From Pelagomonas calceolata (Eukaryota > Sar > Pelagophyceae > Pelagomonadales > Pelagomonadaceae), in assembly GCA_918797485.1 (NCBI GenBank), contig CAKKNE010000003.1, forward strand, positions 2,604,001 through 2,668,000: a DNA stretch of 64,000 nucleotides, read 5' to 3'. The notes beneath the pieces were generated by a model. It was not told where the DNA came from and searched no databases. It saw only the letters and a list, made by a program, of their open reading frames with translations. Numbering within the stretch: the first letter of the stretch is position 1; every line of letters starts with the position of its first letter. Position numbers and translations under genes: made by a program. Shown here one piece after another: positions 1 through 64,000 of this stretch.

Positions 1-155
1 CTTTGCTGTTCAGCGGCTTCATCATCTTCGACACGTGGCAGATCACGGAGCGGCTCGGGTACGACGACCACATCCTCGCGTCGATAACTCTGTATCTCGA
101 CATCCTCAACCTGTTCCTGTTCATCCTCCGCCTGCTGTCGCGGGACCGGAACTGA
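1..155 (+). CDS. BI-1/TMBIM family membrane protein, C-terminal end (partial)
   Basis: The frame opening at base 3 reads to a TGA at 153-155 and gives about 50 residues. They include SGFIIFDTWQI, then YDDHILASITLYLDILNLFLFILRLL. This matches the last two transmembrane helices of the Bax-inhibitor-1 / LFG / YccA family, whose hallmark near the C terminus is a YLDI.NLF.FILRLL stretch followed by a short polar tail. The family are multi-pass ER, Golgi or mitochondrial membrane proteins that leak calcium and modulate cell death. The rest of the gene lies upstream of the window. It converges on the carbonic-anhydrase-like gene with a 59-bp gap. Confidence 0.75.
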   Translation, partial: LLFSGFIIFDTWQITERLGYDDHILASITLYLDILNLFLFILRLLSRDRN

Positions 156-214
156 GAAACCCCCCTGATGTAAAGACTCTATAATCCTAATTATTTACAC
201 GATAACGACTCTGG

Positions 215-880
215 TCAAGGAGCGCCGGCCGGGGGGTCGTACTCGCCATGCGCATTATCTGCTTCAACGCGCTTCGCCTCAGCCTTGGCGACGATGGCCG
301 CCGCGGCCTCCTCCGGCAAAGGAGCAATCAGCTGAGCGGGGTTGCCCGCCCACCGGCCGCCCGATGTGATGAGAGCGCCGGCAGGCACGACGGTGCCCGG
401 TTCGAGGATCACAGTGTTCTGGACGACGGCGCCTTGATCGATAATACACCCTTCTCCGATATCGACCGTGTGCTCGACCACACACGATTTCAAGCAAGAA
501 CCGGCCCCAACAGAAGTGTAGTCTCCCACAGATACCGAGGCGGGGAAGCCAGAGTCAAGGGACGCGACCGTCTCGATGACGACGCGGTCCTGGACGTTCA
601 CTACGGAACCAATGGACACGTCGGCGTGGTCCCCCCGCACAACGGCGCCGTACCAAACACTGGCTTCATCTCTCAGCTCGACGCGGCCGACGACGGTCGC
701 GTTGGGGGCCACAAACGCATCGTTCGCGGCTACCGGTCTTCTGTCCCCATATTTCATCATAGGGCGGTGGCGCGAGACGGCGCTGCTGCTGAGGCGCCGC
801 CGCGCCGCTGCCGGCGGGCGCGCGACGAGGCGCCGCGCCGCCGCGGGCACCGCGGTCGCTAGCATGCTTTGCTGCAACAC
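215..880 (-). CDS. Gamma-carbonic-anhydrase-like protein, mitochondrial (left-handed beta-helix)
   Basis: The 221-residue protein starts with an Arg/Ala/Ser-rich mitochondrial-type presequence (about residues 1-38). It is followed by hexapeptide repeats of a left-handed beta-helix (about 55-180), with VWYGAVVRGD and NVQDRVVIE landmarks of the gamma-CA family. In plants and algae such proteins form the matrix domain of respiratory complex I. The VGH segment that supplies zinc-binding histidines in active gamma-CAs reads SVGAGSCLKS here, so at least one ligand is missing. That makes it a gamma-CA-like (GCAL) structural subunit rather than an obvious enzyme. The ATG at 880 is the only one giving a presequence. 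Confidence 0.82.
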   Translation of the reverse strand: MLQQSMLATAVPAAARRLVARPPAAARRRLSSSAVSRHRPMMKYGDRRPVAANDAFVAPNATVVGRVELRDEASVWYGAVVRGDHADVSIGSVVNVQDRVVIETVASLDSGFPASVSVGDYTSVGAGSCLKSCVVEHTVDIGEGCIIDQGAVVQNTVILEPGTVVPAGALITSGGRWAGNPAQLIAPLPEEAAAAIVAKAEAKRVEADNAHGEYDPPAGAP

Positions 881-1329
881 GGCTCGGCGGTTTTTCCACC
901 GGAAACGATTGGTGGCGCTACAGCGGAATATGTAGTATCACTGCCGCGTGTCAAAACGATGTCGGCGGCTGCGTATTGTTCCCGTTTTGGCTCAGGACGA
1001 AATCTGAGGCGAGGAGTCGAAATACCCGCACGTTTTTGAAAACGCGATCAATCGACAACATAAGTGCGAAGAGCTGTCCGTAGACCCCTTCTCTTGGTGC
1101 CTTTGCGGCCTCGCTTGCCAAGGGTGGAGGCTTGGGCAAGGCCAAAGCGCAAAAGCGACGCTCCAAACTACGCGCATAACTCACGCGCTGCACAGGAAGT
1201 TGCAAATAAATAGCTGCCGCGACGACGACGCACGAATCTTGCATCGCTTTCTGCACCGGCGCTAGCAGACCAGCCTAGCGAGAGCACCCACTGCACAGCC
1301 GCGAGCCGCGCGGGCGCGCGACCAAACCA
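881..1329. other. Divergent intergenic region without the recurrent palindrome
   Basis: 449 bp lie between the gamma-CA-like start and the SRP14 start. I see no convincing coding frame. The stretch should hold both promoters. It contains GCTAG and CCTAGCG near 1260-1280, but no good copy of the 22-25 bp palindrome found at other divergent promoters. Confidence 0.5.
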
Positions 1330-1671
1330 ATGGTCCAGCTCGACGAGGCGAGGTTCTTGAGCGAGCTCACGAAGCTCTTCCAGGCGACGCGCGACGCCGG
1401 CTCGCTCACGATCACGCACAAGCGGCTCCAGCAGAGGCCAAAGCGCGGCCAGGGCGGTGACGACGCGACCGTCGAGACGGCGCCGGCGCGCTTCGGCGTT
1501 TTAGTAAGGGCGAAGACGGAGAAGAAGAAGCTTTCTACTGTTGTGAACGGCGCCGACCTCGTCAAGTTTCAGGCCCAACTCGCGGCTGTGGTAAGGGCGA
1601 ACGCGTCGGCCCTGAAGAAGAAGGAGCGCGCGAAGAAGAAGCAGAAGAGGTCGGATAATAAAACTAGTTAG
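1330..1671 (+). CDS. SRP14: Signal recognition particle 14 kDa protein
   Basis: The 113-residue protein opens MVQLDEARFLSELTKLFQ and contains ITHKR, LVRAKTEKKKLSTVV and FQAQLAAVVRANASALKKK, then a lysine-rich tail. These are the landmarks of SRP14, which pairs with SRP9 on the Alu domain of SRP RNA to slow elongation during ER targeting. Length and the basic C terminus fit the family. The stop codon overlaps the end of the opposite-strand P5C reductase gene by 4 nt, so the two mRNAs must overlap in their 3' UTRs. Confidence 0.9.
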   Translation: MVQLDEARFLSELTKLFQATRDAGSLTITHKRLQQRPKRGQGGDDATVETAPARFGVLVRAKTEKKKLSTVVNGADLVKFQAQLAAVVRANASALKKKERAKKKQKRSDNKTS

Positions 1672-2618
1672 TTACCGTTCATGTCCGGGAATTCTGTGGT
1701 CGGCTTGGGGCCCGCCGAGCGCCCCGGCCCGACGTTCGAGTCGAGCCCGCCCATCTCCAAGCTTCGCCGATAGCAGGCCCAGATCGCGTCCTGGACAACT
1801 GTTCTGAAGTTTCCTTTCTCAAGTTCATAAATAGCGGAGGCAGTAGTACCAGCAGGAGAAGTGACGGAGTTCTTGAGGACCGCCGGGTGCTCGCCGGACT
1901 CCATCGCGTACTTGACGGAGCCGAGGATGGTCTGATGCACCAAAGTTGTTGCGACTTCGCGCGAGAAGCCTTCTTGGACGCCCGCGTCGACCATCGCTTC
2001 GATCAGTAAAAATATATATGCCGGACCGGAGCCGGAGATGCTCGTGGACATGTCCACATAGCTTTCTTCCTCGACGTAGATCTCCTTGCCCAACGCGCCG
2101 AGCGCGCCCTTGCACCGCTCTATATCGGCGTCTGTGAACAGCTCTTTGTGTTCGCCCGCGGTCCACACCGTCACGCCACAGCCTATTTGTCCTGGGGTAT
2201 TGGGCATGGCCCTAGCGACTTTCTGCAATCCTAAACCCGCTCTAAATCGCTCCGTCGGCACGCCCGCCAAGATGCTGAGTAATACGGGCGGCGTTTTTTG
2301 ATTTTGCACGACAGGCCTCAAGTCCGCAAACACAGCGTCGCAGTTCTGGGGCTTCGTGCACAGCACGACGACGTCCGCTCCATCGACACACTCGTCGAGA
2401 GATTCCGCCCGCGTTAAGGAAGGGTACTTTTCCGCCACCCTTTTAGCGACGGCGCACGACACGTCGTAGAAACTTACCGATGGCGTCTCATTTTCGATCG
2501 TGGTTTCCTGCAGCGGCGCGAGCATCGCCTCGGCCATTTTACCGGCGCCGACGAAGGCGAACTTGGAGAAGCGGCGGCCGCGCGTCGCCGCGCTGACGAC
2601 GCGGCGGGCGGCGAGCAT
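1668..2618 (-). CDS. PYCR: Pyrroline-5-carboxylate reductase
   Basis: The 316-residue enzyme catalyses the last step of proline synthesis, NAD(P)H-dependent reduction of 1-pyrroline-5-carboxylate. The dinucleotide-binding motif FVGAGKMAEAM lies at about residues 22-32. The dimerisation domain carries SGSGPAYIFLLIEAMVDAG and the signature TSPAGTTASAIYELE near the C terminus. The Arg-rich N terminus (MLAARRVVSAATRGRRFSK) could be a weak mitochondrial presequence. Length is slightly above the usual 270-300 because of a C-terminal extension. It converges on SRP14 with a 4-nt overlap and diverges from the HAD hydrolase. Confidence 0.92.
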   Translation of the reverse strand: MLAARRVVSAATRGRRFSKFAFVGAGKMAEAMLAPLQETTIENETPSVSFYDVSCAVAKRVAEKYPSLTRAESLDECVDGADVVVLCTKPQNCDAVFADLRPVVQNQKTPPVLLSILAGVPTERFRAGLGLQKVARAMPNTPGQIGCGVTVWTAGEHKELFTDADIERCKGALGALGKEIYVEEESYVDMSTSISGSGPAYIFLLIEAMVDAGVQEGFSREVATTLVHQTILGSVKYAMESGEHPAVLKNSVTSPAGTTASAIYELEKGNFRTVVQDAIWACYRRSLEMGGLDSNVGPGRSAGPKPTTEFPDMNGN

Positions 2619-2973
2619 GGCTGCGCACCGCTTGTCGACGCAGTAGTGACCGGGACGGCGTCGCGTCGATGGCGTAACGGACGCTCACTAACCCTGCGAG
2701 TGCGCTGCTACAGCGCAGCTCGATCTATTGCTGCTGCTGTGATTGCACAGTGCCGAGGGCCCGCAATCGATGCGTTGTCCTCTCCGATGTGTGCGAAAAT
2801 GCTGCTTGCACCAGCCAACGGAGTGCTGTCGTCGCTTGCTCGCAAGCTCAACCCGTCGAGGCTGCTCAGGCTGCACAGCTCCCGGCTGCAAGTGTTTTGC
2901 AATGAATAGTTTGCGATCAGCACGCAATCATTTGTCGAATTGAAAAGCGGAGGTAGTAGCGGCAGCACGTCGA
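2619..2973. other. Divergent promoter region, P5C reductase / HAD hydrolase
   Basis: 355 bp without a gene. It contains a TGCAAGTG plus TTTGCAAT stretch around 2886-2904 and CTGCTGCTG-rich sequence near 2730, but no good copy of the recurrent palindrome. Confidence 0.5.
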
Positions 2974-3957
2974 ATGAGCCTCACGACTCTGCTTTATGCA
3001 AGCATTGCGAGTGCGGTCCGCAGCTTTGTGCCAAGACAGGCTGCAGCAGCAGCATCAGTGCCGCGCCGAGCAACCGCTGTCATCGACGGCTTGCAAGAGC
3101 TGCCGCTCGACCGCTACGACGCCATCATCCTCGACCAGTACGGCGTCCTGCACAACGGCGAGGCGTTGCTCGACGGCGTCGCCGCCGCGCTCGAGAGGGT
3201 GCACGCGGGCGGCGCGCGGAAGCTAGTCGTGCTGTCGAACACGTCGAAGCGACGAGCGCCCCTCATCGCGGAGCTGCCCGGTCGCGGCTTCCGGAGCGAG
3301 TGGCTCCATGACGCCATTTGTAGCGGCGAGTGCTGCTGGGAGGCGTTGCGCGAGAGTAGCTATGCGAGCGCCGTGGTGCTGGGCTGGAGCGACCGGGACT
3401 CGTCAGAATACCTTGCGGGCACGGGTGTCGCGCTCGCGGACGCCGCGCCGGATGTTATCGTGGGTTATGGGCCGGACACGATCGATATGGCCGATCGCAC
3501 GTTGACGGACTTCCGGATAACCGGCGACCTCGAGCCCTATCGCGCCTTATTAGAGGACGCCGCCGCGCGGTCCGTGCCAATGCTCTGCGCGAACCCCGAT
3601 CAAAAAACTATAGATGTCGACGGCGTGACGCCGCTGTATATGCCGGGCACGATGGCGGACGCCTACCGGGCCATGGGCGGCGAGGTCGTGCTGTACGGCA
3701 AGCCCGGTGTGTCCCACTTTGCCGCGGCATTGCGCGCCGCGGGCGTCGACGACGCGGGAAGGGCGCTGATGGTCGGCGACTCGCTGCGCCACGACGTCCT
3801 CGGCGCCGCCGCCGCGGGGCTGGACTCGCTCTTCGTCGTCGACAGCGGCGTCCACTCATCCGACCTGGCCGAGGTGAGCGAGGCGAGCGTATCGCGTCTC
3901 GCCGCCGCCGAGGGCGTCCCTGTGCCGACGTTTGTAATGCGTAAGTTTCGATGGTAA
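2974..3957 (+). CDS. HAD-superfamily class IIA hydrolase (NagD / nitrophenylphosphatase-like)
   Basis: The 327-residue protein has an N-terminal presequence-like stretch (MSLTTLLYASIASAVRSF). HAD motifs follow: motif I LDQYGVLHNG (Asp at about 54), motif II VVLSNTSKR, and motif IV MVGDSLRHDVLGAA near residue 265, with a C2-type cap between. The DQYG form of motif I and the PTFV..FRW C terminus fit the subgroup of HAD-IIA hydrolases found in bacteria, plants and algae. Substrate is unknown. A GTAAGT near the end looks like a splice donor, but the reading frame already ends like the family, so I treat the gene as single-exon. Confidence 0.8.
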   Translation: MSLTTLLYASIASAVRSFVPRQAAAAASVPRRATAVIDGLQELPLDRYDAIILDQYGVLHNGEALLDGVAAALERVHAGGARKLVVLSNTSKRRAPLIAELPGRGFRSEWLHDAICSGECCWEALRESSYASAVVLGWSDRDSSEYLAGTGVALADAAPDVIVGYGPDTIDMADRTLTDFRITGDLEPYRALLEDAAARSVPMLCANPDQKTIDVDGVTPLYMPGTMADAYRAMGGEVVLYGKPGVSHFAAALRAAGVDDAGRALMVGDSLRHDVLGAAAAGLDSLFVVDSGVHSSDLAEVSEASVSRLAAAEGVPVPTFVMRKFRW

Positions 3958-4232
3958 ATATCGCACCGCGGTACCGTGGACACGTTAGCAGCGCGCAGCT
4001 CGGCGTGCAGGTCGCATACATACAGGAGACCTGGGACCCGTGCTCTGGGTCGACACCTCCCCGGACGACTCGCGCGATTGGTGCTCGGTGCGCCGAAAAG
4101 CGCGCGGGCTCACAGCCCGCACTCAAAAATCGAGCTCGCGGAGCGCACGCGCTTTCTCATGCCCTTGGGCCCGACGGGCAGCCTCGGCATGGCTCCGTGA
4201 ACACCATCGATACTAAAAAGTGACGCCTAAGC
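3958..4232. other. Intergenic region with a GC hairpin
   Basis: 275 bp separate two co-directional genes. A perfect inverted repeat, GCGGGCT / AGCCCGC with a 3-nt loop, lies at 4104-4120, about 110 bp before the next start codon. It could be the 3' end of the HAD transcript or part of the next promoter. No palindrome copy and no coding frame of note. Confidence 0.4.
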
Positions 4233-6317
4233 ATGCGCCGGCCCGCGGTCGCCGTCGCGTGGGCCGCGCACCTAAGCATGGGCCAGCAGCAGCCCTCACC
4301 CGTCGTCGTCTTCAAGAAAGCAAGGACGGGAAGCACGTGGCTCGCCGACATGTTAGAGAAAGACGACCGCGTGGCCTTCTTCCGCCACGAGGCCCAAGGC
4401 TGCTTCAGTGATGACGCCGACCGCACGCGCAAAGCTTTTGAAGTGATGGTCCGCCGGCCCACGTGTAGCACCCAAATGTGCCCCAACGGCCAAAAGGACG
4501 CCTGGTTAACCGCGCCGACGACCACAGATTGCTTCGACGATAAGCTAGTAGGTTTCGACGTGAACCCGAGCCACACGCCGTTCCTGTCCTGGGAGCGCGA
4601 TTGGCCCCAACTCCTAAAAGCGCCGGTGAAGACCGTGGTGTACATGAGGACGAACCTCATCAAGCACGCTATTTCATCGATTCATGCGGACGTGTTGGTG
4701 GAAGCTTGCGATACGCACAAGGTCCTGAGTCAAAAAGCCAAGGACTGCGTGGAAAGTAATACTGAAGTGTTGTCGAAGAAGATTTCTGTGGATGCTCTAT
4801 CACTGTCCAAGAGCGCGCGGAAGCTGGGCAAGTATTGGTATGATTTATTACGGAACACGACAACAGCGTCCGGTGGAAAGGTTTTCGTCTTGTACTACGA
4901 AGCGTTGCAGCGCGACGCTTCTACAGAGCTAGGGCGGTTATTCGACTACGTCGGCGTGTCCGGTTCATCAGTACCCGAAAGCTCTTCCGTGAAAATAACA
5001 CCTGATGACCTCAGGGAGACCTTAGCTGACTTCGAACACGTACGAAAAGACTTATCGAATCTAGATCCTGCGTTACTCCCTCAATTGGAGGACACTTCAT
5101 TTAAAGTCTTTCGGACGTTGCGACTGCCGGAGAACAAAACTCAATCGATTGAGAGGTACGAAGTACAACTCAAAAAGGCGAATTTTATTGTAATAACGAC
5201 GCAGCGCAGTGGAAGTGGCTGGCTGTTAAACGAACTCCAGAAACCGTCCTGCATCGAGTGCGGCCGCGAGCTCTTCGACCGGAGCGGGTTTTTATGGTCT
5301 TCAGACACGATGAAGGCTGCGGTCGACGGCTTTCTCAGGATGACGCCCGGCGGTCAGAATGCCTTTGACATAGAAGTAGGCGACAAGTTCAACTTCGTGG
5401 CCAAAAAGTGGCGCGCGCAGCGGTCGGACAAATCTCGATCTTACGGCTTCAAGTGGATGCTCAACCAACCTTCGAGTGATCTCTTTTACGAGGCCTTCGA
5501 GGACTGGCTCCTACCTCTGTTGAAAGAAAGGCGAGGAAAACTTGTTTTCCTCGTGAGGCAACACTTACTACGGTTGATGGTCTCCAAGGAGGCGAACCAG
5601 ATCGATAGCGAGAGGTTTGAACAACATGTTGCTCATGCCTTCTCGCAAAACGATGCTCAACAGCACGCGGCGCCGGTCGAACTGCCCGTCGGCCACAAGT
5701 TGTTAAGGCACTTGGACCTCGAACTCTCGAAGATCGCGCACATGGAGAAGCTGGCGAAGCTGGCGTCGGACGCGGGCGTGCGCGTGCGGACCGTGTCCTA
5801 CGAGGACCTGGATGCGGATCACGCGCAGTTTGGGGGTTTGCGGAGCTGGCTCGTCGACGGGGATGCATGTGCTGCTTCCTTTAGCGAGAGACCGGACACG
5901 ATTTTTAAAATACACGGCGATGCGCACTGGCAGAAGTACATTTCGAACTGGAATGAGGTCTCAAAAAGTTTGGTAGGGACGCGCTACGCCGTTTATTTGG
6001 ACGAGGCCTACGTTCCTAGGGGCGGCGACGCGTGGGAGAAGTTGAGAGATGCGCCGGCGCCGAAACGTGTCAAAAAGGTGCATGATACCTATCAGCCCCA
6101 TACGCATGCGGAAAAGCCTGCGCGTTTGTATCCAAGAGATGTGCCCGGATGCGTGACCGCGGGAAAAGATCATCATTGTAGGATGAAGACCTACGGGAAC
6201 CGCACGGTGCCCCTGTTCACGTCTTCTCCTACTTCTTCGCCTGTCGTCGCGCCTGTGGTCGCGCCCCGCCATCAGACGTCGTGGCTCGGGGGCTGGCTCC
6301 GCTGGCTCGGCTGGTGA
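4233..6317 (+). CDS. Protein with two sulfotransferase-like P-loop domains
   Basis: The 694-residue frame carries two tandem sulfotransferase-like domains. The first has VVVFKKARTGSTWLADML (about residues 26-43) and the second FIVITTQRSGSGWLLNEL (about 316-333). RSGSxW is the PAPS 5'-phosphosulfate loop of carbohydrate sulfotransferases. A Pro/Ser/Thr-rich linker ends the frame at residue 694. The TGA lies inside a donor-like G|GTGAGC. Splicing 6314-6380 (67 bp, ending CGCGCAG) would join it in phase to the glycosyltransferase gene downstream. Whether this is one bifunctional gene or two is unresolved. N-terminal topology is unclear. Confidence 0.7.
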   Translation: MRRPAVAVAWAAHLSMGQQQPSPVVVFKKARTGSTWLADMLEKDDRVAFFRHEAQGCFSDDADRTRKAFEVMVRRPTCSTQMCPNGQKDAWLTAPTTTDCFDDKLVGFDVNPSHTPFLSWERDWPQLLKAPVKTVVYMRTNLIKHAISSIHADVLVEACDTHKVLSQKAKDCVESNTEVLSKKISVDALSLSKSARKLGKYWYDLLRNTTTASGGKVFVLYYEALQRDASTELGRLFDYVGVSGSSVPESSSVKITPDDLRETLADFEHVRKDLSNLDPALLPQLEDTSFKVFRTLRLPENKTQSIERYEVQLKKANFIVITTQRSGSGWLLNELQKPSCIECGRELFDRSGFLWSSDTMKAAVDGFLRMTPGGQNAFDIEVGDKFNFVAKKWRAQRSDKSRSYGFKWMLNQPSSDLFYEAFEDWLLPLLKERRGKLVFLVRQHLLRLMVSKEANQIDSERFEQHVAHAFSQNDAQQHAAPVELPVGHKLLRHLDLELSKIAHMEKLAKLASDAGVRVRTVSYEDLDADHAQFGGLRSWLVDGDACAASFSERPDTIFKIHGDAHWQKYISNWNEVSKSLVGTRYAVYLDEAYVPRGGDAWEKLRDAPAPKRVKKVHDTYQPHTHAEKPARLYPRDVPGCVTAGKDHHCRMKTYGNRTVPLFTSSPTSSPVVAPVVAPRHQTSWLGGWLRWLGW

Positions 6318-6501
6318 GCGCGTCGGCGTCGGGACCCGTTCGCGCCGGCGGCGGGATCTGTGTTACGCTTCTCCGCGCAGGAGAGACACCGCCGTCTCCG
6401 CGCCCCGCGACGCCGCCGTCGACGCCTACGTCCGGAGCTGGGCCGCGGGCGGCACGTCACGGCGGTGCGGCGACGTTGGCGCGCACGGCGACTGTAGCTG
6501 G

Positions 6502-7710
6502 ATGAGCGGCTTCGGCCCTATTGATGTGGCTTGTACGATTCATGTAGATAGAGTCGGCTTGCTGGACGACGAGCGGGGCCCGGCACTGACCCTCAAGTTC
6601 CACGACGGCGAGGAGCTCTCCATTTCAACGGAGAACGCCCATAACATCGACCGCTTCATAACGAGGCCGGCTCTCTGCGAGTACGTGCCCAAACACCGAC
6701 CAGTACAAGCCACGGACGTCGGCTTGGTCATGGTCTCCAATAGCCCTTCCTACTTATTGAGACTGTGGCCGCCCTTCCTCAACAAGCTCCTCTACGCGAC
6801 GGACGCGGGCCTGCGCACGTTCCTGTGGCTCGGCGAGCTGCCGGAAGGCCTCGAGAAGCCGTCATCGCAAGCTTGTTTTGAGAGTATGCAGGTCACGCAG
6901 CACCACCGTCGATTACGAAGTTTCTACGACTCGCGGCTCGGCGTCGCTCCCAGAGGGTTCGACAAGATGGACGAAATGGCCTCGAACCACTACGTCAAAA
7001 TGCCCGCGGTCCTGGCGGCCTTGGCGGCGCCTAGTATAGAAGGAGTGTACTACGTCGACCTCGACGCCGTGACGCGCTACCCCTGGACCGTCGACCCGCT
7101 CTTCGCTTCGGAACACACAAATAGATATTCCGACGTCAGCTTCAAGTACGGCTTTAAGGAGGGCGCCGACAACTCCGGCACACTACGGTGGAAGGTCCAC
7201 GGGAGCCGCTTCTACGCTCGTAATTCAATCAAAGGTAGAGCCTTCTTCGCGAACTGGTTTTCCAATAGATGTACGTTCAAGGACCAGTATTCTTTGTGGC
7301 ACACTATACTCGACTTCGCGGCGTCCGAGGGCTGCGTCGACTACGCGGGGGAGATCTATTCAAAGTTCCGCTACTCCGACGCGAAGCACCTCAAGCAGGA
7401 CAAGGCTCGCAAGGAGTTCCCCATGCTCGTGCTCGATTGCGCGCGCATCGATGAACACTGCCCGCGCTTCCCCTTCGCGAACGTCGGCGGGGACAGCTGT
7501 GACGTGAACTTGCCGCGCCTCGTGGACCAGGTGTTCCACCACACGATCCCGCAGGAGGGGCACGGGACCTTCGAGGTGCCTCTCTCGAGTTCGACGTTGA
7601 TCGTGGAGAACGCCTGCATCTCCACGGTCAACGCGACGCGCTGCGAGCACACCGATGATTTACGGGCCTACGTCGAGCGGCTGGGCATCCCCGCCCAGTG
7701 GAATTCATAG
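6502..7710 (+). CDS. Nucleotide-diphospho-sugar transferase-like protein
   Basis: The 402 residues from ATG 6502 contain YYVDLDAVTRYPW, a DxD-type metal/sugar-nucleotide motif after a hydrophobic strand. Downstream Trp/His-rich segments (LRWKVHGSRFYARN, FFANWF, DQYSLWH) recall GT34/GT77-like transferases, where a DQ..L..H block binds the acceptor. The frame is open upstream of 6502 at least to the acceptor at 6380/6381 and fits in phase with the preceding sulfotransferase gene, so 6502 may be an internal Met. Together they suggest building and sulfating a secreted glycan (inference). It converges on the transporter with a 50-bp gap. Confidence 0.6.
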   Translation: MSGFGPIDVACTIHVDRVGLLDDERGPALTLKFHDGEELSISTENAHNIDRFITRPALCEYVPKHRPVQATDVGLVMVSNSPSYLLRLWPPFLNKLLYATDAGLRTFLWLGELPEGLEKPSSQACFESMQVTQHHRRLRSFYDSRLGVAPRGFDKMDEMASNHYVKMPAVLAALAAPSIEGVYYVDLDAVTRYPWTVDPLFASEHTNRYSDVSFKYGFKEGADNSGTLRWKVHGSRFYARNSIKGRAFFANWFSNRCTFKDQYSLWHTILDFAASEGCVDYAGEIYSKFRYSDAKHLKQDKARKEFPMLVLDCARIDEHCPRFPFANVGGDSCDVNLPRLVDQVFHHTIPQEGHGTFEVPLSSSTLIVENACISTVNATRCEHTDDLRAYVERLGIPAQWNS

Positions 7711-7760
7711 CAAGTAACCTTAGTGTCTGTCTAAATATAGAATCGAAAAACAGAGGCTAC

Positions 7761-8948
7761 TTAATACACACGGTTCAACACGGACGAGATGAGCGCCGTC
7801 ATCGTCGGGATCGACGCGGCGTACTGGAACACGAACAGGAAGGACAGCTCGCTCGCCTGCTGCGAGAGACCGAATTTATGGAGGAGTACGATCATGATCT
7901 GCGCCGTCGGCATGCCCGACGAGATGAGCAGCACGGCACGACCGAGGCGCGCCTGGGGTATTGGTATCGTCGCCGTCGCGAGCGCCTCGAGGGCGCCGAC
8001 AATCGCGGGAACGACCAGCAACCGTACGACCACAAAACCGGAGATGATGCCGCGGACCGCATATACCGCGCCCCATACCGAGCGCTTCGCGGGCGGTGGC
8101 GGCGGCGCCTCGGCGTCTCTCGCGCTCTTATCTGGCGCGGCCAGAGCGTTCAAATCAACGTTCGCGAGCGACGCGCCGACGAGGAGGACGGCGACGCACA
8201 CCGTTGGACTCGCGAGTAATTCGACAGTCCCGCCTATAATCCTAAGCGGTGACCGCCCTCCCACGGAGAAGAGGCCGCGCCGTAACGGTGCGATCAGACC
8301 AATTGCCGTGCCCACAGCTAACGCAGCATTGATGGGCTCGCGGACGCAACTCCCAACGGCTTCGGCGGGCTTCGGCGCCGGCGAGCCGCTCTCGGCCGCC
8401 TCGATCGTGCGCAGTCGATGCGCGCCGTACGTAAAGAAAATAGCCGTCCACGCGAAGGAGCCGACGAAGACGATCGCCGACCCGGTGCGGGCACATGTAG
8501 CGATGTCGTCGTAGTCCGCCCTGACGTCTCTTCGTTCGCATATAGACACAACTGCCACCAAGGGGATAGCCACAATGTTCGGAAACGCGGCGGCCAAGGA
8601 AGCCACTTGCCACAGCGACGACCGGCGCTGCGGTGCGGGTATAAACAGCATTCCCCACAGTTGCATCGACAGTAATCCTACGCCGATCGTGACCAGGCTG
8701 AACACGACAACTAACACTGTCTCCTTGAGCAGCTTTACGCTAATTGACGCGCCCGTCGTCGAGATTATCAAAGACGGTATCATGACGGCCGCGGAGAGTC
8801 GCGAAATGCGCGTGATCGCATCTTTGCTCAATATGGGCCGGTCGCGCGGGCGCTTCGCGGCCGTGGCGCCCACTGCGGCGACGATGACTAGCTTGGCAAC
8901 GACGCCGAATGCAAGGAGCAGGACCTCGCCATCGATTATTGCACTCAT
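7761..8948 (-). CDS. Auxin efflux carrier / PIN-like (PILS) family membrane transporter
   Basis: From the Met at 8948 the protein has about 395 residues with two bundles of hydrophobic helices separated by a loop (about residues 215-300, with a Pro-rich stretch). Sequence blocks ASLAAAFPNIVAIPLV and LLISSGMPTAQIMIVLL match the 'membrane transport protein' family that includes plant PIN/PILS and yeast homologues. In those the FGN..P and SS..P..A segments line the substrate site. It probably exports an organic anion at the ER or plasma membrane. The frame is open back to a Met at 9086, but that 46-residue extension is low-complexity and lies in the promoter. Confidence 0.75.
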   Translation of the reverse strand: MSAIIDGEVLLLAFGVVAKLVIVAAVGATAAKRPRDRPILSKDAITRISRLSAAVMIPSLIISTTGASISVKLLKETVLVVVFSLVTIGVGLLSMQLWGMLFIPAPQRRSSLWQVASLAAAFPNIVAIPLVAVVSICERRDVRADYDDIATCARTGSAIVFVGSFAWTAIFFTYGAHRLRTIEAAESGSPAPKPAEAVGSCVREPINAALAVGTAIGLIAPLRRGLFSVGGRSPLRIIGGTVELLASPTVCVAVLLVGASLANVDLNALAAPDKSARDAEAPPPPPAKRSVWGAVYAVRGIISGFVVVRLLVVPAIVGALEALATATIPIPQARLGRAVLLISSGMPTAQIMIVLLHKFGLSQQASELSFLFVFQYAASIPTMTALISSVLNRVY

Positions 8949-9336
8949 TTGCGTCTTGTAGTGTGCTTCTGAGATGCGGTCGCGCGGCGATGGCGTATGT
9001 TGTGGTGCTTGGTTAGACTGGGCAGTGCTCCAATGGCAAGGGCTGCTGCTGCTGCAATCGTTTGCAAGTTCAGGCACCGCGTGCAAGATCAGGCACCTGT
9101 ACTACTGCAGCAACGGGGCAGCGTCTTGTGCGGCACCGCGCCGCCACTGCGAGGTATGCCTGCACCTGCGCACTGAACAAATCGAACGCTTCGAGAAGGT
9201 AGCCATCTATCTCCTCCGCGCGGCGCATCCAGTCCCGTCGGATGTTTGCTGCCTCGGACCCTGTGCGTTGCAATACGTGCGGGTTCGCCCGTTCCAACAG
9301 CTGCGAAGCTGGACAAAAGGCTGCCCACCGGGACCG
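8949..9336. promoter_or_regulatory. Divergent promoter region with a tandem 16-bp repeat
   Basis: 388 bp lie between the transporter and the IQ-motif protein. It holds two near-identical 16-bp units, TGCAAG(T/A)TCAGGCACC, at 9063-9078 and 9082-9097. A similar TGCAAGTTTAGGCGT occurs upstream of the MATE gene at 45406-45420. Neither region has the recurrent palindrome, so this may be an alternative promoter element. Confidence 0.4.
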
Positions 9337-11166
9337 ATGACGGCCCCCAGCCGCTACAAGGACTGGTCCCCGGCCGCCATCTTCGGCGGTAACAGCAATG
9401 ATGCGCGGGTCCACCCCCGCGGTCACCTTGGCGGCCAATCATCGGCACCGAGGAGCCCCGGCGCGCAAGCAGCCGCTTTAGCGTCAGCGTGGCGCGGTCG
9501 CGGCGGCGACAGGGGCGATGGATTATTGAGCGCGCTGGCGGAGATGAACGGCATCATCAGCGACGGCGTCGCGGAGGACGACGACGCCGGCGTGGCGCCG
9601 GCGGACTGGCGGACGCGCGCGAAGCAGCACGAGAAGCCGCGCAAGGCGAAGCCCCGTCGGCGGCCGCCAGCGCCAGCGCGAAGCCCCGACTTGGCCTCGC
9701 GCCAGCGCCAGCGGCAAGAGCAGCGCATGCGCGCCGTCCACACGATCCAGCGGGGCTGGCGGGCGCGATGCGTTGTGGACCGCACGGCGCGGCAGCGCCC
9801 GGAGGCAATTAGACGCCGGCAGTGGGGCGCCGTCGAGCTCGACGCCGTCCTCCAGATCCAGGACGCCTGGCGCGACCGGAAGCGGTGGCTGGCCGGCGCC
9901 GACGCGCGCGCCGCCAAGACGGCATCTCGGCTCTTAAAGATTGCGTCCCGCGACGCGCGCGTGAAAGCGGCGGTCGCGCTCGAGTGCGCCTGGCGACGGA
10001 AAATGGCCTACGAGCTGGCGGGCGAGGCCATGTGGCAACTACGGCAGCGCAAGCATCGTGCGGCCGCGGTGGTCCAGGACGCCCTACGGCGTAAACTGGC
10101 GCACAACGCGTTGCGGCGAAAGCTATGCTGGCGCCGCGCCGCGGCGACGCTGCTCGCGGCCCACGAGCGCGGGCGTTCGAGTCGCCGTGCGTTCGGCGTG
10201 GCACGAGGCGCTTCGACGCGGCTCGCGGCGCTGTCGCGACGAAAGGTGGCCATGGAGCAATTTCGCGTTGCCATCGCCGCAGCTGTAACTCTCCAGCGCC
10301 GGGCGCGCGGCCGCTCGGGGCGCCGAATAGGCCTCTACCGCGCCGCGCTCCGCGAGTCCGTCGCGGTGTCGATACGGCGTATGGAGGCCGTCGCGGAAGC
10401 GATGTCTGCGGCGAATGACGCGGTCGCGGCCGCCCGGCGCGCGTCAGAGCTCGCGGCGGCCGCGGCGAAGAAAGCGTTTACCGAATGCGCCCTGTTCACG
10501 GCCGCGATGGTCGTGCAGGACCGCCGACGCGACGCGGCGGCGCAGATCCTGCAGCGCGCGGCCCGGCGGTGGGCAGCCCGACGCAGGGGCGCCGCTGCGC
10601 AGACAATTGTTGCTTTCGCAGAGGTCGCGGCGGCACGACGGCGCGAGGCAGCAAGACGGAGGCTTGCCTGTGCAACACTCGCGCCGCATTTCCTTGCCCT
10701 GCTGGCGCGCCGGCGCAAAGAGCGGCTCGCGCGAGCGAAACGAAGGGTGAAGGCGGCCTTCACGCTCACGCGGCTCGGCCGTGGATTCGTGGGACGAAGA
10801 GAGGCGCGTCGGCGGTGGGAAATTGTGAGACGAAAATTTACATGTCGCAACTGCGGCCGCGCCGAGCCGAACGGAAATTACTGCAAGGGTTGTGGCTATA
10901 GACGACCGTCGCTGGAGGGCGAGGCCAAGCCCGTCGGCACGGGCGCCGCCGTGCCCATCCGCCGGCCGCGCGCGACGAGCGCGGAGACGCGACGACCGCC
11001 GGCCAAACAGAGACAATTGCGGTCGGGTTCGGCGGGGCATCGCGACCCGGCCGACGCGTTGCGAGCCGCGCGCCGCGCGCTCGCTCCCAAAAAACCGGAC
11101 CGGCTGCGAAGTGTCGTCCGCGACGCGCGCAAGAAGAGGAATCCCCACTGTAGGCCACTGCTCTAA
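9337..11166 (+). CDS. Multiple-IQ-motif protein with C-terminal zinc ribbon
   Basis: From ATG 9337 (MTAPSRYKDW...) the protein has 609 residues, very rich in Arg and Ala. At least six IQ-like helices bind calmodulin or light chains in known proteins: AVHTIQRGWRARCVVDR, AVLQIQDAWRDRKRW, AAVVQDALRRKL, AVTLQRRARGRSGRR, AAQILQRAARRWAARRR and LTRLGRGFVGRREARRR. Near the C terminus CRNCGRAEPNGNYCKGCGY is a CxxC..CxxC zinc ribbon. The architecture suggests a cytoskeletal or centriolar/axonemal scaffold. The frame is open upstream to 8974, but that part lies in the shared promoter. Its stop is 2 nt from the end of the LRR gene. Confidence 0.72.
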   Translation: MTAPSRYKDWSPAAIFGGNSNDARVHPRGHLGGQSSAPRSPGAQAAALASAWRGRGGDRGDGLLSALAEMNGIISDGVAEDDDAGVAPADWRTRAKQHEKPRKAKPRRRPPAPARSPDLASRQRQRQEQRMRAVHTIQRGWRARCVVDRTARQRPEAIRRRQWGAVELDAVLQIQDAWRDRKRWLAGADARAAKTASRLLKIASRDARVKAAVALECAWRRKMAYELAGEAMWQLRQRKHRAAAVVQDALRRKLAHNALRRKLCWRRAAATLLAAHERGRSSRRAFGVARGASTRLAALSRRKVAMEQFRVAIAAAVTLQRRARGRSGRRIGLYRAALRESVAVSIRRMEAVAEAMSAANDAVAAARRASELAAAAAKKAFTECALFTAAMVVQDRRRDAAAQILQRAARRWAARRRGAAAQTIVAFAEVAAARRREAARRRLACATLAPHFLALLARRRKERLARAKRRVKAAFTLTRLGRGFVGRREARRRWEIVRRKFTCRNCGRAEPNGNYCKGCGYRRPSLEGEAKPVGTGAAVPIRRPRATSAETRRPPAKQRQLRSGSAGHRDPADALRAARRALAPKKPDRLRSVVRDARKKRNPHCRPLL

Positions 11167-11168
11167 GG

Positions 11169-11954
11169 CTAGGATATTACGCACTTCTTGGTCTTGGCCT
11201 TCTTCAGCAGGTACTCGTAGATGACGAGGACCTTGTCGATGCCCGTGGGTAGATTCCGGAGCAGCTCGAGGCGGTCCTCGTCGACCTTCTTCAATTCCAA
11301 GCGCAGTTCGCGGTGCCGTTCCGTCGCGCCCCGGGATATGCCCTCGAGCGTGTCGATGCACGACAAGACGTACTGCGACTCGACCTCGTTGTCCCGGTGC
11401 AGTCGCAGGACCCAGAGGATCAATTCCGTGTCCCCCCGGATTTTCTTGGGGATCATGTCTAGCCTCGGGTTGCCCGCGAGGTTGATGTGCTCTAACGAGG
11501 CGGAGACGTCCGCGAGCGTCGGCGGACACATGGCCAGCGAGTTGTTCTGGGCGAGTAAAATCCGGAGCTTCTTGCACGTTCCCAGAGCGCGCGGCAGCGC
11601 CACGAGCTTATTCTCGCTACAAATGATCTCCTCGAGCTGCCGGCACTGCCCGATCTCGTCCGGTAGATGCTCCAGGGAATTGCCGTTGCATTTCAGCTTC
11701 CGGAGCTGGCGTAGCGCGCCAATCTTCGCCGGTAGCGCCTGCAGCTTGTTGCACGAGCAGTCCAGCTCGCGCAACAGCTTCAAATCCCCGAGCTCCGGCG
11801 CGATGTGTGCTAACCGATTATAAGCCAGACTGAGCGCCGTGATCTCCAAACCCATGGTCCAGACGACCTCGTCGACGTGCTGCCAGGCGCGGTGGCTCAG
11901 CTCGAGGCGGCCGTCCTCGTCGGGCGTGGGCATGAGCTCGTCGAACTCCTCCAT
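11169..11954 (-). CDS. Leucine-rich-repeat protein with C-terminal CaaX box
   Basis: The 261-residue protein has five to six LRRs of the LPxxIGxLxxLxxLxCxxNxL type (about residues 35-150). An alpha-helical C-terminal half with many charged residues follows. It ends KKAKTKKCVIS: a polybasic stretch followed by CVIS, a good CaaX box predicted to be farnesylated (Ser at the last position), which would anchor the protein to a membrane. This LRR-plus-CaaX layout recalls Ras-interacting LRR proteins such as SHOC2 or RSU1, but I cannot assign an orthologue. It is divergently paired with the HflX gene, with a palindrome copy between. Confidence 0.82.
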   Translation of the reverse strand: MEEFDELMPTPDEDGRLELSHRAWQHVDEVVWTMGLEITALSLAYNRLAHIAPELGDLKLLRELDCSCNKLQALPAKIGALRQLRKLKCNGNSLEHLPDEIGQCRQLEEIICSENKLVALPRALGTCKKLRILLAQNNSLAMCPPTLADVSASLEHINLAGNPRLDMIPKKIRGDTELILWVLRLHRDNEVESQYVLSCIDTLEGISRGATERHRELRLELKKVDEDRLELLRNLPTGIDKVLVIYEYLLKKAKTKKCVIS

Positions 11955-12159
11955 GGTCGTTTATGTGGTGGTCGCTATCGTCGTCGTTTCATCGGGGGGG
12001 CAGCCCTCCTCTTTTGGGGCTTTGGGTTTGGCAGCCGCGGGGCCGCTTTGCGTCCTTACGGCCGCTCTGGTTTTGAGACGGAGCCGAGCTTGTGAAACCC
12101 GGAGGCAGGCCACACAAGGACAGCGTCCGCGTCCGAGCGTCGTCCGGCGTTGCGGATTA

Positions 12160-12181
12160 GCTAGCGGGTGTAAGATACTAG
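12160..12181. promoter_or_regulatory. Recurrent palindromic motif, copy 1
   Basis: GCTAGCG, then a TGTAAGAT core, then ACTAG. It lies in the 475-bp divergent region (11955-12429), 206 bp upstream of the LRR start and 249 bp upstream of the HflX start. That region shows no other gene. Confidence 0.65.
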
Positions 12182-12429
12182 GAAGCGCAGGGCTTTGCTC
12201 CGCCAGCCATTGCGGGCGCGCTGAGCACTCTCGGATTGAGCAGTGGTCGTTTAGACACTCCTGCAAGCATACCAAGCAGTACTGCTGCACGCGGTTGCTC
12301 CCTGAGGCCCACCGCTGTGTTGGAGCAACTTGCACCCAAGAGCACTCGACGCGTCGCCGCGCGCGTCCGACGGCGGGCGAGGCCTCGGCGTTGGCATCGT
12401 GAAGACGCGCCAGCCGGCACAAAGAAGCG

Positions 12430-14325
12430 ATGCTGCGCGCCGTCTTATGGCTGACCCTGGCGGCGGCATTCGTGCCGGCGCCGCGACGGGCAACGCTCAC
12501 GCCGTTGGCCGGCCGCAAGCGCGGCCGCGGCAACAGCAAGGACGCCGACGACGCGCCCAAAGCGCCAAAAAAGAAGAAGTCGTCCGGCGCCGCCGCCAAG
12601 GCCGCGGCCCTCGCGGAGGAAGCGCTCGCCCCGAAACCGAAGCAGGCGGCGCCGGACCGTATTACAGCAAAACAGAAGATCCAGAAAAGGCGCGGCAACG
12701 ACGACAAAGTCGTAGTAGTGGAAGAGGAAGAAACGAAAGGACGAGAGCGCAAGAAGGCCCAGGACGAGATCAGTCCCGAGCGACGGGAATTATTGCGGGG
12801 CGTCGCCGCGGCCGAGTCCGCGTACGCTGCGGCGGAGCTCCTCGCGGACGCCGTGCAGGCCGAGAATTATGAAAGGGACGCGTCGGAGAGCGCGGCCATC
12901 GAAGGGTATTTTGATACTAGTAGGTGGCCCTCGGCCGTCTTGGTGGGTCTCGACTTAACTTCAAGACGGGGCGCGTCGAAGCTCGCGGAGCGACGCACGC
13001 GGGGCGCGGACAACGCGGGGATGGCATTGTGCGCTCCGGTTGATGCGGGCTGGACGGTGCACGATAGTTTGGCGGAGCTTGGGAGGTTATGTGATACCGC
13101 GCGCGTCAACGTCGTCGATTCCACGTTTCAGAGGGCCGACATGCCCAACGGCCAGTTTTTAGTCGGCAAGGGCAAAGTCGAGGACGTCGCGAAGCGCGTG
13201 CTCGAGCACGGGGCCGACGCCGTCGTCTTCGATGACGAGTTGTCGCTGGCACAACAACGAAGTTTAAACAAGGAGCTCGCATTCCATGGCTGTGCTGACG
13301 ATCTACAAATCTTGGATAGGACACAATTAGTGTTGCAGATCTTCTCCGAAAGAGCACAAACAAGGGAGGCTCGAGCGCAGATAGCTCTAGCAAGGGCCGA
13401 GTACATGCTGCCTCGACTGACGACGTTTTTGACGACGGGCGCCGGCATGGACTCGCGGTCAGGAGGCAAAGGGTCGAGTGGAGGCGCCTACCTGAGGGGT
13501 GCGGGAGAATCGCAGCTAGAAATGGATAGGCGTTTGTTCGGGAAGAGAATATCGCGACTGAACAAGGAGCTCGATTTATTGAAAGAAAAACGAACACAAT
13601 CGCGGGAGAAGCGCAAGACCGACGATCGGCTGCCCCTCGTTTGTCTCGTAGGGTATACGAACGCGGGTAAGACGTCACTGCTCAATGCCCTCGCGGAGCA
13701 GGCCCAGCCCTTATATGCGGACGATCGGCTGTTCGCGACCTTGGACCCGGCGACGCGACGCGTGCAGTTGCCTTCTGGTAGGGCTTGTCGATTAACAGAT
13801 ACTGTTGGGTTCCTTCAACGGCTCCCAACAAAACTCGTGGCGTCATTTAGAGCGACGTTGGAGGAGGTCGCCGACGCTTGTTTGCTACTCCATGTGGTTG
13901 ATTCTTCTTCACCCTTGGCGGCCAATCAAATGAGGGCAGTGAGAGGAATCGTCGACGAGCTCGGCTGTCGAGAGACACCAACAATAACCATCTACAACAA
14001 GCAGGACCTCTGCGAGGATGACGCAGTTGTTTTTGAATTGGACAACCTGCCCAAGTCCGATGTGGACTCGTCTTTATCCGCCTCGGCGACGTCAGGGGGC
14101 GGCGTCGATCAGTTGCTGGAGGCCGTCGACGCGGCGCTAGCGTCGCAGAATTCCCTCGTGGACTGCCTCGTGCCCTTCGCGCGGGGCGATTTGGTGGAAG
14201 AAGTTCATAGGACGGGCACGGTGGAGCGCGTCGAGCACGAGATGGAGGGGACGCGGCTCGTCGCGCGCGTGCCCGAGGCGCTGGCGAATCGGTTGGCGGA
14301 GTTTCTTGTTGTTGACGACGGGTAA
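12430..14325 (+). CDS. HFLX: HflX-type GTPase, probably plastid-targeted
   Basis: The 631-residue protein starts with a signal peptide ending AAAFVPAPRR. The small-residue/Phe boundary is the plastid-import motif of stramenopile bipartite presequences. A Lys-rich low-complexity stretch follows. The HflX-specific N-terminal domain contains VGKGKVEDVA, then the Gly-rich signature GAGESQLEMDRR. The G domain has P-loop GYTNAGKTS (about 408-416), G3 DTVGF (about 457-461) and G4 NKQD (about 522). HflX binds the 50S subunit and rescues or recycles stalled or heat-damaged ribosomes, so a plastid ribosome role is likely (inference). The stop codon overlaps a GTAAG, but the domain is complete. Confidence 0.88.
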   Translation: MLRAVLWLTLAAAFVPAPRRATLTPLAGRKRGRGNSKDADDAPKAPKKKKSSGAAAKAAALAEEALAPKPKQAAPDRITAKQKIQKRRGNDDKVVVVEEEETKGRERKKAQDEISPERRELLRGVAAAESAYAAAELLADAVQAENYERDASESAAIEGYFDTSRWPSAVLVGLDLTSRRGASKLAERRTRGADNAGMALCAPVDAGWTVHDSLAELGRLCDTARVNVVDSTFQRADMPNGQFLVGKGKVEDVAKRVLEHGADAVVFDDELSLAQQRSLNKELAFHGCADDLQILDRTQLVLQIFSERAQTREARAQIALARAEYMLPRLTTFLTTGAGMDSRSGGKGSSGGAYLRGAGESQLEMDRRLFGKRISRLNKELDLLKEKRTQSREKRKTDDRLPLVCLVGYTNAGKTSLLNALAEQAQPLYADDRLFATLDPATRRVQLPSGRACRLTDTVGFLQRLPTKLVASFRATLEEVADACLLLHVVDSSSPLAANQMRAVRGIVDELGCRETPTITIYNKQDLCEDDAVVFELDNLPKSDVDSSLSASATSGGGVDQLLEAVDAALASQNSLVDCLVPFARGDLVEEVHRTGTVERVEHEMEGTRLVARVPEALANRLAEFLVVDDG

Positions 14326-14398
14326 GGTGGGCTCGTTTTCTTGTTTTTTTTTGTTTGTGCCTGGCATCTCCGCGACTGCATTTCTTCCACAGTGGTAC

Positions 14399-15244
14399 TT
14401 ACTCGGTCGCGGGTGCCGCGCGGCGACGACGCGGGGGTTCTCCCAGCCAGAACTTGCACACGAGATGGGCGAGGGGGTCGGGGAGGCCCGGCGGCGCCCG
14501 TCGCCAGGCGGCGCGCGTCCTGGGCCGAGACTTCGGCGCGAAGAACAGCAGCGCAAATCCCTCCGGCGTCTCGGAAGTAGGCGTCGCCCGGCCGCGATGA
14601 ACCAACGCGCGAAGGGCAAAAATTTGTCGGAGCCGCGGGCGCAGAAGCCGCGCGTCCGCGAGAATGCGAGCAGATTCACGATATATAGAACCGAAGTAAC
14701 TCTCAGAATGGAGGTTGGCATGTTCCTCCGGTGTGAGCGTTCTACCTCCATCTATGTAGGTCATCGAAGGGTCAGCTCCGAAGCGGAGTAGCACACGAAC
14801 CGTGCGAGGGCTTTTACGAGTAGCATACCAGAGAGGGAAATCGCCCGAGCTTCTTGTGTGATTGACATTGGCGCCGGCGAGACACAGTTGTTCTGCTGAT
14901 TCGGCTTGTCCATAGAGGGCAGCAATAAAGAGCGGTGTGTTGTTGCCAGCGTCATTGACTGCGTCTGCCGTTGCGCCGTGAGCCAGTAGCATGCGCACGA
15001 TGTTGGTGCGGCGGCGTTCCAAGTCAGCTAGCAAATTTGGGTCCGACGCGACGGACACATTTGGGCCGCCAACCGCATAGTGCAGGAGTGTTTGCCCAAT
15101 TTCGTGACCACGCATATTGGTGTCCGTCGCGTCCGATCGGGCCATGCGCTCGTCTGGATTGCCTCCGGCTTCGAGCCACGCTTGTACGGTGGCGACGTCA
15201 CCCATCCTCGCGGCGAGACACAGGTCGTCTGACAGCCCTGGCAT
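14399..15244 (-). CDS. Ankyrin-repeat protein with F-box/SOCS-like C-terminal tail
   Basis: The 281-residue protein starts MPGLSDDLCLAARMGDVATVQAWL and holds about four ankyrin repeats (residues 5-155; GQTLLHYAV, NNTPLFIAALYG, SGDFPLWYATR). A C-terminal module follows with LRALVHRGRATP and then GLPDPLAHLVCKFWLG. The same arrangement (Arg-rich LRxLVxxxRA helix, Pro-rich linker, then IPDxVFxxILxFW-like helix) ends the ankyrin proteins at 38465-39814 and 56821-57807. In animals an ankyrin array with a terminal SOCS box recruits cullin ubiquitin ligases, and this tail could do a similar job (inference). Confidence 0.78.
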   Translation of the reverse strand: MPGLSDDLCLAARMGDVATVQAWLEAGGNPDERMARSDATDTNMRGHEIGQTLLHYAVGGPNVSVASDPNLLADLERRRTNIVRMLLAHGATADAVNDAGNNTPLFIAALYGQAESAEQLCLAGANVNHTRSSGDFPLWYATRKSPRTVRVLLRFGADPSMTYIDGGRTLTPEEHANLHSESYFGSIYRESARILADARLLRPRLRQIFALRALVHRGRATPTSETPEGFALLFFAPKSRPRTRAAWRRAPPGLPDPLAHLVCKFWLGEPPRRRRAAPATE

Positions 15245-15404
15245 GTCCTTGAAAGTTAAACGTTGGCCCGCCTGTAGTTACCGCACGTGGCTTGAGCGGC
15301 AGTGCCCGTGTCGCCTGAAGAACACCCGCGGACTCCCTCGCCGAACTGAGGGGGGGGGCGAGTTGAAAAGAGTCGCGTGGAGAGCCGCCACTGAGCTGCA
15401 CTGA

Positions 15405-15428
15405 CCTAGCGTCCAGTAAGACACTAGC
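15405..15428. promoter_or_regulatory. Recurrent palindromic motif, copy 2
   Basis: CCTAGCG, GTAAGACA core and CACTAGC. It lies 161 bp upstream of the ankyrin gene start (15244) and 113 bp upstream of the DUF6940 start (15541), inside their divergent promoter. Confidence 0.65.
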
Positions 15429-15540
15429 ACGGCAGGCATGCCGCGAAATGCTGCCTCACAGAACCCTTAAGCCTGCCCATACGCACGTGAAAAACGCTAC
15501 ACTACTTGTGCCACGAGCGCTGCGACGATTTGACCGCCGC

Positions 15541-16365
15541 ATGACTGCGGCTGCGCTCCTCTTGGCTGCAACAGCGCTCCTCACCCAGTTCACGACGCAG
15601 CAGCGCTACATAAGGAAGTATCGCACTCCCCGGCGCGACACGCTGCATCCATCAGTAGTGAACCACCGCGGCATGGCCTCGCCCGACGGCAAGTACCGCG
15701 CAACCACAAAAAGCGACGAGAGCAGTGAAACGACGCACCTGACCGACGCCGCGACGGGCCGCCGGTTAACCATCGGCGAGGTCGCGCGGCTCTGGCGCGA
15801 TGATACCTTCGCCGGCTGGTTCCAGGAACTCCTTGCGCAGTCTGCGTTCGACGCGTACTTTTGGGAAGTGCCGCCGGTGAACATCGTGACGTTCGTCGAG
15901 ACGCCCTACGAGCACACGTTGGTCCAAAACCGGTGGGGCTTTCGGGCCGCGGACTCTTCGGACTTCGCCCAGCATCTGGAGGGCGCGTGCTCAAGGGGCG
16001 ACCGCTGCGCGGCGTTTCCCAATTTGGGTAGGGATTCGATGCTCGTGTCGCCCTGCGACGAGGGCGGGCCGCCACCAGTCCAACCGCGGGCCCACGGGAC
16101 CCTCTACGAGCGGGCGAACCCACATGTGGCGGCACCAGAGAGCGCCTACGGCCACATCGCCGCGTTCGCGAGAAACGCGCCGCAGGCGCAGGCCGCGGCC
16201 TTCTGGGCGAAAGTGGGGTCGACCTACGAGTCGCTCGTGGCCCAGAAGGGCGACCGGCCGGTGTGGCTCAGCACGGAAGGCTCCGGCGTGCCGTGGCTCC
16301 ACGTGCGCATGGACGCGCGGCCCAAGTACTACCACACGGCGCACTACAAGGTGTGGAGTGGGTAA
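15541..16365 (+). CDS. DUF6940-family protein
   Basis: From ATG 15541 the protein has 274 residues with a hydrophobic N terminus (MTAAALLLAATALLTQF), a possible signal anchor. The body contains LTIGEVARLWRDDTFAGWF, AYFWEVPPV, AAFPNLGRDSMLVSPC, HIAAFARNAP and GVPWLHVRMDARPKYYHTAHY. This is the pattern of a widespread uncharacterised family in algae and bacteria, with a conserved VPWLHVRLDxRPKYY C terminus. An upstream in-frame ATG at 15448 is possible but abuts the palindrome. The stop lies in GG|GTAAGT. A 274-bp intron to 16637 would add about 25 residues ending at 16712 in phase. I favour the unspliced end because the family domain is complete. Confidence 0.72.
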   Translation: MTAAALLLAATALLTQFTTQQRYIRKYRTPRRDTLHPSVVNHRGMASPDGKYRATTKSDESSETTHLTDAATGRRLTIGEVARLWRDDTFAGWFQELLAQSAFDAYFWEVPPVNIVTFVETPYEHTLVQNRWGFRAADSSDFAQHLEGACSRGDRCAAFPNLGRDSMLVSPCDEGGPPPVQPRAHGTLYERANPHVAAPESAYGHIAAFARNAPQAQAAAFWAKVGSTYESLVAQKGDRPVWLSTEGSGVPWLHVRMDARPKYYHTAHYKVWSG

Positions 16366-16552
16366 GTCTGCTGTGTGTGTTTCCTTCTTGGAGTGGGGGT
16401 GCCCGTGGCGCGACTCGTCTCTAGAGCGCGGCTCGGGGCCGCGGTTTTCGCGGCGGCCGGCGTTTTTGGGTGCTGTCTCTTTGGAGTCAATGGGCGATAT
16501 TCCTCCGGTCCCCTAGGGATGCTGCGCCTCGGAAAGCGCTTCTTGCTTGCTT

Positions 16553-16575
16553 GCTAGTGTCTTACATGCCGCTAG
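16553..16575. promoter_or_regulatory. Recurrent palindromic motif, copy 3
   Basis: GCTAGTG, TCTTACA core and CGCTAG, in the inverted orientation. It lies between the DUF6940 gene and the small Gly/Ala-rich frame downstream. If the DUF6940 gene were spliced to 16637, this copy would be intronic. Confidence 0.6.
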
Positions 16576-16683
16576 TTAACACCAGCCACCGCTTTTGCGG
16601 CCAGCGTACGCACGGCAGAGACGTGTTTGCGAGCAGGGTGGACTCCTCGCGTAACCCCCAGACGTATCCCAAGCTCTGGTGCG

Positions 16684-17040
16684 ACGCGCCGTCCCTAGGA
16701 GCCCAAGGCTAAAAAAGGAACAGCCCCTTGCATCTTGCGAGTCAATAACAAAGTAGCCGATAAAGTACCAGGAGGTTTTATCGTGAAGGGCGCGACGGGC
16801 GCGACGTCGAGTGTGTTACATGGCACGGTCAAGGGCGCCGGGGCCGCCGTCGGCGGCGTCGCCGGCGCGGGCAAGGCGGTCACGAAAGGTGTCACCTCCG
16901 GAAGCGTCTCGGGCATGGCGGCCGGCATGAAGGAGGCCGGCGGCGAGCTCGCGGGCGGCGTCAAGGGCGCGGGGTCCGGGGTGGCCGGCGGCGTGACGAA
17001 TGCTGGCAGCGCGGCGAAGCGCGGGTCCGTGAAGGAGTAG
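16684..17040 (+). CDS. Possible Gly/Ala-rich small protein or exon, start unclear
   Basis: An open frame with no ATG until 16915 runs to a TAG at 17038-17040. It encodes a Gly/Ala/Val/Lys-rich chain with a loose repeat of the type KGAGxGVAGGV..AG. Amphipathic KGVTSGSVSG-like repeats recall lipid-surface-binding or phasin/synuclein-like proteins, but I do not recognise a family. Either an upstream exon supplies the ATG or translation starts at 16915 (41 residues). The opposite strand reads as a Pro/Ala-rich frame, which I consider a shadow. It converges on DPH1. Confidence 0.35.
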
Positions 17041-17176
17041 AGTCGTGGTGGCGTCGAGCCCCTCGTCCCCCCTCTTCCCCCACCGGGGCTCCGCGGATAA
17101 CTATAGAAACAACAAGTCCTAAACCGCGACGACGGAGAACGGCCCACGCCATCGCCGCGACGGTTACACAAAACAT

Positions 17177-18598
17177 CTACTTAGCAGCATCACCCTTGAA
17201 GTAGTTCGTCCACGGCTTCTCGGAGCGCGCGTAGTAGTCCATCGGGTAGTGGCCGTCGTCCCACGCCTCCGACCCCCAGGCGACGTGGGCCTCGTAGGGC
17301 GAGAGCGTCGGCTTGCTGAAGTGGTGGCCCCAGTCGACCGAGAGGCGCGGACAAGCGACCTGGACCCACGCATCCACGTGCGCATCAAATCTCTTCAGTG
17401 TATCAGGAGTCACTTCGGTCAGGATGAGGCAGAAGTGGGCGATGCCTCTTTGCGACAGTAAAGCGCGCACTCTTCTAAGGATGGCTGGCGACCCCTGCCT
17501 ACCAAGAGCACCCAACACCAGACCGACGCGAGACGCGTTCGAGGCAGCAGCGACGGCCCGCCTTCTTAGTCGATGCAGCTGCCGCGTGTCATACTTTTCA
17601 GACGTGAGTCGCTTCGAATACGGATCATATCTGAAGGCAGGAACATGAGGGTTCCGGATCATCAGCGATTCCAAGTGGAACCGCCCGTCCGCCACGAACA
17701 CCAGCGCGTCCACGTCCTCCGGCAATCTAGGCGACGTGCAGCCCAGGACCTCCCCCGCCGACAGGGGCAACTGCTGCGGCACAACCACATCTTCGTTCTT
17801 CTCCGCGAGCAACACGCGAGCTCTCTCCACACCGGTAGCGAACTGGATCGTGCCCGCTAAAGCCAATTTTTGCGGCTTCGTATCAGCGACGCCGTCCCCG
17901 ATGCGCTTCCGCAGGAACTCGGCCTCGACGCATCCTACTAGATGGTCCACATCAAATGAGATCTCGACGAAGACATATAGACTTTTGAGGGGACCCGTCA
18001 CCGACGCCGGCACCAAGCAAGAATGCCCATAATGCACCAAGAAATCGGCACCCAATGCTTTGGCGGTCAAATCGTCGACGCAACACGCGCCGTACGTGAC
18101 GTCCGCCAAGACAATCACTCGTTCACATTGCGAGAACTCCCTGACAATGTCCGCTATCGCATTCGCATATATGAGTAACCCTTCGGGGAACTGCAGGGCC
18201 ACGCATTTTGCCTCGGCTTCGCGACACCGCCAGATCGTCTTCGGGATCTCGAACGCGTAGTTTGTCGGTAATGTTCGTTCGATGGCGCTCTTGAGCAAAG
18301 GGTCTTCACTAATCTCCGGGGGGATCTGGCGCCGTATTCTCGCGCGGCGGCGGCGTACTGGTCGCGGCGGCGGCGGTGCGGTGTCGGCGTCGCCGCCTTG
18401 TCGTGCGCAGCCGCTACTCGCGCAGGCGTCGTTCGGTGCCGGCTGCGGCGGCGGCGGCGTGTCGGCTGCGTTGCAGCAGGGCGCTTGTGCAGTGTCGTCG
18501 CCGGGTCGTGCGCCGCTCGCCGCGCAGGCGTCGTCCTTTGTCGGCTGCGATGCGCTGCAGCACGTTTCCGCCGGTGGCGGGTCACTGCTGCCGTCCAT
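17177..18598 (-). CDS. DPH1: Diphthamide biosynthesis protein 1
   Basis: The 473-residue protein has a Cys/Pro/Ala-rich low-complexity N terminus (residues 1-85). The DPH1 core follows: IPPEISEDPLLKSAIERLP-like region, NYAFEIPKTIWR, ALQFPEGLL, DVTYGACCVDD and LVHYGHSCLVP, with a C-terminal VACPRLSVDWG. DPH1 with DPH2 forms a radical-SAM-like [4Fe-4S] enzyme that transfers 3-amino-3-carboxypropyl to a histidine of elongation factor 2. The cluster Cys residues lie in YGACC, in the central GC segments and in VACP. The Cys-rich N-terminal extension is unusual. Confidence 0.9.
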   Translation of the reverse strand: MDGSSDPPPAETCCSASQPTKDDACAASGARPGDDTAQAPCCNAADTPPPPQPAPNDACASSGCARQGGDADTAPPPPRPVRRRRARIRRQIPPEISEDPLLKSAIERTLPTNYAFEIPKTIWRCREAEAKCVALQFPEGLLIYANAIADIVREFSQCERVIVLADVTYGACCVDDLTAKALGADFLVHYGHSCLVPASVTGPLKSLYVFVEISFDVDHLVGCVEAEFLRKRIGDGVADTKPQKLALAGTIQFATGVERARVLLAEKNEDVVVPQQLPLSAGEVLGCTSPRLPEDVDALVFVADGRFHLESLMIRNPHVPAFRYDPYSKRLTSEKYDTRQLHRLRRRAVAAASNASRVGLVLGALGRQGSPAILRRVRALLSQRGIAHFCLILTEVTPDTLKRFDAHVDAWVQVACPRLSVDWGHHFSKPTLSPYEAHVAWGSEAWDDGHYPMDYYARSEKPWTNYFKGDAAK

Positions 18599-18778
18599 GG
18601 CTGCTCAATTCATCGCTCTGCTCTGTTGATGGCAAAGAGCTGCTCTCCAGTTTTGAGAATCGCGCAGCGGTCGCGGCAGGCCGTGTAAACGCTCCTACCG
18701 GTCCACTACATTCGTATTAGTGGCCACGTGCTGCAAAACTCATCTGTGGCCCGCGCCGCCGCTTGAGCACACCACAAG

Positions 18779-19713
18779 ATGCTCAGTGCCTGGTCGTGGC
18801 TCGCGTGCGCCGTCGCCGCCGTGCGGGCCGCGCACCTGACGCCGGCGCAGCGCGACGCGTTCTTCGAGAACGGGCTCGTCGTGCTCGGGAAGATGCTCGA
18901 CGAGGCCGCGGTCGCGGCGATTGAGGTGGAGTACGACCGATTCATGTCTGGCATCCACGCCGAGGTGATGGGGAAAAATTTTACGGACATGTCCAAGCCC
19001 TTCGGCACGCCGTTTGACGAGTGGAGTGTTATTAATGGTATGTTGCCGCACCGCTACCATCCACCGCTGCGCAACAACGCCTGGGAGCGGCTTGCTGCCG
19101 AAATTGCTGCTGAGGTCTTTCCAGGCGTAGAGATGGTGCAGGTGCCACGCGGCGTGACTCTTTATCGACGCACCCGTCTCACCGGTCGATTCGCACGCAG
19201 GACTACGACCAGCTGCTGGACAAGCGCCCCGGCAAAGGTGACGCCGTCTTCGCGATGCACCAGGACATGGCATATTGGCCGCCGGCGTCCCTCACGGCCA
19301 ACGACACGCGCACCGTCACCCTTACCTTAGCGATCGACGACGAAACGGCAGAGAACGGCTGCATTCGCTACGTGCCGGGGAGCCAGAAGGAAAAGAAGCT
19401 CCGGCCGCACCGGCCGCTCGCGAAATCTCGCGAGGAAGGCCACGCCGTAGTTGCGGAGGTTGCGGACGACGAGGAGATACGCCTTGCCGAGGTTCCAAGA
19501 GGAGGTGTGACACTACACGACGAGTGGGTCGTCCACGGCTCGCCGGGCAATCAGTCGCCGCGGCACCGGCGGACCTACGTGATCGCCTTCCGCACGAGGG
19601 CCATCGTCGACGCCGAGAGGAAAGCGGGCTTTACGCATAGCCACAACGACGACGTCAACTGGGACGTGTTCAACCCTGAGATCGCCGCCGCCGCCGCGCG
19701 GACGGAACTGTGA
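18779..19713 (+). CDS. Phytanoyl-CoA dioxygenase (PhyH) family protein, two exons
   Basis: Exon 1 is 18779-19141 and exon 2 is 19201-19713, joined across a 59-bp GT-AG intron (GTGCCA...CGCAG) in phase 0. The product has 291 residues. A signal peptide (MLSAWSWLACAVAAVRA) precedes PhyH domain landmarks: DAFFENGLVVLGKML at the N terminus, the metal-binding HxD in AMHQDMAYWP (His about 141, Asp about 143), the distal His in DEWVVHGSPGN (about 233) and the 2-oxoglutarate-binding Arg in RRTYVIAFRTR. It is an Fe(II)/2-oxoglutarate oxygenase of unknown substrate in the secretory pathway or periphery. Without the splice the domain is frame-broken. Confidence 0.87.
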
Positions 19714-19758
19714 CTGTGAATAAGAGTCTTGTTGTTAAGTGCTCGGGGCAGCGGAGGC

Positions 19759-20365
19759 CTAAGCGGTGAGGCCGCGCAGCTCCTGCACGAGGAGCCCGAG
19801 CGCGACGTAGCGGACGACGGCGAAGGGCGCGTAGGGCGGCGGATCCATGCCGCCCTCGTGGTAGTGGCCGACGAAGGCGCGCAGCCAGAAGTAGATGACC
19901 TGGCCGCCGACGGCGAGCGTCGAGGCCAGCGGCGCGGCGACGCCCTCCGAATTGAGGTAGAGCAGCACCGCCGTCAGGAGCGGCGCGTACTCGGCCTCGT
20001 TGAGCTGGGCACTCCACACGCGCTGGTAGAACTGGGACTTGAGAATTTTGGTACACTCCGCCTTGGGCGCGGACTTCATCGTCAGCTTGAGGCGGAACAT
20101 GGCCGTCATCATCAACTGTGTGGAAATCGACGCGAGTCGTCCCCGTAACTGCATCTGCTCGATGGCGTGGAGATCTACGCCATCGACGCGACGTCGTCCC
20201 CGTAGCTGCGGCAGCTCGATGGCGACGTCTCGGCAATAATTCTCAGAATAATCACTGGTTGGTTTCCACACAGATCATCACCTTGGTGAGCAGCGCGTGG
20301 CCGACGATGATCGTCGCCGCCGTGCCGGACGGCACGATGGAGAGAGCATTCTTCAGCGCGTCCAT
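19759..20365 (-). CDS. MAPEG-family membrane protein, split by an introner
   Basis: Exon 1 is 20365-20270 (MDALKNALSIVPSGTAATII..) and exon 2 is 20115-19759. Removing 20269-20116 (154 bp, GT-AG, phase 0) joins HALLTKVMIC to LMMTAMFRLKL. The product has about 150 residues and four hydrophobic helices. YSENY-like and RVWSAQLNEAEYAPLLTAVL blocks resemble the RxxxNxxE..P.F helix of MAPEG proteins (membrane glutathione S-transferases and eicosanoid enzymes). The intron is a full transposon-like introner with terminal inverted repeats. The protein faces PhyH end-to-end, 45 bp away. Confidence 0.8.
20116..20273. mobile_element. Introner element A (spliced as an intron in the MAPEG gene)
   Basis: 158 bp bounded by inverted termini CTGTGTGGAAATC and GG(T)TTCCACACAG, and flanked by ATCATCAA / ATCATCAC (7 of 8 match), a target duplication. 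The interior has inverted GATGGCGTGG / CGCCATCGACGCGACG blocks shared with elements B and C. Both ends supply GT and AG on either strand, so the element can be removed as an intron in either orientation. Confidence 0.85.
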
Positions 20366-20468
20366 GGCTGCCCCGGTGGTGCCTTTTGTGCAGCGTCAGC
20401 TCGCAAAACAGAAGAAACAGGCCGCGCTCCGCGATGCACCCGCACGAAAAATAAACAAGATGTCCAAG

Positions 20469-21164
20469 TTACACGTCGTCGGTGTCCGGCGGCACGTCGT
20501 CGGGGATGTCCGGCAGCGGTGGCAGGTCGAGCTCCTTCTCCTTCGCGGCGAGGCGGTCGGCCGGCGTCGCCTCTGTTACCAAACGCGGGAGGAGCCCAAC
20601 TTTTCGTAAGCAGGCCGCCGCGATCCGAATGGGTGCCCGCACCGCGCCGCCGACCATCAACGCGCCCATGAAGGCCAGCGCCCCGACGTTCATGACGACG
20701 CGCGACCGCAGCCGGAGCTTGCCCGTCTTCGGATCAATGTCGTCGGCGACCTCCACGCCCCTTATACTGACGTGCTCCTCCGTCGCCTGGGCCAGGGCCT
20801 GGGCGTAGACTTCCCCATAAACCGCCGGCAGCACGACGAAGAAGCCGCGGTAGGCCCGGTACGCGACGAACGCGAGCGACAGCGCCGCGACGTACGCGCC
20901 GCGCGGCAGCTTCATCATTAGATTGGCGCCCTTGAGCGCTTCCCTTTGTCTCCGCGATCGGTCCTTGAGCGAGAGGCCGAAGTTGTTGAACCGTGCAATC
21001 AGAGACGGTTTGTTTGCCGCGGGCGCTGCGTCGGCCGCGCCGAGGCGAACGGTCGCCCGCGGCGGCACCGGCACCGCCGGGCGCAGCGCCAAGATCTGCC
21101 TTGGTGGGGCAAGGAGGGCGTGGGACGTGGCCGCAAGGCACGCAGCGGTAAGAGCCAGCTTCAT
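20469..21164 (-). CDS. Plastid-targeted membrane protein of unknown function
   Basis: The 231-residue protein starts with a signal peptide (MKLALTAACLAATSHA) followed by LLAPPRQILALRP, a bipartite plastid presequence layout. The mature part has two or three hydrophobic helices (YVAALSLAFVAYRAYRGFFVVL at about 90-115 and VVMNVGALAFMGALMVGGAV at about 160-180), separated by an acidic loop. It ends in an acidic Pro-rich tail (LPPLPDIPDDVPPDTDD). I do not recognise the family. It is co-directional with the MAPEG gene, 103 bp upstream of it. Confidence 0.65.
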   Translation of the reverse strand: MKLALTAACLAATSHALLAPPRQILALRPAVPVPPRATVRLGAADAAPAANKPSLIARFNNFGLSLKDRSRRQREALKGANLMMKLPRGAYVAALSLAFVAYRAYRGFFVVLPAVYGEVYAQALAQATEEHVSIRGVEVADDIDPKTGKLRLRSRVVMNVGALAFMGALMVGGAVRAPIRIAAACLRKVGLLPRLVTEATPADRLAAKEKELDLPPLPDIPDDVPPDTDDV

Positions 21165-21553
21165 GATGACGAGAATGTATCAAAACGGCTCCCCGCCGGG
21201 CCAATACACCAATACACCACTCGTTTTGGCTCGCGAAGACCGGCTACGTCGAACTCTAGAGCCTTTATCACGCTAACTTCATCTCGCGAGTGAAATTCGA
21301 GCGGAGCGCCTCAGGGTCGCTCTGCAGAGTGTTGGCACCTCCCTACACAGCCAGCGCGCAGCCCTCGCCGCGCGGCGCCATCAATTTCCCGCCGCCGCTG
21401 CACCAACCCTAGCCCTGGTCCAGCAGCACGCCATCGACGCGCGCGCCGCCGATCAAGACAGCGACGCAGGACCTTTGAGCTGTCGCAGCTTACGCATCGC
21501 GACAAAAGAAGTCTGAAAACGGCCAAAGCTCTCGCTGCACCAATTCAACACCG
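21165..21553. other. Divergent promoter region with a weak palindrome variant
   Basis: 389 bp without a gene. CTAGAGCCTTTATCACGCTAAC at 21256-21277 resembles an inverted copy of the recurrent palindrome with several changes. I score it as a possible decayed copy only. Confidence 0.3.
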
Positions 21554-22357
21554 ATGGCCGAGGACGAGATCTACGAATATGTCCCACCGAGCGCCGCCGC
21601 CCCCGAAGACGCCGCGCCACCCCCACAAACCGAGGGCCTGGACACGGCGCCGCTCGTTTCCAGTGAAGAGGCCTTCCGCGCGGCGGCTGCGGGTTTAACA
21701 AGAGACGCGGCGGGCCGCGCGCTGCACGGGGGCCGCGCGCCGCAGCGCAGCGCGTTCGAGCACCCTCGTTTAAAATTGGCGCGGCTGCGGCGGGAGACCG
21801 ACGAGCTGAGCAAGGATTTAGCTGCGGCGCCGGAGGCCTACGACGGGCGGACCGCGGCGGCGCTGCTGCACGACGTCGAGGACCTGCGCCTGTCGCTCCA
21901 GCGCCTCGCCGCGGGGCTGCCCGCCGAACCGCCGGCGCCGCCGGCCTCGTCGGCGGCCGCGGCCGCGGCCGCCGCGCGCCGCGCGGCCGACGCCGCGCTG
22001 GCGGGCGTCGCGGCGCGAGCCGCGGCGCCGCCGCCGCCGCCCGACGCCGCCGCGCCGGCGGACGCGTCCGCGAAGACGCTCGCGGCGCTCGCCGCCGACG
22101 CCGCGGCGCTTGGGGCGCATTCGGACGAGGACCGGGGGCCCGTCGCGGCCGTGCTGCGGCGCCTCGCTGAGTTAAGGGAAGTGCACGGCGATGCCGCGGC
22201 GGCGGCCGCGGCGCTGCCCCGCGCACGCCTCGAGCTCGCTGCGGTCGAGCGGCGCATCGCGGCCACGGACGCGTCCCTGAAACGCGTCGCCGAGGCCGTG
22301 CGGGCGCTGTCCGACCCCGAGGCGTCGACGGCGGACTCGGACGCGGGGCACTTCTGA
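21554..22357 (+). CDS. Coiled-coil protein, possibly dynactin p50 (dynamitin)-like
   Basis: The 267-residue, extremely Ala-rich protein starts MAEDEIYEYVPPSAAAPED. It has HPRLKLARLRRETDELSKDL (about 75-95), followed by Ala-rich heptads and a C-terminal coiled coil (LPRARLELAAVERRIAATDA...). An acidic N terminus with a short Tyr/Pro motif, a conserved K..RL..E...L first helix and long coiled coils are the dynamitin layout, but the composition bias makes the assignment tentative. If right, it belongs to the dynactin shoulder and would fit a flagellate with dynein transport. Confidence 0.45.
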   Translation: MAEDEIYEYVPPSAAAPEDAAPPPQTEGLDTAPLVSSEEAFRAAAAGLTRDAAGRALHGGRAPQRSAFEHPRLKLARLRRETDELSKDLAAAPEAYDGRTAAALLHDVEDLRLSLQRLAAGLPAEPPAPPASSAAAAAAAARRAADAALAGVAARAAAPPPPPDAAAPADASAKTLAALAADAAALGAHSDEDRGPVAAVLRRLAELREVHGDAAAAAAALPRARLELAAVERRIAATDASLKRVAEAVRALSDPEASTADSDAGHF

Positions 22358-22391
22358 TGTTGTTAAGGTTATTTACGAACAGATAGATATC

Positions 22392-23162
22392 TCAGAGCAG
22401 CTTCCGCAGGAACTCGAGGTACGCGTCGTCGGCGAGGTAGCCGTCGAGCTCGTCCTTCGCCGCCCAGACGTAGTCCGCGCAGGCCGGCGGCCCCGAGGCG
22501 TAGGGGTCGACGACGATGGCCTTGGCCACGAACTCGCGCCGGTAGCCGTCCGCGTCCGCGTCCCAGACGCCGACGGGCGCCGCGCCTAATACATAAGTGT
22601 ACAGGTCGTCGCCGCAGTGCTCGTCGAGCGCGCGGAGCGCGGCGTCGCGGACGGACTCCTCCTCGTCCAGCGCGACGCCCGGCAGCGTCCACGCGCCGCC
22701 GCTCTTCACCAGCAGGTAGAGCGAGTCGGCGAGGCGCCGCTCGAGCGATTGGCGGTCATCGGCGCGGTCGGCGTCCGTCTCGCGGTTCGCGAGCGCGAGG
22801 ATCTCCTCCGGTATATTCTTTGGCGGGCCGCTCCTCTCTTTTGGTGCGCCGCGCGCGCCGGCGTTGAGCACGGACGGCGGATAGTCAAAACCTTCAAATT
22901 CCTCGAGCCGTGCCTGGAGCTCCCACATCTCGAGCTCCCAGTCCTCGGGGTCCGGCATCACCACGGGCGTGCGCTCGACGGCCGTCGCCACGTGCAGCGC
23001 CGGCGCGCCGTGCGCGGCCTCCAAGGCGTCGCGCCGGTCGCGCAGGCCGGCGAGGTACGCGCGGCGGTTTGCGCGTGACGGGCGGTGCTGCGCCGCGGCG
23101 TCGCTGCTGAGACGACGGCGCTGCGCTCGCCGCGCCTGGCGCAAGGCGATGCGGCGCAGCAT
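22392..23162 (-). CDS. MRPL46: Mitochondrial large-subunit ribosomal protein mL46
   Basis: The 256-residue protein has an Arg-rich mitochondrial presequence (MLRRIALRQARRAQRRRLSS). The mL46 N-terminal region (VVMPDPEDWELEMWELQ) is followed by a degenerate NUDIX fold: SLYLLVKSGGAWTLPGVALDEEESVRDAALRALDEHCG. The catalytic NUDIX box is not intact, as expected for the ribosomal protein. A C-terminal EFLRKLL helix closes it. It converges on the coiled-coil gene (34 bp) and diverges from the next gene. Confidence 0.8.
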   Translation of the reverse strand: MLRRIALRQARRAQRRRLSSDAAAQHRPSRANRRAYLAGLRDRRDALEAAHGAPALHVATAVERTPVVMPDPEDWELEMWELQARLEEFEGFDYPPSVLNAGARGAPKERSGPPKNIPEEILALANRETDADRADDRQSLERRLADSLYLLVKSGGAWTLPGVALDEEESVRDAALRALDEHCGDDLYTYVLGAAPVGVWDADADGYRREFVAKAIVVDPYASGPPACADYVWAAKDELDGYLADDAYLEFLRKLL

Positions 23163-23291
23163 GGGTGCTTAGTGGTGCGCGGCGTCGCACTGGTTCTACC
23201 TAGCACAATTTCTTTAGTAGAGATCCTAGCAGCGCGTGAGTCTGCCCTTAATATGCAGCGCAGCTCGATATGCGCTTGCGCCCAAAACGCC

Positions 23292-23314
23292 GCTAGCGGT
23301 GTGTAACACACTAG
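23292..23314. promoter_or_regulatory. Recurrent palindromic motif, copy 4
   Basis: GCTAGCG, GTGTAACA core and CACTAG. It lies 130 bp upstream of the mL46 start and about 92 bp upstream of the ATG at 23406. Confidence 0.6.
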
Positions 23315-23405
23315 AGCAAGCAGGGGTCTCTTGCCCCCCGAGGTATTTGAGGCACCAGACAAGGCATCAGACGAGCATAGTTTGATATAAGCCTCTCTCA
23401 CAGCC

Positions 23406-24346
23406 ATGATTCCCTTACGGCCGGAACTGTTCACGTTTACGGACCCAAAATCACTGTGCCTATTGACCTGCACAGCAAGACGCTGCGCAAAGACGTGCGC
23501 GAGAGCAAGGCCTGGGCGCGGCTCGCCGAAGCACAGCTGCCGCCAGCCAGACCGCGCGACGCGGCGAGCGAGGCGCTCTCGCACGTCCGCTCGCAAGTGC
23601 GCCGCCGACTCCTCGTCGACTCACTCTTGTGGTCGACGCCGCCGCCGACGGTTCGGCCGAACAAGTTCGATGATTTTACGTACTTTGCGCGCTTCTCGAC
23701 GGACGACGGTCGCGTGTTTTGGGAGGGCGACCTAAAGCGCTGCCCCGAGCAGAAATGGGGCTATACTCTGCTTCTGGACGACGTTTGGGCTGAAATAACA
23801 CGATCGGAGGGCTGGGATGAGATGGAAACTTTCCTCAGTATTTCCACGCACATTGAGCATGAAATGGAGTGGCGTGATGCCCTTGACCAGTCCCTGGCCC
23901 GCATGTCAATTACCCTTGTTGCGATTAGGGACGAGGATCAAGCTATGGTTTCTCTTGGTCACATGCGCTACGATGCATGTAACGGCACTGCAGGTCAAGC
24001 TGAGCAAGAATACATTTTCCGACCTCACCAGGGCATTCACCACGCTACACTGCCCCTCTTTCAATCAACGCGTTTTTACTTGAATCCGACAGCGAGCTTG
24101 CACGTCACGCACGACACAACCGGTGATGGCACACTTGATCATCTTGAGTTCAGGCTCGAGCATTACTCTCGTGAGGCGATTGGTTCTCATAACTCGGAAG
24201 GTTTCGTCGACATACTCGAGCGGCATCGATACGAATACCTGCTCAGCTATCTCGCAGGAGTGCATCATCACGCTCGCGGACAAGCGCTTTCGACCATCGA
24301 GAACTGGCATATCCAAGCAATAGCCGCGGGGATTGTTAACGGGTAA
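23406..24346 (+). CDS. Unrecognised protein, start unclear
   Basis: A long frame open from 23381 to the TAA at 24344-24346 encodes about 300 residues of well-mixed composition: TYFARFSTDDGRVFWEGDLKR, GYTLLLDDVW, HIEHEMEWRDALDQSL, and a C-terminal HRYEYLLSYLAGVHH. It has no in-frame ATG in its first 400 bases. The ATG at 23406 is in another frame. It would join in phase if 23429-23474 (46 bp, GT...CACAG) were spliced out, giving MIPLRPEL then KTLRKDV. A non-AUG start (GTG at 23456) is the alternative. No family recognised. Synonymous-codon mixture and length support real coding. Confidence 0.6.
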
Positions 24347-24392
24347 GACATAGTAAGAAGCCCCTTACGCGACGAGAGCCCCCCCACTAGAA

Positions 24393-25175
24393 CTAGGCGA
24401 GCATGTCCTCGAAGACGCCCTTGACGCGAACCATCCCTTGCTGCTGCAGCGCCATCTCGCGCTCCATCCTTTCTACATCCTCTTTGCCGCCCCTTAAGAC
24501 CATGAGCGTTTCGGTTTCTTCGTCGTTCGCTGTGAGTTTTACTTTGAACTCCCTATCTTCGTTTTCTTGGGCACTGCCCCAGTAGAAGACTCCTGCATAC
24601 GGTCCAAGCAAACATAAACCGAACCAGTAGTTGCCGACCGCCGGGAACTGGATCTGCAGCACCAAGGCGAGACTTCCAAGACAGACGAGCGTCACGAACG
24701 ACAGGAAGAACGCCTGCGACTTCGAGGCCGCGATCTTGCCGCGAAACGTGATCGTCTCGCCGGCGTCGGCCACTTCATAGTTGTTCGCCTGCATGTAGGC
24801 CATGACGTCGCCCGCTATTTCCCGCATCGGCCGGCCGCCGCCCGGCGCGTTCTCGCCGGGAAACTCGTACGTGTTCTGCACTAGAGCTACTTTCGTCGCG
24901 CGCTTGATCGTCGACCACAAACCCGAGAAGGACAGGACGTACAATCCGAGCGTGGCGTATAACGAGGCGTAGCTGCCCTGGAAGCCCTCGAAGTCGTAGG
25001 CCGTCGTCAGGGTGGGCGCTATCACATTTGGGTCAAGGACGGCGGGTCGCCGCAACGGTTGCCTCATCGGCGTCGTTCGTCGGCGGCAGCGCGCGGGCGG
25101 CGCGACGAGCGCCGCGCCGCGGCTTGCCAGCGTCAGGCTCCACCACGCCAACGCGGTGCATCTCCGTCGTGGCAT
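24393..25175 (-). CDS. CCB1: Cofactor assembly of complex C subunit B (CCB1-like), plastid
   Basis: From Met 25175 (MPRRRCTALAWWSLTLASRG) the protein has about 260 residues. A signal/transit presequence precedes YASLYATLGLYVLSFSGLW, a thylakoid-type helix. ETITFRGKIAASKSQA and two further helices follow, including GNYWFGLCLLGPYAGVFYW, and the protein ends GMVRVKGVFEDML. Order and wording match CCB1 of algae and plants, which helps attach haem c(i) to cytochrome b6 in the cytochrome b6f complex. An in-frame Met at 25202 would add 9 residues. It converges on the unknown gene with a 46-bp gap. Confidence 0.85.
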   Translation of the reverse strand: MPRRRCTALAWWSLTLASRGAALVAPPARCRRRTTPMRQPLRRPAVLDPNVIAPTLTTAYDFEGFQGSYASLYATLGLYVLSFSGLWSTIKRATKVALVQNTYEFPGENAPGGGRPMREIAGDVMAYMQANNYEVADAGETITFRGKIAASKSQAFFLSFVTLVCLGSLALVLQIQFPAVGNYWFGLCLLGPYAGVFYWGSAQENEDREFKVKLTANDEETETLMVLRGGKEDVERMEREMALQQQGMVRVKGVFEDMLA

Positions 25176-25300
25176 GGTCAACGCGGGCTCCGTCTGTCCC
25201 AAGGCAGTGCAGTGATTTATTGAGGCGTGCTGCTGAGAGAATTTGGAGCTTGCCTGGGGCCTACAGCCTGGTGCAATGTAAATTACGCAGCATCAAGCCA

Positions 25301-25323
25301 GCTAGCGTGTCGAAACACACTAG
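25301..25323. promoter_or_regulatory. Recurrent palindromic motif, copy 5
   Basis: GCTAGCG, degenerate core (TCGAAACA) and CACTAG. It lies in the 373-bp divergent region (25176-25548), 126 bp upstream of CCB1 and 226 bp upstream of the pseudokinase. No other gene is seen there. Confidence 0.55.
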
Positions 25324-25548
25324 CCTCGAAATCTACACTCGCTTGCTCCACAAGGTTAAAGAAGGAGCTACAGGGACGCAAGGTCCGCCATCAGACTCCT
25401 CTACAAGATCATCGCCCGGCGCGACCATCGCAGAAGTCGGCAAGGCCCAAGGGGCAGCCCCCATATTATCTCTACCCAAAGTAAGCCACAGGGCAGGGGC
25501 AGCCCATCTCCCCAAAGGAAGCCACAGGGCCGCTACTCCGCGCAAACC

Positions 25549-26724
25549 ATGTGGAACGACCTCTCCGCCTACCTCTGCGGCTGCGTCGACCCCGTCGACG
25601 AGAGCCCGCGCCACGTGCACCTCACGCGCGAATACGACGACGACAGCGCCGACGCGACGAGCCGCGAGATCTTGGCCGCCATCCGGCCGACCCAGGTCGC
25701 GCCGGCGCCCGACGACTCGTCCGAGAGCGAGCTCGAGGACGTGCGGTCGCCGCGGCCGGCGTTCGTGCGGCAGATGTCGCGAAGTGCAAAAGCAATCCCT
25801 CCGATCCCCCTCGTCGACGACGGCGGCGCGCCGCTGCCACCGCCGCCGACGCCTGCCGTCGCTACGGACGTCTCCGACGTGGCGGTCGTGCGGCCCGACG
25901 GCCGCGGCGTCTTCGGCGCGCTGCGGCTCGGCGTCGAGCGGTCCACGCGGCAGTTGGTGAGCGTCGAGGACGTCGAGGGGGAAGTGCAGGCGCTGCGTAA
26001 AGCGGCGCGCGCCGCTGCGTGCCCCCAGCTCGTCGCGGTGCATGGTGTCGGCCCTGCCCCGAAGGGCGGCGCGCGCGTCGTCACGGAATATTTAGATGGA
26101 GGCTCGCTGCGCGACATCGCTGTGAAGAAGGACGGCTTGGCTGGGGACGAGACCGTGCTCCTACATATCGCGGGCGAGGCGCTGAAGGGCCTCGCCTTCC
26201 TCCACGCGCGGCAGCTGACCCACGGCGCCGTCGCGCCGGCGTCGATCCGCCTCGGGAGGGACGGCCGAGTCAAGCTCGCCGGCGCGGGCTTCGGGCTAGA
26301 GGGCCCGGCGCAGTACGTCGCGCCGGAGCTCAAAGGAAGAGCGACGAAAACGCCCGAGGGAGACGTCTGGGCGCTCGGCCAGGCGCTCTTCGCCGCGGCG
26401 TCGGGCCGCTTCTGCGCGCGCCAGCTCGGCGGCGAGCCGAAGTTAGATTCTCCTTATTCTGCGGACGCGGCCGCGCTCGTGCTGCACGCGTCGCGGCGCG
26501 ATCCGGAGCTGCGGGCGACGGCCGCGTTCCTCCTCGACGCACCGTGCCTCACCCTGCGCGAATGGCCTTTTCCGCCGGGCCTGACCGCCGCCGTCAACAC
26601 TGCCCTGGGCCCTTCTGCTGAGACGGACGAAGATAGGATGGCTCTCGTGGAGCGCGCCGTGGCAGCACCACCACCAACGCGGGACGGTAGCAAGAAGTTC
26701 CTGGACGAGGTATTTGATAAGTAG
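25549..26724 (+). CDS. Predicted pseudokinase (protein-kinase fold, catalytic residues lost)
   Basis: The 391-residue protein has an acidic/Pro-rich N terminus (1-100) and a kinase-like domain (about 100-340). Recognisable parts are LVAVHGVGPAPKGGARVVTEYLDGGSLRDI (hinge), LLHIAGEALKGLAFLHARQLTHGAVAPASIRL (catalytic loop), KLAGAGFGL and QYVAPELKGRA (APE), then DVWALGQALF. The HRD Asp reads HGA, the DFG motif reads AGF and the beta-3 Lys is not evident, so no phosphotransfer is expected. The fold wording (GGSL, YVAPE) is closest to MAP2K/STE kinases. Such proteins act as scaffolds or allosteric partners. It ends 6 nt from the AlaRS stop. Confidence 0.75.
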   Translation: MWNDLSAYLCGCVDPVDESPRHVHLTREYDDDSADATSREILAAIRPTQVAPAPDDSSESELEDVRSPRPAFVRQMSRSAKAIPPIPLVDDGGAPLPPPPTPAVATDVSDVAVVRPDGRGVFGALRLGVERSTRQLVSVEDVEGEVQALRKAARAAACPQLVAVHGVGPAPKGGARVVTEYLDGGSLRDIAVKKDGLAGDETVLLHIAGEALKGLAFLHARQLTHGAVAPASIRLGRDGRVKLAGAGFGLEGPAQYVAPELKGRATKTPEGDVWALGQALFAAASGRFCARQLGGEPKLDSPYSADAAALVLHASRRDPELRATAAFLLDAPCLTLREWPFPPGLTAAVNTALGPSAETDEDRMALVERAVAAPPPTRDGSKKFLDEVFDK

Positions 26725-26730
26725 TCATAT

Positions 26731-29700
26731 TTACGCGGCGAACGCCTTCGCCGCCGCCACAACCGCCGAAGCGTCGTCGCCCTTCGCCGACCCCTGCGCG
26801 AAGGTCGGCTTGCCGCCGCCCCGCCCGCCGAGCGGCTCCAGCGCCGCGTTGAGCCACGCGCCGGCCGGCGCCAAAGCATGCCCGTCAGGCACCGCCGCGA
26901 ACGCGCCCACCTTCCCGCCGCCGCCCGCGACCACGAAGAGCGCCAGGTCCGGGTGCGCCTTGTGGATTTTTTTGGCGAGCTTGCCGACACTTTTCCCGTC
27001 GACGCCCGCGGGGACCTCGACCACCACACTTGTATGACCAGCCGCGGCGGCCTCGTCGCACTTCTCGACGACGACCTCGGCCGCGGCGCCGGCCGCCGCC
27101 GCGCCCTTTGCTTTCTCCTTTGCGGCCAATCTTTTCGCGACGGCTTCGAGCGACGCCCTCAGCTTCGGCTTCAGGGCCGCGGAGCACGTCGCAGCGTCGA
27201 TGCGCGCCCGTAGCTCTTTCTGCTGCTCTTGTGATGGTGCTTCTTCTTTCTCAAGTGTTTGACAAGCAGCCAATAACTCATCACCAACTCGAGCGGCCTC
27301 GGCGGCCTTCCCATTCGTCACCGCTTCCACCCTCCGGACACCTTTGGCCACGGCCTCCTCGCGCGTGATGACGAAGCGCTGCGCATCGCCCGAGGCGAGA
27401 GAATGCGTGCCCCCGCAGAGCTCGATCGACGCCGCGCGCCACTTGGCATTTGAGGGGTCCGCGCGCACATCATCTAACGTATCCTCCCCCAAACCGACGG
27501 CCACCACCCTAACGGGATCGGGGTAGTTCTCCCCAAACACAGCTCTCAATGACTCTATTTGCATAGCTTCGTCGAGCGGCACCAGAGCTCGCTGCACCGG
27601 ATCGTTTTTCTCAATAACACCGTTCACCAATGCTTCCACTTCTTCCAATTCATCAGTAGTTAGTGCTTTGCCGTGCGAGAAGTCGAAGCGCAACCGTTCC
27701 GCGTCGTTATCCGAGCCGCGCTGCGCGACGCCGTCTCCCAATTTGGTCCACAAGGCCCAATTGAGGGCGTGGGTCATGGAGTGGTTGATGGCGTTCCTCC
27801 TCCGGTTCTCGGCGTCGACTTTTGATTCTACAGAAGCAGATACGCGGATAGACCCTTCCGTGGCCACACACGTGTGCAGCACGTAGCCCGCGTAGGCCTG
27901 GACGTCCCGCACCTCCAGTGAGACGCCGTCCACTTCTATGACACCCACATCATTTTTCTGGCCGCCGGCCTCGGCGTAGAAGGGGGATTCATCTAGTACG
28001 ACGCCGACGGGTCCGTCACTCAGATCTCGTGCCTCGACTCGTTGTAAGGCACCGCTCTCATCCACAATGAACAGCGCCTGAACAACACCACTACCGCTCA
28101 CGGCGTCGTCCTTCACAGCATCGGCAACCGCAGACTGTGTTGTTTGAGAGACGCCAGAAGCTAGTAAGGCAGCGGTCTCGGCCGCACCCAGCTCAATCGT
28201 CGCCGAACCGAGAGCCGCCGCTGCTTTCGCCTGGCGGTCGGCCCTTGATCGCTCGACTTGCGTCTGCATCTCCTTCTCGAAGCCATTCACATCAACCCCG
28301 TACCCTTTCTCCCGAGCCACGAGTTCGGTCAGGTCAACCGGAAACCCGAGCGAATCATACAAGAAGAAGGCCGCTTCACCGGACAGCGTCCCGTCGCTCT
28401 TGGCGAGCTCCTCGTCCAAGTATCGGAGGCCCCTCTCAAGGGTCTTTTCAAAGGTCGCCTCTTCCTCTTGTAAGACACTTACCACTCGATCTAATTCATT
28501 GCGTAGTTCCGGGTAGGCGTCGCCATAAGGTGATGCGGCTAATGCGGGCGCGAGCTTGGAGAAGAATCCGGGTTGAGCACCTAACGTCTGGACGCCGTAG
28601 CGCACGGCTCTCCGTAGAATTCTCCTCAGCACGTAACCTCTACCTTCATTCGACACCACGGCACCGTCGGCGATCGCGAAACATAAACACCTGATATGGT
28701 CCGCCACGGCTCTGTAAGCGGTGTCCCTCAACCCCACATCCTCGTCCCCTAACTTGCCTTGGTACGGCGCAGAGCCCTCCGGGAGTAATTGGTGTGTAGC
28801 ATCGAACAAGAACTGGAACGCGTCCGTGTCGTAGTTCGACGGCTTCTCATTCAAGATAGCCACCAGTCTTTCCAAGCCTAATCCCGTATCTACGTGTTTG
28901 GCAGGTAACGAAGATAACTCGCCCGTCCGGCCGTCCCGGTTGAACTGGATAAACACGAGATTCCAGATCTCGATGACCGACGCGTCGTCCATGTTGACCA
29001 AGGGTGCGGCATCTCTGCCACCGATGCAGTCGTAGTGGAGCTCCGTGCAGGGGCCGCAGGGGCCTGCGCGGGCGTGGCGTGTGTGTCGCGAGTCCAATTA
29101 CGCCGTCGCGACGGTGCATGAAAGCTGAAGGTTCGGACGCCGCCTCGGACCAGAATCGCCCATCTCCCAGAAGTTGTCCGCCTTGTTTCCTGGTAAGACT
29201 CGCTCAGGTGCAAACCCGGCATCCAACCACAGTTGCTTTGCCTCGAGGTCGGGCTCCAAGCCGTCGCCGCCCTCGAAGTAGGTCGCGTACAACCTCTCCT
29301 TGTCCAACCCGTAGACGTCGCACATCAATTCGGTAGCCCACTGGATCGCTTCGGCCTTGAAGTAGTCCCCAAAACTCCAGCTACCCATCATCTCGAAGAA
29401 CGTGTGATGGTACGTGTCGAGGCCCACGTCTTCCAGGTCGTTGTGCTTGCCTCCCGCCCTTATACATTTTTGACTGTTTGTGGCTCGCGTCAAGCCTTCT
29501 AAGCTTGTACCGGGTTCCACTTGCCCCAAAAAAATAGGCTTAAATTGGTTCATTCCCGCATTGGCGAACAGTAGCGTGGGGTCGCTCAACGGTACGACCG
29601 GCGAGGACTTGACGAAACTGTGTTCCCTCTTACTCTCGAAGTAGTCCGTGAAGGCCGTCCTTGTCCTTGAAACGGTCCACGCCTCTCCACTAAACCGTCT

Positions 29701-29790
29701 AGTTAAGTGTCGTGCTTTGTGCGTCGGGCCTCTCAGTGCTTGGACGGGCCGCAGCACCGCCAGGAGCATGGCTACGCTTGGTGAGCGCAT
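26731..29790 (-). CDS. AARS: Alanyl-tRNA synthetase, two exons, with presequence
   Basis: Exon 1 is 29790-29151 and exon 2 is 29063-26731. Removal of 29150-29064 (87 bp, GTCCGAG...GCGCAG) restores the class II motif [20 protein letters not shown]. The approximately 990-residue enzyme has an N-terminal presequence ([15 protein letters not shown]..) and the aminoacylation core ([33 protein letters not shown]). The editing domain carries zinc ligands in HSMTHAL and CGGTH, followed by a C-Ala domain. It should charge tRNA-Ala and clear mischarged Ser/Gly. The presequence suggests organellar or dual use. Met 29769 is an alternative start. Confidence 0.93.
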
Positions 29791-30298
29791 CCGTGCGCGC
29801 CCCGCGTCACCGCGTCGCTCTGCCTTGCTGCCAGCACTCTCCGGAGCTGCTCGCTGCAGGCCACGAACTGCTCTACCTAACGCCCGCCCGGCACTTCTGG
29901 AGCTATATTGTGACCTCCTGACGCCCCGGTTGCCCCCGCGCGCAGAGAGCACAGAGTTGACGTCCAGCGTGTTTTACGTGACTTCTAGTGGGTTATACTA
30001 GCGTAAAACGCACGCTTCCGAAGCAAAGGTATGCCTACGCGACCCTAGAGACGTCTCCTACTTGCAACTGCCAGCGTAGTGGGGGCTTGATCCCATGAGG
30101 CCCAATTTCATCTGGCATTCGCACTCAGGCGCATTTGTGCGCGCATCGATGGAACGTCGCACAATCTGAGCCATTGAGAAGCGCACCGGGCCCGTACGCG
30201 ATCGGTGCGGCGACGCCCGACCATCGATAGCGGCACACAGAGCCAGTGGAGGCAGCCCCTCCGAGGCAGCAGCGGTTGAAAACGGGTGCGCGCCATCG
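29791..30298. other. Divergent promoter region, AlaRS / HSF, weak palindrome variant
   Basis: 508 bp with no gene. CTAGTGGGTTATACTAGCG at 29985-30003 keeps both CTAG arms of the recurrent palindrome but has a shortened, altered core. I score it as a possible decayed copy only. Confidence 0.3.
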
Positions 30299-30868
30299 AT
30301 GGAGGAAGTCGACGCCGCGGCGCCGGTCGCGCCGTTCGTGCAGCAGCTCTACAAGCTCGTGCACGAGGGGCTTCACATAACGTGGGCGGCCGACGGCGCC
30401 GCGCTGGTCATCCCGGACCCCACAAAATTTGCGGCGGACCGCTGCCCCGTCTACTTCAAGCATAGCAACTGGACGTCGTTCGCGCGGATGCTGAACATGT
30501 ACGAGTTCCGGCGGCGGAAGAGCGCCGACGGGAGCGCGGTCTTCGCGCATCCCCATTTCACGCGCGACGGGGCCCGGCTCGCGCGGGTGGTGCGGAAGAA
30601 GCGGGCGTCTTCATCATCTTGGGAGGACGTCGACGCGGTTGGCAAGTCATTGGCCGCGGAGGACGTCGCGCGGGCAGCGGCGTCGGGCGTCGACTGGCGT
30701 CACCGGTGCCGGGAGCTCCGGCGGCGCGTCGAACAGCTAGAGGCGGAGAACGCGCGGCTCAGGGACGAACCCGCCGTCGTCCCGAGGCAACGCGAGCCGC
30801 CCGACCGCACAACGTTCTGCGACGACCTCTTCAGCCCCAAACGAAGGCGGTCGGGGGGCTGCTTCTAA
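30299..30868 (+). CDS. Heat-shock-factor-type transcription factor
   Basis: The 189-residue protein holds an HSF DNA-binding domain (about residues 10-100): VAPFVQQLYKLVHEG, then a wing/recognition segment YFKHSNWTSFARMLNMYEFRR and FAHPHFTRDGARLARVVRKK. A short heptad coiled coil for oligomerisation follows (WRHRCRELRRRVEQLEAENARLRDE), and the protein ends with a basic KRRR stretch. It lacks a long activation domain, so it is a minimal HSF. These are expanded in stramenopiles. It is divergent from AlaRS. Confidence 0.88.
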   Translation: MEEVDAAAPVAPFVQQLYKLVHEGLHITWAADGAALVIPDPTKFAADRCPVYFKHSNWTSFARMLNMYEFRRRKSADGSAVFAHPHFTRDGARLARVVRKKRASSSSWEDVDAVGKSLAAEDVARAAASGVDWRHRCRELRRRVEQLEAENARLRDEPAVVPRQREPPDRTTFCDDLFSPKRRRSGGCF

Positions 30869-30939
30869 ATATGTGTTTGTGATTCTTCTCACACCGGCAC
30901 GCCATCGCCGGGGCCGGACGTCGAAATTAAGGGTAGCCA

Positions 30940-31563
30940 TTACCCGGGCCTAAAGGGGGTGTCAGTATTGGGCCTAAAGAACGCGACCGAGTCGAGGACC
31001 CCGTCTAAACCCGCGGGCCACTTTTGTGCAGGCGCCGCGGCGCTCACGGTGACGGCCCAGTACTGGCCAGCCTCGCCCGCGTGGACCGTGAAGACGTCGA
31101 CCACTTTCTGTTGCGCCTGCTCGCTCGTCAGCACGTAGGCCTTGCGCTCGCCCTTCGTGGCCACGGCGACGTCGGCGGGCGTTCCCGGGGGCACGACCAT
31201 CTCCTTCACATCTGTTTCGGTGAGTGCTTTTTCGATGTCGACATAGAGCTGGTCGTTCGCGGGCACCATGCGCGCCTCTATACCAATGACGGCGCCGTCT
31301 TTCGCACTCTCGTCTGTGCAGGTCGTCACGCGGTTGCCGGCCACCAGCCCCATAAGCGCACCCGTGCCGCGGCACCGCCAGCCCTTGGGGTACTGGAAGC
31401 GCAGGCCGATCGTACCGTCCTCGAAATTCACGAAATTTTCACTCGCCGCGTGTGCGGGCGCTGCAAACGCAGCGCTCACGCCGGCACCGAGGGCCGTCCT
31501 GCGGCTGAGGCCCAGCTTGTGGGCATTTGTCGAAACGAGCACAGCGCTGAGGCACCAGAGCAT
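30940..31563 (-). CDS. PsbP-domain thylakoid lumen protein (Tat-type)
   Basis: From Met 31563 the protein has about 207 residues. A signal peptide (MLWCLSAVLVSTNA) is followed by LSRRTALGAGVSAAFAAPAHA, a twin-arginine lumen-targeting signal with an AxA cleavage site. The PsbP-like domain begins NFVNFEDGTIGLRFQYPKGW. PsbP-like proteins help photosystem II assembly or NDH function in the lumen. Other in-frame Mets at 31587 and 31695 would only lengthen the presequence. Neighbours are HSF (convergent, 71 bp) and the divergent region with palindrome copy 6. Confidence 0.82.
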   Translation of the reverse strand: MLWCLSAVLVSTNAHKLGLSRRTALGAGVSAAFAAPAHAASENFVNFEDGTIGLRFQYPKGWRCRGTGALMGLVAGNRVTTCTDESAKDGAVIGIEARMVPANDQLYVDIEKALTETDVKEMVVPPGTPADVAVATKGERKAYVLTSEQAQQKVVDVFTVHAGEAGQYWAVTVSAAAPAQKWPAGLDGVLDSVAFFRPNTDTPFRPG

Positions 31564-31702
31564 GGTGTGTGATCTAGTCCTGAGCATGAGTGTAGTTCGC
31601 CAGCGCTGCTCTCTGCTCGGGTGGAGCTGTGTAAAGCGGCTTCCTGTAACCAGATCTGGCAGGCGGCAGCAGCATAGGCACTTGCACTCGGACAAAAACG
31701 AG

Positions 31703-31726
31703 GCTAGCGGCTGTAAGACACACTAG
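31703..31726. promoter_or_regulatory. Recurrent palindromic motif, copy 6
   Basis: GCTAGCG, CTGTAAGACA core and CACTAG. It lies 140 bp upstream of the PsbP-like start and 169 bp upstream of the small frame at 31895. Confidence 0.65.
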
Positions 31727-31894
31727 GAATGCTCTCCAAGCATTTATTGGCTCTCTACTGCGATCTGGCCGGTGTGTGCGGTCTGCGAGACAAGATCTAG
31801 GCTACGCGTTGCTGCCAGACCGCGAGAAACTGCGCCTAGTACACAGATCCACAGATCCACGCCACACTCCAGGGGCACTCATCACAGCTGCGAG

Positions 31895-32053
31895 ATGGCG
31901 GCATCGATGCAAAACGACGAAGCCATTGCTAGGAGCCTGCAGTACCAGGAGCAGGATGCGGCAAGTGAACGCCGGGCGACGGCCAAGCGGCGCGCCGCCG
32001 CGGCATCGCCACGATGTTTCTGGGACTCCGCTTCAAACAGGAGGTCGATTTAG
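31895..32053 (+). CDS. Small protein with UIM-like helix (possible gene)
   Basis: A 52-residue frame starts MAASMQNDEAIARSLQYQEQ. NDEAIARSLQYQ resembles a ubiquitin-interacting motif, and a similar DDEALARRLQREWEE occurs in the FG/ankyrin protein. Position supports it: 169 bp downstream of a palindrome copy, and convergent with the next minus gene at a 41-bp gap as elsewhere in the window. It could also be the first exon of the Ddi1-like gene downstream, which would require an intron spanning an antisense gene. Short length keeps confidence low. Confidence 0.35.
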   Translation: MAASMQNDEAIARSLQYQEQDAASERRATAKRRAAAASPRCFWDSASNRRSI

Positions 32054-32094
32054 CTGACACGCGGCCCTTAGCGAAAGGGGCCGCTCGAGATTGA

Positions 32095-32640
32095 TCACAA
32101 GTACAAGGCGAATGCGTACCAGTCCGATGACAAAAGCTCGCGCGTTGGTGGGTTGAGCTTGACCTTCGTCGTCACGTCGTAGATCCGCGCGACGCTCGAG
32201 CGTCTCGCAGCGGCCGCAGCCCGTGTCGCGAAATTTTGATCCAGAGAGTTGTATGCGGCCCGCGGCAGTCGCTGTTCCTGTGTCTTGTGTAAGTTTAAAC
32301 CCAACCTCTTTACTCCGCCCTTGTCCATACAAGCCTCCACGGCACGCATCTGGAGACCAAGGCGAGCTAACGGCGAGAGGTGGTCCAGGAGAACCCTGAC
32401 CATCTCTTCTGAGTTCCCGTCCTTGACGACCACACAGGTCGCGCCTTCGTTAGTATGACGGAGCACATCAGGATGGGTTAATACAGCACGGTTTCTTTTC
32501 ATGTTGAAAACTGCCTCTCTAGCGATAGGCACTTTGGCACTGTGATTTCTGCTTGGAGGCGCCGCACCGATCATAGCCGCCCTTTCTCGATCAGTGGGGT
32601 GGTCCTCCTGGGAGAGTTTGACGATGACTTCGTTTCCCAC
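32095..32640 (-). CDS. Unrecognised protein, start unclear
   Basis: A well-mixed frame of about 181 residues with varied synonymous codons, for example AREAVFNMKRNRAVLTHP, GATCVVVKDGNSEEMVRVLL and a C-terminal TRELLSSDWYAFALYL. The codon at 32640 is GTG. The first in-frame ATG is at 32574 (159 residues). The frame is open a little further upstream to a TAG near 32688, without ATG. An upstream exon is unlikely because the Ddi1-like gene starts on the other strand at 32709. No family recognised. Confidence 0.55.
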   Translation of the reverse strand: MGNEVIVKLSQEDHPTDRERAAMIGAAPPSRNHSAKVPIAREAVFNMKRNRAVLTHPDVLRHTNEGATCVVVKDGNSEEMVRVLLDHLSPLARLGLQMRAVEACMDKGGVKRLGLNLHKTQEQRLPRAAYNSLDQNFATRAAAAARRSSVARIYDVTTKVKLNPPTRELLSSDWYAFALYL

Positions 32641-32708
32641 GCGCTCGACCGCGAGCGGGTGTTTTGCGACTCTGGGCCGTGGCTGGCCCTACTGGCGTCG
32701 ATGGTGGG

Positions 32709-33203
32709 ATGGTTTTGGTCGAGTGTCGGTTCGGAGATGCGGCCGCCGTGGAGATGATGGTCGACTCGGGCGCGCAGCACAGCGTGATCTCGGCCCCGTT
32801 AGCTCGAAGGCTCGGCCTGATGAACCGCTTGGATCGGTCCGAGCAGGGCGTCGCCGCGGGAGTCGGAAGAGCGCGGATCATCGGCAAATTACGGTCCGTG
32901 GCGATCTACCTGAAGAACGTCGAGTTCGCTTCCGCGTAGAATTTGAATTTCACGGCCCCCCACGCTATCAACGCAATGCTGTGCGCACGCAGGTTCGCTT
33001 TAGACTTCTCGGTTCTAGAAGTACAAGATCAGTTGTTGTTACTGGGCCTCGACCAGCTCCGCCGCTTCAGATGCATCATTGACCTTGAGCAGAACGTCCT
33101 CGTGTTCGGCGGCGCCGGCGGCGTGCAGGTACCCTTCCTCGAGCAGGAGCGCGTCCGGCGCTACATCCAGGGGACTCCCCTCGACGGCTGCCGGCAGATG
33201 TGA
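32709..33203 (+). CDS. DDI1: Ddi1-like retroviral-type aspartic protease, minimal form
   Basis: Exon 1 is 32709-32923 and exon 2 is 32993-33203. Removing 32924-32992 (69 bp, GT-AG, phase 2) joins IYLKNVE to FALDFSVLEVQDQLLLLGLD. The 141-residue product is the retropepsin domain of Ddi1: catalytic MMVDSGAQHSVIS, the GVGRARIIGKL flap region, then LLLGLDQLRRFRCIIDLEQNVLVF. Ddi1 clips polyubiquitinated clients such as the proteasome transcription factor NRF1. The usual N-terminal ubiquitin-like domain is absent, or lies in an unseen exon. The intron sits exactly in a perfect 8-bp duplication, GTTCGCTT. Confidence 0.85.
32932..32992. mobile_element. Introner relic D (intron of the Ddi1-like gene)
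   Basis: 61 bp flanked by perfect GTTCGCTT duplications (32924-32931 and 32993-33000). The donor GT comes from the left duplication and the AG from the element end. Its interior (GAATTTCACG..CCCCACGCTATCAACGC) is recognisably related to the start of element B (AAATTTCGGG..CCCCACGCCATCGACGC). It appears to be a shortened or diverged member of the same family. Confidence 0.6.
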
Positions 33204-33210
33204 GTGTGTA

Positions 33211-34095
33211 TTAATACCTTTGTTTCTTACGTGGGGGGTAAAAACCTTTGTTTCGCGGAGGCTCAAACACAACAACACGCCCCACAACGGCCTCGAGCTC
33301 CTTTAATAATTTCTTGTTCCGCGTCGCCGCGACGACGACGTCGACGGCGGCCCCAGTCGGGGCTCGCGCGGCTCGACAAAACTCGGCGACGAGCCGCGCG
33401 AGCCCCGACTTGACGCCGTCGCACCGGCTCTCCGCGACGCGAATTAACACGGCGCGCGCCGCCCAGGGGCCCCCATCCAACGCCGCGAGCTGCGCCGCCC
33501 AGGCCCGCCGCCGCGGCCCGCGCGGGTTCAGGCAGACCACGTGCGCAACCGCGCGTCCTTCCACAAGTGCCTCGGCCGCCTCCAGCACAGCCTCGACGCC
33601 GTCGAAGCGGAGCTGGTCGCCGTCCCAGGCCACGAGCGCCGTCGGCGTCGCGGTGGCCCAGCGCGCCGTCGCCACGTCGCCGAGCGGCAGGAACGGCGGC
33701 GCCGTCGCCGGCGCCGCGGCGAGCGCGCGCTCGAGCGCCGCCGCCGCGCCGGGCACGACGGCCGCGACGCGCGCCTGGACCCAGGCGTCCGGCGCCTCGC
33801 CGCCACCGCGCCAGCGCTCGGCGCGCGGCCGCCGCTTGCCCGGCGCGGCCTGCACGCCGCGGACGTCGGGCCGCCGCGCGACCGCGAGGCCGGCGCCCGC
33901 CGCGGCCGCCGCGACGCAGCGCCGCTGCCGCGCCGTGAGCGGGCCGAGCGCGAGGCCTTCGTCGTTCGGGCGCTTCCTCTTCTTCTTCTTTCCGACGCTC
34001 GGCGCGGCGGCTCGCGCGTAGACCTCCTGCGGTTGCTTTTTGGGTTGTGTGCTTTTCTTCTTTGCTACTTTGCGTGTTTTTTGGAAGATCTTCAT
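33211..34095 (-). CDS. Basic nucleolar-type protein of unknown function
   Basis: The 294-residue protein starts with a Lys-rich segment (MKIFQKTRKVAKKKSTQPKK, then KKKKRKRP), which suggests a nuclear/nucleolar signal. An Ala/Arg-rich body follows with a more ordered region (about 150-270: ATPTALVAWDGDQLRFDGVEAVLEAAE, RAVLIRVAESRCDGVKSGLARLV). It ends EPPRNKGFYPPRKKQRY. The ordered part may be a Rossmann-like domain, but I cannot name a family. It converges on the Ddi1-like gene with 7 bp between. Confidence 0.65.
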   Translation of the reverse strand: MKIFQKTRKVAKKKSTQPKKQPQEVYARAAAPSVGKKKKRKRPNDEGLALGPLTARQRRCVAAAAAGAGLAVARRPDVRGVQAAPGKRRPRAERWRGGGEAPDAWVQARVAAVVPGAAAALERALAAAPATAPPFLPLGDVATARWATATPTALVAWDGDQLRFDGVEAVLEAAEALVEGRAVAHVVCLNPRGPRRRAWAAQLAALDGGPWAARAVLIRVAESRCDGVKSGLARLVAEFCRAARAPTGAAVDVVVAATRNKKLLKELEAVVGRVVVFEPPRNKGFYPPRKKQRY

Positions 34096-34289
34096 AGCTG
34101 TGTGCCGTTTTGCTCGTTAGCGCAAGCCAGTCGAGTGTGTGCTCTCCTTACTGCCTCGACTATCCGGCTGTGGTACAATGCTGTAGCTTCGCGTCCCAGC
34201 GCAGAACAAACGTGGCAGTTACTAGCGTTGCGCTAAATCAGTTCTAGCCGCGCTAGACCGTATTACACAGTGGGCTCCAATCAGCTCGA

Positions 34290-34313
34290 CCTAGCGTTGG
34301 TAAAGACACTAGC
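34290..34313. promoter_or_regulatory. Recurrent palindromic motif, copy 7
   Basis: CCTAGCG, GGTAAAGACA core and CTAGC. It lies in the 441-bp divergent region (34096-34536), 195 bp and 224 bp upstream of its two genes. The region also holds an ACTAGCGTTGCGCTA palindrome near 34220. Confidence 0.6.
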
Positions 34314-34536
34314 AAGTCTCTGAGAGCTTGGAGTTTCAAGGTGACTCAGCGCCGTCTGCGAGCAGCGAAACTGCGAGACGAAGCCGTGGTTAGCAGCCCA
34401 CCCACAACTGCTACTACAACGACGCACGCACGCTCGGTCTGAAACGCTCGTCGAGCTGTCAACACTTCCATTAACAAAGGTGTATCATTTGCACCGCATT
34501 TGCAAAGCGGAGCGCGAAACCGTCTAAGACGCAGCG

Positions 34537-35622
34537 ATGAGGCGCCGCCACGCTATGCTGCTGCTGCCCGCAACAATCTTGGCCCTCTCGATGCAGACGC
34601 AGGCGCCGCCTAGAGTAGTGGTAGATCTCGACGTCGTCGCGGACACGCTGCCCCTCGAGTCCGAGGTCTACTTGAGTGCGTTGCAGAGTCTCAGGCCCGA
34701 GGGCCCCTGGCGCGACCAGCGCGACCTCCCACAACATAGATGGAGAACCTTTGACTTAGCAAGGAAGTACCACCGCGTTTTGAGGGAGTTACGAGTCGTG
34801 CGGCCCGCGGACGCGTGCATGATGCTGCGCTTGTTGTTTGAGGAGGACGAGGTCGGGCGCCGCGCCATCGCGGCTAGAAAGGACCCGTCGGGCACGAAGT
34901 GGGAGGGCGGTGGCTGGGCCCCGACCGAGGGCGAACTGCAGGGCGTGCGGCCGGGCACGCGGCCCCTCACGGCGGGGGAGGTCGTCGAGAACTGGGACGA
35001 GGTGCTCGGGCCGCGGTGCTTCGCGCGGTGGCGGAGCGAGGACGCCGATTTTCAGCTCGCGGATATTGACGACGCGGTCGCGACCGCGGCGGCGCAGCGC
35101 CTCGAGGACGCGGCGGCCGTGGCCGACGCGCTGGCCTGGCGGCCCGACGCGCTGCGCGCGCTGCGCGCGGCGCAGCGCGCGGGAAGAGTGTACCGGGGCG
35201 CGCCTCTGGTATTAGTGCGGCACGACCTGCTGGGCCTCTCGACCGTCGATCATTCTGGAGACGTTTTGGCGGGCTGGCGCGGCGTGGTCCGGACGGTGCT
35301 GCCGCGCGCCGACGTCGCGTTTTGCAGAGGCGCGCTGGACGTCGCGGACGAGCTCCTCGACGGCCACGCGGAGCAGACGCTGTACTACGGCGGGTCGCCG
35401 CGGCTGACCCTGCAGCTGGGCGCGGCGCTGCAGGGCGCCGTCGAGAGCCGCGAGACGGGCCTGCACATCTGCGAGTGGGTCGACCGCTGGCGCGACGCGG
35501 GCGCGCCGCCGCCGATGCCGCCGCAGCTCGACATCATCTCGCTCGAGGACGAGCACCGCGACTTCCGGGCGGCGCTCGGCGTGTCCGTGCGGCCGCGGGG
35601 TTTGGCGGATTGGACGGAGTAA
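34537..35622 (+). CDS. Unrecognised protein with N-terminal signal, possible diverged HAD fold
   Basis: The 361-residue protein has a signal-like N terminus (MRRRHAMLLLPATILALSMQTQA). PPRVVVDLDVVADTLP follows, where a DLDVV after a beta strand is reminiscent of HAD motif I. A central block QRAGRVYRGAPLVLVRHDLL and VLPRADVAFCRGALDVADELLDGH..TLYYGGSPR are plausible later strands. Catalytic residues cannot be assigned confidently. The HAD idea is inference; function unknown. It converges on the BART-like gene with an 11-bp gap. Confidence 0.6.
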   Translation: MRRRHAMLLLPATILALSMQTQAPPRVVVDLDVVADTLPLESEVYLSALQSLRPEGPWRDQRDLPQHRWRTFDLARKYHRVLRELRVVRPADACMMLRLLFEEDEVGRRAIAARKDPSGTKWEGGGWAPTEGELQGVRPGTRPLTAGEVVENWDEVLGPRCFARWRSEDADFQLADIDDAVATAAAQRLEDAAAVADALAWRPDALRALRAAQRAGRVYRGAPLVLVRHDLLGLSTVDHSGDVLAGWRGVVRTVLPRADVAFCRGALDVADELLDGHAEQTLYYGGSPRLTLQLGAALQGAVESRETGLHICEWVDRWRDAGAPPPMPPQLDIISLEDEHRDFRAALGVSVRPRGLADWTE

Positions 35623-35633
35623 ATGTGTAGATA

Positions 35634-36095
35634 TTAGCTTACCTTACTCCCGTGCAGCCGCTTGTACCGCACGCGCGCCTTGACGCCGTCGATCCAGCAC
35701 CGGATGTCCTCCATCTCGTAGAGCGTGTCAAGGCAGTCGGAGGCGTCCAGCATCGGCGCGCCGGACCCGTCCTTCAGTTCCCGCAGCGCGTCGTAAAAGT
35801 CCGCGAGCGTCCGACCCAGCGAACGTATGTACGCCTCGACGTAGCTTTCTAGGAGCCGGACGAAGGTCGCGTGCAGCTCCTGCTGCGCGAAGCTGAACTC
35901 CTCCGAGTCCGGGTCCGTGTGCGGCATGCATTGGTCCTCCAACGCTTCCAAAGCTTTATACTCGTCCATGCTGTTCGCGTCGAAGAGGTCGAAGAGGTAG
36001 TTGCTCACGAGGCTCACGAGCTCCGCGGGCGACCGCGGCGGCGCCGTGCGCGTGAAGCGCGAGACCGGCGGCGGCGGCGGGCCGGACAGCGCCAT
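35634..36095 (-). CDS. BART-like domain protein (ARL2-binding / CFAP36 type?)
   Basis: The 153-residue acidic, all-helical protein starts MALSGPPPPPVSRFTRTAPP. The helical block SLVSNYLFDLFDANSMDEYKAL..EDQCMPH..SEEFSFAQQELHATFVRLLESYVEAYIRSLGRT resembles the BART domain. In that domain E..F...Y..Y..L.E..LE..L...G marks the helix that binds ARL2/ARL3 GTPases. Such proteins act at cilia or mitochondria. The match is by pattern only. Confidence 0.5.
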   Translation of the reverse strand: MALSGPPPPPVSRFTRTAPPRSPAELVSLVSNYLFDLFDANSMDEYKALEALEDQCMPHTDPDSEEFSFAQQELHATFVRLLESYVEAYIRSLGRTLADFYDALRELKDGSGAPMLDASDCLDTLYEMEDIRCWIDGVKARVRYKRLHGSKVS

Positions 36096-36370
36096 GGTGT
36101 TGCGCGGTGCGTACCGCTGCCCACTGGTCTACACGTTTGGCTCGTGCGGCCGGGATCGTAGACGACGCGTCGACGCCGCGGCGCACGCGATCACTGGTAC
36201 CAGGATCTGGGACTGAGTGGCCCTTTTGTGCCCAGGGCTGCCCGCGCGGCCGGGATCTGCGCCACCGGTCCGTGCGCGCGACAGAGCCCCACGATACAAG
36301 GAGCAGCCTCCCGCTCACGCGGCAGGAGACGCTCACGAGGCCCCGAAATCACAGCGCTCAAGCTCGCCTC

Positions 36371-36392
36371 TAGTGTCTTACGGTCGCTAGCT
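36371..36392. promoter_or_regulatory. Recurrent palindromic motif, copy 8
   Basis: CTAGTG, TCTTACG core and TCGCTAGC, inverted orientation. It lies in the 520-bp divergent region (36096-36615), 276 bp and 224 bp upstream of the two flanking starts. Confidence 0.65.
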
Positions 36393-36615
36393 CGCGGGCC
36401 ACACGCAAAAAAAAAGCCCATACTGCACGCTGCAAGTGTTCTACATATCGTCAATATTCGTTATCACAGCGCTGCTGTCGTGTCCCATCGCTGCGCCTCG
36501 AACGGTCACGCCAGCGAGCGGTAAGACGCCTTGCCTGCCATAAGTAACAAACCACCTCGGGCCGCCGCGCGGCGGCTGAAGAGCACGAGACGCTAGCTCG
36601 AAAAACGGTGGCTAG

Positions 36616-38433
36616 ATGTCGACCGTCGACCGCGCCCTGGCCCTCCTCACCGGCGACGACGCGCCGCCCGCGCCGACGCCGAGCGCGAGGACCATCGAAA
36701 AGGCCGTCGCCTGGGAGATCGAGGACGAGATCGCGGCGAAGACGGGCCGCGCGCGCTTCGGGCCGCTCCAGGCCTTGGCCGGTGACCTCGACGCCCTCGA
36801 GGAATCAATAAAAGAGGTCGACGCCTGGCTCGCGAAGAACGTCGACGACTTGGATGGGGTGGATGCGGCGGTGCGCGACGTGTCGGACGACACGAAGACG
36901 AACGAGGTCGTCACGGAGAATCTGGAGGCCCTGGACCGCGTCCTGGCCAAGGTCGTAGCAACCGCGCCGCAGGGGCTGAGCCTGCACCCGCGCGCGGAGA
37001 AGGCTTTGAGGTTGCGGTCGGTGGATCGCGACGTGACGCGGGGCGCGGACCAATTACGCGCGGCGCTGAAGAACGCCTCCGTCCTCAGAAAGGACGACAC
37101 CTATCAAGGTTTAAGGAGCGTCCGCGAGCAGAAAAACCACTTGGATCGGGTCCGGTCGAGGTTCGCCCAGGACGCATCAAAATTAGCGTCGAAGCGCCTC
37201 TCCAATGTTTTTATGAGGCAGGACTCCGTCGGCGGGACGACGGCGTCCGCGGAGCAGCGGCGCGACGCGTTATTACGTAGACAAGCCGCCGCGCACGACC
37301 GGGTGTTGAAAGATGCGTCCCTAAAAACGCTGTGTGGGGCGCTTGCTCGTATAAGAGCCTCGAGCGCTCTGAAAGCATGTCATCAAGCGTGGGCCAAGGC
37401 GTCCGCATCCATGTACGGCGAGTCCATCGCGGCGCTGATCGACGCTTTGAAGCTTGAATCACGGTTCGTCGAGCGTCTGCTGGACGACGTCATCCCAGTT
37501 GTCGACCGGGAACAGAGCTTCGCCAAGAAAGTTTTCGGCGCGCGCGACGACGACTGTCTGAAGGTGCAATTCGCGGCGTTGCGTCAAGCTCTTTTGAACG
37601 CGGCGGCGGCTTCAGATACAGATCCCATCACCGTCTACGCCGCGTGCGACCGTAAAACATCGTCCTTCGTCTCCACTCTGCTCAAGGAGGCTCGAGCAAA
37701 GGCAGCGGACGGCATCCGCCAGGAGGTGCGTTTAGCGGGAGACCGCTGCGACGCGCAAGATCTCAAGAGGTACAAAAGGCGGGATCATAAACTAGGCGGC
37801 GCGCCGGCGGACGGCGCCGCGTTCGCTTGTAGTTTGTGCGACGCCGTCGAGCGGTCTCTGTCAAGTTTGGACGATCAGAGAGTAAGGAAGGACGTCGTCG
37901 AGCCCGCGTACAAGGCTCTACTCCTCAAAGTCGATGTGATGATCGAGCGCACCGCGGCGGCCAATGCGAAGCACGCCCATCTATCTGTTGTAGAGACCCG
38001 TTATTTCTTAGCGCGGCGGCTTTTGAATCATACCAAGTCGCCCCGGCTCCAAGCCTACGCCGCGAAGTGCCGCGCTGCTTCAGATGACGCTTCAAAGGCC
38101 TACGCGACGGCTATGATGGATAACGCCTTCCCGAAGGCTTCATTGTATTTTGATGCAAGGTCGCGCGGCGCCGCGACGTCGGCGAAGGGCTTCGACGCGG
38201 CTAGATCGGAAGTCGCCAAGGCCGAAAAAGGTTTAAGGAGCCTAGCCGAGCGCCTCGACAAGCACGTCGCGGCGCGCGGCGACGACGCGTTGCGGGGCAT
38301 GCTGCGGGGTTGTGTGTTTGGCCACGCGGCCGCGGCGATCGCGTCCTACGACGCTTTGGCTCGCGCGGACGGGCGGGGGTTGGAGGATGCGGCGCGGGCG
38401 GTTGCTCTTGCGAAGCGGATGCGGGCGTTGTAA
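36616..38433 (+). CDS. Exocyst subunit Sec3 (EXOC1)-like protein
   Basis: The 605-residue, largely helical protein contains FGPLQALAGDLDALEESIKEVDAWLAKN, then LDGVDAAVRDVSDDTKTNEVVTENLEALDRVLAKV. This arrangement (a helix pair with DxWL and a following L..N..L..LD..L coiled coil) is typical of the Sec3 family just before its C-terminal rod. A long CATCHR-like helical rod follows to residue 605. The N-terminal PH domain of Sec3 is missing. The exocyst tethers secretory vesicles to the plasma membrane. It converges on the FG/ankyrin gene (31 bp). Confidence 0.62.
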   Translation: MSTVDRALALLTGDDAPPAPTPSARTIEKAVAWEIEDEIAAKTGRARFGPLQALAGDLDALEESIKEVDAWLAKNVDDLDGVDAAVRDVSDDTKTNEVVTENLEALDRVLAKVVATAPQGLSLHPRAEKALRLRSVDRDVTRGADQLRAALKNASVLRKDDTYQGLRSVREQKNHLDRVRSRFAQDASKLASKRLSNVFMRQDSVGGTTASAEQRRDALLRRQAAAHDRVLKDASLKTLCGALARIRASSALKACHQAWAKASASMYGESIAALIDALKLESRFVERLLDDVIPVVDREQSFAKKVFGARDDDCLKVQFAALRQALLNAAAASDTDPITVYAACDRKTSSFVSTLLKEARAKAADGIRQEVRLAGDRCDAQDLKRYKRRDHKLGGAPADGAAFACSLCDAVERSLSSLDDQRVRKDVVEPAYKALLLKVDVMIERTAAANAKHAHLSVVETRYFLARRLLNHTKSPRLQAYAAKCRAASDDASKAYATAMMDNAFPKASLYFDARSRGAATSAKGFDAARSEVAKAEKGLRSLAERLDKHVAARGDDALRGMLRGCVFGHAAAAIASYDALARADGRGLEDAARAVALAKRMRAL

Positions 38434-38464
38434 GTGTTGTTGGTTTGTACTACAAGTATCTTAA

Positions 38465-39814
38465 TCATACGGTGTACCAGAACCCGAGGATGCGCAGGAA
38501 GACCTCGTCCGGGATGTCCGGCGGCGGAATAATGTCCCGCACCGGCGTCTCGTCCTCCTCCTCGGAATCGAGCGGCGCCGCGCGCGGGAAGAGGCGCTTG
38601 TAGATCGGCGGGCAGTCCGGTCGAGGCACGGCGCGTTTCGATGCGGCAAGACGCCGCAGCACGACGAGGGGCATCCGCGTCGCGAGCAGGTACTTTTTGT
38701 AGCTACCGCCCGCGTCACGGACCCTTTTGTGCAATGCGTGGGCCTCGACGACGCCGTCCAGCATGTCCGGGTCGGGTTGCTCGGTCATATAGATGGCCTT
38801 GGCCCGGTCGGCCATAGCCATGTCGAATATCGCGCCCAGGCTCAACAGCACGTGCGCCAGGTGGGGCTGGCCGTATTGGACCGTGCTTCCGAGTGGTGTC
38901 ATGACATGTACGTTCACGGCGTCGATGTCGGCGCCGGCGGCGACCAGGACGCGGGCCACCGCGGGCTCGCCGTTGGGGACGCTATAAAACAGCGGCGTGC
39001 AACCGTCGCCGCTGCGCGCCTCGATGTCGGCGCCGTGGTGCAGCAGAACGCGCACGCACTCGACCTTCCCGGCAATCGCTGCCCAATGAAGCAATGGGGT
39101 GTCACACTCGGGCGACGTAAAGCTTGCGACGTTTCTGGCGCCGACTGCCTCAACGGCTCGCATTACCGCGGGATTCTGTTCCACTTTTGTGAGGCCGCGG
39201 TCTAGCGCGCGCGCGCTCCAAGCACCATCGCTTTGAATTACACGGACGTTCACGTCGTACAGAGACTCCAAGCGGCTCACATGCACGTCCCCATGATGAA
39301 AGAAATCGGCCCAGGGGTGGCGAGCGGTCGCCACCTCCTCCTCGTCGTCCGAGGGCAGTTGGGACAACTCCGTCGATGCCTCGTCTGTCTCCCACGTGCC
39401 CGTCGATGCCTCCTCCTCCCACTCGCGCTGCAGCCTTCTCGCTAGAGCTTCATCATCTTCCTCGTCGGAGTCCATTCCAAAGGTGAACGCGGGGCCACCT
39501 GCAGGCGCAGGCGCCGGCGGCGCGGGGCTCGCCCGAGCCCCGAAGGTAAAGGCCGGGCCGCCAGCAGCCGGCGCAGGTTCGGGCGCTGCAGCACCAAAGG
39601 TGAACGCAGGCGTCGAAGCCGCCGGGGCGGGCGCGGGCGCGCCGGCGGCAAACGTAAACGTGAACGCTGGCGTCGCTGCCGCCACGGGTGCGGGCGCCGG
39701 AGCCGCCGCGCCGAAGGTAAACGCCGGAGCCGCTGGTGCTGGCGCAGCCGCGGCGGGCGCAGGCGCCGTCGCCGTGAAGCTAAAAGTCGCGGCGGCGGGC
39801 TCGTCGGCCGGCAT
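38465..39814 (-). CDS. FG-repeat / UIM / ankyrin protein with F-box-like tail
   Basis: From Met 39814 (MPADEPAAATFSF) the protein has about 449 residues. Part 1 (5-125) has five or more PAFTFG(A)-type repeats separated by Ala/Pro linkers, like FG nucleoporin repeats. Part 2 has an acidic stretch with a UIM-like DDEALARRLQREWEE. Part 3 has ankyrin repeats (CDTPLLHWAAIAGKVECVRVLLHHGADIE, GCTPLFYSVPNGEPAVARVLVAAGADID). Part 4 ends with LRRLAASKRAVPR and IPDEVFLRILGFW, the tail shared with two other ankyrin genes here. Suggests a ubiquitin-linked adaptor acting at or through nuclear pores (inference). Confidence 0.75.
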   Translation of the reverse strand: MPADEPAAATFSFTATAPAPAAAAPAPAAPAFTFGAAAPAPAPVAAATPAFTFTFAAGAPAPAPAASTPAFTFGAAAPEPAPAAGGPAFTFGARASPAPPAPAPAGGPAFTFGMDSDEEDDEALARRLQREWEEEASTGTWETDEASTELSQLPSDDEEEVATARHPWADFFHHGDVHVSRLESLYDVNVRVIQSDGAWSARALDRGLTKVEQNPAVMRAVEAVGARNVASFTSPECDTPLLHWAAIAGKVECVRVLLHHGADIEARSGDGCTPLFYSVPNGEPAVARVLVAAGADIDAVNVHVMTPLGSTVQYGQPHLAHVLLSLGAIFDMAMADRAKAIYMTEQPDPDMLDGVVEAHALHKRVRDAGGSYKKYLLATRMPLVVLRRLAASKRAVPRPDCPPIYKRLFPRAAPLDSEEEDETPVRDIIPPPDIPDEVFLRILGFWYTV

Positions 39815-39994
39815 CACAGCGGTGACCTGAAGGCTCAGCTTGGGCAAAGCTGTGCTGGGTGTGCGAATTCGCAATAAAACTCGACGTGCGCCGCTTCTGG
39901 TGCCTACTGCGTCGAGTACGTGCCGTAGTACAAGGCGGCAATGCTGTCAAGCCTGTGGACTTGGAGGCCCCTGCAATGCGAAATTATGTTTCTA

Positions 39995-40017
39995 GCTAGC
40001 GGCCTGTAAGATACTAG
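39995..40017. promoter_or_regulatory. Recurrent palindromic motif, copy 9
   Basis: GCTAGCG, GCCTGTAAGA core and ACTAG. It lies in the 454-bp divergent region (39815-40268), 181 bp upstream of the FG/ankyrin start and 252 bp upstream of the TKL kinase start. Confidence 0.65.
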
Positions 40018-40268
40018 AGAACAGGCGCAAAGTTGGGCTGCGCGGTGCAATCAATAAACCGCCGCGTGGTTAGCCTGCCGAAGGCGTCCGACACTGTCTC
40101 AGAAACCAGCGGAAGCGGCCCAGCCAAGGCTCTTCGCCCGCGCGGCCGCAAGGGCTGTAGACACGGGCCGCCTCTGAAAAGTCCAAAAGCACGCGCCAGC
40201 GGTAGACGCCAGCCGACGCGCCCCGCAACAAAATGCGCGCCTCGCCGTCCACGGCCGCGCGCCAGACC

Positions 40269-42422
40269 ATGAGCGCATTGGAAATGGGCGACCTCGACGC
40301 CGACGCCTTCGGCCAGGCGCCGGTGTCGCTGCGATTCCGGCACGGGCCGCTCGAGGACCGGTATCGGAGCTATCGGGCGCGGCGAGCGAGGGAGCTGGGC
40401 GCGACGCCCTGGGTCACGAGATTAGGCATGCTCGTCGCGCGCGTGCTCGCGGATGTCGTGGATGGTCTCGCGAGGAAGCGAAGCTGGCACCGCTACGAGT
40501 TGCTCGCGACGGGCTTGTTCGGCATTTGCGTGGTTGCGCTGTACTTCGCTTCTAGACATATCAAGATCGCGTCGGGTGATGGAAGTTATGAGAAGTGGTG
40601 CGCCGCGGTGTTATGTCTAGCGGTCCTGCAGGCGGTCCAAGTAGTATTGGCGTTCTCGTTCTTCGGGGACAAGTGGTCTCGACCGTATTACCTAGGATTG
40701 GACGTGGCCGTCGACGCCGGGTTGTTCGCTTTGTGTTTTGGATTGCACTTGGTGGCGATAGCTGGCGCCTTAGCATGCGACTTTGTTGCGTTAGGGATTG
40801 GCCTGGGAACCACAAAACACGCTCGAATCTATCCCCTGCTGTCGGCGGCGGTGTTAGTTGTGGCCTTCCTCGTAGTAGCAAGGGCCGCCGACCGGCAAGC
40901 GAGGCAGCACTACGTCGAATCTTTAAGGTTTGACGCCAAGCAAAGTCGAGATATGAGGGGCATCTCGAACCCCTTCTCCACGGTCAACCTGGCCGCCTGG
41001 CTCTTCCCCTCCGAATCGAGGAACCGCGAGGAGACCCCGAACAACCGCCCGTCCGCGGACCTCGCGTCACCAAGCATCTCCAAGTCGTCACTGGCGGCCA
41101 TGGTGCAACGGAGAACGTCCCAGTCCCAGCCGCCGGCGCAACCGTTTGCCTCATTACCGCCGCAGCCGACGCTCGCCAAAAACGGCGAGGAGGAAAAGAA
41201 GGAACCTGAGGTTCCGGCGCCGAAGCCTCCTCCCGCTGTTGTCAAGAAACCTAGACGGTTCGCCACGCTCCAGTCGTGGCAGATCGACTACGAGCGGTTA
41301 CGAGTTGTTGCCAAAATTGGCGCCGGGGCCGCGGGCCAGGTGTATCATGGGGAGTTCTTGGGCGCGCGCGTGGCGATCAAACAATTATTTAGTTCCTTCA
41401 TCGACCCGTCGAACTTGGATGAGTTTAGTAGGGAGGTGACTCTGTTACATAAGCTCAAGCACCCTCACGTGTTAACGTTCTACGGTATCTCGCGCCGAGA
41501 CGTCTACTGTTTCATCGTGACGGAGTACTGCCCCTATGCTCTAGATGCGATCTTGTCGGGTGGTAGGGTCGCGGATGATGTCCTGAGAGGCGCCAATGGC
41601 AAGCCGCGACAGACGCCGCGATTAACCGTAGCAGCCAGAACAACTATATTGTATCAAGTAGCATTGGCCTTACAGTACCTCCACGCCGAAAGGGTATTAC
41701 ACCACGACCTGAAGCCGGGCAACATTCTGCTGGACCGGGACTTCACCGCTAAAGTATCAGATTTCGGACTGGCCCAACTCGTCGCCGACACTGAAGATGT
41801 TGTATCTAAGGGCCCCACGAAGGCACCTAGAAGGATGTCCGCCGGGGCGACGGCGGTCTATGCCGCGCCGGAGATGTTACTTAAATTACGCGGAAGGTTT
41901 AAGGATCGGCCCGACCGGGGCGAGAACTCGTCCGACTCTACCAGAGATATGTCCGATTCAGGCAGAGTAGTGGCGGGCAACTTCGACGAATTGTCGAAGC
42001 TCGATGTGTTCGCCTACGCGATTGTGTGTGCGGCCGTCTTTTCACAACGCGGAGACCCGTACCATTTTTATGTTACAAACGCGCGATCTCCCCAAGCGCG
42101 GGAAGCGGACATCGCGGACGCCGTGCGGGACCAGGGATTGCGGCCCCAGGTCCCCGCGGCCCTACCGGAGGAGCTGCGGCCGCTGATGGAGCGGTGCTGG
42201 GCGACGCAACCGGCCGACCGGCCGGCGTTCCGCGAGATCGCGCGGCGGTTGAAGGCCGTCGCCGTGCGCCACGGGACCATCGTGCCGACGACATCTTCCA
42301 AACTGCCGCTCGGGCCGGAGGCGCGCGGCTCGGAGTCGTCGGCGCACTCGTCCTTCTCCGACGAAAGGGAAGACCCGCGCGCCAAGCCCGTCTACACGAG
42401 GAAAGCTCACCTGTACACCTGA
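40269..42422 (+). CDS. Membrane-anchored tyrosine-kinase-like (TKL) protein kinase
   Basis: From Met 40269 (MSALEMGDLDADAFG) the protein has about 717 residues; an upstream Met at 40233 is possible. Four to five transmembrane helices (about residues 75-215, e.g. LLATGLFGICVVALYFAS and LLSAAVLVVAFLVVARA) precede a Pro-rich linker. A complete kinase domain follows: Gly loop IGAGAAGQVYHGE, VAIK lysine, catalytic HHDLKPGNILL, DFGLAQ and AAPE. The P-loop spacing and HPHVLTFYGISRR wording place it with TKL/Raf-MLK kinases. An insert follows the APE motif. It is probably a receptor-like signalling kinase. A Ser-rich tail closes it. Confidence 0.85.
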   Translation: MSALEMGDLDADAFGQAPVSLRFRHGPLEDRYRSYRARRARELGATPWVTRLGMLVARVLADVVDGLARKRSWHRYELLATGLFGICVVALYFASRHIKIASGDGSYEKWCAAVLCLAVLQAVQVVLAFSFFGDKWSRPYYLGLDVAVDAGLFALCFGLHLVAIAGALACDFVALGIGLGTTKHARIYPLLSAAVLVVAFLVVARAADRQARQHYVESLRFDAKQSRDMRGISNPFSTVNLAAWLFPSESRNREETPNNRPSADLASPSISKSSLAAMVQRRTSQSQPPAQPFASLPPQPTLAKNGEEEKKEPEVPAPKPPPAVVKKPRRFATLQSWQIDYERLRVVAKIGAGAAGQVYHGEFLGARVAIKQLFSSFIDPSNLDEFSREVTLLHKLKHPHVLTFYGISRRDVYCFIVTEYCPYALDAILSGGRVADDVLRGANGKPRQTPRLTVAARTTILYQVALALQYLHAERVLHHDLKPGNILLDRDFTAKVSDFGLAQLVADTEDVVSKGPTKAPRRMSAGATAVYAAPEMLLKLRGRFKDRPDRGENSSDSTRDMSDSGRVVAGNFDELSKLDVFAYAIVCAAVFSQRGDPYHFYVTNARSPQAREADIADAVRDQGLRPQVPAALPEELRPLMERCWATQPADRPAFREIARRLKAVAVRHGTIVPTTSSKLPLGPEARGSESSAHSSFSDEREDPRAKPVYTRKAHLYT

Positions 42423-42475
42423 CCATTCTGATGTAATAATTCGTATCCTTAGTCTCGTTGCCCCGTCGACGCGTC

Positions 42476-42500
42476 GTTAGCGGCCTGTAAAGACACTAGC
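42476..42500. promoter_or_regulatory. Recurrent palindromic motif, copy 10
   Basis: GTTAGCG, GCCTGTAAAGACA core and CTAGC. It lies between two co-directional genes, 54 bp after the TKL kinase stop and 164 bp upstream of the ATG at 42664, so it marks a 5' flank rather than only divergent pairs. Confidence 0.65.
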
Positions 42501-42663
42501 ACCTCGCCTCGGAGCCACACAACTCAACTTTGATCCGCGCGACCGGATTAACCGCTTCACGCGGCGTAACGGACATTCACGTTTGCTGCATTCAATTTCA
42601 AATACGGCCTCGCTGAGTTCTGCACGGACTGCCCTTGCCACTGATACTACTAGAGGAGCGGCC

Positions 42664-43437
42664 ATGGAGACCGAGTGGCTACTCAAGAAGCATTCGCCCA
42701 AGAAGCGAGGCGTCCTCAAATTCATCGTCGCCTTGTGCGGCGCGGCCGCACTCGCGGCCGTCGCAGTCCCGCGCGCGAGCCACGGCGGCGGCCTCCGCGC
42801 GTCGCCCACGGCCCTCAAAGCTTCTGCCCTGAAGAGCGGCCTGGTCCAGGACGTCGACAAGTCAAGATGGTTGCCGGAATGTCTCGCGTGGTGGCAGATG
42901 TGGCAAGGTTTTCCGACCTCCGCGAACCCTGATCGGGAAATCCAAGAATTTGTTCTAGTCTCCTCCTATGACCTCATTAGCATGCCTGCCGGCATCTGCA
43001 CGATCACACTCTATTGTGCAATAGAGAACTGTGGGGCTGATATCAAGCCTGTGCCCGGTACGCCGACGACATTAATGGGCGACTTCGACGTAAATAATGG
43101 CGACTTGGCACAGATCGAACTGGCCTACGGCGTCAAGTTCAACCTGCCCGACCAGATCGCCTTTCCGAGGTCAGTGAAGGACGTCGTCGACGTCGTGGTC
43201 TACGCCCGGAAGGCCTCGATACCCATCTCGGTGAAGACGTCTAGAATCGCGGAGGCCGGAGGGTTTCCCGCCTACGAGCGATTACAACGCGGGAAGCTCA
43301 TCGCGACCGCCACGAAGATGCTCGGCCACCGCTTACCCCCCTCGATCATCCCAACGGTCGCGAAGTTCTGGGGACATCCGGGAGAATACGCGTCTCGCGG
43401 ACATGACCCCTGGAATCCGGGCCCGGTGTTCTACTAA
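42664..43437 (+). CDS. Truncated FAD-linked oxidase-like protein, membrane-anchored
   Basis: From Met 42664 (METEWLLKKHSPKKRG) the protein has 257 residues. A basic N terminus and one hydrophobic helix (LKFIVALCGAAALAAVAV) look like a signal anchor. The C-terminal half has FNLPDQIAFPRSVKDVVDVVVYARKASIPISVKTS, the typical first strand-helix of a PCMH-type FAD-binding domain (berberine-bridge-like oxidases). The rest of that domain is absent, and only 84 bp remain before the next gene. It is therefore a natural short form or a broken copy. An upstream Met at 42583 is possible. Confidence 0.55.
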   Translation: METEWLLKKHSPKKRGVLKFIVALCGAAALAAVAVPRASHGGGLRASPTALKASALKSGLVQDVDKSRWLPECLAWWQMWQGFPTSANPDREIQEFVLVSSYDLISMPAGICTITLYCAIENCGADIKPVPGTPTTLMGDFDVNNGDLAQIELAYGVKFNLPDQIAFPRSVKDVVDVVVYARKASIPISVKTSRIAEAGGFPAYERLQRGKLIATATKMLGHRLPPSIIPTVAKFWGHPGEYASRGHDPWNPGPVFY

Positions 43438-43521
43438 ACTACTAAAACTATATCTCATTGCGTCACTTCGCCGGGTCGAGAAGGGTGGGGTCCCGGAGTA
43501 GCAAAGTACACCAATAATAAG

Positions 43522-45257
43522 CTAAGCGAACGCGAGCGCCGACCGCCGCCGCGTCCACGCCGGCCGCGCGACCATGCCCGCCCGGACGGGAAAGACGACG
43601 GCTCTACTGAATTGCACGCCAAAGTACGTGAGCCAGATCGCAGGCAGTCCCAACCCGCGCGCGAGAATAAATCGGTGCGCCGCCAAGACCGCCACGCCTA
43701 AGCCTGCGTACCACGAACATAAAAACCTCAGATCGCGCGTCGCGAGCAGCGCCCCCTCCGACGTCACCGCCGTCGCGTGGAAGCAAAAATTCAGCACCGT
43801 CAGCGGCAGGCACCTCGCGATGGCCCGCTGCACGGCCCGGTCCGACGTGAGCAATGAACCACGCAACACCACGAGCGTCGAAGCCAAGACACAGACCGCC
43901 GAGAGGCACCAGCCCGCCCTCAGGACCTGGCGCACGGTCGGTTGGGCCGCCTTCGTGTCCAGCGGTCTTCGCCCTTCGCCGTCGCCCACAAACCTCGGGA
44001 GGTAGGCCAAAGCTAGCGACGTACCGACATCTCCTACGACGAAGCAGAACATGGCGACCTGTGTGGAAATCAAATTTCGGGCGCCCCACGCCATCGACGC
44101 GACGTGCTTTCCGTAGCTGCGTCTGCGCGATGGCGTGGCAATTCCACGCCATCGACGCCACGTTGTCCCCGTGGTCGCGTCGGCTCGATGGCGTGGAGGC
44201 TCACGAAGATCCTAATTCACTGGTTGATTTCCACACAGATCGCTACCGAGAACACGACCGTGTGCGCCGCCGTCTGCGTCGCGTCCAACGCCGCCGCCGT
44301 CATCGCGCTACTGTTATGTAACAGTAGTTTCATCATGCTGCAGAAGACGAAGGGCCCCAGCGCGAAGAAGGGCCGAATGTCTCGCTTGATGGACGTGGGG
44401 ATGCGCTTCAGGCGGTCCTTGATGGCGAAGCAGGCTCTACCGACCACTCCTTTCCGTTTCAGGGACAGGATTAAAAGTAGAGCGGCAGCGTATTGCGACG
44501 CCGCCGTCGCTATCGCCGCGCCTAACAAACCTTGGCGCGGGACGAGCACGAAGTCTCCCATGAGATTTAACACGGCGGCGATGGCCACGGACAGCCCCGG
44601 CGTCGTCGCGTCCCGCAGCCCTAAACAGGCGGCTTGCGCGACGGACGCTATGAGTGCGGCCGGCAGCGCGAGCGCGCGCACGGCCACGTACGGCGCCGCC
44701 GCCTTCGCCAGGTCGGCGCTCTTCGAATAGGAGAGACAGACGGGCATGGCTCCTATGACGAGGGAACCGCCCACGAGTACACCGACGAGGCCGGCTAGAA
44801 GTAAGCCTGTGGTCGCTGCCCGCGACGCCGCGTCGAGGTCGCACTCGTCGTCGTCGCCGCCACACCTCGCCCTCGCGACTAAATCCGTCGTAGCCACGGA
44901 CAAGAACACGAGCAACGTCGTCATGCTGTCCGAGATCGTGCCCGCGGGGCCCAGAGCCGCTAATTCAAAGCTCGACCGCCGCCCCACGAAACCCGCATCT
45001 ATCAACGACATGAGCGGCCCGGCCACGTAAATCGCCAACGCGGGAGCCGTAAACGCGATGCACTCCTTAAACGTCGGCGGCGGCTGCCGCGTCGGGCCTC
45101 TTTCAAACACGGGCCGGGGCGGCGGGTATGCGGGGCCGCTCCAGGCGCGCCGCTGCCGGAACGCGTCGACGGCGTTGAGCGTGAGCGGTGGGCGGCGCGG
45201 CGGCGGCGTCTGGAAGGCGGTTATGCCCTGGAGCGCAAGCAAGAGGGTGGCTTTCAT
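43522..45257 (-). CDS. MATE-family transporter, plastid-targeted, split by an introner
   Basis: Exon 1 is 45257-44235 and exon 2 is 44058-43522. Removing 44234-44059 (176 bp, phase 0) joins TVVFSVAIC to VAMFCFVVGDVG. The approximately 520-residue protein starts MKATLLLALQGITAFQTPPPRR, a signal peptide plus the small-residue/Phe plastid-import motif. Twelve hydrophobic segments typical of MATE/DinF carriers follow (KECIAFTAPALAIYVAGPLMSLIDAGFVG; LAALGPAGTISD). MATE carriers export organic cations or citrate-like molecules using H+ or Na+. An in-frame Met at 45302 lies upstream. Confidence 0.87.
44059..44238. mobile_element. Introner element B (spliced as an intron in the MATE gene)
   Basis: 180 bp with inverted termini CTGTGTGGAAATCA and TGATTTCCACACAG, flanked by ATGGCGAC / ATCGCTAC (6 of 8 match). 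The interior carries alternating GATGGCGTGG and CCACGCCATCGACGC blocks that can fold back. It is homologous to elements A and C. Confidence 0.85.
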
Positions 45258-46075
45258 TGTTGCACTTGTGAGGCTGGCTGCTGGAAGCACTGCCCAATGC
45301 ACTGTCTAGAAACGCGACGCACTTGGTGCTGAAAAGCCGCAGCAATGGTGATGTAATGCAGGCAATGGCGAGCAACGCAGACAGCTCAGCGCTGCTGCAT
45401 GGCTTTGCAAGTTTAGGCGTACTACGCAAACTAACGCTCTAGACAGCAAACCCAGTCTGGGTTTTGTATTTTTGGCCGCCTTGCGCCCGTCGGTTGTGCG
45501 CTCCCTCGCAAAAGGGACCTATGAGCCAGCTCTAATTGAGGCCTGGGCCGCGGCCGCCATCAATGCGCCGCGTGGCAGGCCATGCAATTTCAGCGCGATT
45601 TAGCCTGCCTCGCGCGCCGCGCGGCGGTCATGGATCGCGACATTGACGCCATCGTTGTGTGAGACCGGAAGCACTGCGAGCCGGGCGCGTTTGCGGCGAC
45701 GGCGGAGCAGCTCGTGGGACACGCGCCGGGCGACGCGCCTGGGGCGGCGGCCGCGCGAGTAGCTGCGCCAGCCCGCGGCGGTGCGGCGCGGCGGACGAGT
45801 CGTGCACGGTCGCGGGCGAGTGAACGGGGGCCCCGACGCTTTTCAGAGGCGCCGCGGCGGTCGGACGCCTTCGCGCGTCAGAGGAGCTGCGGGCGCGGCG
45901 CGAACGTCCGGTGCCCGGCGACCGAGCCGGCGGCGTGAACGACGGACGATATCCCGGAGGTCGTTTCTGCCGCGCGCCAGTAGGGCGCCGGTGTCGGCGT
46001 CGCTCGCCCGCACACGCGCAGCCGGACGGGTCCCTAGCCGTCCTCGAGAATTTTCACTATTAGTCATACAATTAC
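45258..46075. other. Long intergenic region, no supported gene
   Basis: 818 bp between the MATE 5' end and the 3' end of the zinc-ribbon gene. It contains TGCAAGTTTAGGCGT (45406-45420), like the repeat at 9063. A short plus frame from ATG 45580 (MQFQRDLACLARRAAV..) is interrupted after 23 codons at GTGTGAG. Arg/Ala-rich frames near 45.7-46.0 kb look like shadows of GC-rich sequence. Possibly a gene relic; I see nothing I can name. Confidence 0.4.
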
Positions 46076-48223
46076 TCACACACCAATCTCATTCCACCAG
46101 TCATCGTCCTTCTCCGTATTGCCGCCTTGCGCTTCTTTCTCGCCGGCCTCGGAGAGCCGCTCCCCAAATTTTTGGATCAAAGTGCAATAAGAGTGGCCGA
46201 CGCCGAAGTGCGCCTCGGTGAGCAGGCCGGAGGGTGCCCGCGGGAGGCCCGCGGGAATTCTAATCTCGAGCCGCTCGAAGAGAAAGGAATAGACCATCAG
46301 GTGCTCGTTGACTTTGCCTCGGCTCGTGAACTGGCGTACCCTCGAAGCCCGCTGGGCCAGCCCGCGCTCGTCGTCGGCGCTCCGCACAAAACCGTAGGCG
46401 GGTGCACCGCCGAACTTCGACTTATCCTTCGTCGGCGCGCACCGATTCAGGAGTGGCCAATCCCACCGCCAGCTCAAGTCTACGGATTTGACAGGATATA
46501 AGTGCCGCGCCCCGCTCACGATGGCCGCGGCGACGTTCACGCCATCGGTCACAACCAGTAGGCGAGTTCCGGCTAAGCCACTGGCGCAGTGGCGCGCGAC
46601 GAATGCTAAGGCAGTTTCCGACGGCTCGTAGGCATTAGGCATGAGCTTTATGAGATCCGCGAAGAGGCCCTGCCCGGGCCACGGCGAACAGCCACGTAAT
46701 TCGTCGTACGCTTGACCCAAGCGCTCGGTGAGCTCGCGCTCTGGTCCGTAGCCCGGCGCAGCAATACCAATTTTGCGGCCCGGGACCGTGACGACGACGA
46801 CATATTCTGTTTTCAATGAGGCCGTGACTTCGTAACAATAGTGGGCTGCGTCGTAGACCCGGTCACATTTCAGCCGGTCCGCGTACGTAAGCGACGCGAG
46901 AGAGCGCCCGTCCTCCAGGAAAACGTCAGCGCGTCCCAGCGCTCTAGAATGCAGCACGTAGTGCGCGAGCGCCTGGGACAGCCGCAGCTCGTCGCCCGTG
47001 CTGGCCTCGAAGTCGCCCGACAGCTTGATGAGCAACCCCTCCGCTCTGCGCAGGTCGTCAGGAGAGCAGCCATAGGTTAACAAAAGCGCACGTTGCGCGT
47101 TCTTTTTGGCAATCCAGCAGGCGCAGCCCCCGGCAGTCTGCGCATTCACCGGAGCGAGCCGTAGTGCGTCGAAGACGATTTGGCTTTGAGGCAAGTCCCG
47201 CACCTTGGCCAGCCAAGCCTGGTCCAGACGAGACAGGCGGCGCAGGAACGCAGCCTCGTCGAGCTGCACCTCCACGCCCAGCAGGAAGGAGTTCGTGCGG
47301 CGTTCGTCTTCGGTTGCCTTGTAGTCGGACATGGGCCGCTCCCCGGCGAGCGTAGAATAAGGAGATGGGGGGAGCGCCAGGGGAGGCAGCTTGCCTATGT
47401 CACAGAAGAGCCGCGGCGGACCGCAGTTGAAGCGCGCCGACGTCGGGGACCAGGCGCTCTTGAGCCGCGGCTGCAACAGCAGGCCCGTCGTCTCCGAATC
47501 CACGGCCGGCGTAGGCCACGGTTCGAGAACCTTGCGTAGCGGGTCACGGCCGCCCAGCCTTGCTATGTACGCCGGCGTCGCATATCTGACTTCTTTCGTA
47601 GGCCGCTGTACCCGCGTAAAGTGGCCGCCGACCTCGATGCCGCGCGTGCCGACCAAGGTATCAAAACCGTGCCCACACGCCACGTAGAGCGCCTGCAGCT
47701 CGGAGTGCAGCCCGCCGCGCGCCTTCCGGATCACGTACTTCGGCCTCGGCAGCGGGGGCAATGGTCGCCGTTCCCGCTGGCACCGCGCGACGAGCTGCGT
47801 GTGGTGGTCGACGTAGGGCAGCTCGTAGACCCGCTCGGCGTCCGTGCCCGGGCACGTGAGGAACGAGATGATTCTCGTCGAGACGTACTCCGGGAGCCCT
47901 TTCTTCGTCCCTGGATGCACATTGGGCACCAAGCGCAAGACGTCGAGTAAACCTAGCTTCGTCGACGCCACAGGACTTTTGCTGGAGTCGCGTAGGAAGC
48001 CCGGCGCTTGTTCGGCGGCCGCGTTGGCCGCCGCCGTCCGTTCGTCAGCCTCCGAAGCGGCCACGGCCGCGCGTTTTTTGGCGCCTCTGGACCTTTTTTT
48101 TAACGTCGACGCCGACTTAAAGGCGTTGCCGCACTTGCTGCAGCTGGACGCGAAGACGCGCTCTACTGCGCCACACGACGAGCACGTCTTTGTTGAGGGG
48201 GGGAGCTTCCTTTTTTTGCCCAT
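46076..48223 (-). CDS. Large unrecognised protein with N-terminal zinc ribbon
   Basis: From Met 48223 (MGKKRKLPPSTKT) the protein has 715 residues. The first 45 hold CSSCGAVERVFASSCSKCG, a CxxC..CxxC zinc ribbon, then a Lys/Arg-rich segment. The rest is a well-mixed globular sequence with no family I recognise. Notable blocks are LHSELQALYVACGHGFDTLVGTRG, TEYVVVVTVPGRKIGIAAPGYG, LLVVTDGVNVAAAIVSGARHLYPVKSVDL and VNEHLMVYSFLFERLEI. It ends in acidic KDDDWWNEIGV. The frame extends upstream to 48445 without start evidence. Nuclear location is plausible. Confidence 0.7.
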   Translation of the reverse strand: MGKKRKLPPSTKTCSSCGAVERVFASSCSKCGNAFKSASTLKKRSRGAKKRAAVAASEADERTAAANAAAEQAPGFLRDSSKSPVASTKLGLLDVLRLVPNVHPGTKKGLPEYVSTRIISFLTCPGTDAERVYELPYVDHHTQLVARCQRERRPLPPLPRPKYVIRKARGGLHSELQALYVACGHGFDTLVGTRGIEVGGHFTRVQRPTKEVRYATPAYIARLGGRDPLRKVLEPWPTPAVDSETTGLLLQPRLKSAWSPTSARFNCGPPRLFCDIGKLPPLALPPSPYSTLAGERPMSDYKATEDERRTNSFLLGVEVQLDEAAFLRRLSRLDQAWLAKVRDLPQSQIVFDALRLAPVNAQTAGGCACWIAKKNAQRALLLTYGCSPDDLRRAEGLLIKLSGDFEASTGDELRLSQALAHYVLHSRALGRADVFLEDGRSLASLTYADRLKCDRVYDAAHYCYEVTASLKTEYVVVVTVPGRKIGIAAPGYGPERELTERLGQAYDELRGCSPWPGQGLFADLIKLMPNAYEPSETALAFVARHCASGLAGTRLLVVTDGVNVAAAIVSGARHLYPVKSVDLSWRWDWPLLNRCAPTKDKSKFGGAPAYGFVRSADDERGLAQRASRVRQFTSRGKVNEHLMVYSFLFERLEIRIPAGLPRAPSGLLTEAHFGVGHSYCTLIQKFGERLSEAGEKEAQGGNTEKDDDWWNEIGV

Positions 48224-48532
48224 GGCGTCGCCTGGCCCGCGGCCGTAGAGTACAGCGGAAGCGCAAAAATGCGAGTGCGCGCGCTGGTTGCGCGAGGCGC
48301 TTTTGCAGCGGCAGGCACGGCGCTGCGCCGCGCTGTGACGCGCAGGGCTGTGAGCACTGCTGCGCGCTGCAAGCTCGGTGGTGTGTGTGTAAAATAGCGC
48401 AGCACACTCTCCCGCGGCGGACCAGCCAGCTTTTGAAGTGGGCACGGGTTTTACAACAAATTTTTAAGCGCAGCAGTTAGACTTAGGTTGCGAGCGATCG
48501 CGAGGCGTCGCGGCGGTGGACTTCCTCGACAG

Positions 48533-48930
48533 CGTCGGGGCGCTGAACGGGACCCACGGACGACTTCCGCGGACCGGTGCCAGCGCCCCCGGTCCACGAC
48601 GGACGCGACGCGGCCTCCGCACCTTGCGCCCTCGGCCAGCCCTACACCGCCGCGGCCCCGTCTCCTCGGTGGCGCGGGTCCGCGACAGCGGCGGCGCCTG
48701 CGTCCCTTTCTCGCGTCTCGGACGGCATCAGTCGGAGCGCTGCGGGCACCCAACAGACGACGTCCGCGGACCAGTGCCCGCGCCCGGTCGGCACGACGGA
48801 CGCGACGCGGCCTCCGCATCTCACGCCCTCGGCCAGCCCTACACCGCCGCGGCCCCGTCTCCTCGGTGGCACGGGCATCCGCGATCGCGGCGGCGCCTGC
48901 GTCCCTTTCTCGCGTCTCTCAGACGGCATC
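48533..48930. repeat. Two tandem copies of a 197-bp GC-rich unit
   Basis: Copy 1 (48533-48729) and copy 2 (48730-48930) share blocks such as ACGACGGACGCGACGCGG, CCTCGGCCAGCCCTACACCG and GCCTGCGTCCCTTTCTCGCG, with small indels, so the period is 197-199 bp. The period is not a multiple of three and the copies fall in different frames, so it is unlikely to be coding. It lies in the gene-free stretch 48224-49407. Confidence 0.8.
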
Positions 48931-49331
48931 GGTCATCGCCCGCGACCGCACAAGCCTTGTCTGCAGCGCGCAACTGCCCCGGGCTGGCGCACTCACCCCG
49001 CGGGCGGGCAGCTCGTACGTCGCCGGCCGCGCGCGATTCGGGCCGCTCCGCCGTCGCCGCCGCAAACGCGCCCGGTCAGCAATGCGTACGGTCTCGTACT
49101 ACATCAGGTCCGATGCCGCGACCTGTAGCCGCCGCGCGCCGCCGCATCGCAAACACAGCAAACTTGCACCGCTCCTCTCGCCGCCGCCGCCGCGCTGCTT
49201 TGGCCAAGAATTGTTGGAGACGTCGGACCTATATATCCGTCGACCATACTAAGAGCTCGCGCCCTGCCGTGCCGCGCGCGGCGAGCTGCGGGGCCAATCG
49301 GCGCCGTCTGCTGTCTCGGGTAGCGTAGTAT

Positions 49332-49355
49332 GCTAGTGTCTTACAGCACGCTAGC
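49332..49355. promoter_or_regulatory. Recurrent palindromic motif, copy 11
   Basis: GCTAGTG, TCTTACAG core and CGCTAGC. It lies 53 bp beyond the MOZART1 stop codon, with no recognised gene start nearby. It is the one copy not upstream of an identified gene. Confidence 0.6.
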
Positions 49356-49407
49356 GCGATGCTCCCCGGAGCGCAGAATGCAAGATAGGTGGTATTTTAC
49401 TTTAGCG

Positions 49408-49791
49408 CTATCGCCTAGGAGGCTCTCCCCCCGCCTGCGACGCCGCCGCGGCCAGCGCGTCCCGTTCCTTCCGTAGCTCCCGTACGACGGCCGCGAGCGC
49501 CGTCGGATTAACCTGCGAGCGCGCGGTTCGCGGTGCGCGCGTCTCATACAAGGACGGCGGGACGCACGCCCTGGTCGCAGAGCCGCGTGAGCACCTCGAG
49601 CGCCGGGCGGCCGAGGTCCGCGTCGAGGAGGTCGGACATTTCTTGCACGGCTGCGATGGGGGGTCGGCGTTGGTAAGATTGAACGCGGCGCATGCGTTTG
49701 GCATGCGTTTGGGCGGAGAAAGAGGGAGGCGCGCGCGCGCACCATCGAGAGTGGCTGCTGTGAGGCCATCATTTGCGTCTGCACCAGGCAT
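49408..49791 (-). CDS. MZT1: MOZART1 (mitotic-spindle organizing protein 1), three exons
   Basis: Exon 1 is 49791-49743, exon 2 is 49650-49568 and exon 3 is 49512-49408. The introns are 92 bp (49742-49651) and 55 bp (49567-49513), both GT...CGCAG. The join gives 78 residues: MPGADANDGLTAATLD, then AVQEMSDLLDADLGRPALEV, LTRLCDQG, VNPTALAAVVRELRKERDAL and a short tail. This is the MOZART1 signature (LLdtgL......LCeqGvNPeALaaVvrELR). The protein binds GCP subunits and activates gamma-tubulin ring complexes. Each single frame is unrecognisable, so the gene is easy to miss. Phase and family continuity strongly support the model. Confidence 0.9.
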   Translation of the reverse strand: MPGADANDGLTAATLDGARARLPLSPPKRMPNACAAFNLTNADPPSQPCKKCPTSSTRTSAARRSRCSRGSATRACVPPSLYETRAPRTARSQVNPTALAAVVRELRKERDALAAAASQAGGEPPRR

Positions 49792-49919
49792 CCTGACCGT
49801 GACACTTGTGGGTTGCAAGCAGAGGTGCGAGTGATGAACTATCGTAAAGCTTTAGCAAGCACAGCTAACGTAACAGCTGTAAAATTGCCCGCGCGCTTTT
49901 AGCCTAGCCTAGCCTCTGC

Positions 49920-50267
49920 TTAACCGACGGGTTTTTGCGCGCGGTCTTGCGGGACCCCTCCCCGCCCCAGGGGACTCGTCGCAGAGGTCGTGCAGCGATG
50001 TGCGGGAAAAAAAGGGAACCGCCGCCGCACAACCTTGGGTCTGCTGAACGCGGACGCGAAGGCGCTTTGCTTGAGACCCGGCCCAGAGCTAGTCAGGGTA
50101 TTCGGGATCCCGCCGCGCCGCCGCTCCGTGGAGTCGTGCCCGAGTGCCGCCGCCGACGAGGATCTCCGTAGCCCGCCGCCGGCCCGCCGCCGCGCCCGCG
50201 GGGGAGTCGCGAAAAACACCCACGCGTTCGCAACATTGCGCCGACGGAAGACCCGAAGAGTTGTCAT
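49920..50267 (-). CDS. Possible small basic protein, divergent from the METTL21-like gene
   Basis: A 115-residue Arg/Ser/Ala-rich frame starts MTTLRVFRRRNVANAWVFF, mitochondrial-presequence-like. It contains GLKQSAFASAFSRPKVV and ends QDRAQKPVG. The ATG is 85 bp from palindrome copy 12, the usual spacing for a promoter partner. An intron in the second half (a GTTGTGCGG...Py-rich...AG stretch) is possible. I do not recognise a family. Confidence 0.35.
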   Translation of the reverse strand: MTTLRVFRRRNVANAWVFFATPPRARRRAGGGLRRSSSAAALGHDSTERRRGGIPNTLTSSGPGLKQSAFASAFSRPKVVRRRFPFFPAHRCTTSATSPLGRGGVPQDRAQKPVG

Positions 50268-50351
50268 CGGAAGGAGCTTGAATTGCTGGGGTGAGTCAAC
50301 ATCGCCAGTGAAGGCCCGTCAACCCGTTGAATTGCGCTTGCTTTCATGCTG

Positions 50352-50375
50352 GCTAGTGCCTTACATGCCGCTAGC
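50352..50375. promoter_or_regulatory. Recurrent palindromic motif, copy 12
   Basis: GCTAGTG, CCTTACA core and CGCTAGC. It lies 102 bp upstream of the METTL21-like ATG at 50477 and 85 bp upstream of the minus-strand frame at 50267. Confidence 0.65.
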
Positions 50376-50476
50376 TCGTGCTCTCGATGATCGAGTCCTC
50401 CTCGACGATCTCGCGATATAACACCACAACAAGCATCGAAAGTAGCGCAAGAGATCAGAAATTATTGTGGCCATCG

Positions 50477-51136
50477 ATGTCCGCAGCCGTCTCCGCCGCC
50501 GAGGAGCAGGAAGAAACGATCACCCACAACGACCACACCATCAAAGTCGCCGCGAGCTGGCGCGTCGGCATCGGCGGCAAGACCTGGTCCACCGGTGCTT
50601 TAGCTTGCAAGCACCTCGCCGCGCACGCGGACCGCTACGCGGCATTAGCACCAAAGCGCCAACTGAGAATCTTGGAGCTCGGCGCGGGCACGGGCGTCGC
50701 GGGCCTCTTCGCCGCGAAATGCTTGGAGGCGCGCGTCGTGCTCACGGACGCGGAGGACCACCTCGAGCTTTTGCGAGACAACGTCAGGCGCAATAATTTG
50801 GGGGAGAGCGTCTCCGTCCAATTGTTCGACTGGAAGGATGAAACAAGTTGGGACCTCACGTCGGAGCCGGATTTGATTTTGTGCACGGACAACGCCTACC
50901 ATCCCTCTTTATATGAGCCGCTCGCGGCGGCGCTGGACAGGTGCCTATCCAAGGGCGCCAAGGGCCTCTTCGGCGTTACAAAAACGGACACGTCCTTTTC
51001 CTTCTTCGAGCTCCTCACAGCTCATGGCCTCGACTACCGCTTCGCCGAGGCGCCGGCCGACGACTACTACGCGCTCCTGGCCATCTGTAAAGCGCCGGCG
51101 TTCGACGGCCGCCGCGACGCGTGGGAGATGCGTTGA
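50477..51136 (+). CDS. METTL21-type protein methyltransferase
   Basis: From ATG 50477 (MSAAVSAAEEQEETITHN) the protein has 219 residues. The seven-beta-strand methyltransferase fold is visible: RVGIGGKTWSTGALACKHL (typical WxxGxxL pre-motif), SAM motif LRILELGAGTGVAGLFAA (about 64-80), VVLTDAEDHLELLRDNVRRN, and DLILCTDNAYHPSLYEPL in place of the DxxY motif. The family methylates lysines on chaperones and translation factors. The DNAYH variant of DVVYH/DCVY may shift specificity. An upstream Met at 50378 sits on the palindrome and is unlikely. Confidence 0.85.
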   Translation: MSAAVSAAEEQEETITHNDHTIKVAASWRVGIGGKTWSTGALACKHLAAHADRYAALAPKRQLRILELGAGTGVAGLFAAKCLEARVVLTDAEDHLELLRDNVRRNNLGESVSVQLFDWKDETSWDLTSEPDLILCTDNAYHPSLYEPLAAALDRCLSKGAKGLFGVTKTDTSFSFFELLTAHGLDYRFAEAPADDYYALLAICKAPAFDGRRDAWEMR

Positions 51137-51179
51137 TAATTTGTTCTGTTGTTTGTTTAAAACTTACACACAAATAAAA

Positions 51180-52280
51180 TCAGGAGAACAGCTCCTCCTC
51201 GAGGTCCGCGGCCCACTCGTCGTCCTCGTCCGCGGCCGGTTCCTCCGGCGACCGCGCCCGCTTCCGCGACCCGTTTTGGGGAGGCTGTTGCGGCCGGTAG
51301 CGCTCGGCCGACTCGCGCCGGCAGCGCCAGACGCAGTACCAGAACCAGTCCAGGTGCGCCCACCTTGCTTCGTCATCGGGCCGCTGCCGGCTCACGACGT
51401 GCGTCGCCTCCGCCGGATCCTCGACGAGCCGAGCCCCATAACGCTCGGCGCAGCGCGCAGCATATATATCAACCTCCTCCGCAAAAAACAAGGAACAGCC
51501 CGCGAAAACTTTCGTCCGAGAGCGATCGAGGCACGCCACGACGTCGTCCTCGACCGAACCATTCGAAGGGTAGAAGGCCGCGTGGGCCGCGCAGAGCGCC
51601 CTCGCGGAATGGCTCAGCTGCGCGTCGCCGTCCCTTCTGGATGGGTCGCGGAAATGGTGCTCGAAGAACTTGTAGGGCTGCACGACCAGCACTCTAGCCG
51701 TCTGGTCGACGCCCCGCGTCCAGACGTCCAACCGGTCGTCCAGAATCAACGCTCTAGCTGCCCCGCCCGGAAAGAGCCTTGCTAAACTCTTCTCTCCTCG
51801 TAAGTCGGGGCAGTCGTCCCGCGAGACGACTCTGCCACCGAAGGACGTCCCAGGGGCGGCTTCGGTAAGGGCCTTGGCGACGCCGGCCGCGTAGGCCCTT
51901 GAACCATGCGTGTAGATGGCCAGCTCGTACAACGGCCGGACCGCATCAAAAAACTGGCGGAGGCCCGGCCTCAATCGCACCCAGTGCGGCCGGCCCGCGA
52001 CGTTGCCTAAGGATACGACGCCCTCTACACTTGATGCGCGTTTGTCCGTCGAGCATTCTAATAAAGTGTGGTCGAGGTCGAGCACGAGCTGCAATTTTCG
52101 TTGCGTGTCGAGCCGCGACTGGCGCGCGCCGGCGATGGCCTCGGCCTCTTTGCTCGTCACGCTCAGCGCGGCACTGGACGCGCGCGCGGCGACCTGCTCC
52201 GTCGTGTCCTTGCCGTCGAGGACGGCGCCGCAGACGGCGCAGAGGTTGCCCAAGCGCTGCGGGTGGGTGCATGCTGCCAT
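51180..52280 (-). CDS. FCP1-like RNA polymerase II CTD phosphatase with BRCT
   Basis: The 366-residue protein starts MAACTHPQRLGNLCAVCGAVL, where a His/Cys cluster precedes the phosphatase domain as in FCP1 and plant CPL proteins. The FCPH domain has the catalytic DLDHTLLE (Asp about 68 and 70), VRLRPGLRQFFDAV, YELAIYTHGSRAYA and RALILDDRLDVW. A BRCT domain follows (about 245-325: KVFAGCSLFFAEEVD..THVV...WAHLDWFWYCVWRC), then an acidic C terminus. It should dephosphorylate Ser2/Ser5 of the Pol II tail. Confidence 0.9.
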   Translation of the reverse strand: MAACTHPQRLGNLCAVCGAVLDGKDTTEQVAARASSAALSVTSKEAEAIAGARQSRLDTQRKLQLVLDLDHTLLECSTDKRASSVEGVVSLGNVAGRPHWVRLRPGLRQFFDAVRPLYELAIYTHGSRAYAAGVAKALTEAAPGTSFGGRVVSRDDCPDLRGEKSLARLFPGGAARALILDDRLDVWTRGVDQTARVLVVQPYKFFEHHFRDPSRRDGDAQLSHSARALCAAHAAFYPSNGSVEDDVVACLDRSRTKVFAGCSLFFAEEVDIYAARCAERYGARLVEDPAEATHVVSRQRPDDEARWAHLDWFWYCVWRCRRESAERYRPQQPPQNGSRKRARSPEEPAADEDDEWAADLEEELFS

Positions 52281-52394
52281 TCTTGCGCCGTCAGCGCGCT
52301 GCGTCCACAGCAGTGGTCTGAAATGTGTGCGCTGCGCAATACTCGAGCAGCTGTTGAGCAGCGTCTTATACGGCCGGCCAAAAACAAGCCGGTT

Positions 52395-52417
52395 TCTAGT
52401 GTGTTTACGTCGCTAGG
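52395..52417. promoter_or_regulatory. Recurrent palindromic motif, copy 13
   Basis: TCTAGTG, TGTTTACG core and CGCTAGG, a more diverged copy. It lies in the 557-bp divergent region (52281-52837), 115 bp upstream of FCP1 and 421 bp upstream of the secreted protein. Confidence 0.5.
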
Positions 52418-52837
52418 TAAAAGGAGGAAAGGGAGATCTCTCTCAGGTTCGCGCGGGAAGGCGTCTGGCGCGTACGCTGGCCGTTGCGAGGAGTCCCGCG
52501 GCTCCGTAATTTCATAATTCACCAAAGCCCTTCATGGTATTAGAGCGGTTTTTGAAGCCTCTAACAACGATCTCCACGCCAGAGAGCTAGCAATTCCGGG
52601 CGCTCGCCGTACCCTTGCCGTGTCTCAATTTCTCCGACTCGCCCGACCGCACGAGACTTCGATTATTGCTGGGCCTCCACACATCGGGGGCTCGGAGACG
52701 CGCCGACGGAGCGTTGAGAGACTCACAATCTCCCGGTAATACCATTGGAACCCCCCGCGGCGATTTTCACTCGCAGCGCGCTCGGCGGCGTCGACGCGCG
52801 TCGTCCGCCGACTCGGCCGCGAACGACGCAGGCAACC

Positions 52838-53688
52838 ATGCGGGTCCTCCTCGTCGCCATCGTGCTCACGGGCGCGGCGGGCACCGATTGCGTCGACTTC
52901 CCGTGCAAGTGCGAGTGCGGCAACCTCGCGGAAGGGAACCGCGACGACGGCGTCTGCATCCGCCTGAACTTAGTCCGGCCCGAGAAGGGGATCCGCCCCA
53001 ACATCGACAAGGCGACGTGTGAGGGGGAATATAGAGTCGGCCAAAATGCTCCCTTCTACTTCTGCTGCGTCGACAGCTGTGCGGAAATCAAATTTACGGC
53101 GTGTTCGTCCTGAATAGCCGCGTCGATCTCCACGCCATCGACGCGACGTCTGTTCGATGGCGTGGCGGTGTTGGTTCCTCACCGCTCGACGGAACCAGCG
53201 CGGCCACGTCATCGCCGAGAAATGACTTAGTGAAGAATTATTGAGTGCGCCCGACACGCTGGTTGATTTCCACACAGGTCGACAGCCAGGACCGCCCCGT
53301 GACCCCGCCGCCCGAATTTGTACCGTTAAAAATGAAGGCCTGGTTCGCGATGACGGACAAGTACGGCTGCGACCCGTGCGAGCAGGCCAAGTTCCCGGGT
53401 TACAGGCCGAGTAAGCCGAACAAGTTCAAGCAGTGCCTCTACTACAAGAAAAAAAGGAATGGCGTAGTCACTGTGAAGTTCAAGAACAACGTAGACAAGG
53501 CTGCGTGCGAGGCCCTCGCCGACGGCGACGAAAAAGTGGAGACGTATTTCTGCGAAGAAGGAGGCGGGCCGCCGAAGGACGGGGTATGCACGCCGACGCC
53601 GGTGCCGACGGCCGCGAAGACGTACTCGTACAACTTCGAGACCATGCAGCCGACGCTGAGCCCGACGCCGCAGGCCACTCCCCCCTGA
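52838..53688 (+). CDS. Secreted Cys-rich protein, split by an introner with a GC-AG intron
   Basis: Exon 1 is 52838-53080 and exon 2 is 53278-53688. Phase-0 joining gives FYFCCVDSC|VDSQDRPVTPPP. The product is about 217 residues: signal peptide MRVLLVAIVLTGAAG, a Cys-rich first half (DFPCKCECGNLAEGN, CIRLNLVRPEKG, CCVDSC), a second half with CDPCEQAKFPGYRPSKPNKFKQC, and a Thr/Pro-rich tail (QPTLSPTPQATPP). The two halves look like related modules of the form C..C.K/PGxRPN.D/NK..C. Extracellular or cell-wall function is inferred; no family recognised. Intron 53081-53277 starts GC, not GT. Confidence 0.75.
53077..53277. mobile_element. Introner element C (spliced as an intron in the secreted-protein gene)
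   Basis: 201 bp with termini CTGTGCGGAAATCA and TGATTTCCACACAG, flanked by perfect 8-bp duplications GTCGACAG (53069-53076 and 53278-53285). The interior shares CCACGCCATCGACGCGACG and GATGGCGTGG with A and B. The T-to-C change in the left terminus turns the donor used by A and B (GTGG) into GCGG. Confidence 0.9.
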
Positions 53689-53772
53689 TTTCCGGGAGGA
53701 CCGCCGGCGAGGCCGACCCCGGGCCTTGCGCATTTAAGCTCCCCCGCGCCGCCGCCATGTTGTAAACGTATA

Positions 53773-54954
53773 TTAGCGAATCCCGCCGCACTCTAACAAC
53801 CCCCCGGGCCCACTCCTCCGCCGCCCGAAGCATGCCCAGAACCGGAGCGACTCGTCGCCCGCGCCCGTGACGGCGACGCGGCTGTCGGGCGACAGCGCGA
53901 GGTAGAGGACGCGCTTCCCGTGGCCCGCGAGGACGCCGTCGCGCGCGAGCTCGGGCAGCCGCCAGATGAGGATCTGGTTGAGCGAGTAGCCGTGCGCCGA
54001 GACGAGCGCGTCCTCCGCGCTCGACCAGGCGAGGGCGCAGACCTGGGACCCCGTGTCCACCGTACTCAGCCTCAGGCCCCGCGCCGCGTCCCAGATCTTT
54101 ATGGATCGATCAGCGGTACCGCCGCCCGTCGCGAGGCGGCCGCGGTGATGCGGCGACCAGGCCAGCGCCTTGACGGCGGCGCCGTGGCCCTGGAGCTCCT
54201 GGGCGCCGGCGCCGAGTTTCGACGCGGACCAGACGCGCACGGCGTTGTCGTTGCCGCCCGTCGCCAGCGCGTCGCCGCCCGGCGACCAGCGCAGGCCGCA
54301 GACCTCTTGCCTGTGAGCCTTCCACCGCGCCACCGTCTTGCGCGGCGACACGCGCACGTCGCGGCACGCGACGCCCCGATCCCGCGACCCGCTCGCGAGG
54401 ACGTCGCCGCGCCAGTCCAGGCAGCCCACGCGCCCGCGGTGCCCGTTCGCCGGCGTGACCACGACGCCGCGGCCGACGTCGTACAGCGCGATTCGGCCGC
54501 TCGCGCAGCCCACCGCGAGGCGCCGCCCGTCCGGCGACCACGCCAGCGAGGCCACGGCGTCCCCGATGCCGACGTCGCAGAGCTCCTTCAAATTCGACGC
54601 CCGGTAGAGGCGCACGCGGCTGCCCAGGCCCACGGCGATCACGTCGAGGCGCGACCAGCACACAAGATCCAGATAAAAGTCGTCGCGCAGGCCCGGCGCG
54701 GCCAGCACGCGGAACGGCGTCGCGCAGGCGCGCCGCGGTGCCGTGCGCGGGCTCCGCTGTGCGCGCGGCGGCGCGGCCGGTGGCGGTGTCTGCTTTGCGA
54801 ACTGCAGCACCCTGCCGCGCGCGCCGAGCAGGGCCTGCCGCAGCAGCGCGGCGCGCGCGTCGCCCGCCGGCGGCGGCGCCGCATTCTCGTAGTTCTCGTC
54901 GTGTGCCGCCGGGATGAAGCGGTCATTCCCCACCCGATCACGGTAGCGCGCCAT
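53773..54954 (-). CDS. CDC20/CDH1 (Fizzy) activator of the anaphase-promoting complex
   Basis: The 393-residue protein starts MARYRDRVGNDRFIPAAHDE, so the C-box-like DRFIP is at residues 11-15. PFRVLAAPGLRDDFYLDLVCW corresponds to the KILDAP-to-first-blade region. Seven WD40 repeats follow (about 95-385), ending with CGGIR. The terminal Ile-Arg is the IR tail that docks APC/C subunits. It selects cyclins, securin or other substrates for ubiquitination. The N-terminal region is short, which may be closer to CDH1-like minimal forms. It is divergent from CFAP161. Confidence 0.9.
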   Translation of the reverse strand: MARYRDRVGNDRFIPAAHDENYENAAPPPAGDARAALLRQALLGARGRVLQFAKQTPPPAAPPRAQRSPRTAPRRACATPFRVLAAPGLRDDFYLDLVCWSRLDVIAVGLGSRVRLYRASNLKELCDVGIGDAVASLAWSPDGRRLAVGCASGRIALYDVGRGVVVTPANGHRGRVGCLDWRGDVLASGSRDRGVACRDVRVSPRKTVARWKAHRQEVCGLRWSPGGDALATGGNDNAVRVWSASKLGAGAQELQGHGAAVKALAWSPHHRGRLATGGGTADRSIKIWDAARGLRLSTVDTGSQVCALAWSSAEDALVSAHGYSLNQILIWRLPELARDGVLAGHGKRVLYLALSPDSRVAVTGAGDESLRFWACFGRRRSGPGGLLECGGIR

Positions 54955-55332
54955 GGAAACGAGGCTGCCCCGGCGCCGTCGCGGGGCCGCGGCGGCTGCC
55001 TAATGATAGATGCGCGGTGGTCCGAACGGCAGTGCAATGCCAGCGGCAGCCTGAGTGAGAGCCCCGCTCTGCGAGGGGCGACGCAGCCCTCGCCCGGGGA
55101 GGCCCGGCCCGAGGGGTCGCGGGACGGTTCCCGGACTCCGTGCGAATCAACTCGGCAGGAAACCCCTTCCCCTAGTTAGCCTAGCCAGGCATAGCGGCCA
55201 ATTCACCTGCCAATTAACGCGCCGCCGCCGCCGACGCGGACGAAGGCAGCCGCCGAGAGGTCCTCTCCAGGCAACCGAGACCACCGCCAGAACCGCGCCG
55301 CCGCCGCCACCGACAACCACCGGGGCAGCACC
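54955..55332. other. Divergent promoter region, CDC20/CDH1 and CFAP161
   Basis: 378 bp without a gene. CTAGTTAGCCTAGCC near 55173 has tandem CTAG arms but not the full palindrome. A mixed Ala/Thr-coding stretch before the CFAP161 ATG is probably 5' UTR. Confidence 0.4.
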
Positions 55333-56544
55333 ATGCAGTTCACCCCTCAGCAGCTGGCCGGCGGCTCGTCCTACATGTGCAAGACGAAGGTCGGGAACTG
55401 GCTCGAGGACATGTGCCTCCAGGAGGAGAAGCTGAGCGAGTTCGCGCGCAACCGGGACGAGGGGTCGAGCCTCATGTACAACGTCATGGGCAAAAGAAAC
55501 CTCTACCACACGAAGGTGCCCCTCGCTCCGAGGGCTGGTTCGACCATCAGGTTCGGTGATGTTATTATGCTAGGACATCCCTCGACGGGTGGTGTGTTAG
55601 GAGTGGATCTGACGGAGCCGTGTCTCGACGCGAATCGCGACCAGAAATTGGTGACAGCAGCCATGCCGGGAGTCGAACCGGAGCACTGCGCTCGGTATTC
55701 CTACATCCTGGAACCTACGGATAGTGCGACGCAGCTCGGAGACGACCTCCACTTCGGCGAACCTGTTTTCCTGAGGTGCCACGATTTGCTGGTGTTGGAT
55801 GAAGCCTTAGGAGCCACACGACCGCCCTTCTACTTAGCCTCACAGCTGAAGAACGACAGAAATGGCTCTCGCGTCAGCAACCAGCAGACGGTCTTCGCCA
55901 CGGACAAGCGATCCATGGCGGCCGCGTGGACGTTCGAGAAGATCAGCGCGAACACGGGCGTCGTGCGACAGCTCAGCGGTGGCGAGGCCGTGCCCTGCGG
56001 TACTGGATTAAATGGCCCGACCGTGGTAGTGCAGCACAAGACGACGCGGACCGCGTTAGCGGCTTCCGTCAAGAACTGGGACAGCACCGACTTCGGCAGG
56101 GAGCTGGAAGTGACGTGCCACAACCACCTGGGCCAGAACAAGGTCAATGCGCTTGTGAGCGAGATGGCGGGCAAGACGACGGGCCAGACGAACGTGCGGC
56201 TCGAGAAGTCGCCGAATTTTTGGTGCGTCATCGGCGACGTCGAGGGCGCGGAGCAGCCGCCGCAGCCCGAACTGCCGGGCATGCTGAACGCCGACCAGAT
56301 GGTCGCTTTATTACAAGAACGCGTGGCGGCGATCGAAGGCGCCGGCGAGCGATTGGTCGCCTTGGCCGAGGCCGCGCCGGGGTCGAATATTGATAGGGAG
56401 GACGTCGCCTACGAGTTGGCCGACATTGGGCTCGGGTTCGATCCAGATGCAACCAAGACATTACTGGACGCGTTCGACGAGGGCGACGGCATGATTCCCA
56501 TCAACCACTTCCTCGACGCGGCGCTGGCGCAGGTCGCGGAGTAG
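55333..56544 (+). CDS. CFAP161: CFAP161-like cilia- and flagella-associated protein
   Basis: The 403-residue protein opens MQFTPQQLAGGSSYMCKTKVGNWLEDMCLQEEKLSEF. The VGNW.ED..L.EE.L..F..+R..G motif is typical of CFAP161, a microtubule inner protein of motile cilia. Beta-trefoil-like segments follow (IRFGDVIMLGHPSTGGVLGVDL; PVFLRCHDLLVL; WTFEKIS). The last 100 residues carry an EF-hand-like helix pair (DEGDGMIPINHFLDAAL). The presence of such a gene argues that the organism builds, or its lineage built, a motile flagellum. Confidence 0.65.
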   Translation: MQFTPQQLAGGSSYMCKTKVGNWLEDMCLQEEKLSEFARNRDEGSSLMYNVMGKRNLYHTKVPLAPRAGSTIRFGDVIMLGHPSTGGVLGVDLTEPCLDANRDQKLVTAAMPGVEPEHCARYSYILEPTDSATQLGDDLHFGEPVFLRCHDLLVLDEALGATRPPFYLASQLKNDRNGSRVSNQQTVFATDKRSMAAAWTFEKISANTGVVRQLSGGEAVPCGTGLNGPTVVVQHKTTRTALAASVKNWDSTDFGRELEVTCHNHLGQNKVNALVSEMAGKTTGQTNVRLEKSPNFWCVIGDVEGAEQPPQPELPGMLNADQMVALLQERVAAIEGAGERLVALAEAAPGSNIDREDVAYELADIGLGFDPDATKTLLDAFDEGDGMIPINHFLDAALAQVAE

Positions 56545-56820
56545 TAGGGCTCTTTTTTGCTGCGCGTAAGGACTGCGGTATACTAGCTTTTCTGTACTTC
56601 CACACCGGAAAGCTCTGCGCGAAAACCCGTTTAAAGTCGAAAAGGGATCCCCAAAAAAAAATCAATTATACTTGCGATCACGCGTACAGCTGGCGCGCGC
56701 AGACCGGACGCCATTCGCAAGACTGTAGTTACGTGAAGAAATTAACGACAGACGTTGTGGACTTGTGGCCATTGGCAAAGTCTTTGTGCCAATCACTGCT
56801 AAATAAATCACTGTCTGCTA
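56545..56820. other. Intergenic region
   Basis: 276 bp between two plus-strand genes, with an A9 run near 56655. No good palindrome copy; GGTATACTAGC occurs near 56577. Confidence 0.4.
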
Positions 56821-57807
56821 ATGGAGGGCATGGATCATCTCACGCGTGCATCTCGAGGCGGAGATGCGGCGGCCGTGCGGAGAATCCTCGACGAGGACGC
56901 GAGAAGCGAAATTCCTCTCATAGCGGCGTGCGCGAACGGGTATTACGACGTGGTCAGCTTGCTGCTCTCCCGAGGTTTCAACCCGAACCGGACGAACGAG
57001 GCCGGCGCGACACCCCTTTTCGCGGCCCTATATCCCTTTGTCTGTCTCACAGACACTGCGGGATCGCCGCCCTTACTATCTCCGGGCAGGGTGATAACGC
57101 AGTGCTCTACTCGGGGGATGCCCAGGCCGGTCGGTGTCCTGGGCGAGCCTGGCCTCGTGCAGGTGCCGTGCGGGGAGGGCGCCGCGCCATGGCACGACCG
57201 GCGCAGAGGTGGCCGCCACTACACGCTCCGCAACGTGCCCGAGGCGCTAACGCGCGGTCTGCTGTGCCAGGGGCCGCACCGGCTCAGGAATGTGGAGGGC
57301 AAACCGGCACTCACGATCAGCATGTGGACCGGAGGCACGGCTTACGCGTGCTTCACCGACGGTCGCTGCGGCGGACTCGTTGCGGCCTTTCAGGAGGACG
57401 GGTGGGCCGACGGTCCGGGCGGCGGGCTCGCGTGGGGGCGGCCCGGCCACGGTACGATGGGCACGATGAGCCACGTCCTGTCGAGGCGAATCTCGCCCGG
57501 CGAGACGTACGCTTCGCCACCAAACTCGCACAACGACACGGTCATGGTCGTGGTGCTTGTCCCGGGTTCCGGCCCGGAGGTCCCGGACCCTCGAATTCGC
57601 GTCGTCCGGGCTCTACTCAGCGCCGGCGCGGACGTCTACGGGGCGGTCCAGCGCTTCGGCACGCCACTCCGTATCGTGTGTCAGACCCCCTCGCCGCCGC
57701 TCAAGCTCCTCGTGCGGAGGTTCCTGGCCCACCGCATGCGCGCGACCGCGCGTCATTGGTGGTTACCCTGGCCGCTGGCTTGTCGCGTCGCCGGCTTCCT
57801 CGTGTAA
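56821..57807 (+). CDS. Ankyrin protein interrupted by an unrecognised domain
   Basis: The 328-residue protein starts MEGMDHLTRASRGGDAAAVRRIL with two ankyrin repeats (EIPLIAACANGYYDVVSLLLSRGFNPN, GATPLFAAL). An insert of about 175 residues follows (about 70-245), e.g. ALTISMWTGGTAYACFTDGR and SRRISPGETYASPPNSHNDT. The ankyrin pattern then resumes (RVVRALLSAGADVYGAVQRFGTPL) and the protein ends LKLLVRRFLAHRMRATARHWWLPWPLACRVAGFLV, the shared tail. A strong acceptor-like CTGTCTCACAG lies near 57050, but I found no matching donor, so I keep one exon. It converges on the kinase gene (19 bp). Confidence 0.65.
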   Translation: MEGMDHLTRASRGGDAAAVRRILDEDARSEIPLIAACANGYYDVVSLLLSRGFNPNRTNEAGATPLFAALYPFVCLTDTAGSPPLLSPGRVITQCSTRGMPRPVGVLGEPGLVQVPCGEGAAPWHDRRRGGRHYTLRNVPEALTRGLLCQGPHRLRNVEGKPALTISMWTGGTAYACFTDGRCGGLVAAFQEDGWADGPGGGLAWGRPGHGTMGTMSHVLSRRISPGETYASPPNSHNDTVMVVVLVPGSGPEVPDPRIRVVRALLSAGADVYGAVQRFGTPLRIVCQTPSPPLKLLVRRFLAHRMRATARHWWLPWPLACRVAGFLV

Positions 57808-57826
57808 GACTAGGTAGGACATACTC

Positions 57827-60073
57827 TTAGAGGGCCTCCCCGTTCCGCGCCACGAGGTCGTGCGTCGGGATCCTCCCCTTTTTCGACACGGTTTCGACCT
57901 CGCCCCGGAACTGCTCCACCAGATACGTGTTGACCTGCTGCATGGACGGCTGCGACATGGCCTGCGAGAAGACGTCGCCGTGCACCAAGGTGAGCTGCGC
58001 CGCCGTGACCGGTCGAAGAGCCAAGACTACTGTGGAAGCGAACTGCCCCGCACTATCCAGTGGATGGGCCCCCGGCCGCTCGTTGCAGTACACGAAATCC
58101 TTCGGCCAGAGCGTGTGCGTGTGCCTCCTGTTGGTTTTCGTATCTAAGACGTCGACTTCCACCACACCATCTTCCACTACTACAAACTGGTCCTGTTTGG
58201 ACGTGTCTCGGGGCGATTTGGCCTTCACGTCTGTATCAGCGTACTCCATGTTCGCCCAGGCGACGCTCCCGGCCGTCATCGACGTCCTTGACGCTTGGCC
58301 GCCGTCCGGTTGCGCTGCTAGGGCCGAGGCCCAGGACCAGACCAAGCCTCGACATCGCGCGGCGGCTTGGTCCTGGATCGGGCCTCGGACGCCCGTGAAG
58401 ACATCCCCCAACAACTGAAACAAGTGGCCGGGCACCGCTAATAAAGCACAAGACGTCGAGGCACACGTCGCGGTCGACGCTCGAGGTCGGACGCCCTCCA
58501 ACAGCTCCGTCTCGCCGAAACTTTCACCAGTCCTTAACCGATGCAATCCTAACGAGAGCTCCCTCCCGCTCTTCGAGGCGAATCCGGATCTAGGCCTCAG
58601 CAGAAACGAGTGCGAGATGAGGACATCACCATCTAACAGTATGTAAAAGGCAGGATCGGTCTCGCCTGCTGAGAAGACCAAATCACCTCTCCTGAGTGAG
58701 TGCGCGGGATATAACGGAGGCAGCATGTGTCTGAGCCGCTCTTTGGGCACCTTGAGGACGTCGTCTCCCGGCCTTGCAACTGACCTAAGCATCTGCCGCG
58801 TATCGGCTTCATCCAGTTCATCTCCCAACAGTCGAGCGACTCTCTTGATGTCCTCCGTCGTCACGTACCCATTATTGTCCGAGTCAAACACGTCCATGGC
58901 CGCTCTTCGGCTCCCAAGTTGCGCCGTGCCCGCGCCCCGTTCTCTGGCCAAAGCTTGGTCCGCGTAGCCGACCATGACCGCCAACAACATGGCCTTGAAG
59001 CGCCTCCTGCCCAGATGGAACTCGCGCAACGCATCGGACGCGGCCTTCGCGGCAGCCTTGTCCCTAAACCCTTCGCCCCTTGTGGGATCCTGGAGCCACG
59101 CATGTGCTAAAACTTCCGCCGCGGCCGGTCGGTCTGATGGTCTATCCGCTAATAATCGTTTGACGAGCGGCCTCGCCGCGGACGGCACGCGGGCCCACGC
59201 GGCACCCTTGAACGCGCCGGCCGCGTCCGCGCCAGCCAATACTCTCCGAGTAACCTCCGCATCGTCGGCATCATTCCTAGCATCAAAAGGGTGCGTCCCC
59301 GTCAACAGGAGGTAGAGGATCACACCCAGAGACCAGAGATCGGCAGAGGCGTCAAACGCGTCGCCCCGCAGCACCTCGGGCGCCGCGTAGGCCGGCGTCG
59401 CGCCCGCGGCGCCCCTTGTCCTTAGTTCCTCGCCGTTTTCTGTTGAGGGACCGACGAATCTCGCGGAGCCGAAGTCGACCAATCGCACGTCAGAGGCATC
59501 AGTTTCATCACTCTTCAACAGCACGTTCTCCGGCTTGAGGTCTAAGTGCGCGATGCCCATCTGATGTAAATAAGCGACAGCATCTACTAGCTCTCGCATC
59601 ACTCCCGCCGCACCCGCGGGAGAATACGCGCCTCGCTCCACAAGCCGATCAAACAGCTCGCCACCCCTGGCGAGTTCCGTCACAATATACCAGGCGTCGT
59701 CGCCCTCGAACAATTCTTTGTAGGAGCAGACCGACCGGTGCTCGCCCGCGACTCGTAGTAAAGTCGCTTCCTCTTTAACTCTCTTACCAAGCCGCTTCAG
59801 CGCCTCCGGCGGCAGGTGCTTCTTCGACACCTGCTTGATGGCCATGATCTCGCCGCTGCTCTTGTTGACGCCGGGGAAGACGACGCCGTGGCCGCCGACG
59901 CCTAAAGGCCGCTCGGGCTCGAGCAAATGGTACGCGTCCGCGAGGCGCCGCTCCAGGCACCGAGCTTGCTCGTCTTTGCGCGTGAGGTAGGCGGCCGGCA
60001 GAAGCCCGGCGCAGGCCAGGGGCCGCGCCGCTCTCGCTGCGGCGGCCGCAAACATGCTCTCGGAGAGCAGCAC
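57827..60073 (-). CDS. CaM-kinase-type kinase with EF-hand and cyclic-nucleotide-binding domain
   Basis: The 748-residue protein starts MLLSESMFAAAAARAARPL; Met 60055 is a possible start. The kinase domain (about 50-330) has GVGGHGVVFPG, AIKQVSKK, HLDLKPENVLL, VDFGSARF, AAPEVL and DLWSLGVILYLLLTGTHPF: CAMK group, all catalytic residues present. An EF-hand (DSDNNGYVTTED) follows at about 400. A cNMP-binding domain (about 465-560) has GDLVFSAGETDPAFYILLDGDVLIS and SFGETELL.. RPRASTATC, the phosphate-binding cassette. A second, weaker cNMP-like barrel may follow. Kinase plus Ca2+ and cNMP sensors in one chain suggests signal integration. Confidence 0.88.
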   Translation of the reverse strand: MLLSESMFAAAAARAARPLACAGLLPAAYLTRKDEQARCLERRLADAYHLLEPERPLGVGGHGVVFPGVNKSSGEIMAIKQVSKKHLPPEALKRLGKRVKEEATLLRVAGEHRSVCSYKELFEGDDAWYIVTELARGGELFDRLVERGAYSPAGAAGVMRELVDAVAYLHQMGIAHLDLKPENVLLKSDETDASDVRLVDFGSARFVGPSTENGEELRTRGAAGATPAYAAPEVLRGDAFDASADLWSLGVILYLLLTGTHPFDARNDADDAEVTRRVLAGADAAGAFKGAAWARVPSAARPLVKRLLADRPSDRPAAAEVLAHAWLQDPTRGEGFRDKAAAKAASDALREFHLGRRRFKAMLLAVMVGYADQALARERGAGTAQLGSRRAAMDVFDSDNNGYVTTEDIKRVARLLGDELDEADTRQMLRSVARPGDDVLKVPKERLRHMLPPLYPAHSLRRGDLVFSAGETDPAFYILLDGDVLISHSFLLRPRSGFASKSGRELSLGLHRLRTGESFGETELLEGVRPRASTATCASTSCALLAVPGHLFQLLGDVFTGVRGPIQDQAAARCRGLVWSWASALAAQPDGGQASRTSMTAGSVAWANMEYADTDVKAKSPRDTSKQDQFVVVEDGVVEVDVLDTKTNRRHTHTLWPKDFVYCNERPGAHPLDSAGQFASTVVLALRPVTAAQLTLVHGDVFSQAMSQPSMQQVNTYLVEQFRGEVETVSKKGRIPTHDLVARNGEAL

Positions 60074-60367
60074 TTGTCACTTTACGCAATTAGTGTGTTG
60101 CGCGGCTCGTGCGCCCTTATGCGTTTCACAGCGGTTTCACACGTGCTCACGCAGCTTCTCGACGTGCGTGTCGAATCGTGCGCGCCGCCTCGGCAAAGTG
60201 AAGTGTCACTGCTACAAAAATATAATGCTATCTCCTAGACATACTAGCGCTACGGCTCGTAACAACTCCTACGAAGCTTCTACTCAGACGGAAGTGGTGT
60301 GAGCCGTACGAAACAACGCAGCCCGGGAGAAGGCATCCGCCCACTAGTCCTAGCACCGCAACAGAAA

Positions 60368-60394
60368 CGCGTCGAACCCCACGCCATCGACGCG
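60368..60394. repeat. Perfect 8-bp hairpin related to introner interior
   Basis: CGCGTCGA and TCGACGCG enclose ACCCCACGCCA. The CCACGCCATCGACGCG part also occurs inside introners A-C. It lies in the otherwise empty 60074-60417 stretch, 24 bp past the 3' end of the minus-strand gene. Could be an introner remnant or part of a 3' processing signal. Confidence 0.45.
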
Positions 60395-60417
60395 CCAAGA
60401 ATCATACCACACAACAA

Positions 60418-61350
60418 TTACACACGCGAGCCGCCGCGCTTTTCGTTCGCCGCTTGCGCGCGCTGGCGCCCGTTCTCGGAGAGCTCCTTCGCGAAGGTCT
60501 TGGCGCAGTTGTAGCGCTTGAAGTCCCGTCCCGACGTCGGCGCGTGGAGCTTGACCGGGTGGTACAACAGACCATGCGATGTGGGATTGAACCACGTCTC
60601 CGCATCCTTCTCGAACTTGGCCCCGCTCCAGGCGCACTTCGCGCGGTAGACGGCGAGCCACTCCCGCGGGATCGCCTCGGTCGCGCACCAGCTCCGCCCG
60701 CGGCACAGCTGGTACGAGAAGGCGCCGTGGATTCTTCTCCGCGGCGCGCCTCGTTCGCGATTGTCGATTCGCGCGAGGTCGCGGCGTATGGCTCGTATTA
60801 ATCGCGTCGAGAGGCGCGCGACGGGTAGTAGCGCCGCCATGCCGTTGCGCGTCCGCCGGATATGTGCTATCAAATCCGCCTGACTACTGTTAAACTTGCG
60901 AAACAGTTGGTCCCAGCTCCCCTGCGCGAGCTTCGCGTCCTCCTCGATGACCCACACATAATCATAACGTTTGTCCTCTGCAACATAAGCGGGCAGCGAG
61001 GCCATCAAGAGCTGGTGGCTGACAAACGCGCGCGTGGCCGCGGAAGCGTTCTTCTTCAGAAGGGCGAAGGGAACGCGGACCGTCGTGCCGTTGGTCGGGT
61101 GCCTGAGGACGCCATATTGCTTCGACGCGTCCACAAAAAGCGCGACGTCGTGGGCCGGGCAGCCTCGGCTCATCGCGTCCGCGGCATTGTGGATGTTTGT
61201 TAATTCGTTTTGCACAAATGATTCGTCCGTGTGGGCACCAAAAGCAATTAAAGTACGGCCTCGACTGGCGCAGTGCGCCGCGGCGGCGTGCCGGGGCTGG
61301 TCCTCGGCGCCGCACCGCACCAGGAGCAAGCTCAGCGCGACGACGCGCAT
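60418..61350 (-). CDS. Secretory-pathway glycosyltransferase-like protein
   Basis: The 310-residue protein has a signal peptide (MRVVALSLLLVRCGAED). YDYVWVIEEDAKLAQGSWDQLFRKF lies in the middle, where an acidic triplet after a beta strand resembles a DxD-type sugar-nucleotide site. DLIAHIRRTRNG, HGAFSYQLCRGRSWC and KFEKDAETWFNPTSHG follow. This layout is common in small uncharacterised algal glycosyltransferase-like proteins. Assignment rests on the motif and overall look only. It is divergent from the NmrA-like gene via palindrome copy 14. Confidence 0.55.
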   Translation of the reverse strand: MRVVALSLLLVRCGAEDQPRHAAAAHCASRGRTLIAFGAHTDESFVQNELTNIHNAADAMSRGCPAHDVALFVDASKQYGVLRHPTNGTTVRVPFALLKKNASAATRAFVSHQLLMASLPAYVAEDKRYDYVWVIEEDAKLAQGSWDQLFRKFNSSQADLIAHIRRTRNGMAALLPVARLSTRLIRAIRRDLARIDNRERGAPRRRIHGAFSYQLCRGRSWCATEAIPREWLAVYRAKCAWSGAKFEKDAETWFNPTSHGLLYHPVKLHAPTSGRDFKRYNCAKTFAKELSENGRQRAQAANEKRGGSRV

Positions 61351-61411
61351 TGGTGCGCACGTCTATTTGGCATACATAGTGCTCTACGCTGCGCTGCAAA
61401 GTTTTGCTTGC

Positions 61412-61435
61412 GCTAGTGTCTTACAGGTCGCTAGC
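61412..61435. promoter_or_regulatory. Recurrent palindromic motif, copy 14
   Basis: GCTAGTG, TCTTACAG core and TCGCTAGC. It lies 62 bp upstream of the glycosyltransferase-like start and 152 bp upstream of the NmrA-like start. Confidence 0.65.
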
Positions 61436-61586
61436 TCCGGTTTTGCTCGAGCCAGGATAGCTGCCGCCGAGCGCTGCACTGCCCGGTCCGGCATTCGTTT
61501 GATAGGTATTTTGCAAGCTGACTCTGGTACACAAAGCTTGTGCATCGCTGCTGCTGCGCAAACACTCATATCCAAAATCCAAACCC

Positions 61587-62393
61587 ATGCATAAGGCGCC
61601 GCTCGCACTGCTGGCCATCTGTGCGCAGACAACAGCTCTCAAGCTCGTCTTCGCCGGCGGCACGGGCGGCCTCGGCTCCGCGCTGGCGGAGCGCTGCGCC
61701 AAACAGGGGCACAGCGTGACGATCCTGTGCCGGAACGCCTACCTCGCGGTGTCGCCTAGTCGCGTGTCCGAGGACTTTGGCTGGGTCGGCGAGCGGCGCG
61801 TTCAGGAGTGGGACGCCCAGGGCTTCGGCAAGAAGATCACTTTTAGGGATTGGACGGGCGGCGATGAGTTGGATAGCGTCTCGGACCGGTGGGTCGGCTG
61901 GGAGGACTCCTTGAAAAACGTGGATGCTGTGGTCTTCACGGTCGGCGACCTGGGCAAGCGCGGGCGGACGCGGCCCGTCGACGCCATCGCGCGCGCCGCC
62001 CGCGAGGCCGGGGAGGCGATGCCGCGGCGGTTTGTGCATTTGGCGCCCGTCGATGACTTGGTGAAGCGGACGGGCGCCTTCGCCGACAAGCGCATCGAGA
62101 CGCTGCGCGACACCGAGCGGAGCTGGAAGCAGACGTTTGGGGGGTTGGGCCGGTGCCTCCGGGCCGGGACGGTCCTCGGCCTGCCGAAGTTCGCGGATTC
62201 GCGGCTCTTCCCCGCGCCCAAGGACCTGCGGCGCGTCGGTACCTGGGTGCACCTCGACGACCTGACGGACGCCGTGCTCGGGGCCTGCTTCGACGCCGAG
62301 GCGTCGTCGGACCCCGTGCTCGTGGAGCCGTCGTCCGTGAGGACGATCGAGGCGGCGAAGGCGCGGCCCGCTAGGAGTAACTACTATCTTTAA
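61587..62393 (+). CDS. NmrA-like / atypical SDR NAD(P)-binding protein
   Basis: The 268-residue protein starts MHKAPLALLAICAQTTALKLV, a probable signal or bipartite presequence. The Rossmann motif VFAGGTGGLGSALAERC (about 21-37) follows, then VTILCRN, VDAVVFTVGDLGKRG and RRFVHLAPVDDLV. The C-terminal part has TWVHLDDLTDAVLGACF. The GGTGGxG pattern without an active-site YxxxK is typical of atypical SDRs such as NmrA and plastid Tic62/HCF173-like proteins. Redox sensing or cofactor binding is more likely than classic dehydrogenase action. Confidence 0.8.
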   Translation: MHKAPLALLAICAQTTALKLVFAGGTGGLGSALAERCAKQGHSVTILCRNAYLAVSPSRVSEDFGWVGERRVQEWDAQGFGKKITFRDWTGGDELDSVSDRWVGWEDSLKNVDAVVFTVGDLGKRGRTRPVDAIARAAREAGEAMPRRFVHLAPVDDLVKRTGAFADKRIETLRDTERSWKQTFGGLGRCLRAGTVLGLPKFADSRLFPAPKDLRRVGTWVHLDDLTDAVLGACFDAEASSDPVLVEPSSVRTIEAAKARPARSNYYL

Positions 62394-62449
62394 CTAGCCT
62401 CTCCGGCGCCACGTCGCGGAGTCGCGAAGCGAAGAAGATAACAAAACTA

Positions 62450-64000
62450 TTACTCGGCCTTCAGGTCCGGCGGCTTCCGGGACACGCGCCTCTCCGGTAG
62501 CTGCGCGCGCAGCGCCGGCAGGAGCACGGCCGCCAGAATGCAAAGGAGCGGCCCGTCCACAAAAGTATCCCCGTAGGTGATCCCAATAAAGCGCCGCAGG
62601 CGGTTCGCCGTACTTTCTGAAGGCGCTTCCGGAGCGACGGGCCACTGTTGGGGCTCGACGACCTGCATCCGCAACAACGTCGAGTCGACCTTGGGGACGT
62701 ACTCCTTGATCCGCGTTCTCTTCCAGTACTTCGTACAGTCACTCCCACACAACTCGGTACCGGGGATACTTCGAGCCCAGCGCGACGGCGCCCTCGTAAA
62801 GTCGTAGTGGTAGAGCCAGGCCCGGACGAAGGCCGGCGGCTTCTCGCGGAAGGGGTACGCGTCCACATCTAACAGTTGCAAGGCGGCGTCGTTTGATGGT
62901 ATTCTTGTAGTAATACGGTACATGAGGTGCAATAACCAAGGGTTGTGCTGGTAGTGACCTAACGCGGCGAACCAGAGCTGCCAATCTAACCTAGGTTGGT
63001 GCGGCGCCGTCCGCCGAGGTGCTCGTTCTTCGACGAACGGCGCATATCTAAAAGGGATCTCTTCCCACACTGAACCGTTGGTGGAGCCCTCGAGGACGAC
63101 GGCGGGCACTTCGACCAGTGAGGGAGGCAGACCGCCGTAGCCTCGGCCTTCCGAAGCGCCGACGCCCGTCATCCGCCGAAACAGACCGTAGGAGTTCGAT
63201 ACGCGGAACGGATCGACGTGCTCCTTCCAGCCTTGCGTCAGGCGCTGGCCCGTCGGCGTCGGTATCAAAGGTAGGATCGACCTATTTGCGAGGGAGCCCA
63301 TCGGTATTATAATGATACCCATGTGGGCTAGACAGATCGCGGCGAGACCGAGGTGGAACGCGTACGCGACCGCGCCCCTCACCCAACCTTTTTTGTGAGC
63401 GGACCGCCGCGCGTAGTCCGAGCCCGCAAGAGCGGCGACGCCGTACAAGTACGCGACGGGCCGCCAGTCCAAAACGGCGGTGAGCATGCCCGCGACGAAG
63501 TAGCGGTCCGCTCGGTTTTCTATCGTGAAGCCGTCCGGTCTACTCAGAGCTGTTTTGTACGGCTTCGTTAGGGTGAGCGGGAAGAGATGTGTTGAGGCGT
63601 AGATCAACGATACTAATGAAGAGAAGCAGGCCGCCCTCTTACAGCCTTTCCGCCTCCACCAGCGCTCCCACGCGTTTTCAGATTCATCAAAGTCGCCGGC
63701 CCACGCCGGAAGTAATAATATACAGGTGTGCAGGTTGAACCAGTTGTAGTTGCCCGTGTACTGGATGAGGATCTGCAAAGGTAACTGGATCAAAACACCG
63801 ACGCGCCGCATCGCCGTGATCGGGGCCAGCAAAAACCAGGGCGCTACGAGCTCGACCAGGAACATTATTGCGGTACCGAGTCGCAATAATAGTGGTGGAA
63901 AGGAGTGGAAGGCCCAGGCCTGGCGCGTGGGCAGGCACGTCGACGCGAAGTGGTACTCCAATGCTGTCAAACTTTGCCAGGTCGGGCAGTCGGCCGTCAC
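62450..64000 (-). CDS. LMF: Lipase maturation factor family protein (partial)
   Basis: 516 residues are visible; the start lies beyond the right edge. Multi-pass hydrophobic helices (FLVELVAPWFLLAP; NYNWFNLHTCILLL) are followed by the conserved soluble part: SNSYGLFRRMTGVG, VVLEGSTNGSVWEEIPFRYAP, PHQPRLDWQLWFAALG and WLYHYDFTR. These are signatures of LMF1/LMF2, ER membrane proteins that help fold dimeric lipases. EF-hand or other additions are not seen. It ends in a Pro/Lys tail (KPPDLKAE), converging on the NmrA-like gene with 56 bp between. Confidence 0.9.
   Translation of the reverse strand: MTADCPTWQSLTALEYHFASTCLPTRQAWAFHSFPPLLLRLGTAIMFLVELVAPWFLLAPITAMRRVGVLIQLPLQILIQYTGNYNWFNLHTCILLLPAWAGDFDESENAWERWWRRKGCKRAACFSSLVSLIYASTHLFPLTLTKPYKTALSRPDGFTIENRADRYFVAGMLTAVLDWRPVAYLYGVAALAGSDYARRSAHKKGWVRGAVAYAFHLGLAAICLAHMGIIIIPMGSLANRSILPLIPTPTGQRLTQGWKEHVDPFRVSNSYGLFRRMTGVGASEGRGYGGLPPSLVEVPAVVLEGSTNGSVWEEIPFRYAPFVEERAPRRTAPHQPRLDWQLWFAALGHYQHNPWLLHLMYRITTRIPSNDAALQLLDVDAYPFREKPPAFVRAWLYHYDFTRAPSRWARSIPGTELCGSDCTKYWKRTRIKEYVPKVDSTLLRMQVVEPQQWPVAPEAPSESTANRLRRFIGITYGDTFVDGPLLCILAAVLLPALRAQLPERRVSRKPPDLKAE

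Follow-up and report, generated by a model that had tools for sequence, protein, structure and literature searches.

Does a short palindrome that recurs at gene 5' flanks in the alga Pelagomonas calceolata help to define promoters, does it part neighbouring genes, or is it a repeat that inserts there? The question was raised by a window of 64,000 nucleotides (the whole stretch of DNA that was analysed), in which a sequence-only reading had listed 14 copies of a 22–25 bp imperfect palindrome and had taken it as a bidirectional core-promoter or insulator element or, alternatively, as a tiny repeat inserting into promoters. Overall, that interpretation is partly supported. The reading also knew of no described motif of this form, and no published description was found in the literature searched; the main texts on P. 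calceolata that were searched contain neither the word 'motif' nor 'promoter'. The host is a very common and ecologically dominant ocean alga.

A paired element in the window and the genome

All 14 copies listed are present, and they are the only matches of a fuzzy pattern in the window (Table 1). They measure 21–23 bp between the CTAG ends, or 23–25 bp with one outer base per side, and both orientations occur (8 on the plus strand, 6 on the minus strand). As had been claimed, ten lie between divergent starts by the gene models, and none (0/14) falls in a modelled coding segment. The statement that 13 lie upstream of genes holds for these ten and for three tandem copies with a modelled ATG, but copy 16554 precedes a segment without one. 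Similarly, the distance of 60–280 bp to the start codon fits 11 copies, which lie 73–236 bp from the nearest modelled ATG, but not copy 49333, at 1,120 bp. Copies 16554 and 31704 face segments for which the model gave no clear start; about 117 bp separate copy 31704 from an ORF that begins with an ATG at 31587. An alternative ATG at 15448 would leave copy 15406 only about 20 bp away. The core proposed earlier, TGTAAGAC, fits only loosely: 4 of the 14 copies contain it exactly, and it occurs twice elsewhere in the window (6 occurrences versus 0.6 expected).

Table 1. Copies of the element in the window. Gene starts are those of our own gene model, not of RNA.
Coordinates	Strand	Form	Setting
12161..12181	+	21-bp form	divergent gap, 216/259 bp to modelled starts
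15406..15427	+		tandem gap, 124 bp upstream of modelled start 15541
16554..16575	-		tandem gap, 189 bp upstream of segment without modelled ATG
23293..23314	+		tandem gap, 141 bp upstream of gene 23162-22392 (MRP-L46 match under the Pfam cut-off)
25302..25323	+		divergent gap, CCB1-like gene / kinase gene
31704..31726	+	2-bp insertion in right half (GTAAGACACACTAG); end read off sequence	divergent gap, 294 bp from segment with unresolved start
34291..34312	+	GTAAAGACACTAG variant	divergent gap, 206/253 bp
36370..36390	-	21-bp form	divergent gap, 284/236 bp
39996..40017	+		divergent gap, ankyrin gene / kinase gene, 192/226 bp
42477..42499	+	TTAGCG arm, GTAAAGACACTAG	tandem gap, 176 bp upstream of start 42664
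49333..49354	-	outlier	2.25-kb gap, >1 kb from both modelled starts
50353..50374	-		gap shared with 49333; 113 bp upstream of lysine methyltransferase gene at 50477
52396..52416	-	21-bp form	divergent gap, 125/432 bp, adjoins NIF-phosphatase gene
61413..61434	-		divergent gap, 73/163 bp

The aligned copies give an improved core, GTAA(G/C)ACACTAG, with AG preceding the element and CAA(GC) trailing it. The resulting consensus is AG-CTAGCG-KYMT-GTAAGACACTAG-CAA(GC), 22–29 bp long, with imperfect inverted arms of 7 bp each. The genome-wide search that the sequence-only reading had suggested, run in the exact form CTAGCG-N2-6-GTAAGACACTAG over the 32.4 Mb genome, returned 2,047 matches, and its reversed control none. 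In a 264-kb sample, 42 copies were found at up to 3 edits, against 1 in the reversed control; from 46 matches of a four-mismatch search, 5 with four mismatches were dropped and 1 was added once indels were allowed. Extrapolated to the genome, this amounts to about 5,100 copies, or roughly one element per 6 kb.

The halves of the element belong together. All 32 right halves that match over 12 bp with no more than 1 change have a left arm, likewise with no more than 1 change, at 1–5 bp, and the reversed control contains no right half; the 12-mer GTAAGACACTAG occurs 20 times where base composition predicts 0.012. A chance origin is ruled out by this pairing together with the copy counts against reversed controls. 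The two arms alone (14 bases, at most 3 mismatches) were not in excess, with 10,274 matches versus 11,036 in the reversed control, so a search of that laxness is uninformative. Unlike most dimer sites, which have a spacing that does not vary, the element has arms spaced at 18–23 bp overall, most commonly 21–22 bp. Its information, calculated from 40 copies of the 22-bp form out of 61, is 36.6 bits over 36 columns, a figure inflated by copy selection. By arithmetic from the copy estimate, about 13.6 bits suffice to find 5,100 sites, and the length is thus poorly explained by one ordinary factor.

Placement and sequence surroundings

Placement was counted in the window and in sampled loci of C1; locus L033, which is low in GC and for which the gene model gave no coding DNA, was left out of judgement. 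Locus L025 lies within the part of C1 that is duplicated on contig 5 according to the published genome paper. None of the 42 sample copies falls in the 194 kb of predicted coding DNA. Gap classes could be assigned to 41 of the 42 copies, the remaining one, in L026, being at the locus edge. Of the 49 divergent gaps 21 contain the element, as do 16 of the 46 tandem gaps, with about one copy per gap (22 copies in the 21 divergent gaps, 16 in the 16 tandem gaps); 58 of these 95 gaps are without it. The sequence-only reading would have been contradicted by equal frequency in 3' flanks; in the sample, 0 of 52 convergent gaps have a copy versus 37 of the 95 others. Under uniform placement over noncoding DNA, 4.0 copies would be expected in convergent gaps (P 0.015), a modest test because these gaps are few and mostly short (38 of 52 are at least 20 bp).

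The distance to the gene start is constrained and the orientation is not. In tandem gaps, the SD of the log distance to the start is 0.42 versus 0.95 for random positions (P 0.0004), and 15 of 16 copies lie 84–320 bp from the start versus 8.3 expected, a range picked post hoc. Relative to the tandem gene, 9 copies have the same and 7 the opposite orientation, and the distance to the upstream stop ranges from 21 to 1,091 bp. In the 20 divergent gaps with a single copy, the copies are central, and 0 of 5,000 randomisations were equally centred. A copy lies 40–400 bp upstream of 48 of the 132 modelled genes, and on this count we propose that the element may mark about a third of promoters.

A/T runs of five or more bases are found within 25 bp of 14 of 41 copies, versus 2.9 at random promoter positions, and G+C falls to 0.54–0.59 within 100 bp of the element. 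As a TATA partner, none of CATAAA, ATAAAA and TATAAA is enriched nearby (counts are small). The reading as a bidirectional core promoter survives in part. The element is a 5'-flank element genome-wide, in either orientation and often between divergent starts; its comparable presence in tandem gaps shows that its use extends beyond bidirectional promoters. The label 'core promoter' is not supported: copies sit roughly 200 bp off the ATG at no set offset (73 to >1,000 bp to modelled starts), and no TATA-like word is tied to them. A second promoter word, GGCTGCCCC, was considered and set aside as weak and partly compositional.

Copies in the sister species and other genomes

Conservation of position in relatives, another check suggested for the window, is borne out in a sister species. 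Among ten sister copies compared, nine have a partner in P. calceolata: seven at the same place and in the same orientation, one shifted within its gap (L045), and one inverted in place, 33–38 bp from a common short anchor. The tenth, L048:462, is a weak copy without a partner. A degenerate sister copy stands opposite one of the P. calceolata copies. For seven of the nine pairs (the unalignable inverted pair and the L058 pair being left out), 5 of 127 core positions and 4 of 26 spacer positions differ (P 0.046); in the flanks 392 of 956 differ, a figure raised by the poorly aligning flanks of the shifted pair.

A contig search gave eight matches. L045, L047, L048 and L049 are homologous to P. 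calceolata, L049 over only 339 of its 3,889 bases; L046, L050, L051 and L052 are probably chance matches. In four MAGs, the fuzzy pattern gave 8 matches versus 8 in the controls overall, and L056–L058 were for this reason taken only with DNA homology to P. calceolata. The exact pattern has no match among IMG/VR viruses, from which records close to the P. calceolata genome were possibly excluded; viral use was rejected, the three relaxed-pattern matches, none with a second copy within 3 edits, being taken as chance.

Candidate function and rival explanations

Recurrence, upstream placement, absence from the sampled coding DNA and retention in the sister species suggest that the element is probably the landing site of a promoter-opening protein. 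We consider it likely to be the binding site of a putative lineage-specific promoter factor, comparable to yeast general regulatory factors, ZNF143 and M1BP; with the first class it shares occurrence at many promoters, avoidance of coding DNA and adjacent A/T runs. We infer that a single nuclear factor, abundant and sequence-specific, or two partners would bind it in Pelagomonas and the sister species, contacting both inverted GCTAG(C/T)G arms and the GTAAGAC stretch in either orientation. The bound factor, together with the flanking A/T runs, would keep the intergenic stretch nucleosome-free, which may let transcription start on one side or both. Counting against this reading are the varying arm spacing, the excess of information, the 58 gaps with no copy, and the unpartnered and degenerate copies in the species comparison.

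An unlikely explanation is that the element is a MITE-like mobile repeat reduced to its ends, or the product of a copy-and-insert process, that lands in accessible promoters and has no host function. The inverted arms, the surplus of information, and the shifted, inverted and unpartnered copies between the species would suit such a repeat, as would the introners and the dispersed 155-bp repeat that the genome also contains. Matches of 2 bp between the flanks slightly exceed those in shuffles at two of the nine boundary choices, with no correction applied (8 versus 4.4, reached in 8 of 300 shuffles; 5 versus 2.3, in 11 of 300). Yet no direct duplication of 3–8 bp exceeds chance at any of the nine choices, and the flanks are unrelated past about 5 bp. 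The matching sister positions, a core that changes more slowly than spacer and flanks, and the constrained distance to gene starts also disfavour the inserting repeat of the sequence-only reading. Introners were set aside, an introner word lying within 200 bp of 1 of 41 copies. A 155-bp repeat adjoins two copies in L048 but also occurs where the element is missing, and L048:299-455 was rejected as an introner.

It is rather improbable that the element is mainly an insulator or domain-boundary site, at which an architectural protein parts neighbouring genes rather than activating a promoter. The nearly always single copy per gap and the orientation-neutral placement agree with this, and the use resembles that of Drosophila promoter-bound architectural proteins (PMC11229372). 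Against it stand the empty convergent gaps and a distance constrained to the start but wide-ranging towards the upstream stop; the insulator and promoter-factor readings are inseparable from sequence alone. A promoter-preferring replication origin, or another site of chromosome maintenance, is very unlikely: it would fit that the sites are short, constrained, free in orientation, accompanied by A/T runs and present in thousands, but placement tracks gene starts closely and the density is presumably greater than origins would need. Most improbable is a role in RNA, with the element folding as a stem-loop within 5' UTRs or transcripts made upstream. The consensus strands fold at -10.4 and -6.8 kcal/mol, but both orientations to the gene occur, conserved loop and flank bases are partly unpaired, and the window and 3 loci have no Rfam match at the gathering threshold.

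More tentatively than for the promoter-factor reading as such, the element might be a composite of 24–29 bp recognised by a two-part lineage-specific factor that defines about a third of promoters, with about twice the information needed and with turnover by shift and inversion while the core stays nearly fixed. To our knowledge, a promoter-definition system of such strictness would have no described counterpart in other eukaryotes. A countable, position-constrained element at about a third of modelled genes offers a handle on pelagophyte promoter definition, a bait for the putative factor and a marker for predicting gene starts. With its paired halves, its length and the one inversion in place, it also lends itself to the question why some promoter sites have surplus information.

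Abf1 recognises RTCRYN5ACG and Reb1 TTACCCG, and neither consensus is present in that of the element. Like the element, the ZNF143 site is long. Motif 1, the site of M1BP, has the consensus YGGTCACACTR and, like the right half of the element, contains ACACT, but it has neither a palindrome nor GCTAG arms, and there is no sign of common descent. According to PMC2897762, Abf1/Reb1 sites recur at many yeast promoters, A/T tracts are a second means of forming nucleosome-free regions, and general regulatory factor repertoires differ between lineages. Both systems thus have short recurrent promoter sites with A/T tracts; the element differs in its sequence, its 22–29 bp and its palindromic form, and nucleosome depletion and a protein are here presumed. 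ZNF143/Staf has about 2,500 predicted sites in about 2,000 mammalian promoters, inherently bidirectional transcription activity and an ACTACA submotif (PMC7154149), whereas the element, its consensus compared by reading, has a different sequence. Drosophila M1BP is sequence-specific, is found at at least 2,000 active promoters and is tied to chromatin opening (PMC11229372). In the oomycete Phytophthora, from a stramenopile group, about 13% of genes have a well-conserved INR+FPR, a core promoter block of 16–19 nt (PMC3599244); it lies at the start site, whereas the algal element has another sequence, is free in orientation and stands some 200 bp ahead of the ATG.

Recurrence and anatomy of the element

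The element is an imperfect palindrome with the consensus AG-CTAGCG-KYMT-GTAAGACACTAG-CAA(GC), and conservation is slight beyond ~5 bp outside it on both sides. All 14 copies noted in the sequence-only reading of the window (C3:2604001-2668000; G+C 63.3%) were confirmed to be present. In a 264-kb sample, comprising the window and 20 loci of 10 kb evenly spaced along contig C1, there are 42 copies with up to three edits versus 1 in the reversed sequence. Genome-wide scans covered the assembly of 32,445,274 bases (8 contigs) and found 1018 + 1029 copies of the exact form (2-6 bp spacer) on the two strands, with 0 + 0 in the reversed control. Because the sample, under a pattern permitting a slightly wider spacer, extrapolates to 2,448 exact copies genome-wide against this count, it is considered fairly representative of the genome. 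The form with up to three edits is estimated at ~5,100 copies per genome (3,700-6,950). For P. calceolata RCC100, a nuclear genome of 32.4 Mb in six contigs, 63.6% G+C, 16,667 genes and 0.45 introns per gene have been reported, along with a plastid of 90 kb and a mitochondrion of 39 kb (PMC9481584). Contig C2 starts with TTAGGG-type telomere repeats.

The arms alone (14 bases, up to three mismatches) are not above the reversed control in genome count, and therefore the signal resides in the combination of parts rather than in the arms. The two halves occur as a pair: every one of the 32 right halves carrying no more than one change is accompanied by a left arm, which is perfect in 30 cases and has a single change in 2, as scored at the best of the tried offsets. 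From CTAG end to CTAG end, 61 copies measure 22 bp (40), 21 bp (11), 20 bp (5), 23 bp (3), 19 bp (1) and 18 bp (1), where the copy at 31704, tallied by the script as 20 bp, is 23 bp by sequence. The information content is 36.6 bits summed over 36 columns (40 copies), a figure inflated by copy selection; the left arm was free of preselection in the half-pairing test of the 32 right halves.

Placement relative to genes

Genes were modelled by coding potential, with a model of our own for which the sample served as training data; Pfam matches were obtained for 13 of 20 tested window genes, in 10 cases above Pfam's own cut-off. The reported absence of the element from coding exons holds in the sample, with 0 copies in 194 kb of predicted coding DNA. 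Gaps between gene 3' ends are likewise empty (0/52 convergent gaps, 38 of them at least 20 bp long), where 4.0 copies would be expected under a uniform noncoding spread (P for none = 0.015). Copies lie in 3 of 23 intron-like gaps and 40-400 bp upstream of 48 of the 132 modelled genes. In tandem gaps the element-to-start distance is tighter than random (P 0.0004), and 15 of 16 copies fall 84-320 bp from the start, a range picked post hoc, versus 8.3 expected; in divergent gaps the copies are centred.

The element had been proposed as a bidirectional promoter element. Its promoter placement is borne out, but bidirectional specificity is not: divergent gaps carry it in 21 of 49 cases (22 copies) versus 16 of 46 for tandem gaps, and without a clear divergent excess it is a promoter element, not a specifically bidirectional one. 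Both orientations occur, as first noted, and orientation relative to the gene is free (tandem-gap copies: 9 same, 7 opposite).

G+C dips to 0.54-0.59 within 100 bp of the element. Of 41 copies, 14 have an A/T run of at least 5 within 25 bp, where random positions give 2.9 (gaps without the element) or 3.3 (elsewhere in the same gaps) and 0 of 400 draws were as high; CATAAA, ATAAAA and TATAAA are not enriched nearby. Another recurrent word, GGCTGCCCC, is possibly a second promoter word: of its 27 occurrences in the window and sampled loci, 18 lie in promoter-type gaps, the remaining 9 are in coding DNA or at locus edges, and 0 fall in convergent gaps.

Comparison with a sister species

An exact scan of a bacterial and archaeal genome collection matched 8 contigs, some of which, from marine MAGs, are mis-binned pelagophyte DNA. 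Synteny links both L048 and L045 to C6 (82-94% identity) and L047 to C4; L049 matches C6 over a 339-bp end (89%), and three further contigs from the same two MAGs (L056-L058) also match P. calceolata. The host MAGs are labelled Spirochaeta sp. MED672 and uncultured proteobacterium (ERR599052_bin.23). Judging from these matches, reference MAGs are contaminated with pelagophyte DNA (L045, L047, L048, L049, L056-L058), and such MAGs are a source of sister-species sequence. Because the motif itself led to the sister contigs, freedom from selection applies to the P. calceolata side alone.

Nine of ten sister copies with up to three edits have a partner in P. calceolata, and positional conservation is found in seven, with matching place and orientation (L048:2199, L048:4291, L049, L047, L056, L057, L058). 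The L058 element and gene blocks match separate places on C2, and therefore a rearrangement lies between them. The L045 pair shares a gap, shifted (18 instead of 75 bp past the upstream stop), with poorly aligning flanks; in the L048:5353 pair, which also shares a gap, the orientation is inverted, and a 20-bp anchor (18/20 identical) is 38 bp away from the sister copy and 33 bp away from its P. calceolata partner. P. calceolata lacks a partner for the weak copy L048:462, and a copy in the P. calceolata locus L053 (reverse coordinate 9949) stands opposite a degenerate form in the sister. Across seven alignable pairs, 5 of 127 core positions changed (two being 1-bp indels), 4 of 26 in the spacer (P 0.046) and 392 of 956 in the flanks, gaps counted. 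On these alignments, the element is shown to be under constraint between species.

Proposed role and other repeats

It is established that the element recurs, is placed by gene starts irrespective of orientation, has A/T runs nearby and is under constraint; we propose that an abundant putative factor would bind the paired arms and would open chromatin for one or both neighbouring genes. A role of this kind has been proposed for Abf1/Reb1 in yeast (PMC2897762), ZNF143 in mammals (PMC7154149) and M1BP in flies (PMC11229372). The excess information in the element points to two contacts or a pair of proteins. Two similar DNA-binding units would suit the inverted arms, and a flexible link would suit the 1-2 bp variation in spacing. 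Recurrent promoter factor sites are already known as a kind, and the sequence, length and lineage of this element appear to be new: no description of it was found among the papers listed by literature searches or by main-text word searches of PMC9481584, PMC13284251, PMC12054182 and PMC5917014 (supplements and subscription papers being outside this scope).

Coordinates of other repeated features
Feature	Position	Remarks
GGCTGCCCC	window 11997, 25451, 25496, 54963	further ones at sampled loci
Introner-like repeats	window 20113-20251, 44053-44216, 53114-53331	ACGCCATCGA blocks, TTTCCACACAG ends
145-bp direct repeat, 85% identity	window 48534-48678 and 48731-48875	inside long gap with outlier element copy 49333
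~155-bp dispersed repeat (TGTTACGGTGCTAGGACTAGTGGGCGG...)	L048:299-455, L048:2050-2172; L053; L001	a separate repeat

An introner-sized intron-length peak of ~210 bp has already been reported for P. calceolata (PMC9481584). Among the matches listed, C1 2,587,713-2,927,313 holds no + strand exact copy and one lone right half (2,695,656), and most 100-kb C1 bins before this region hold 1-4 copies each; the element may be rare in C1 ~2.59-2.93 Mb. The C1 loci at 2.34 and 2.66 Mb have low G+C, and centromeres have been placed in low-GC regions (PMC9481584). The ~155-bp repeat (39 of 47 genome matches listed for L048; 40 of 271 candidates scored) has no Rfam match at the gathering threshold and is found in both species.
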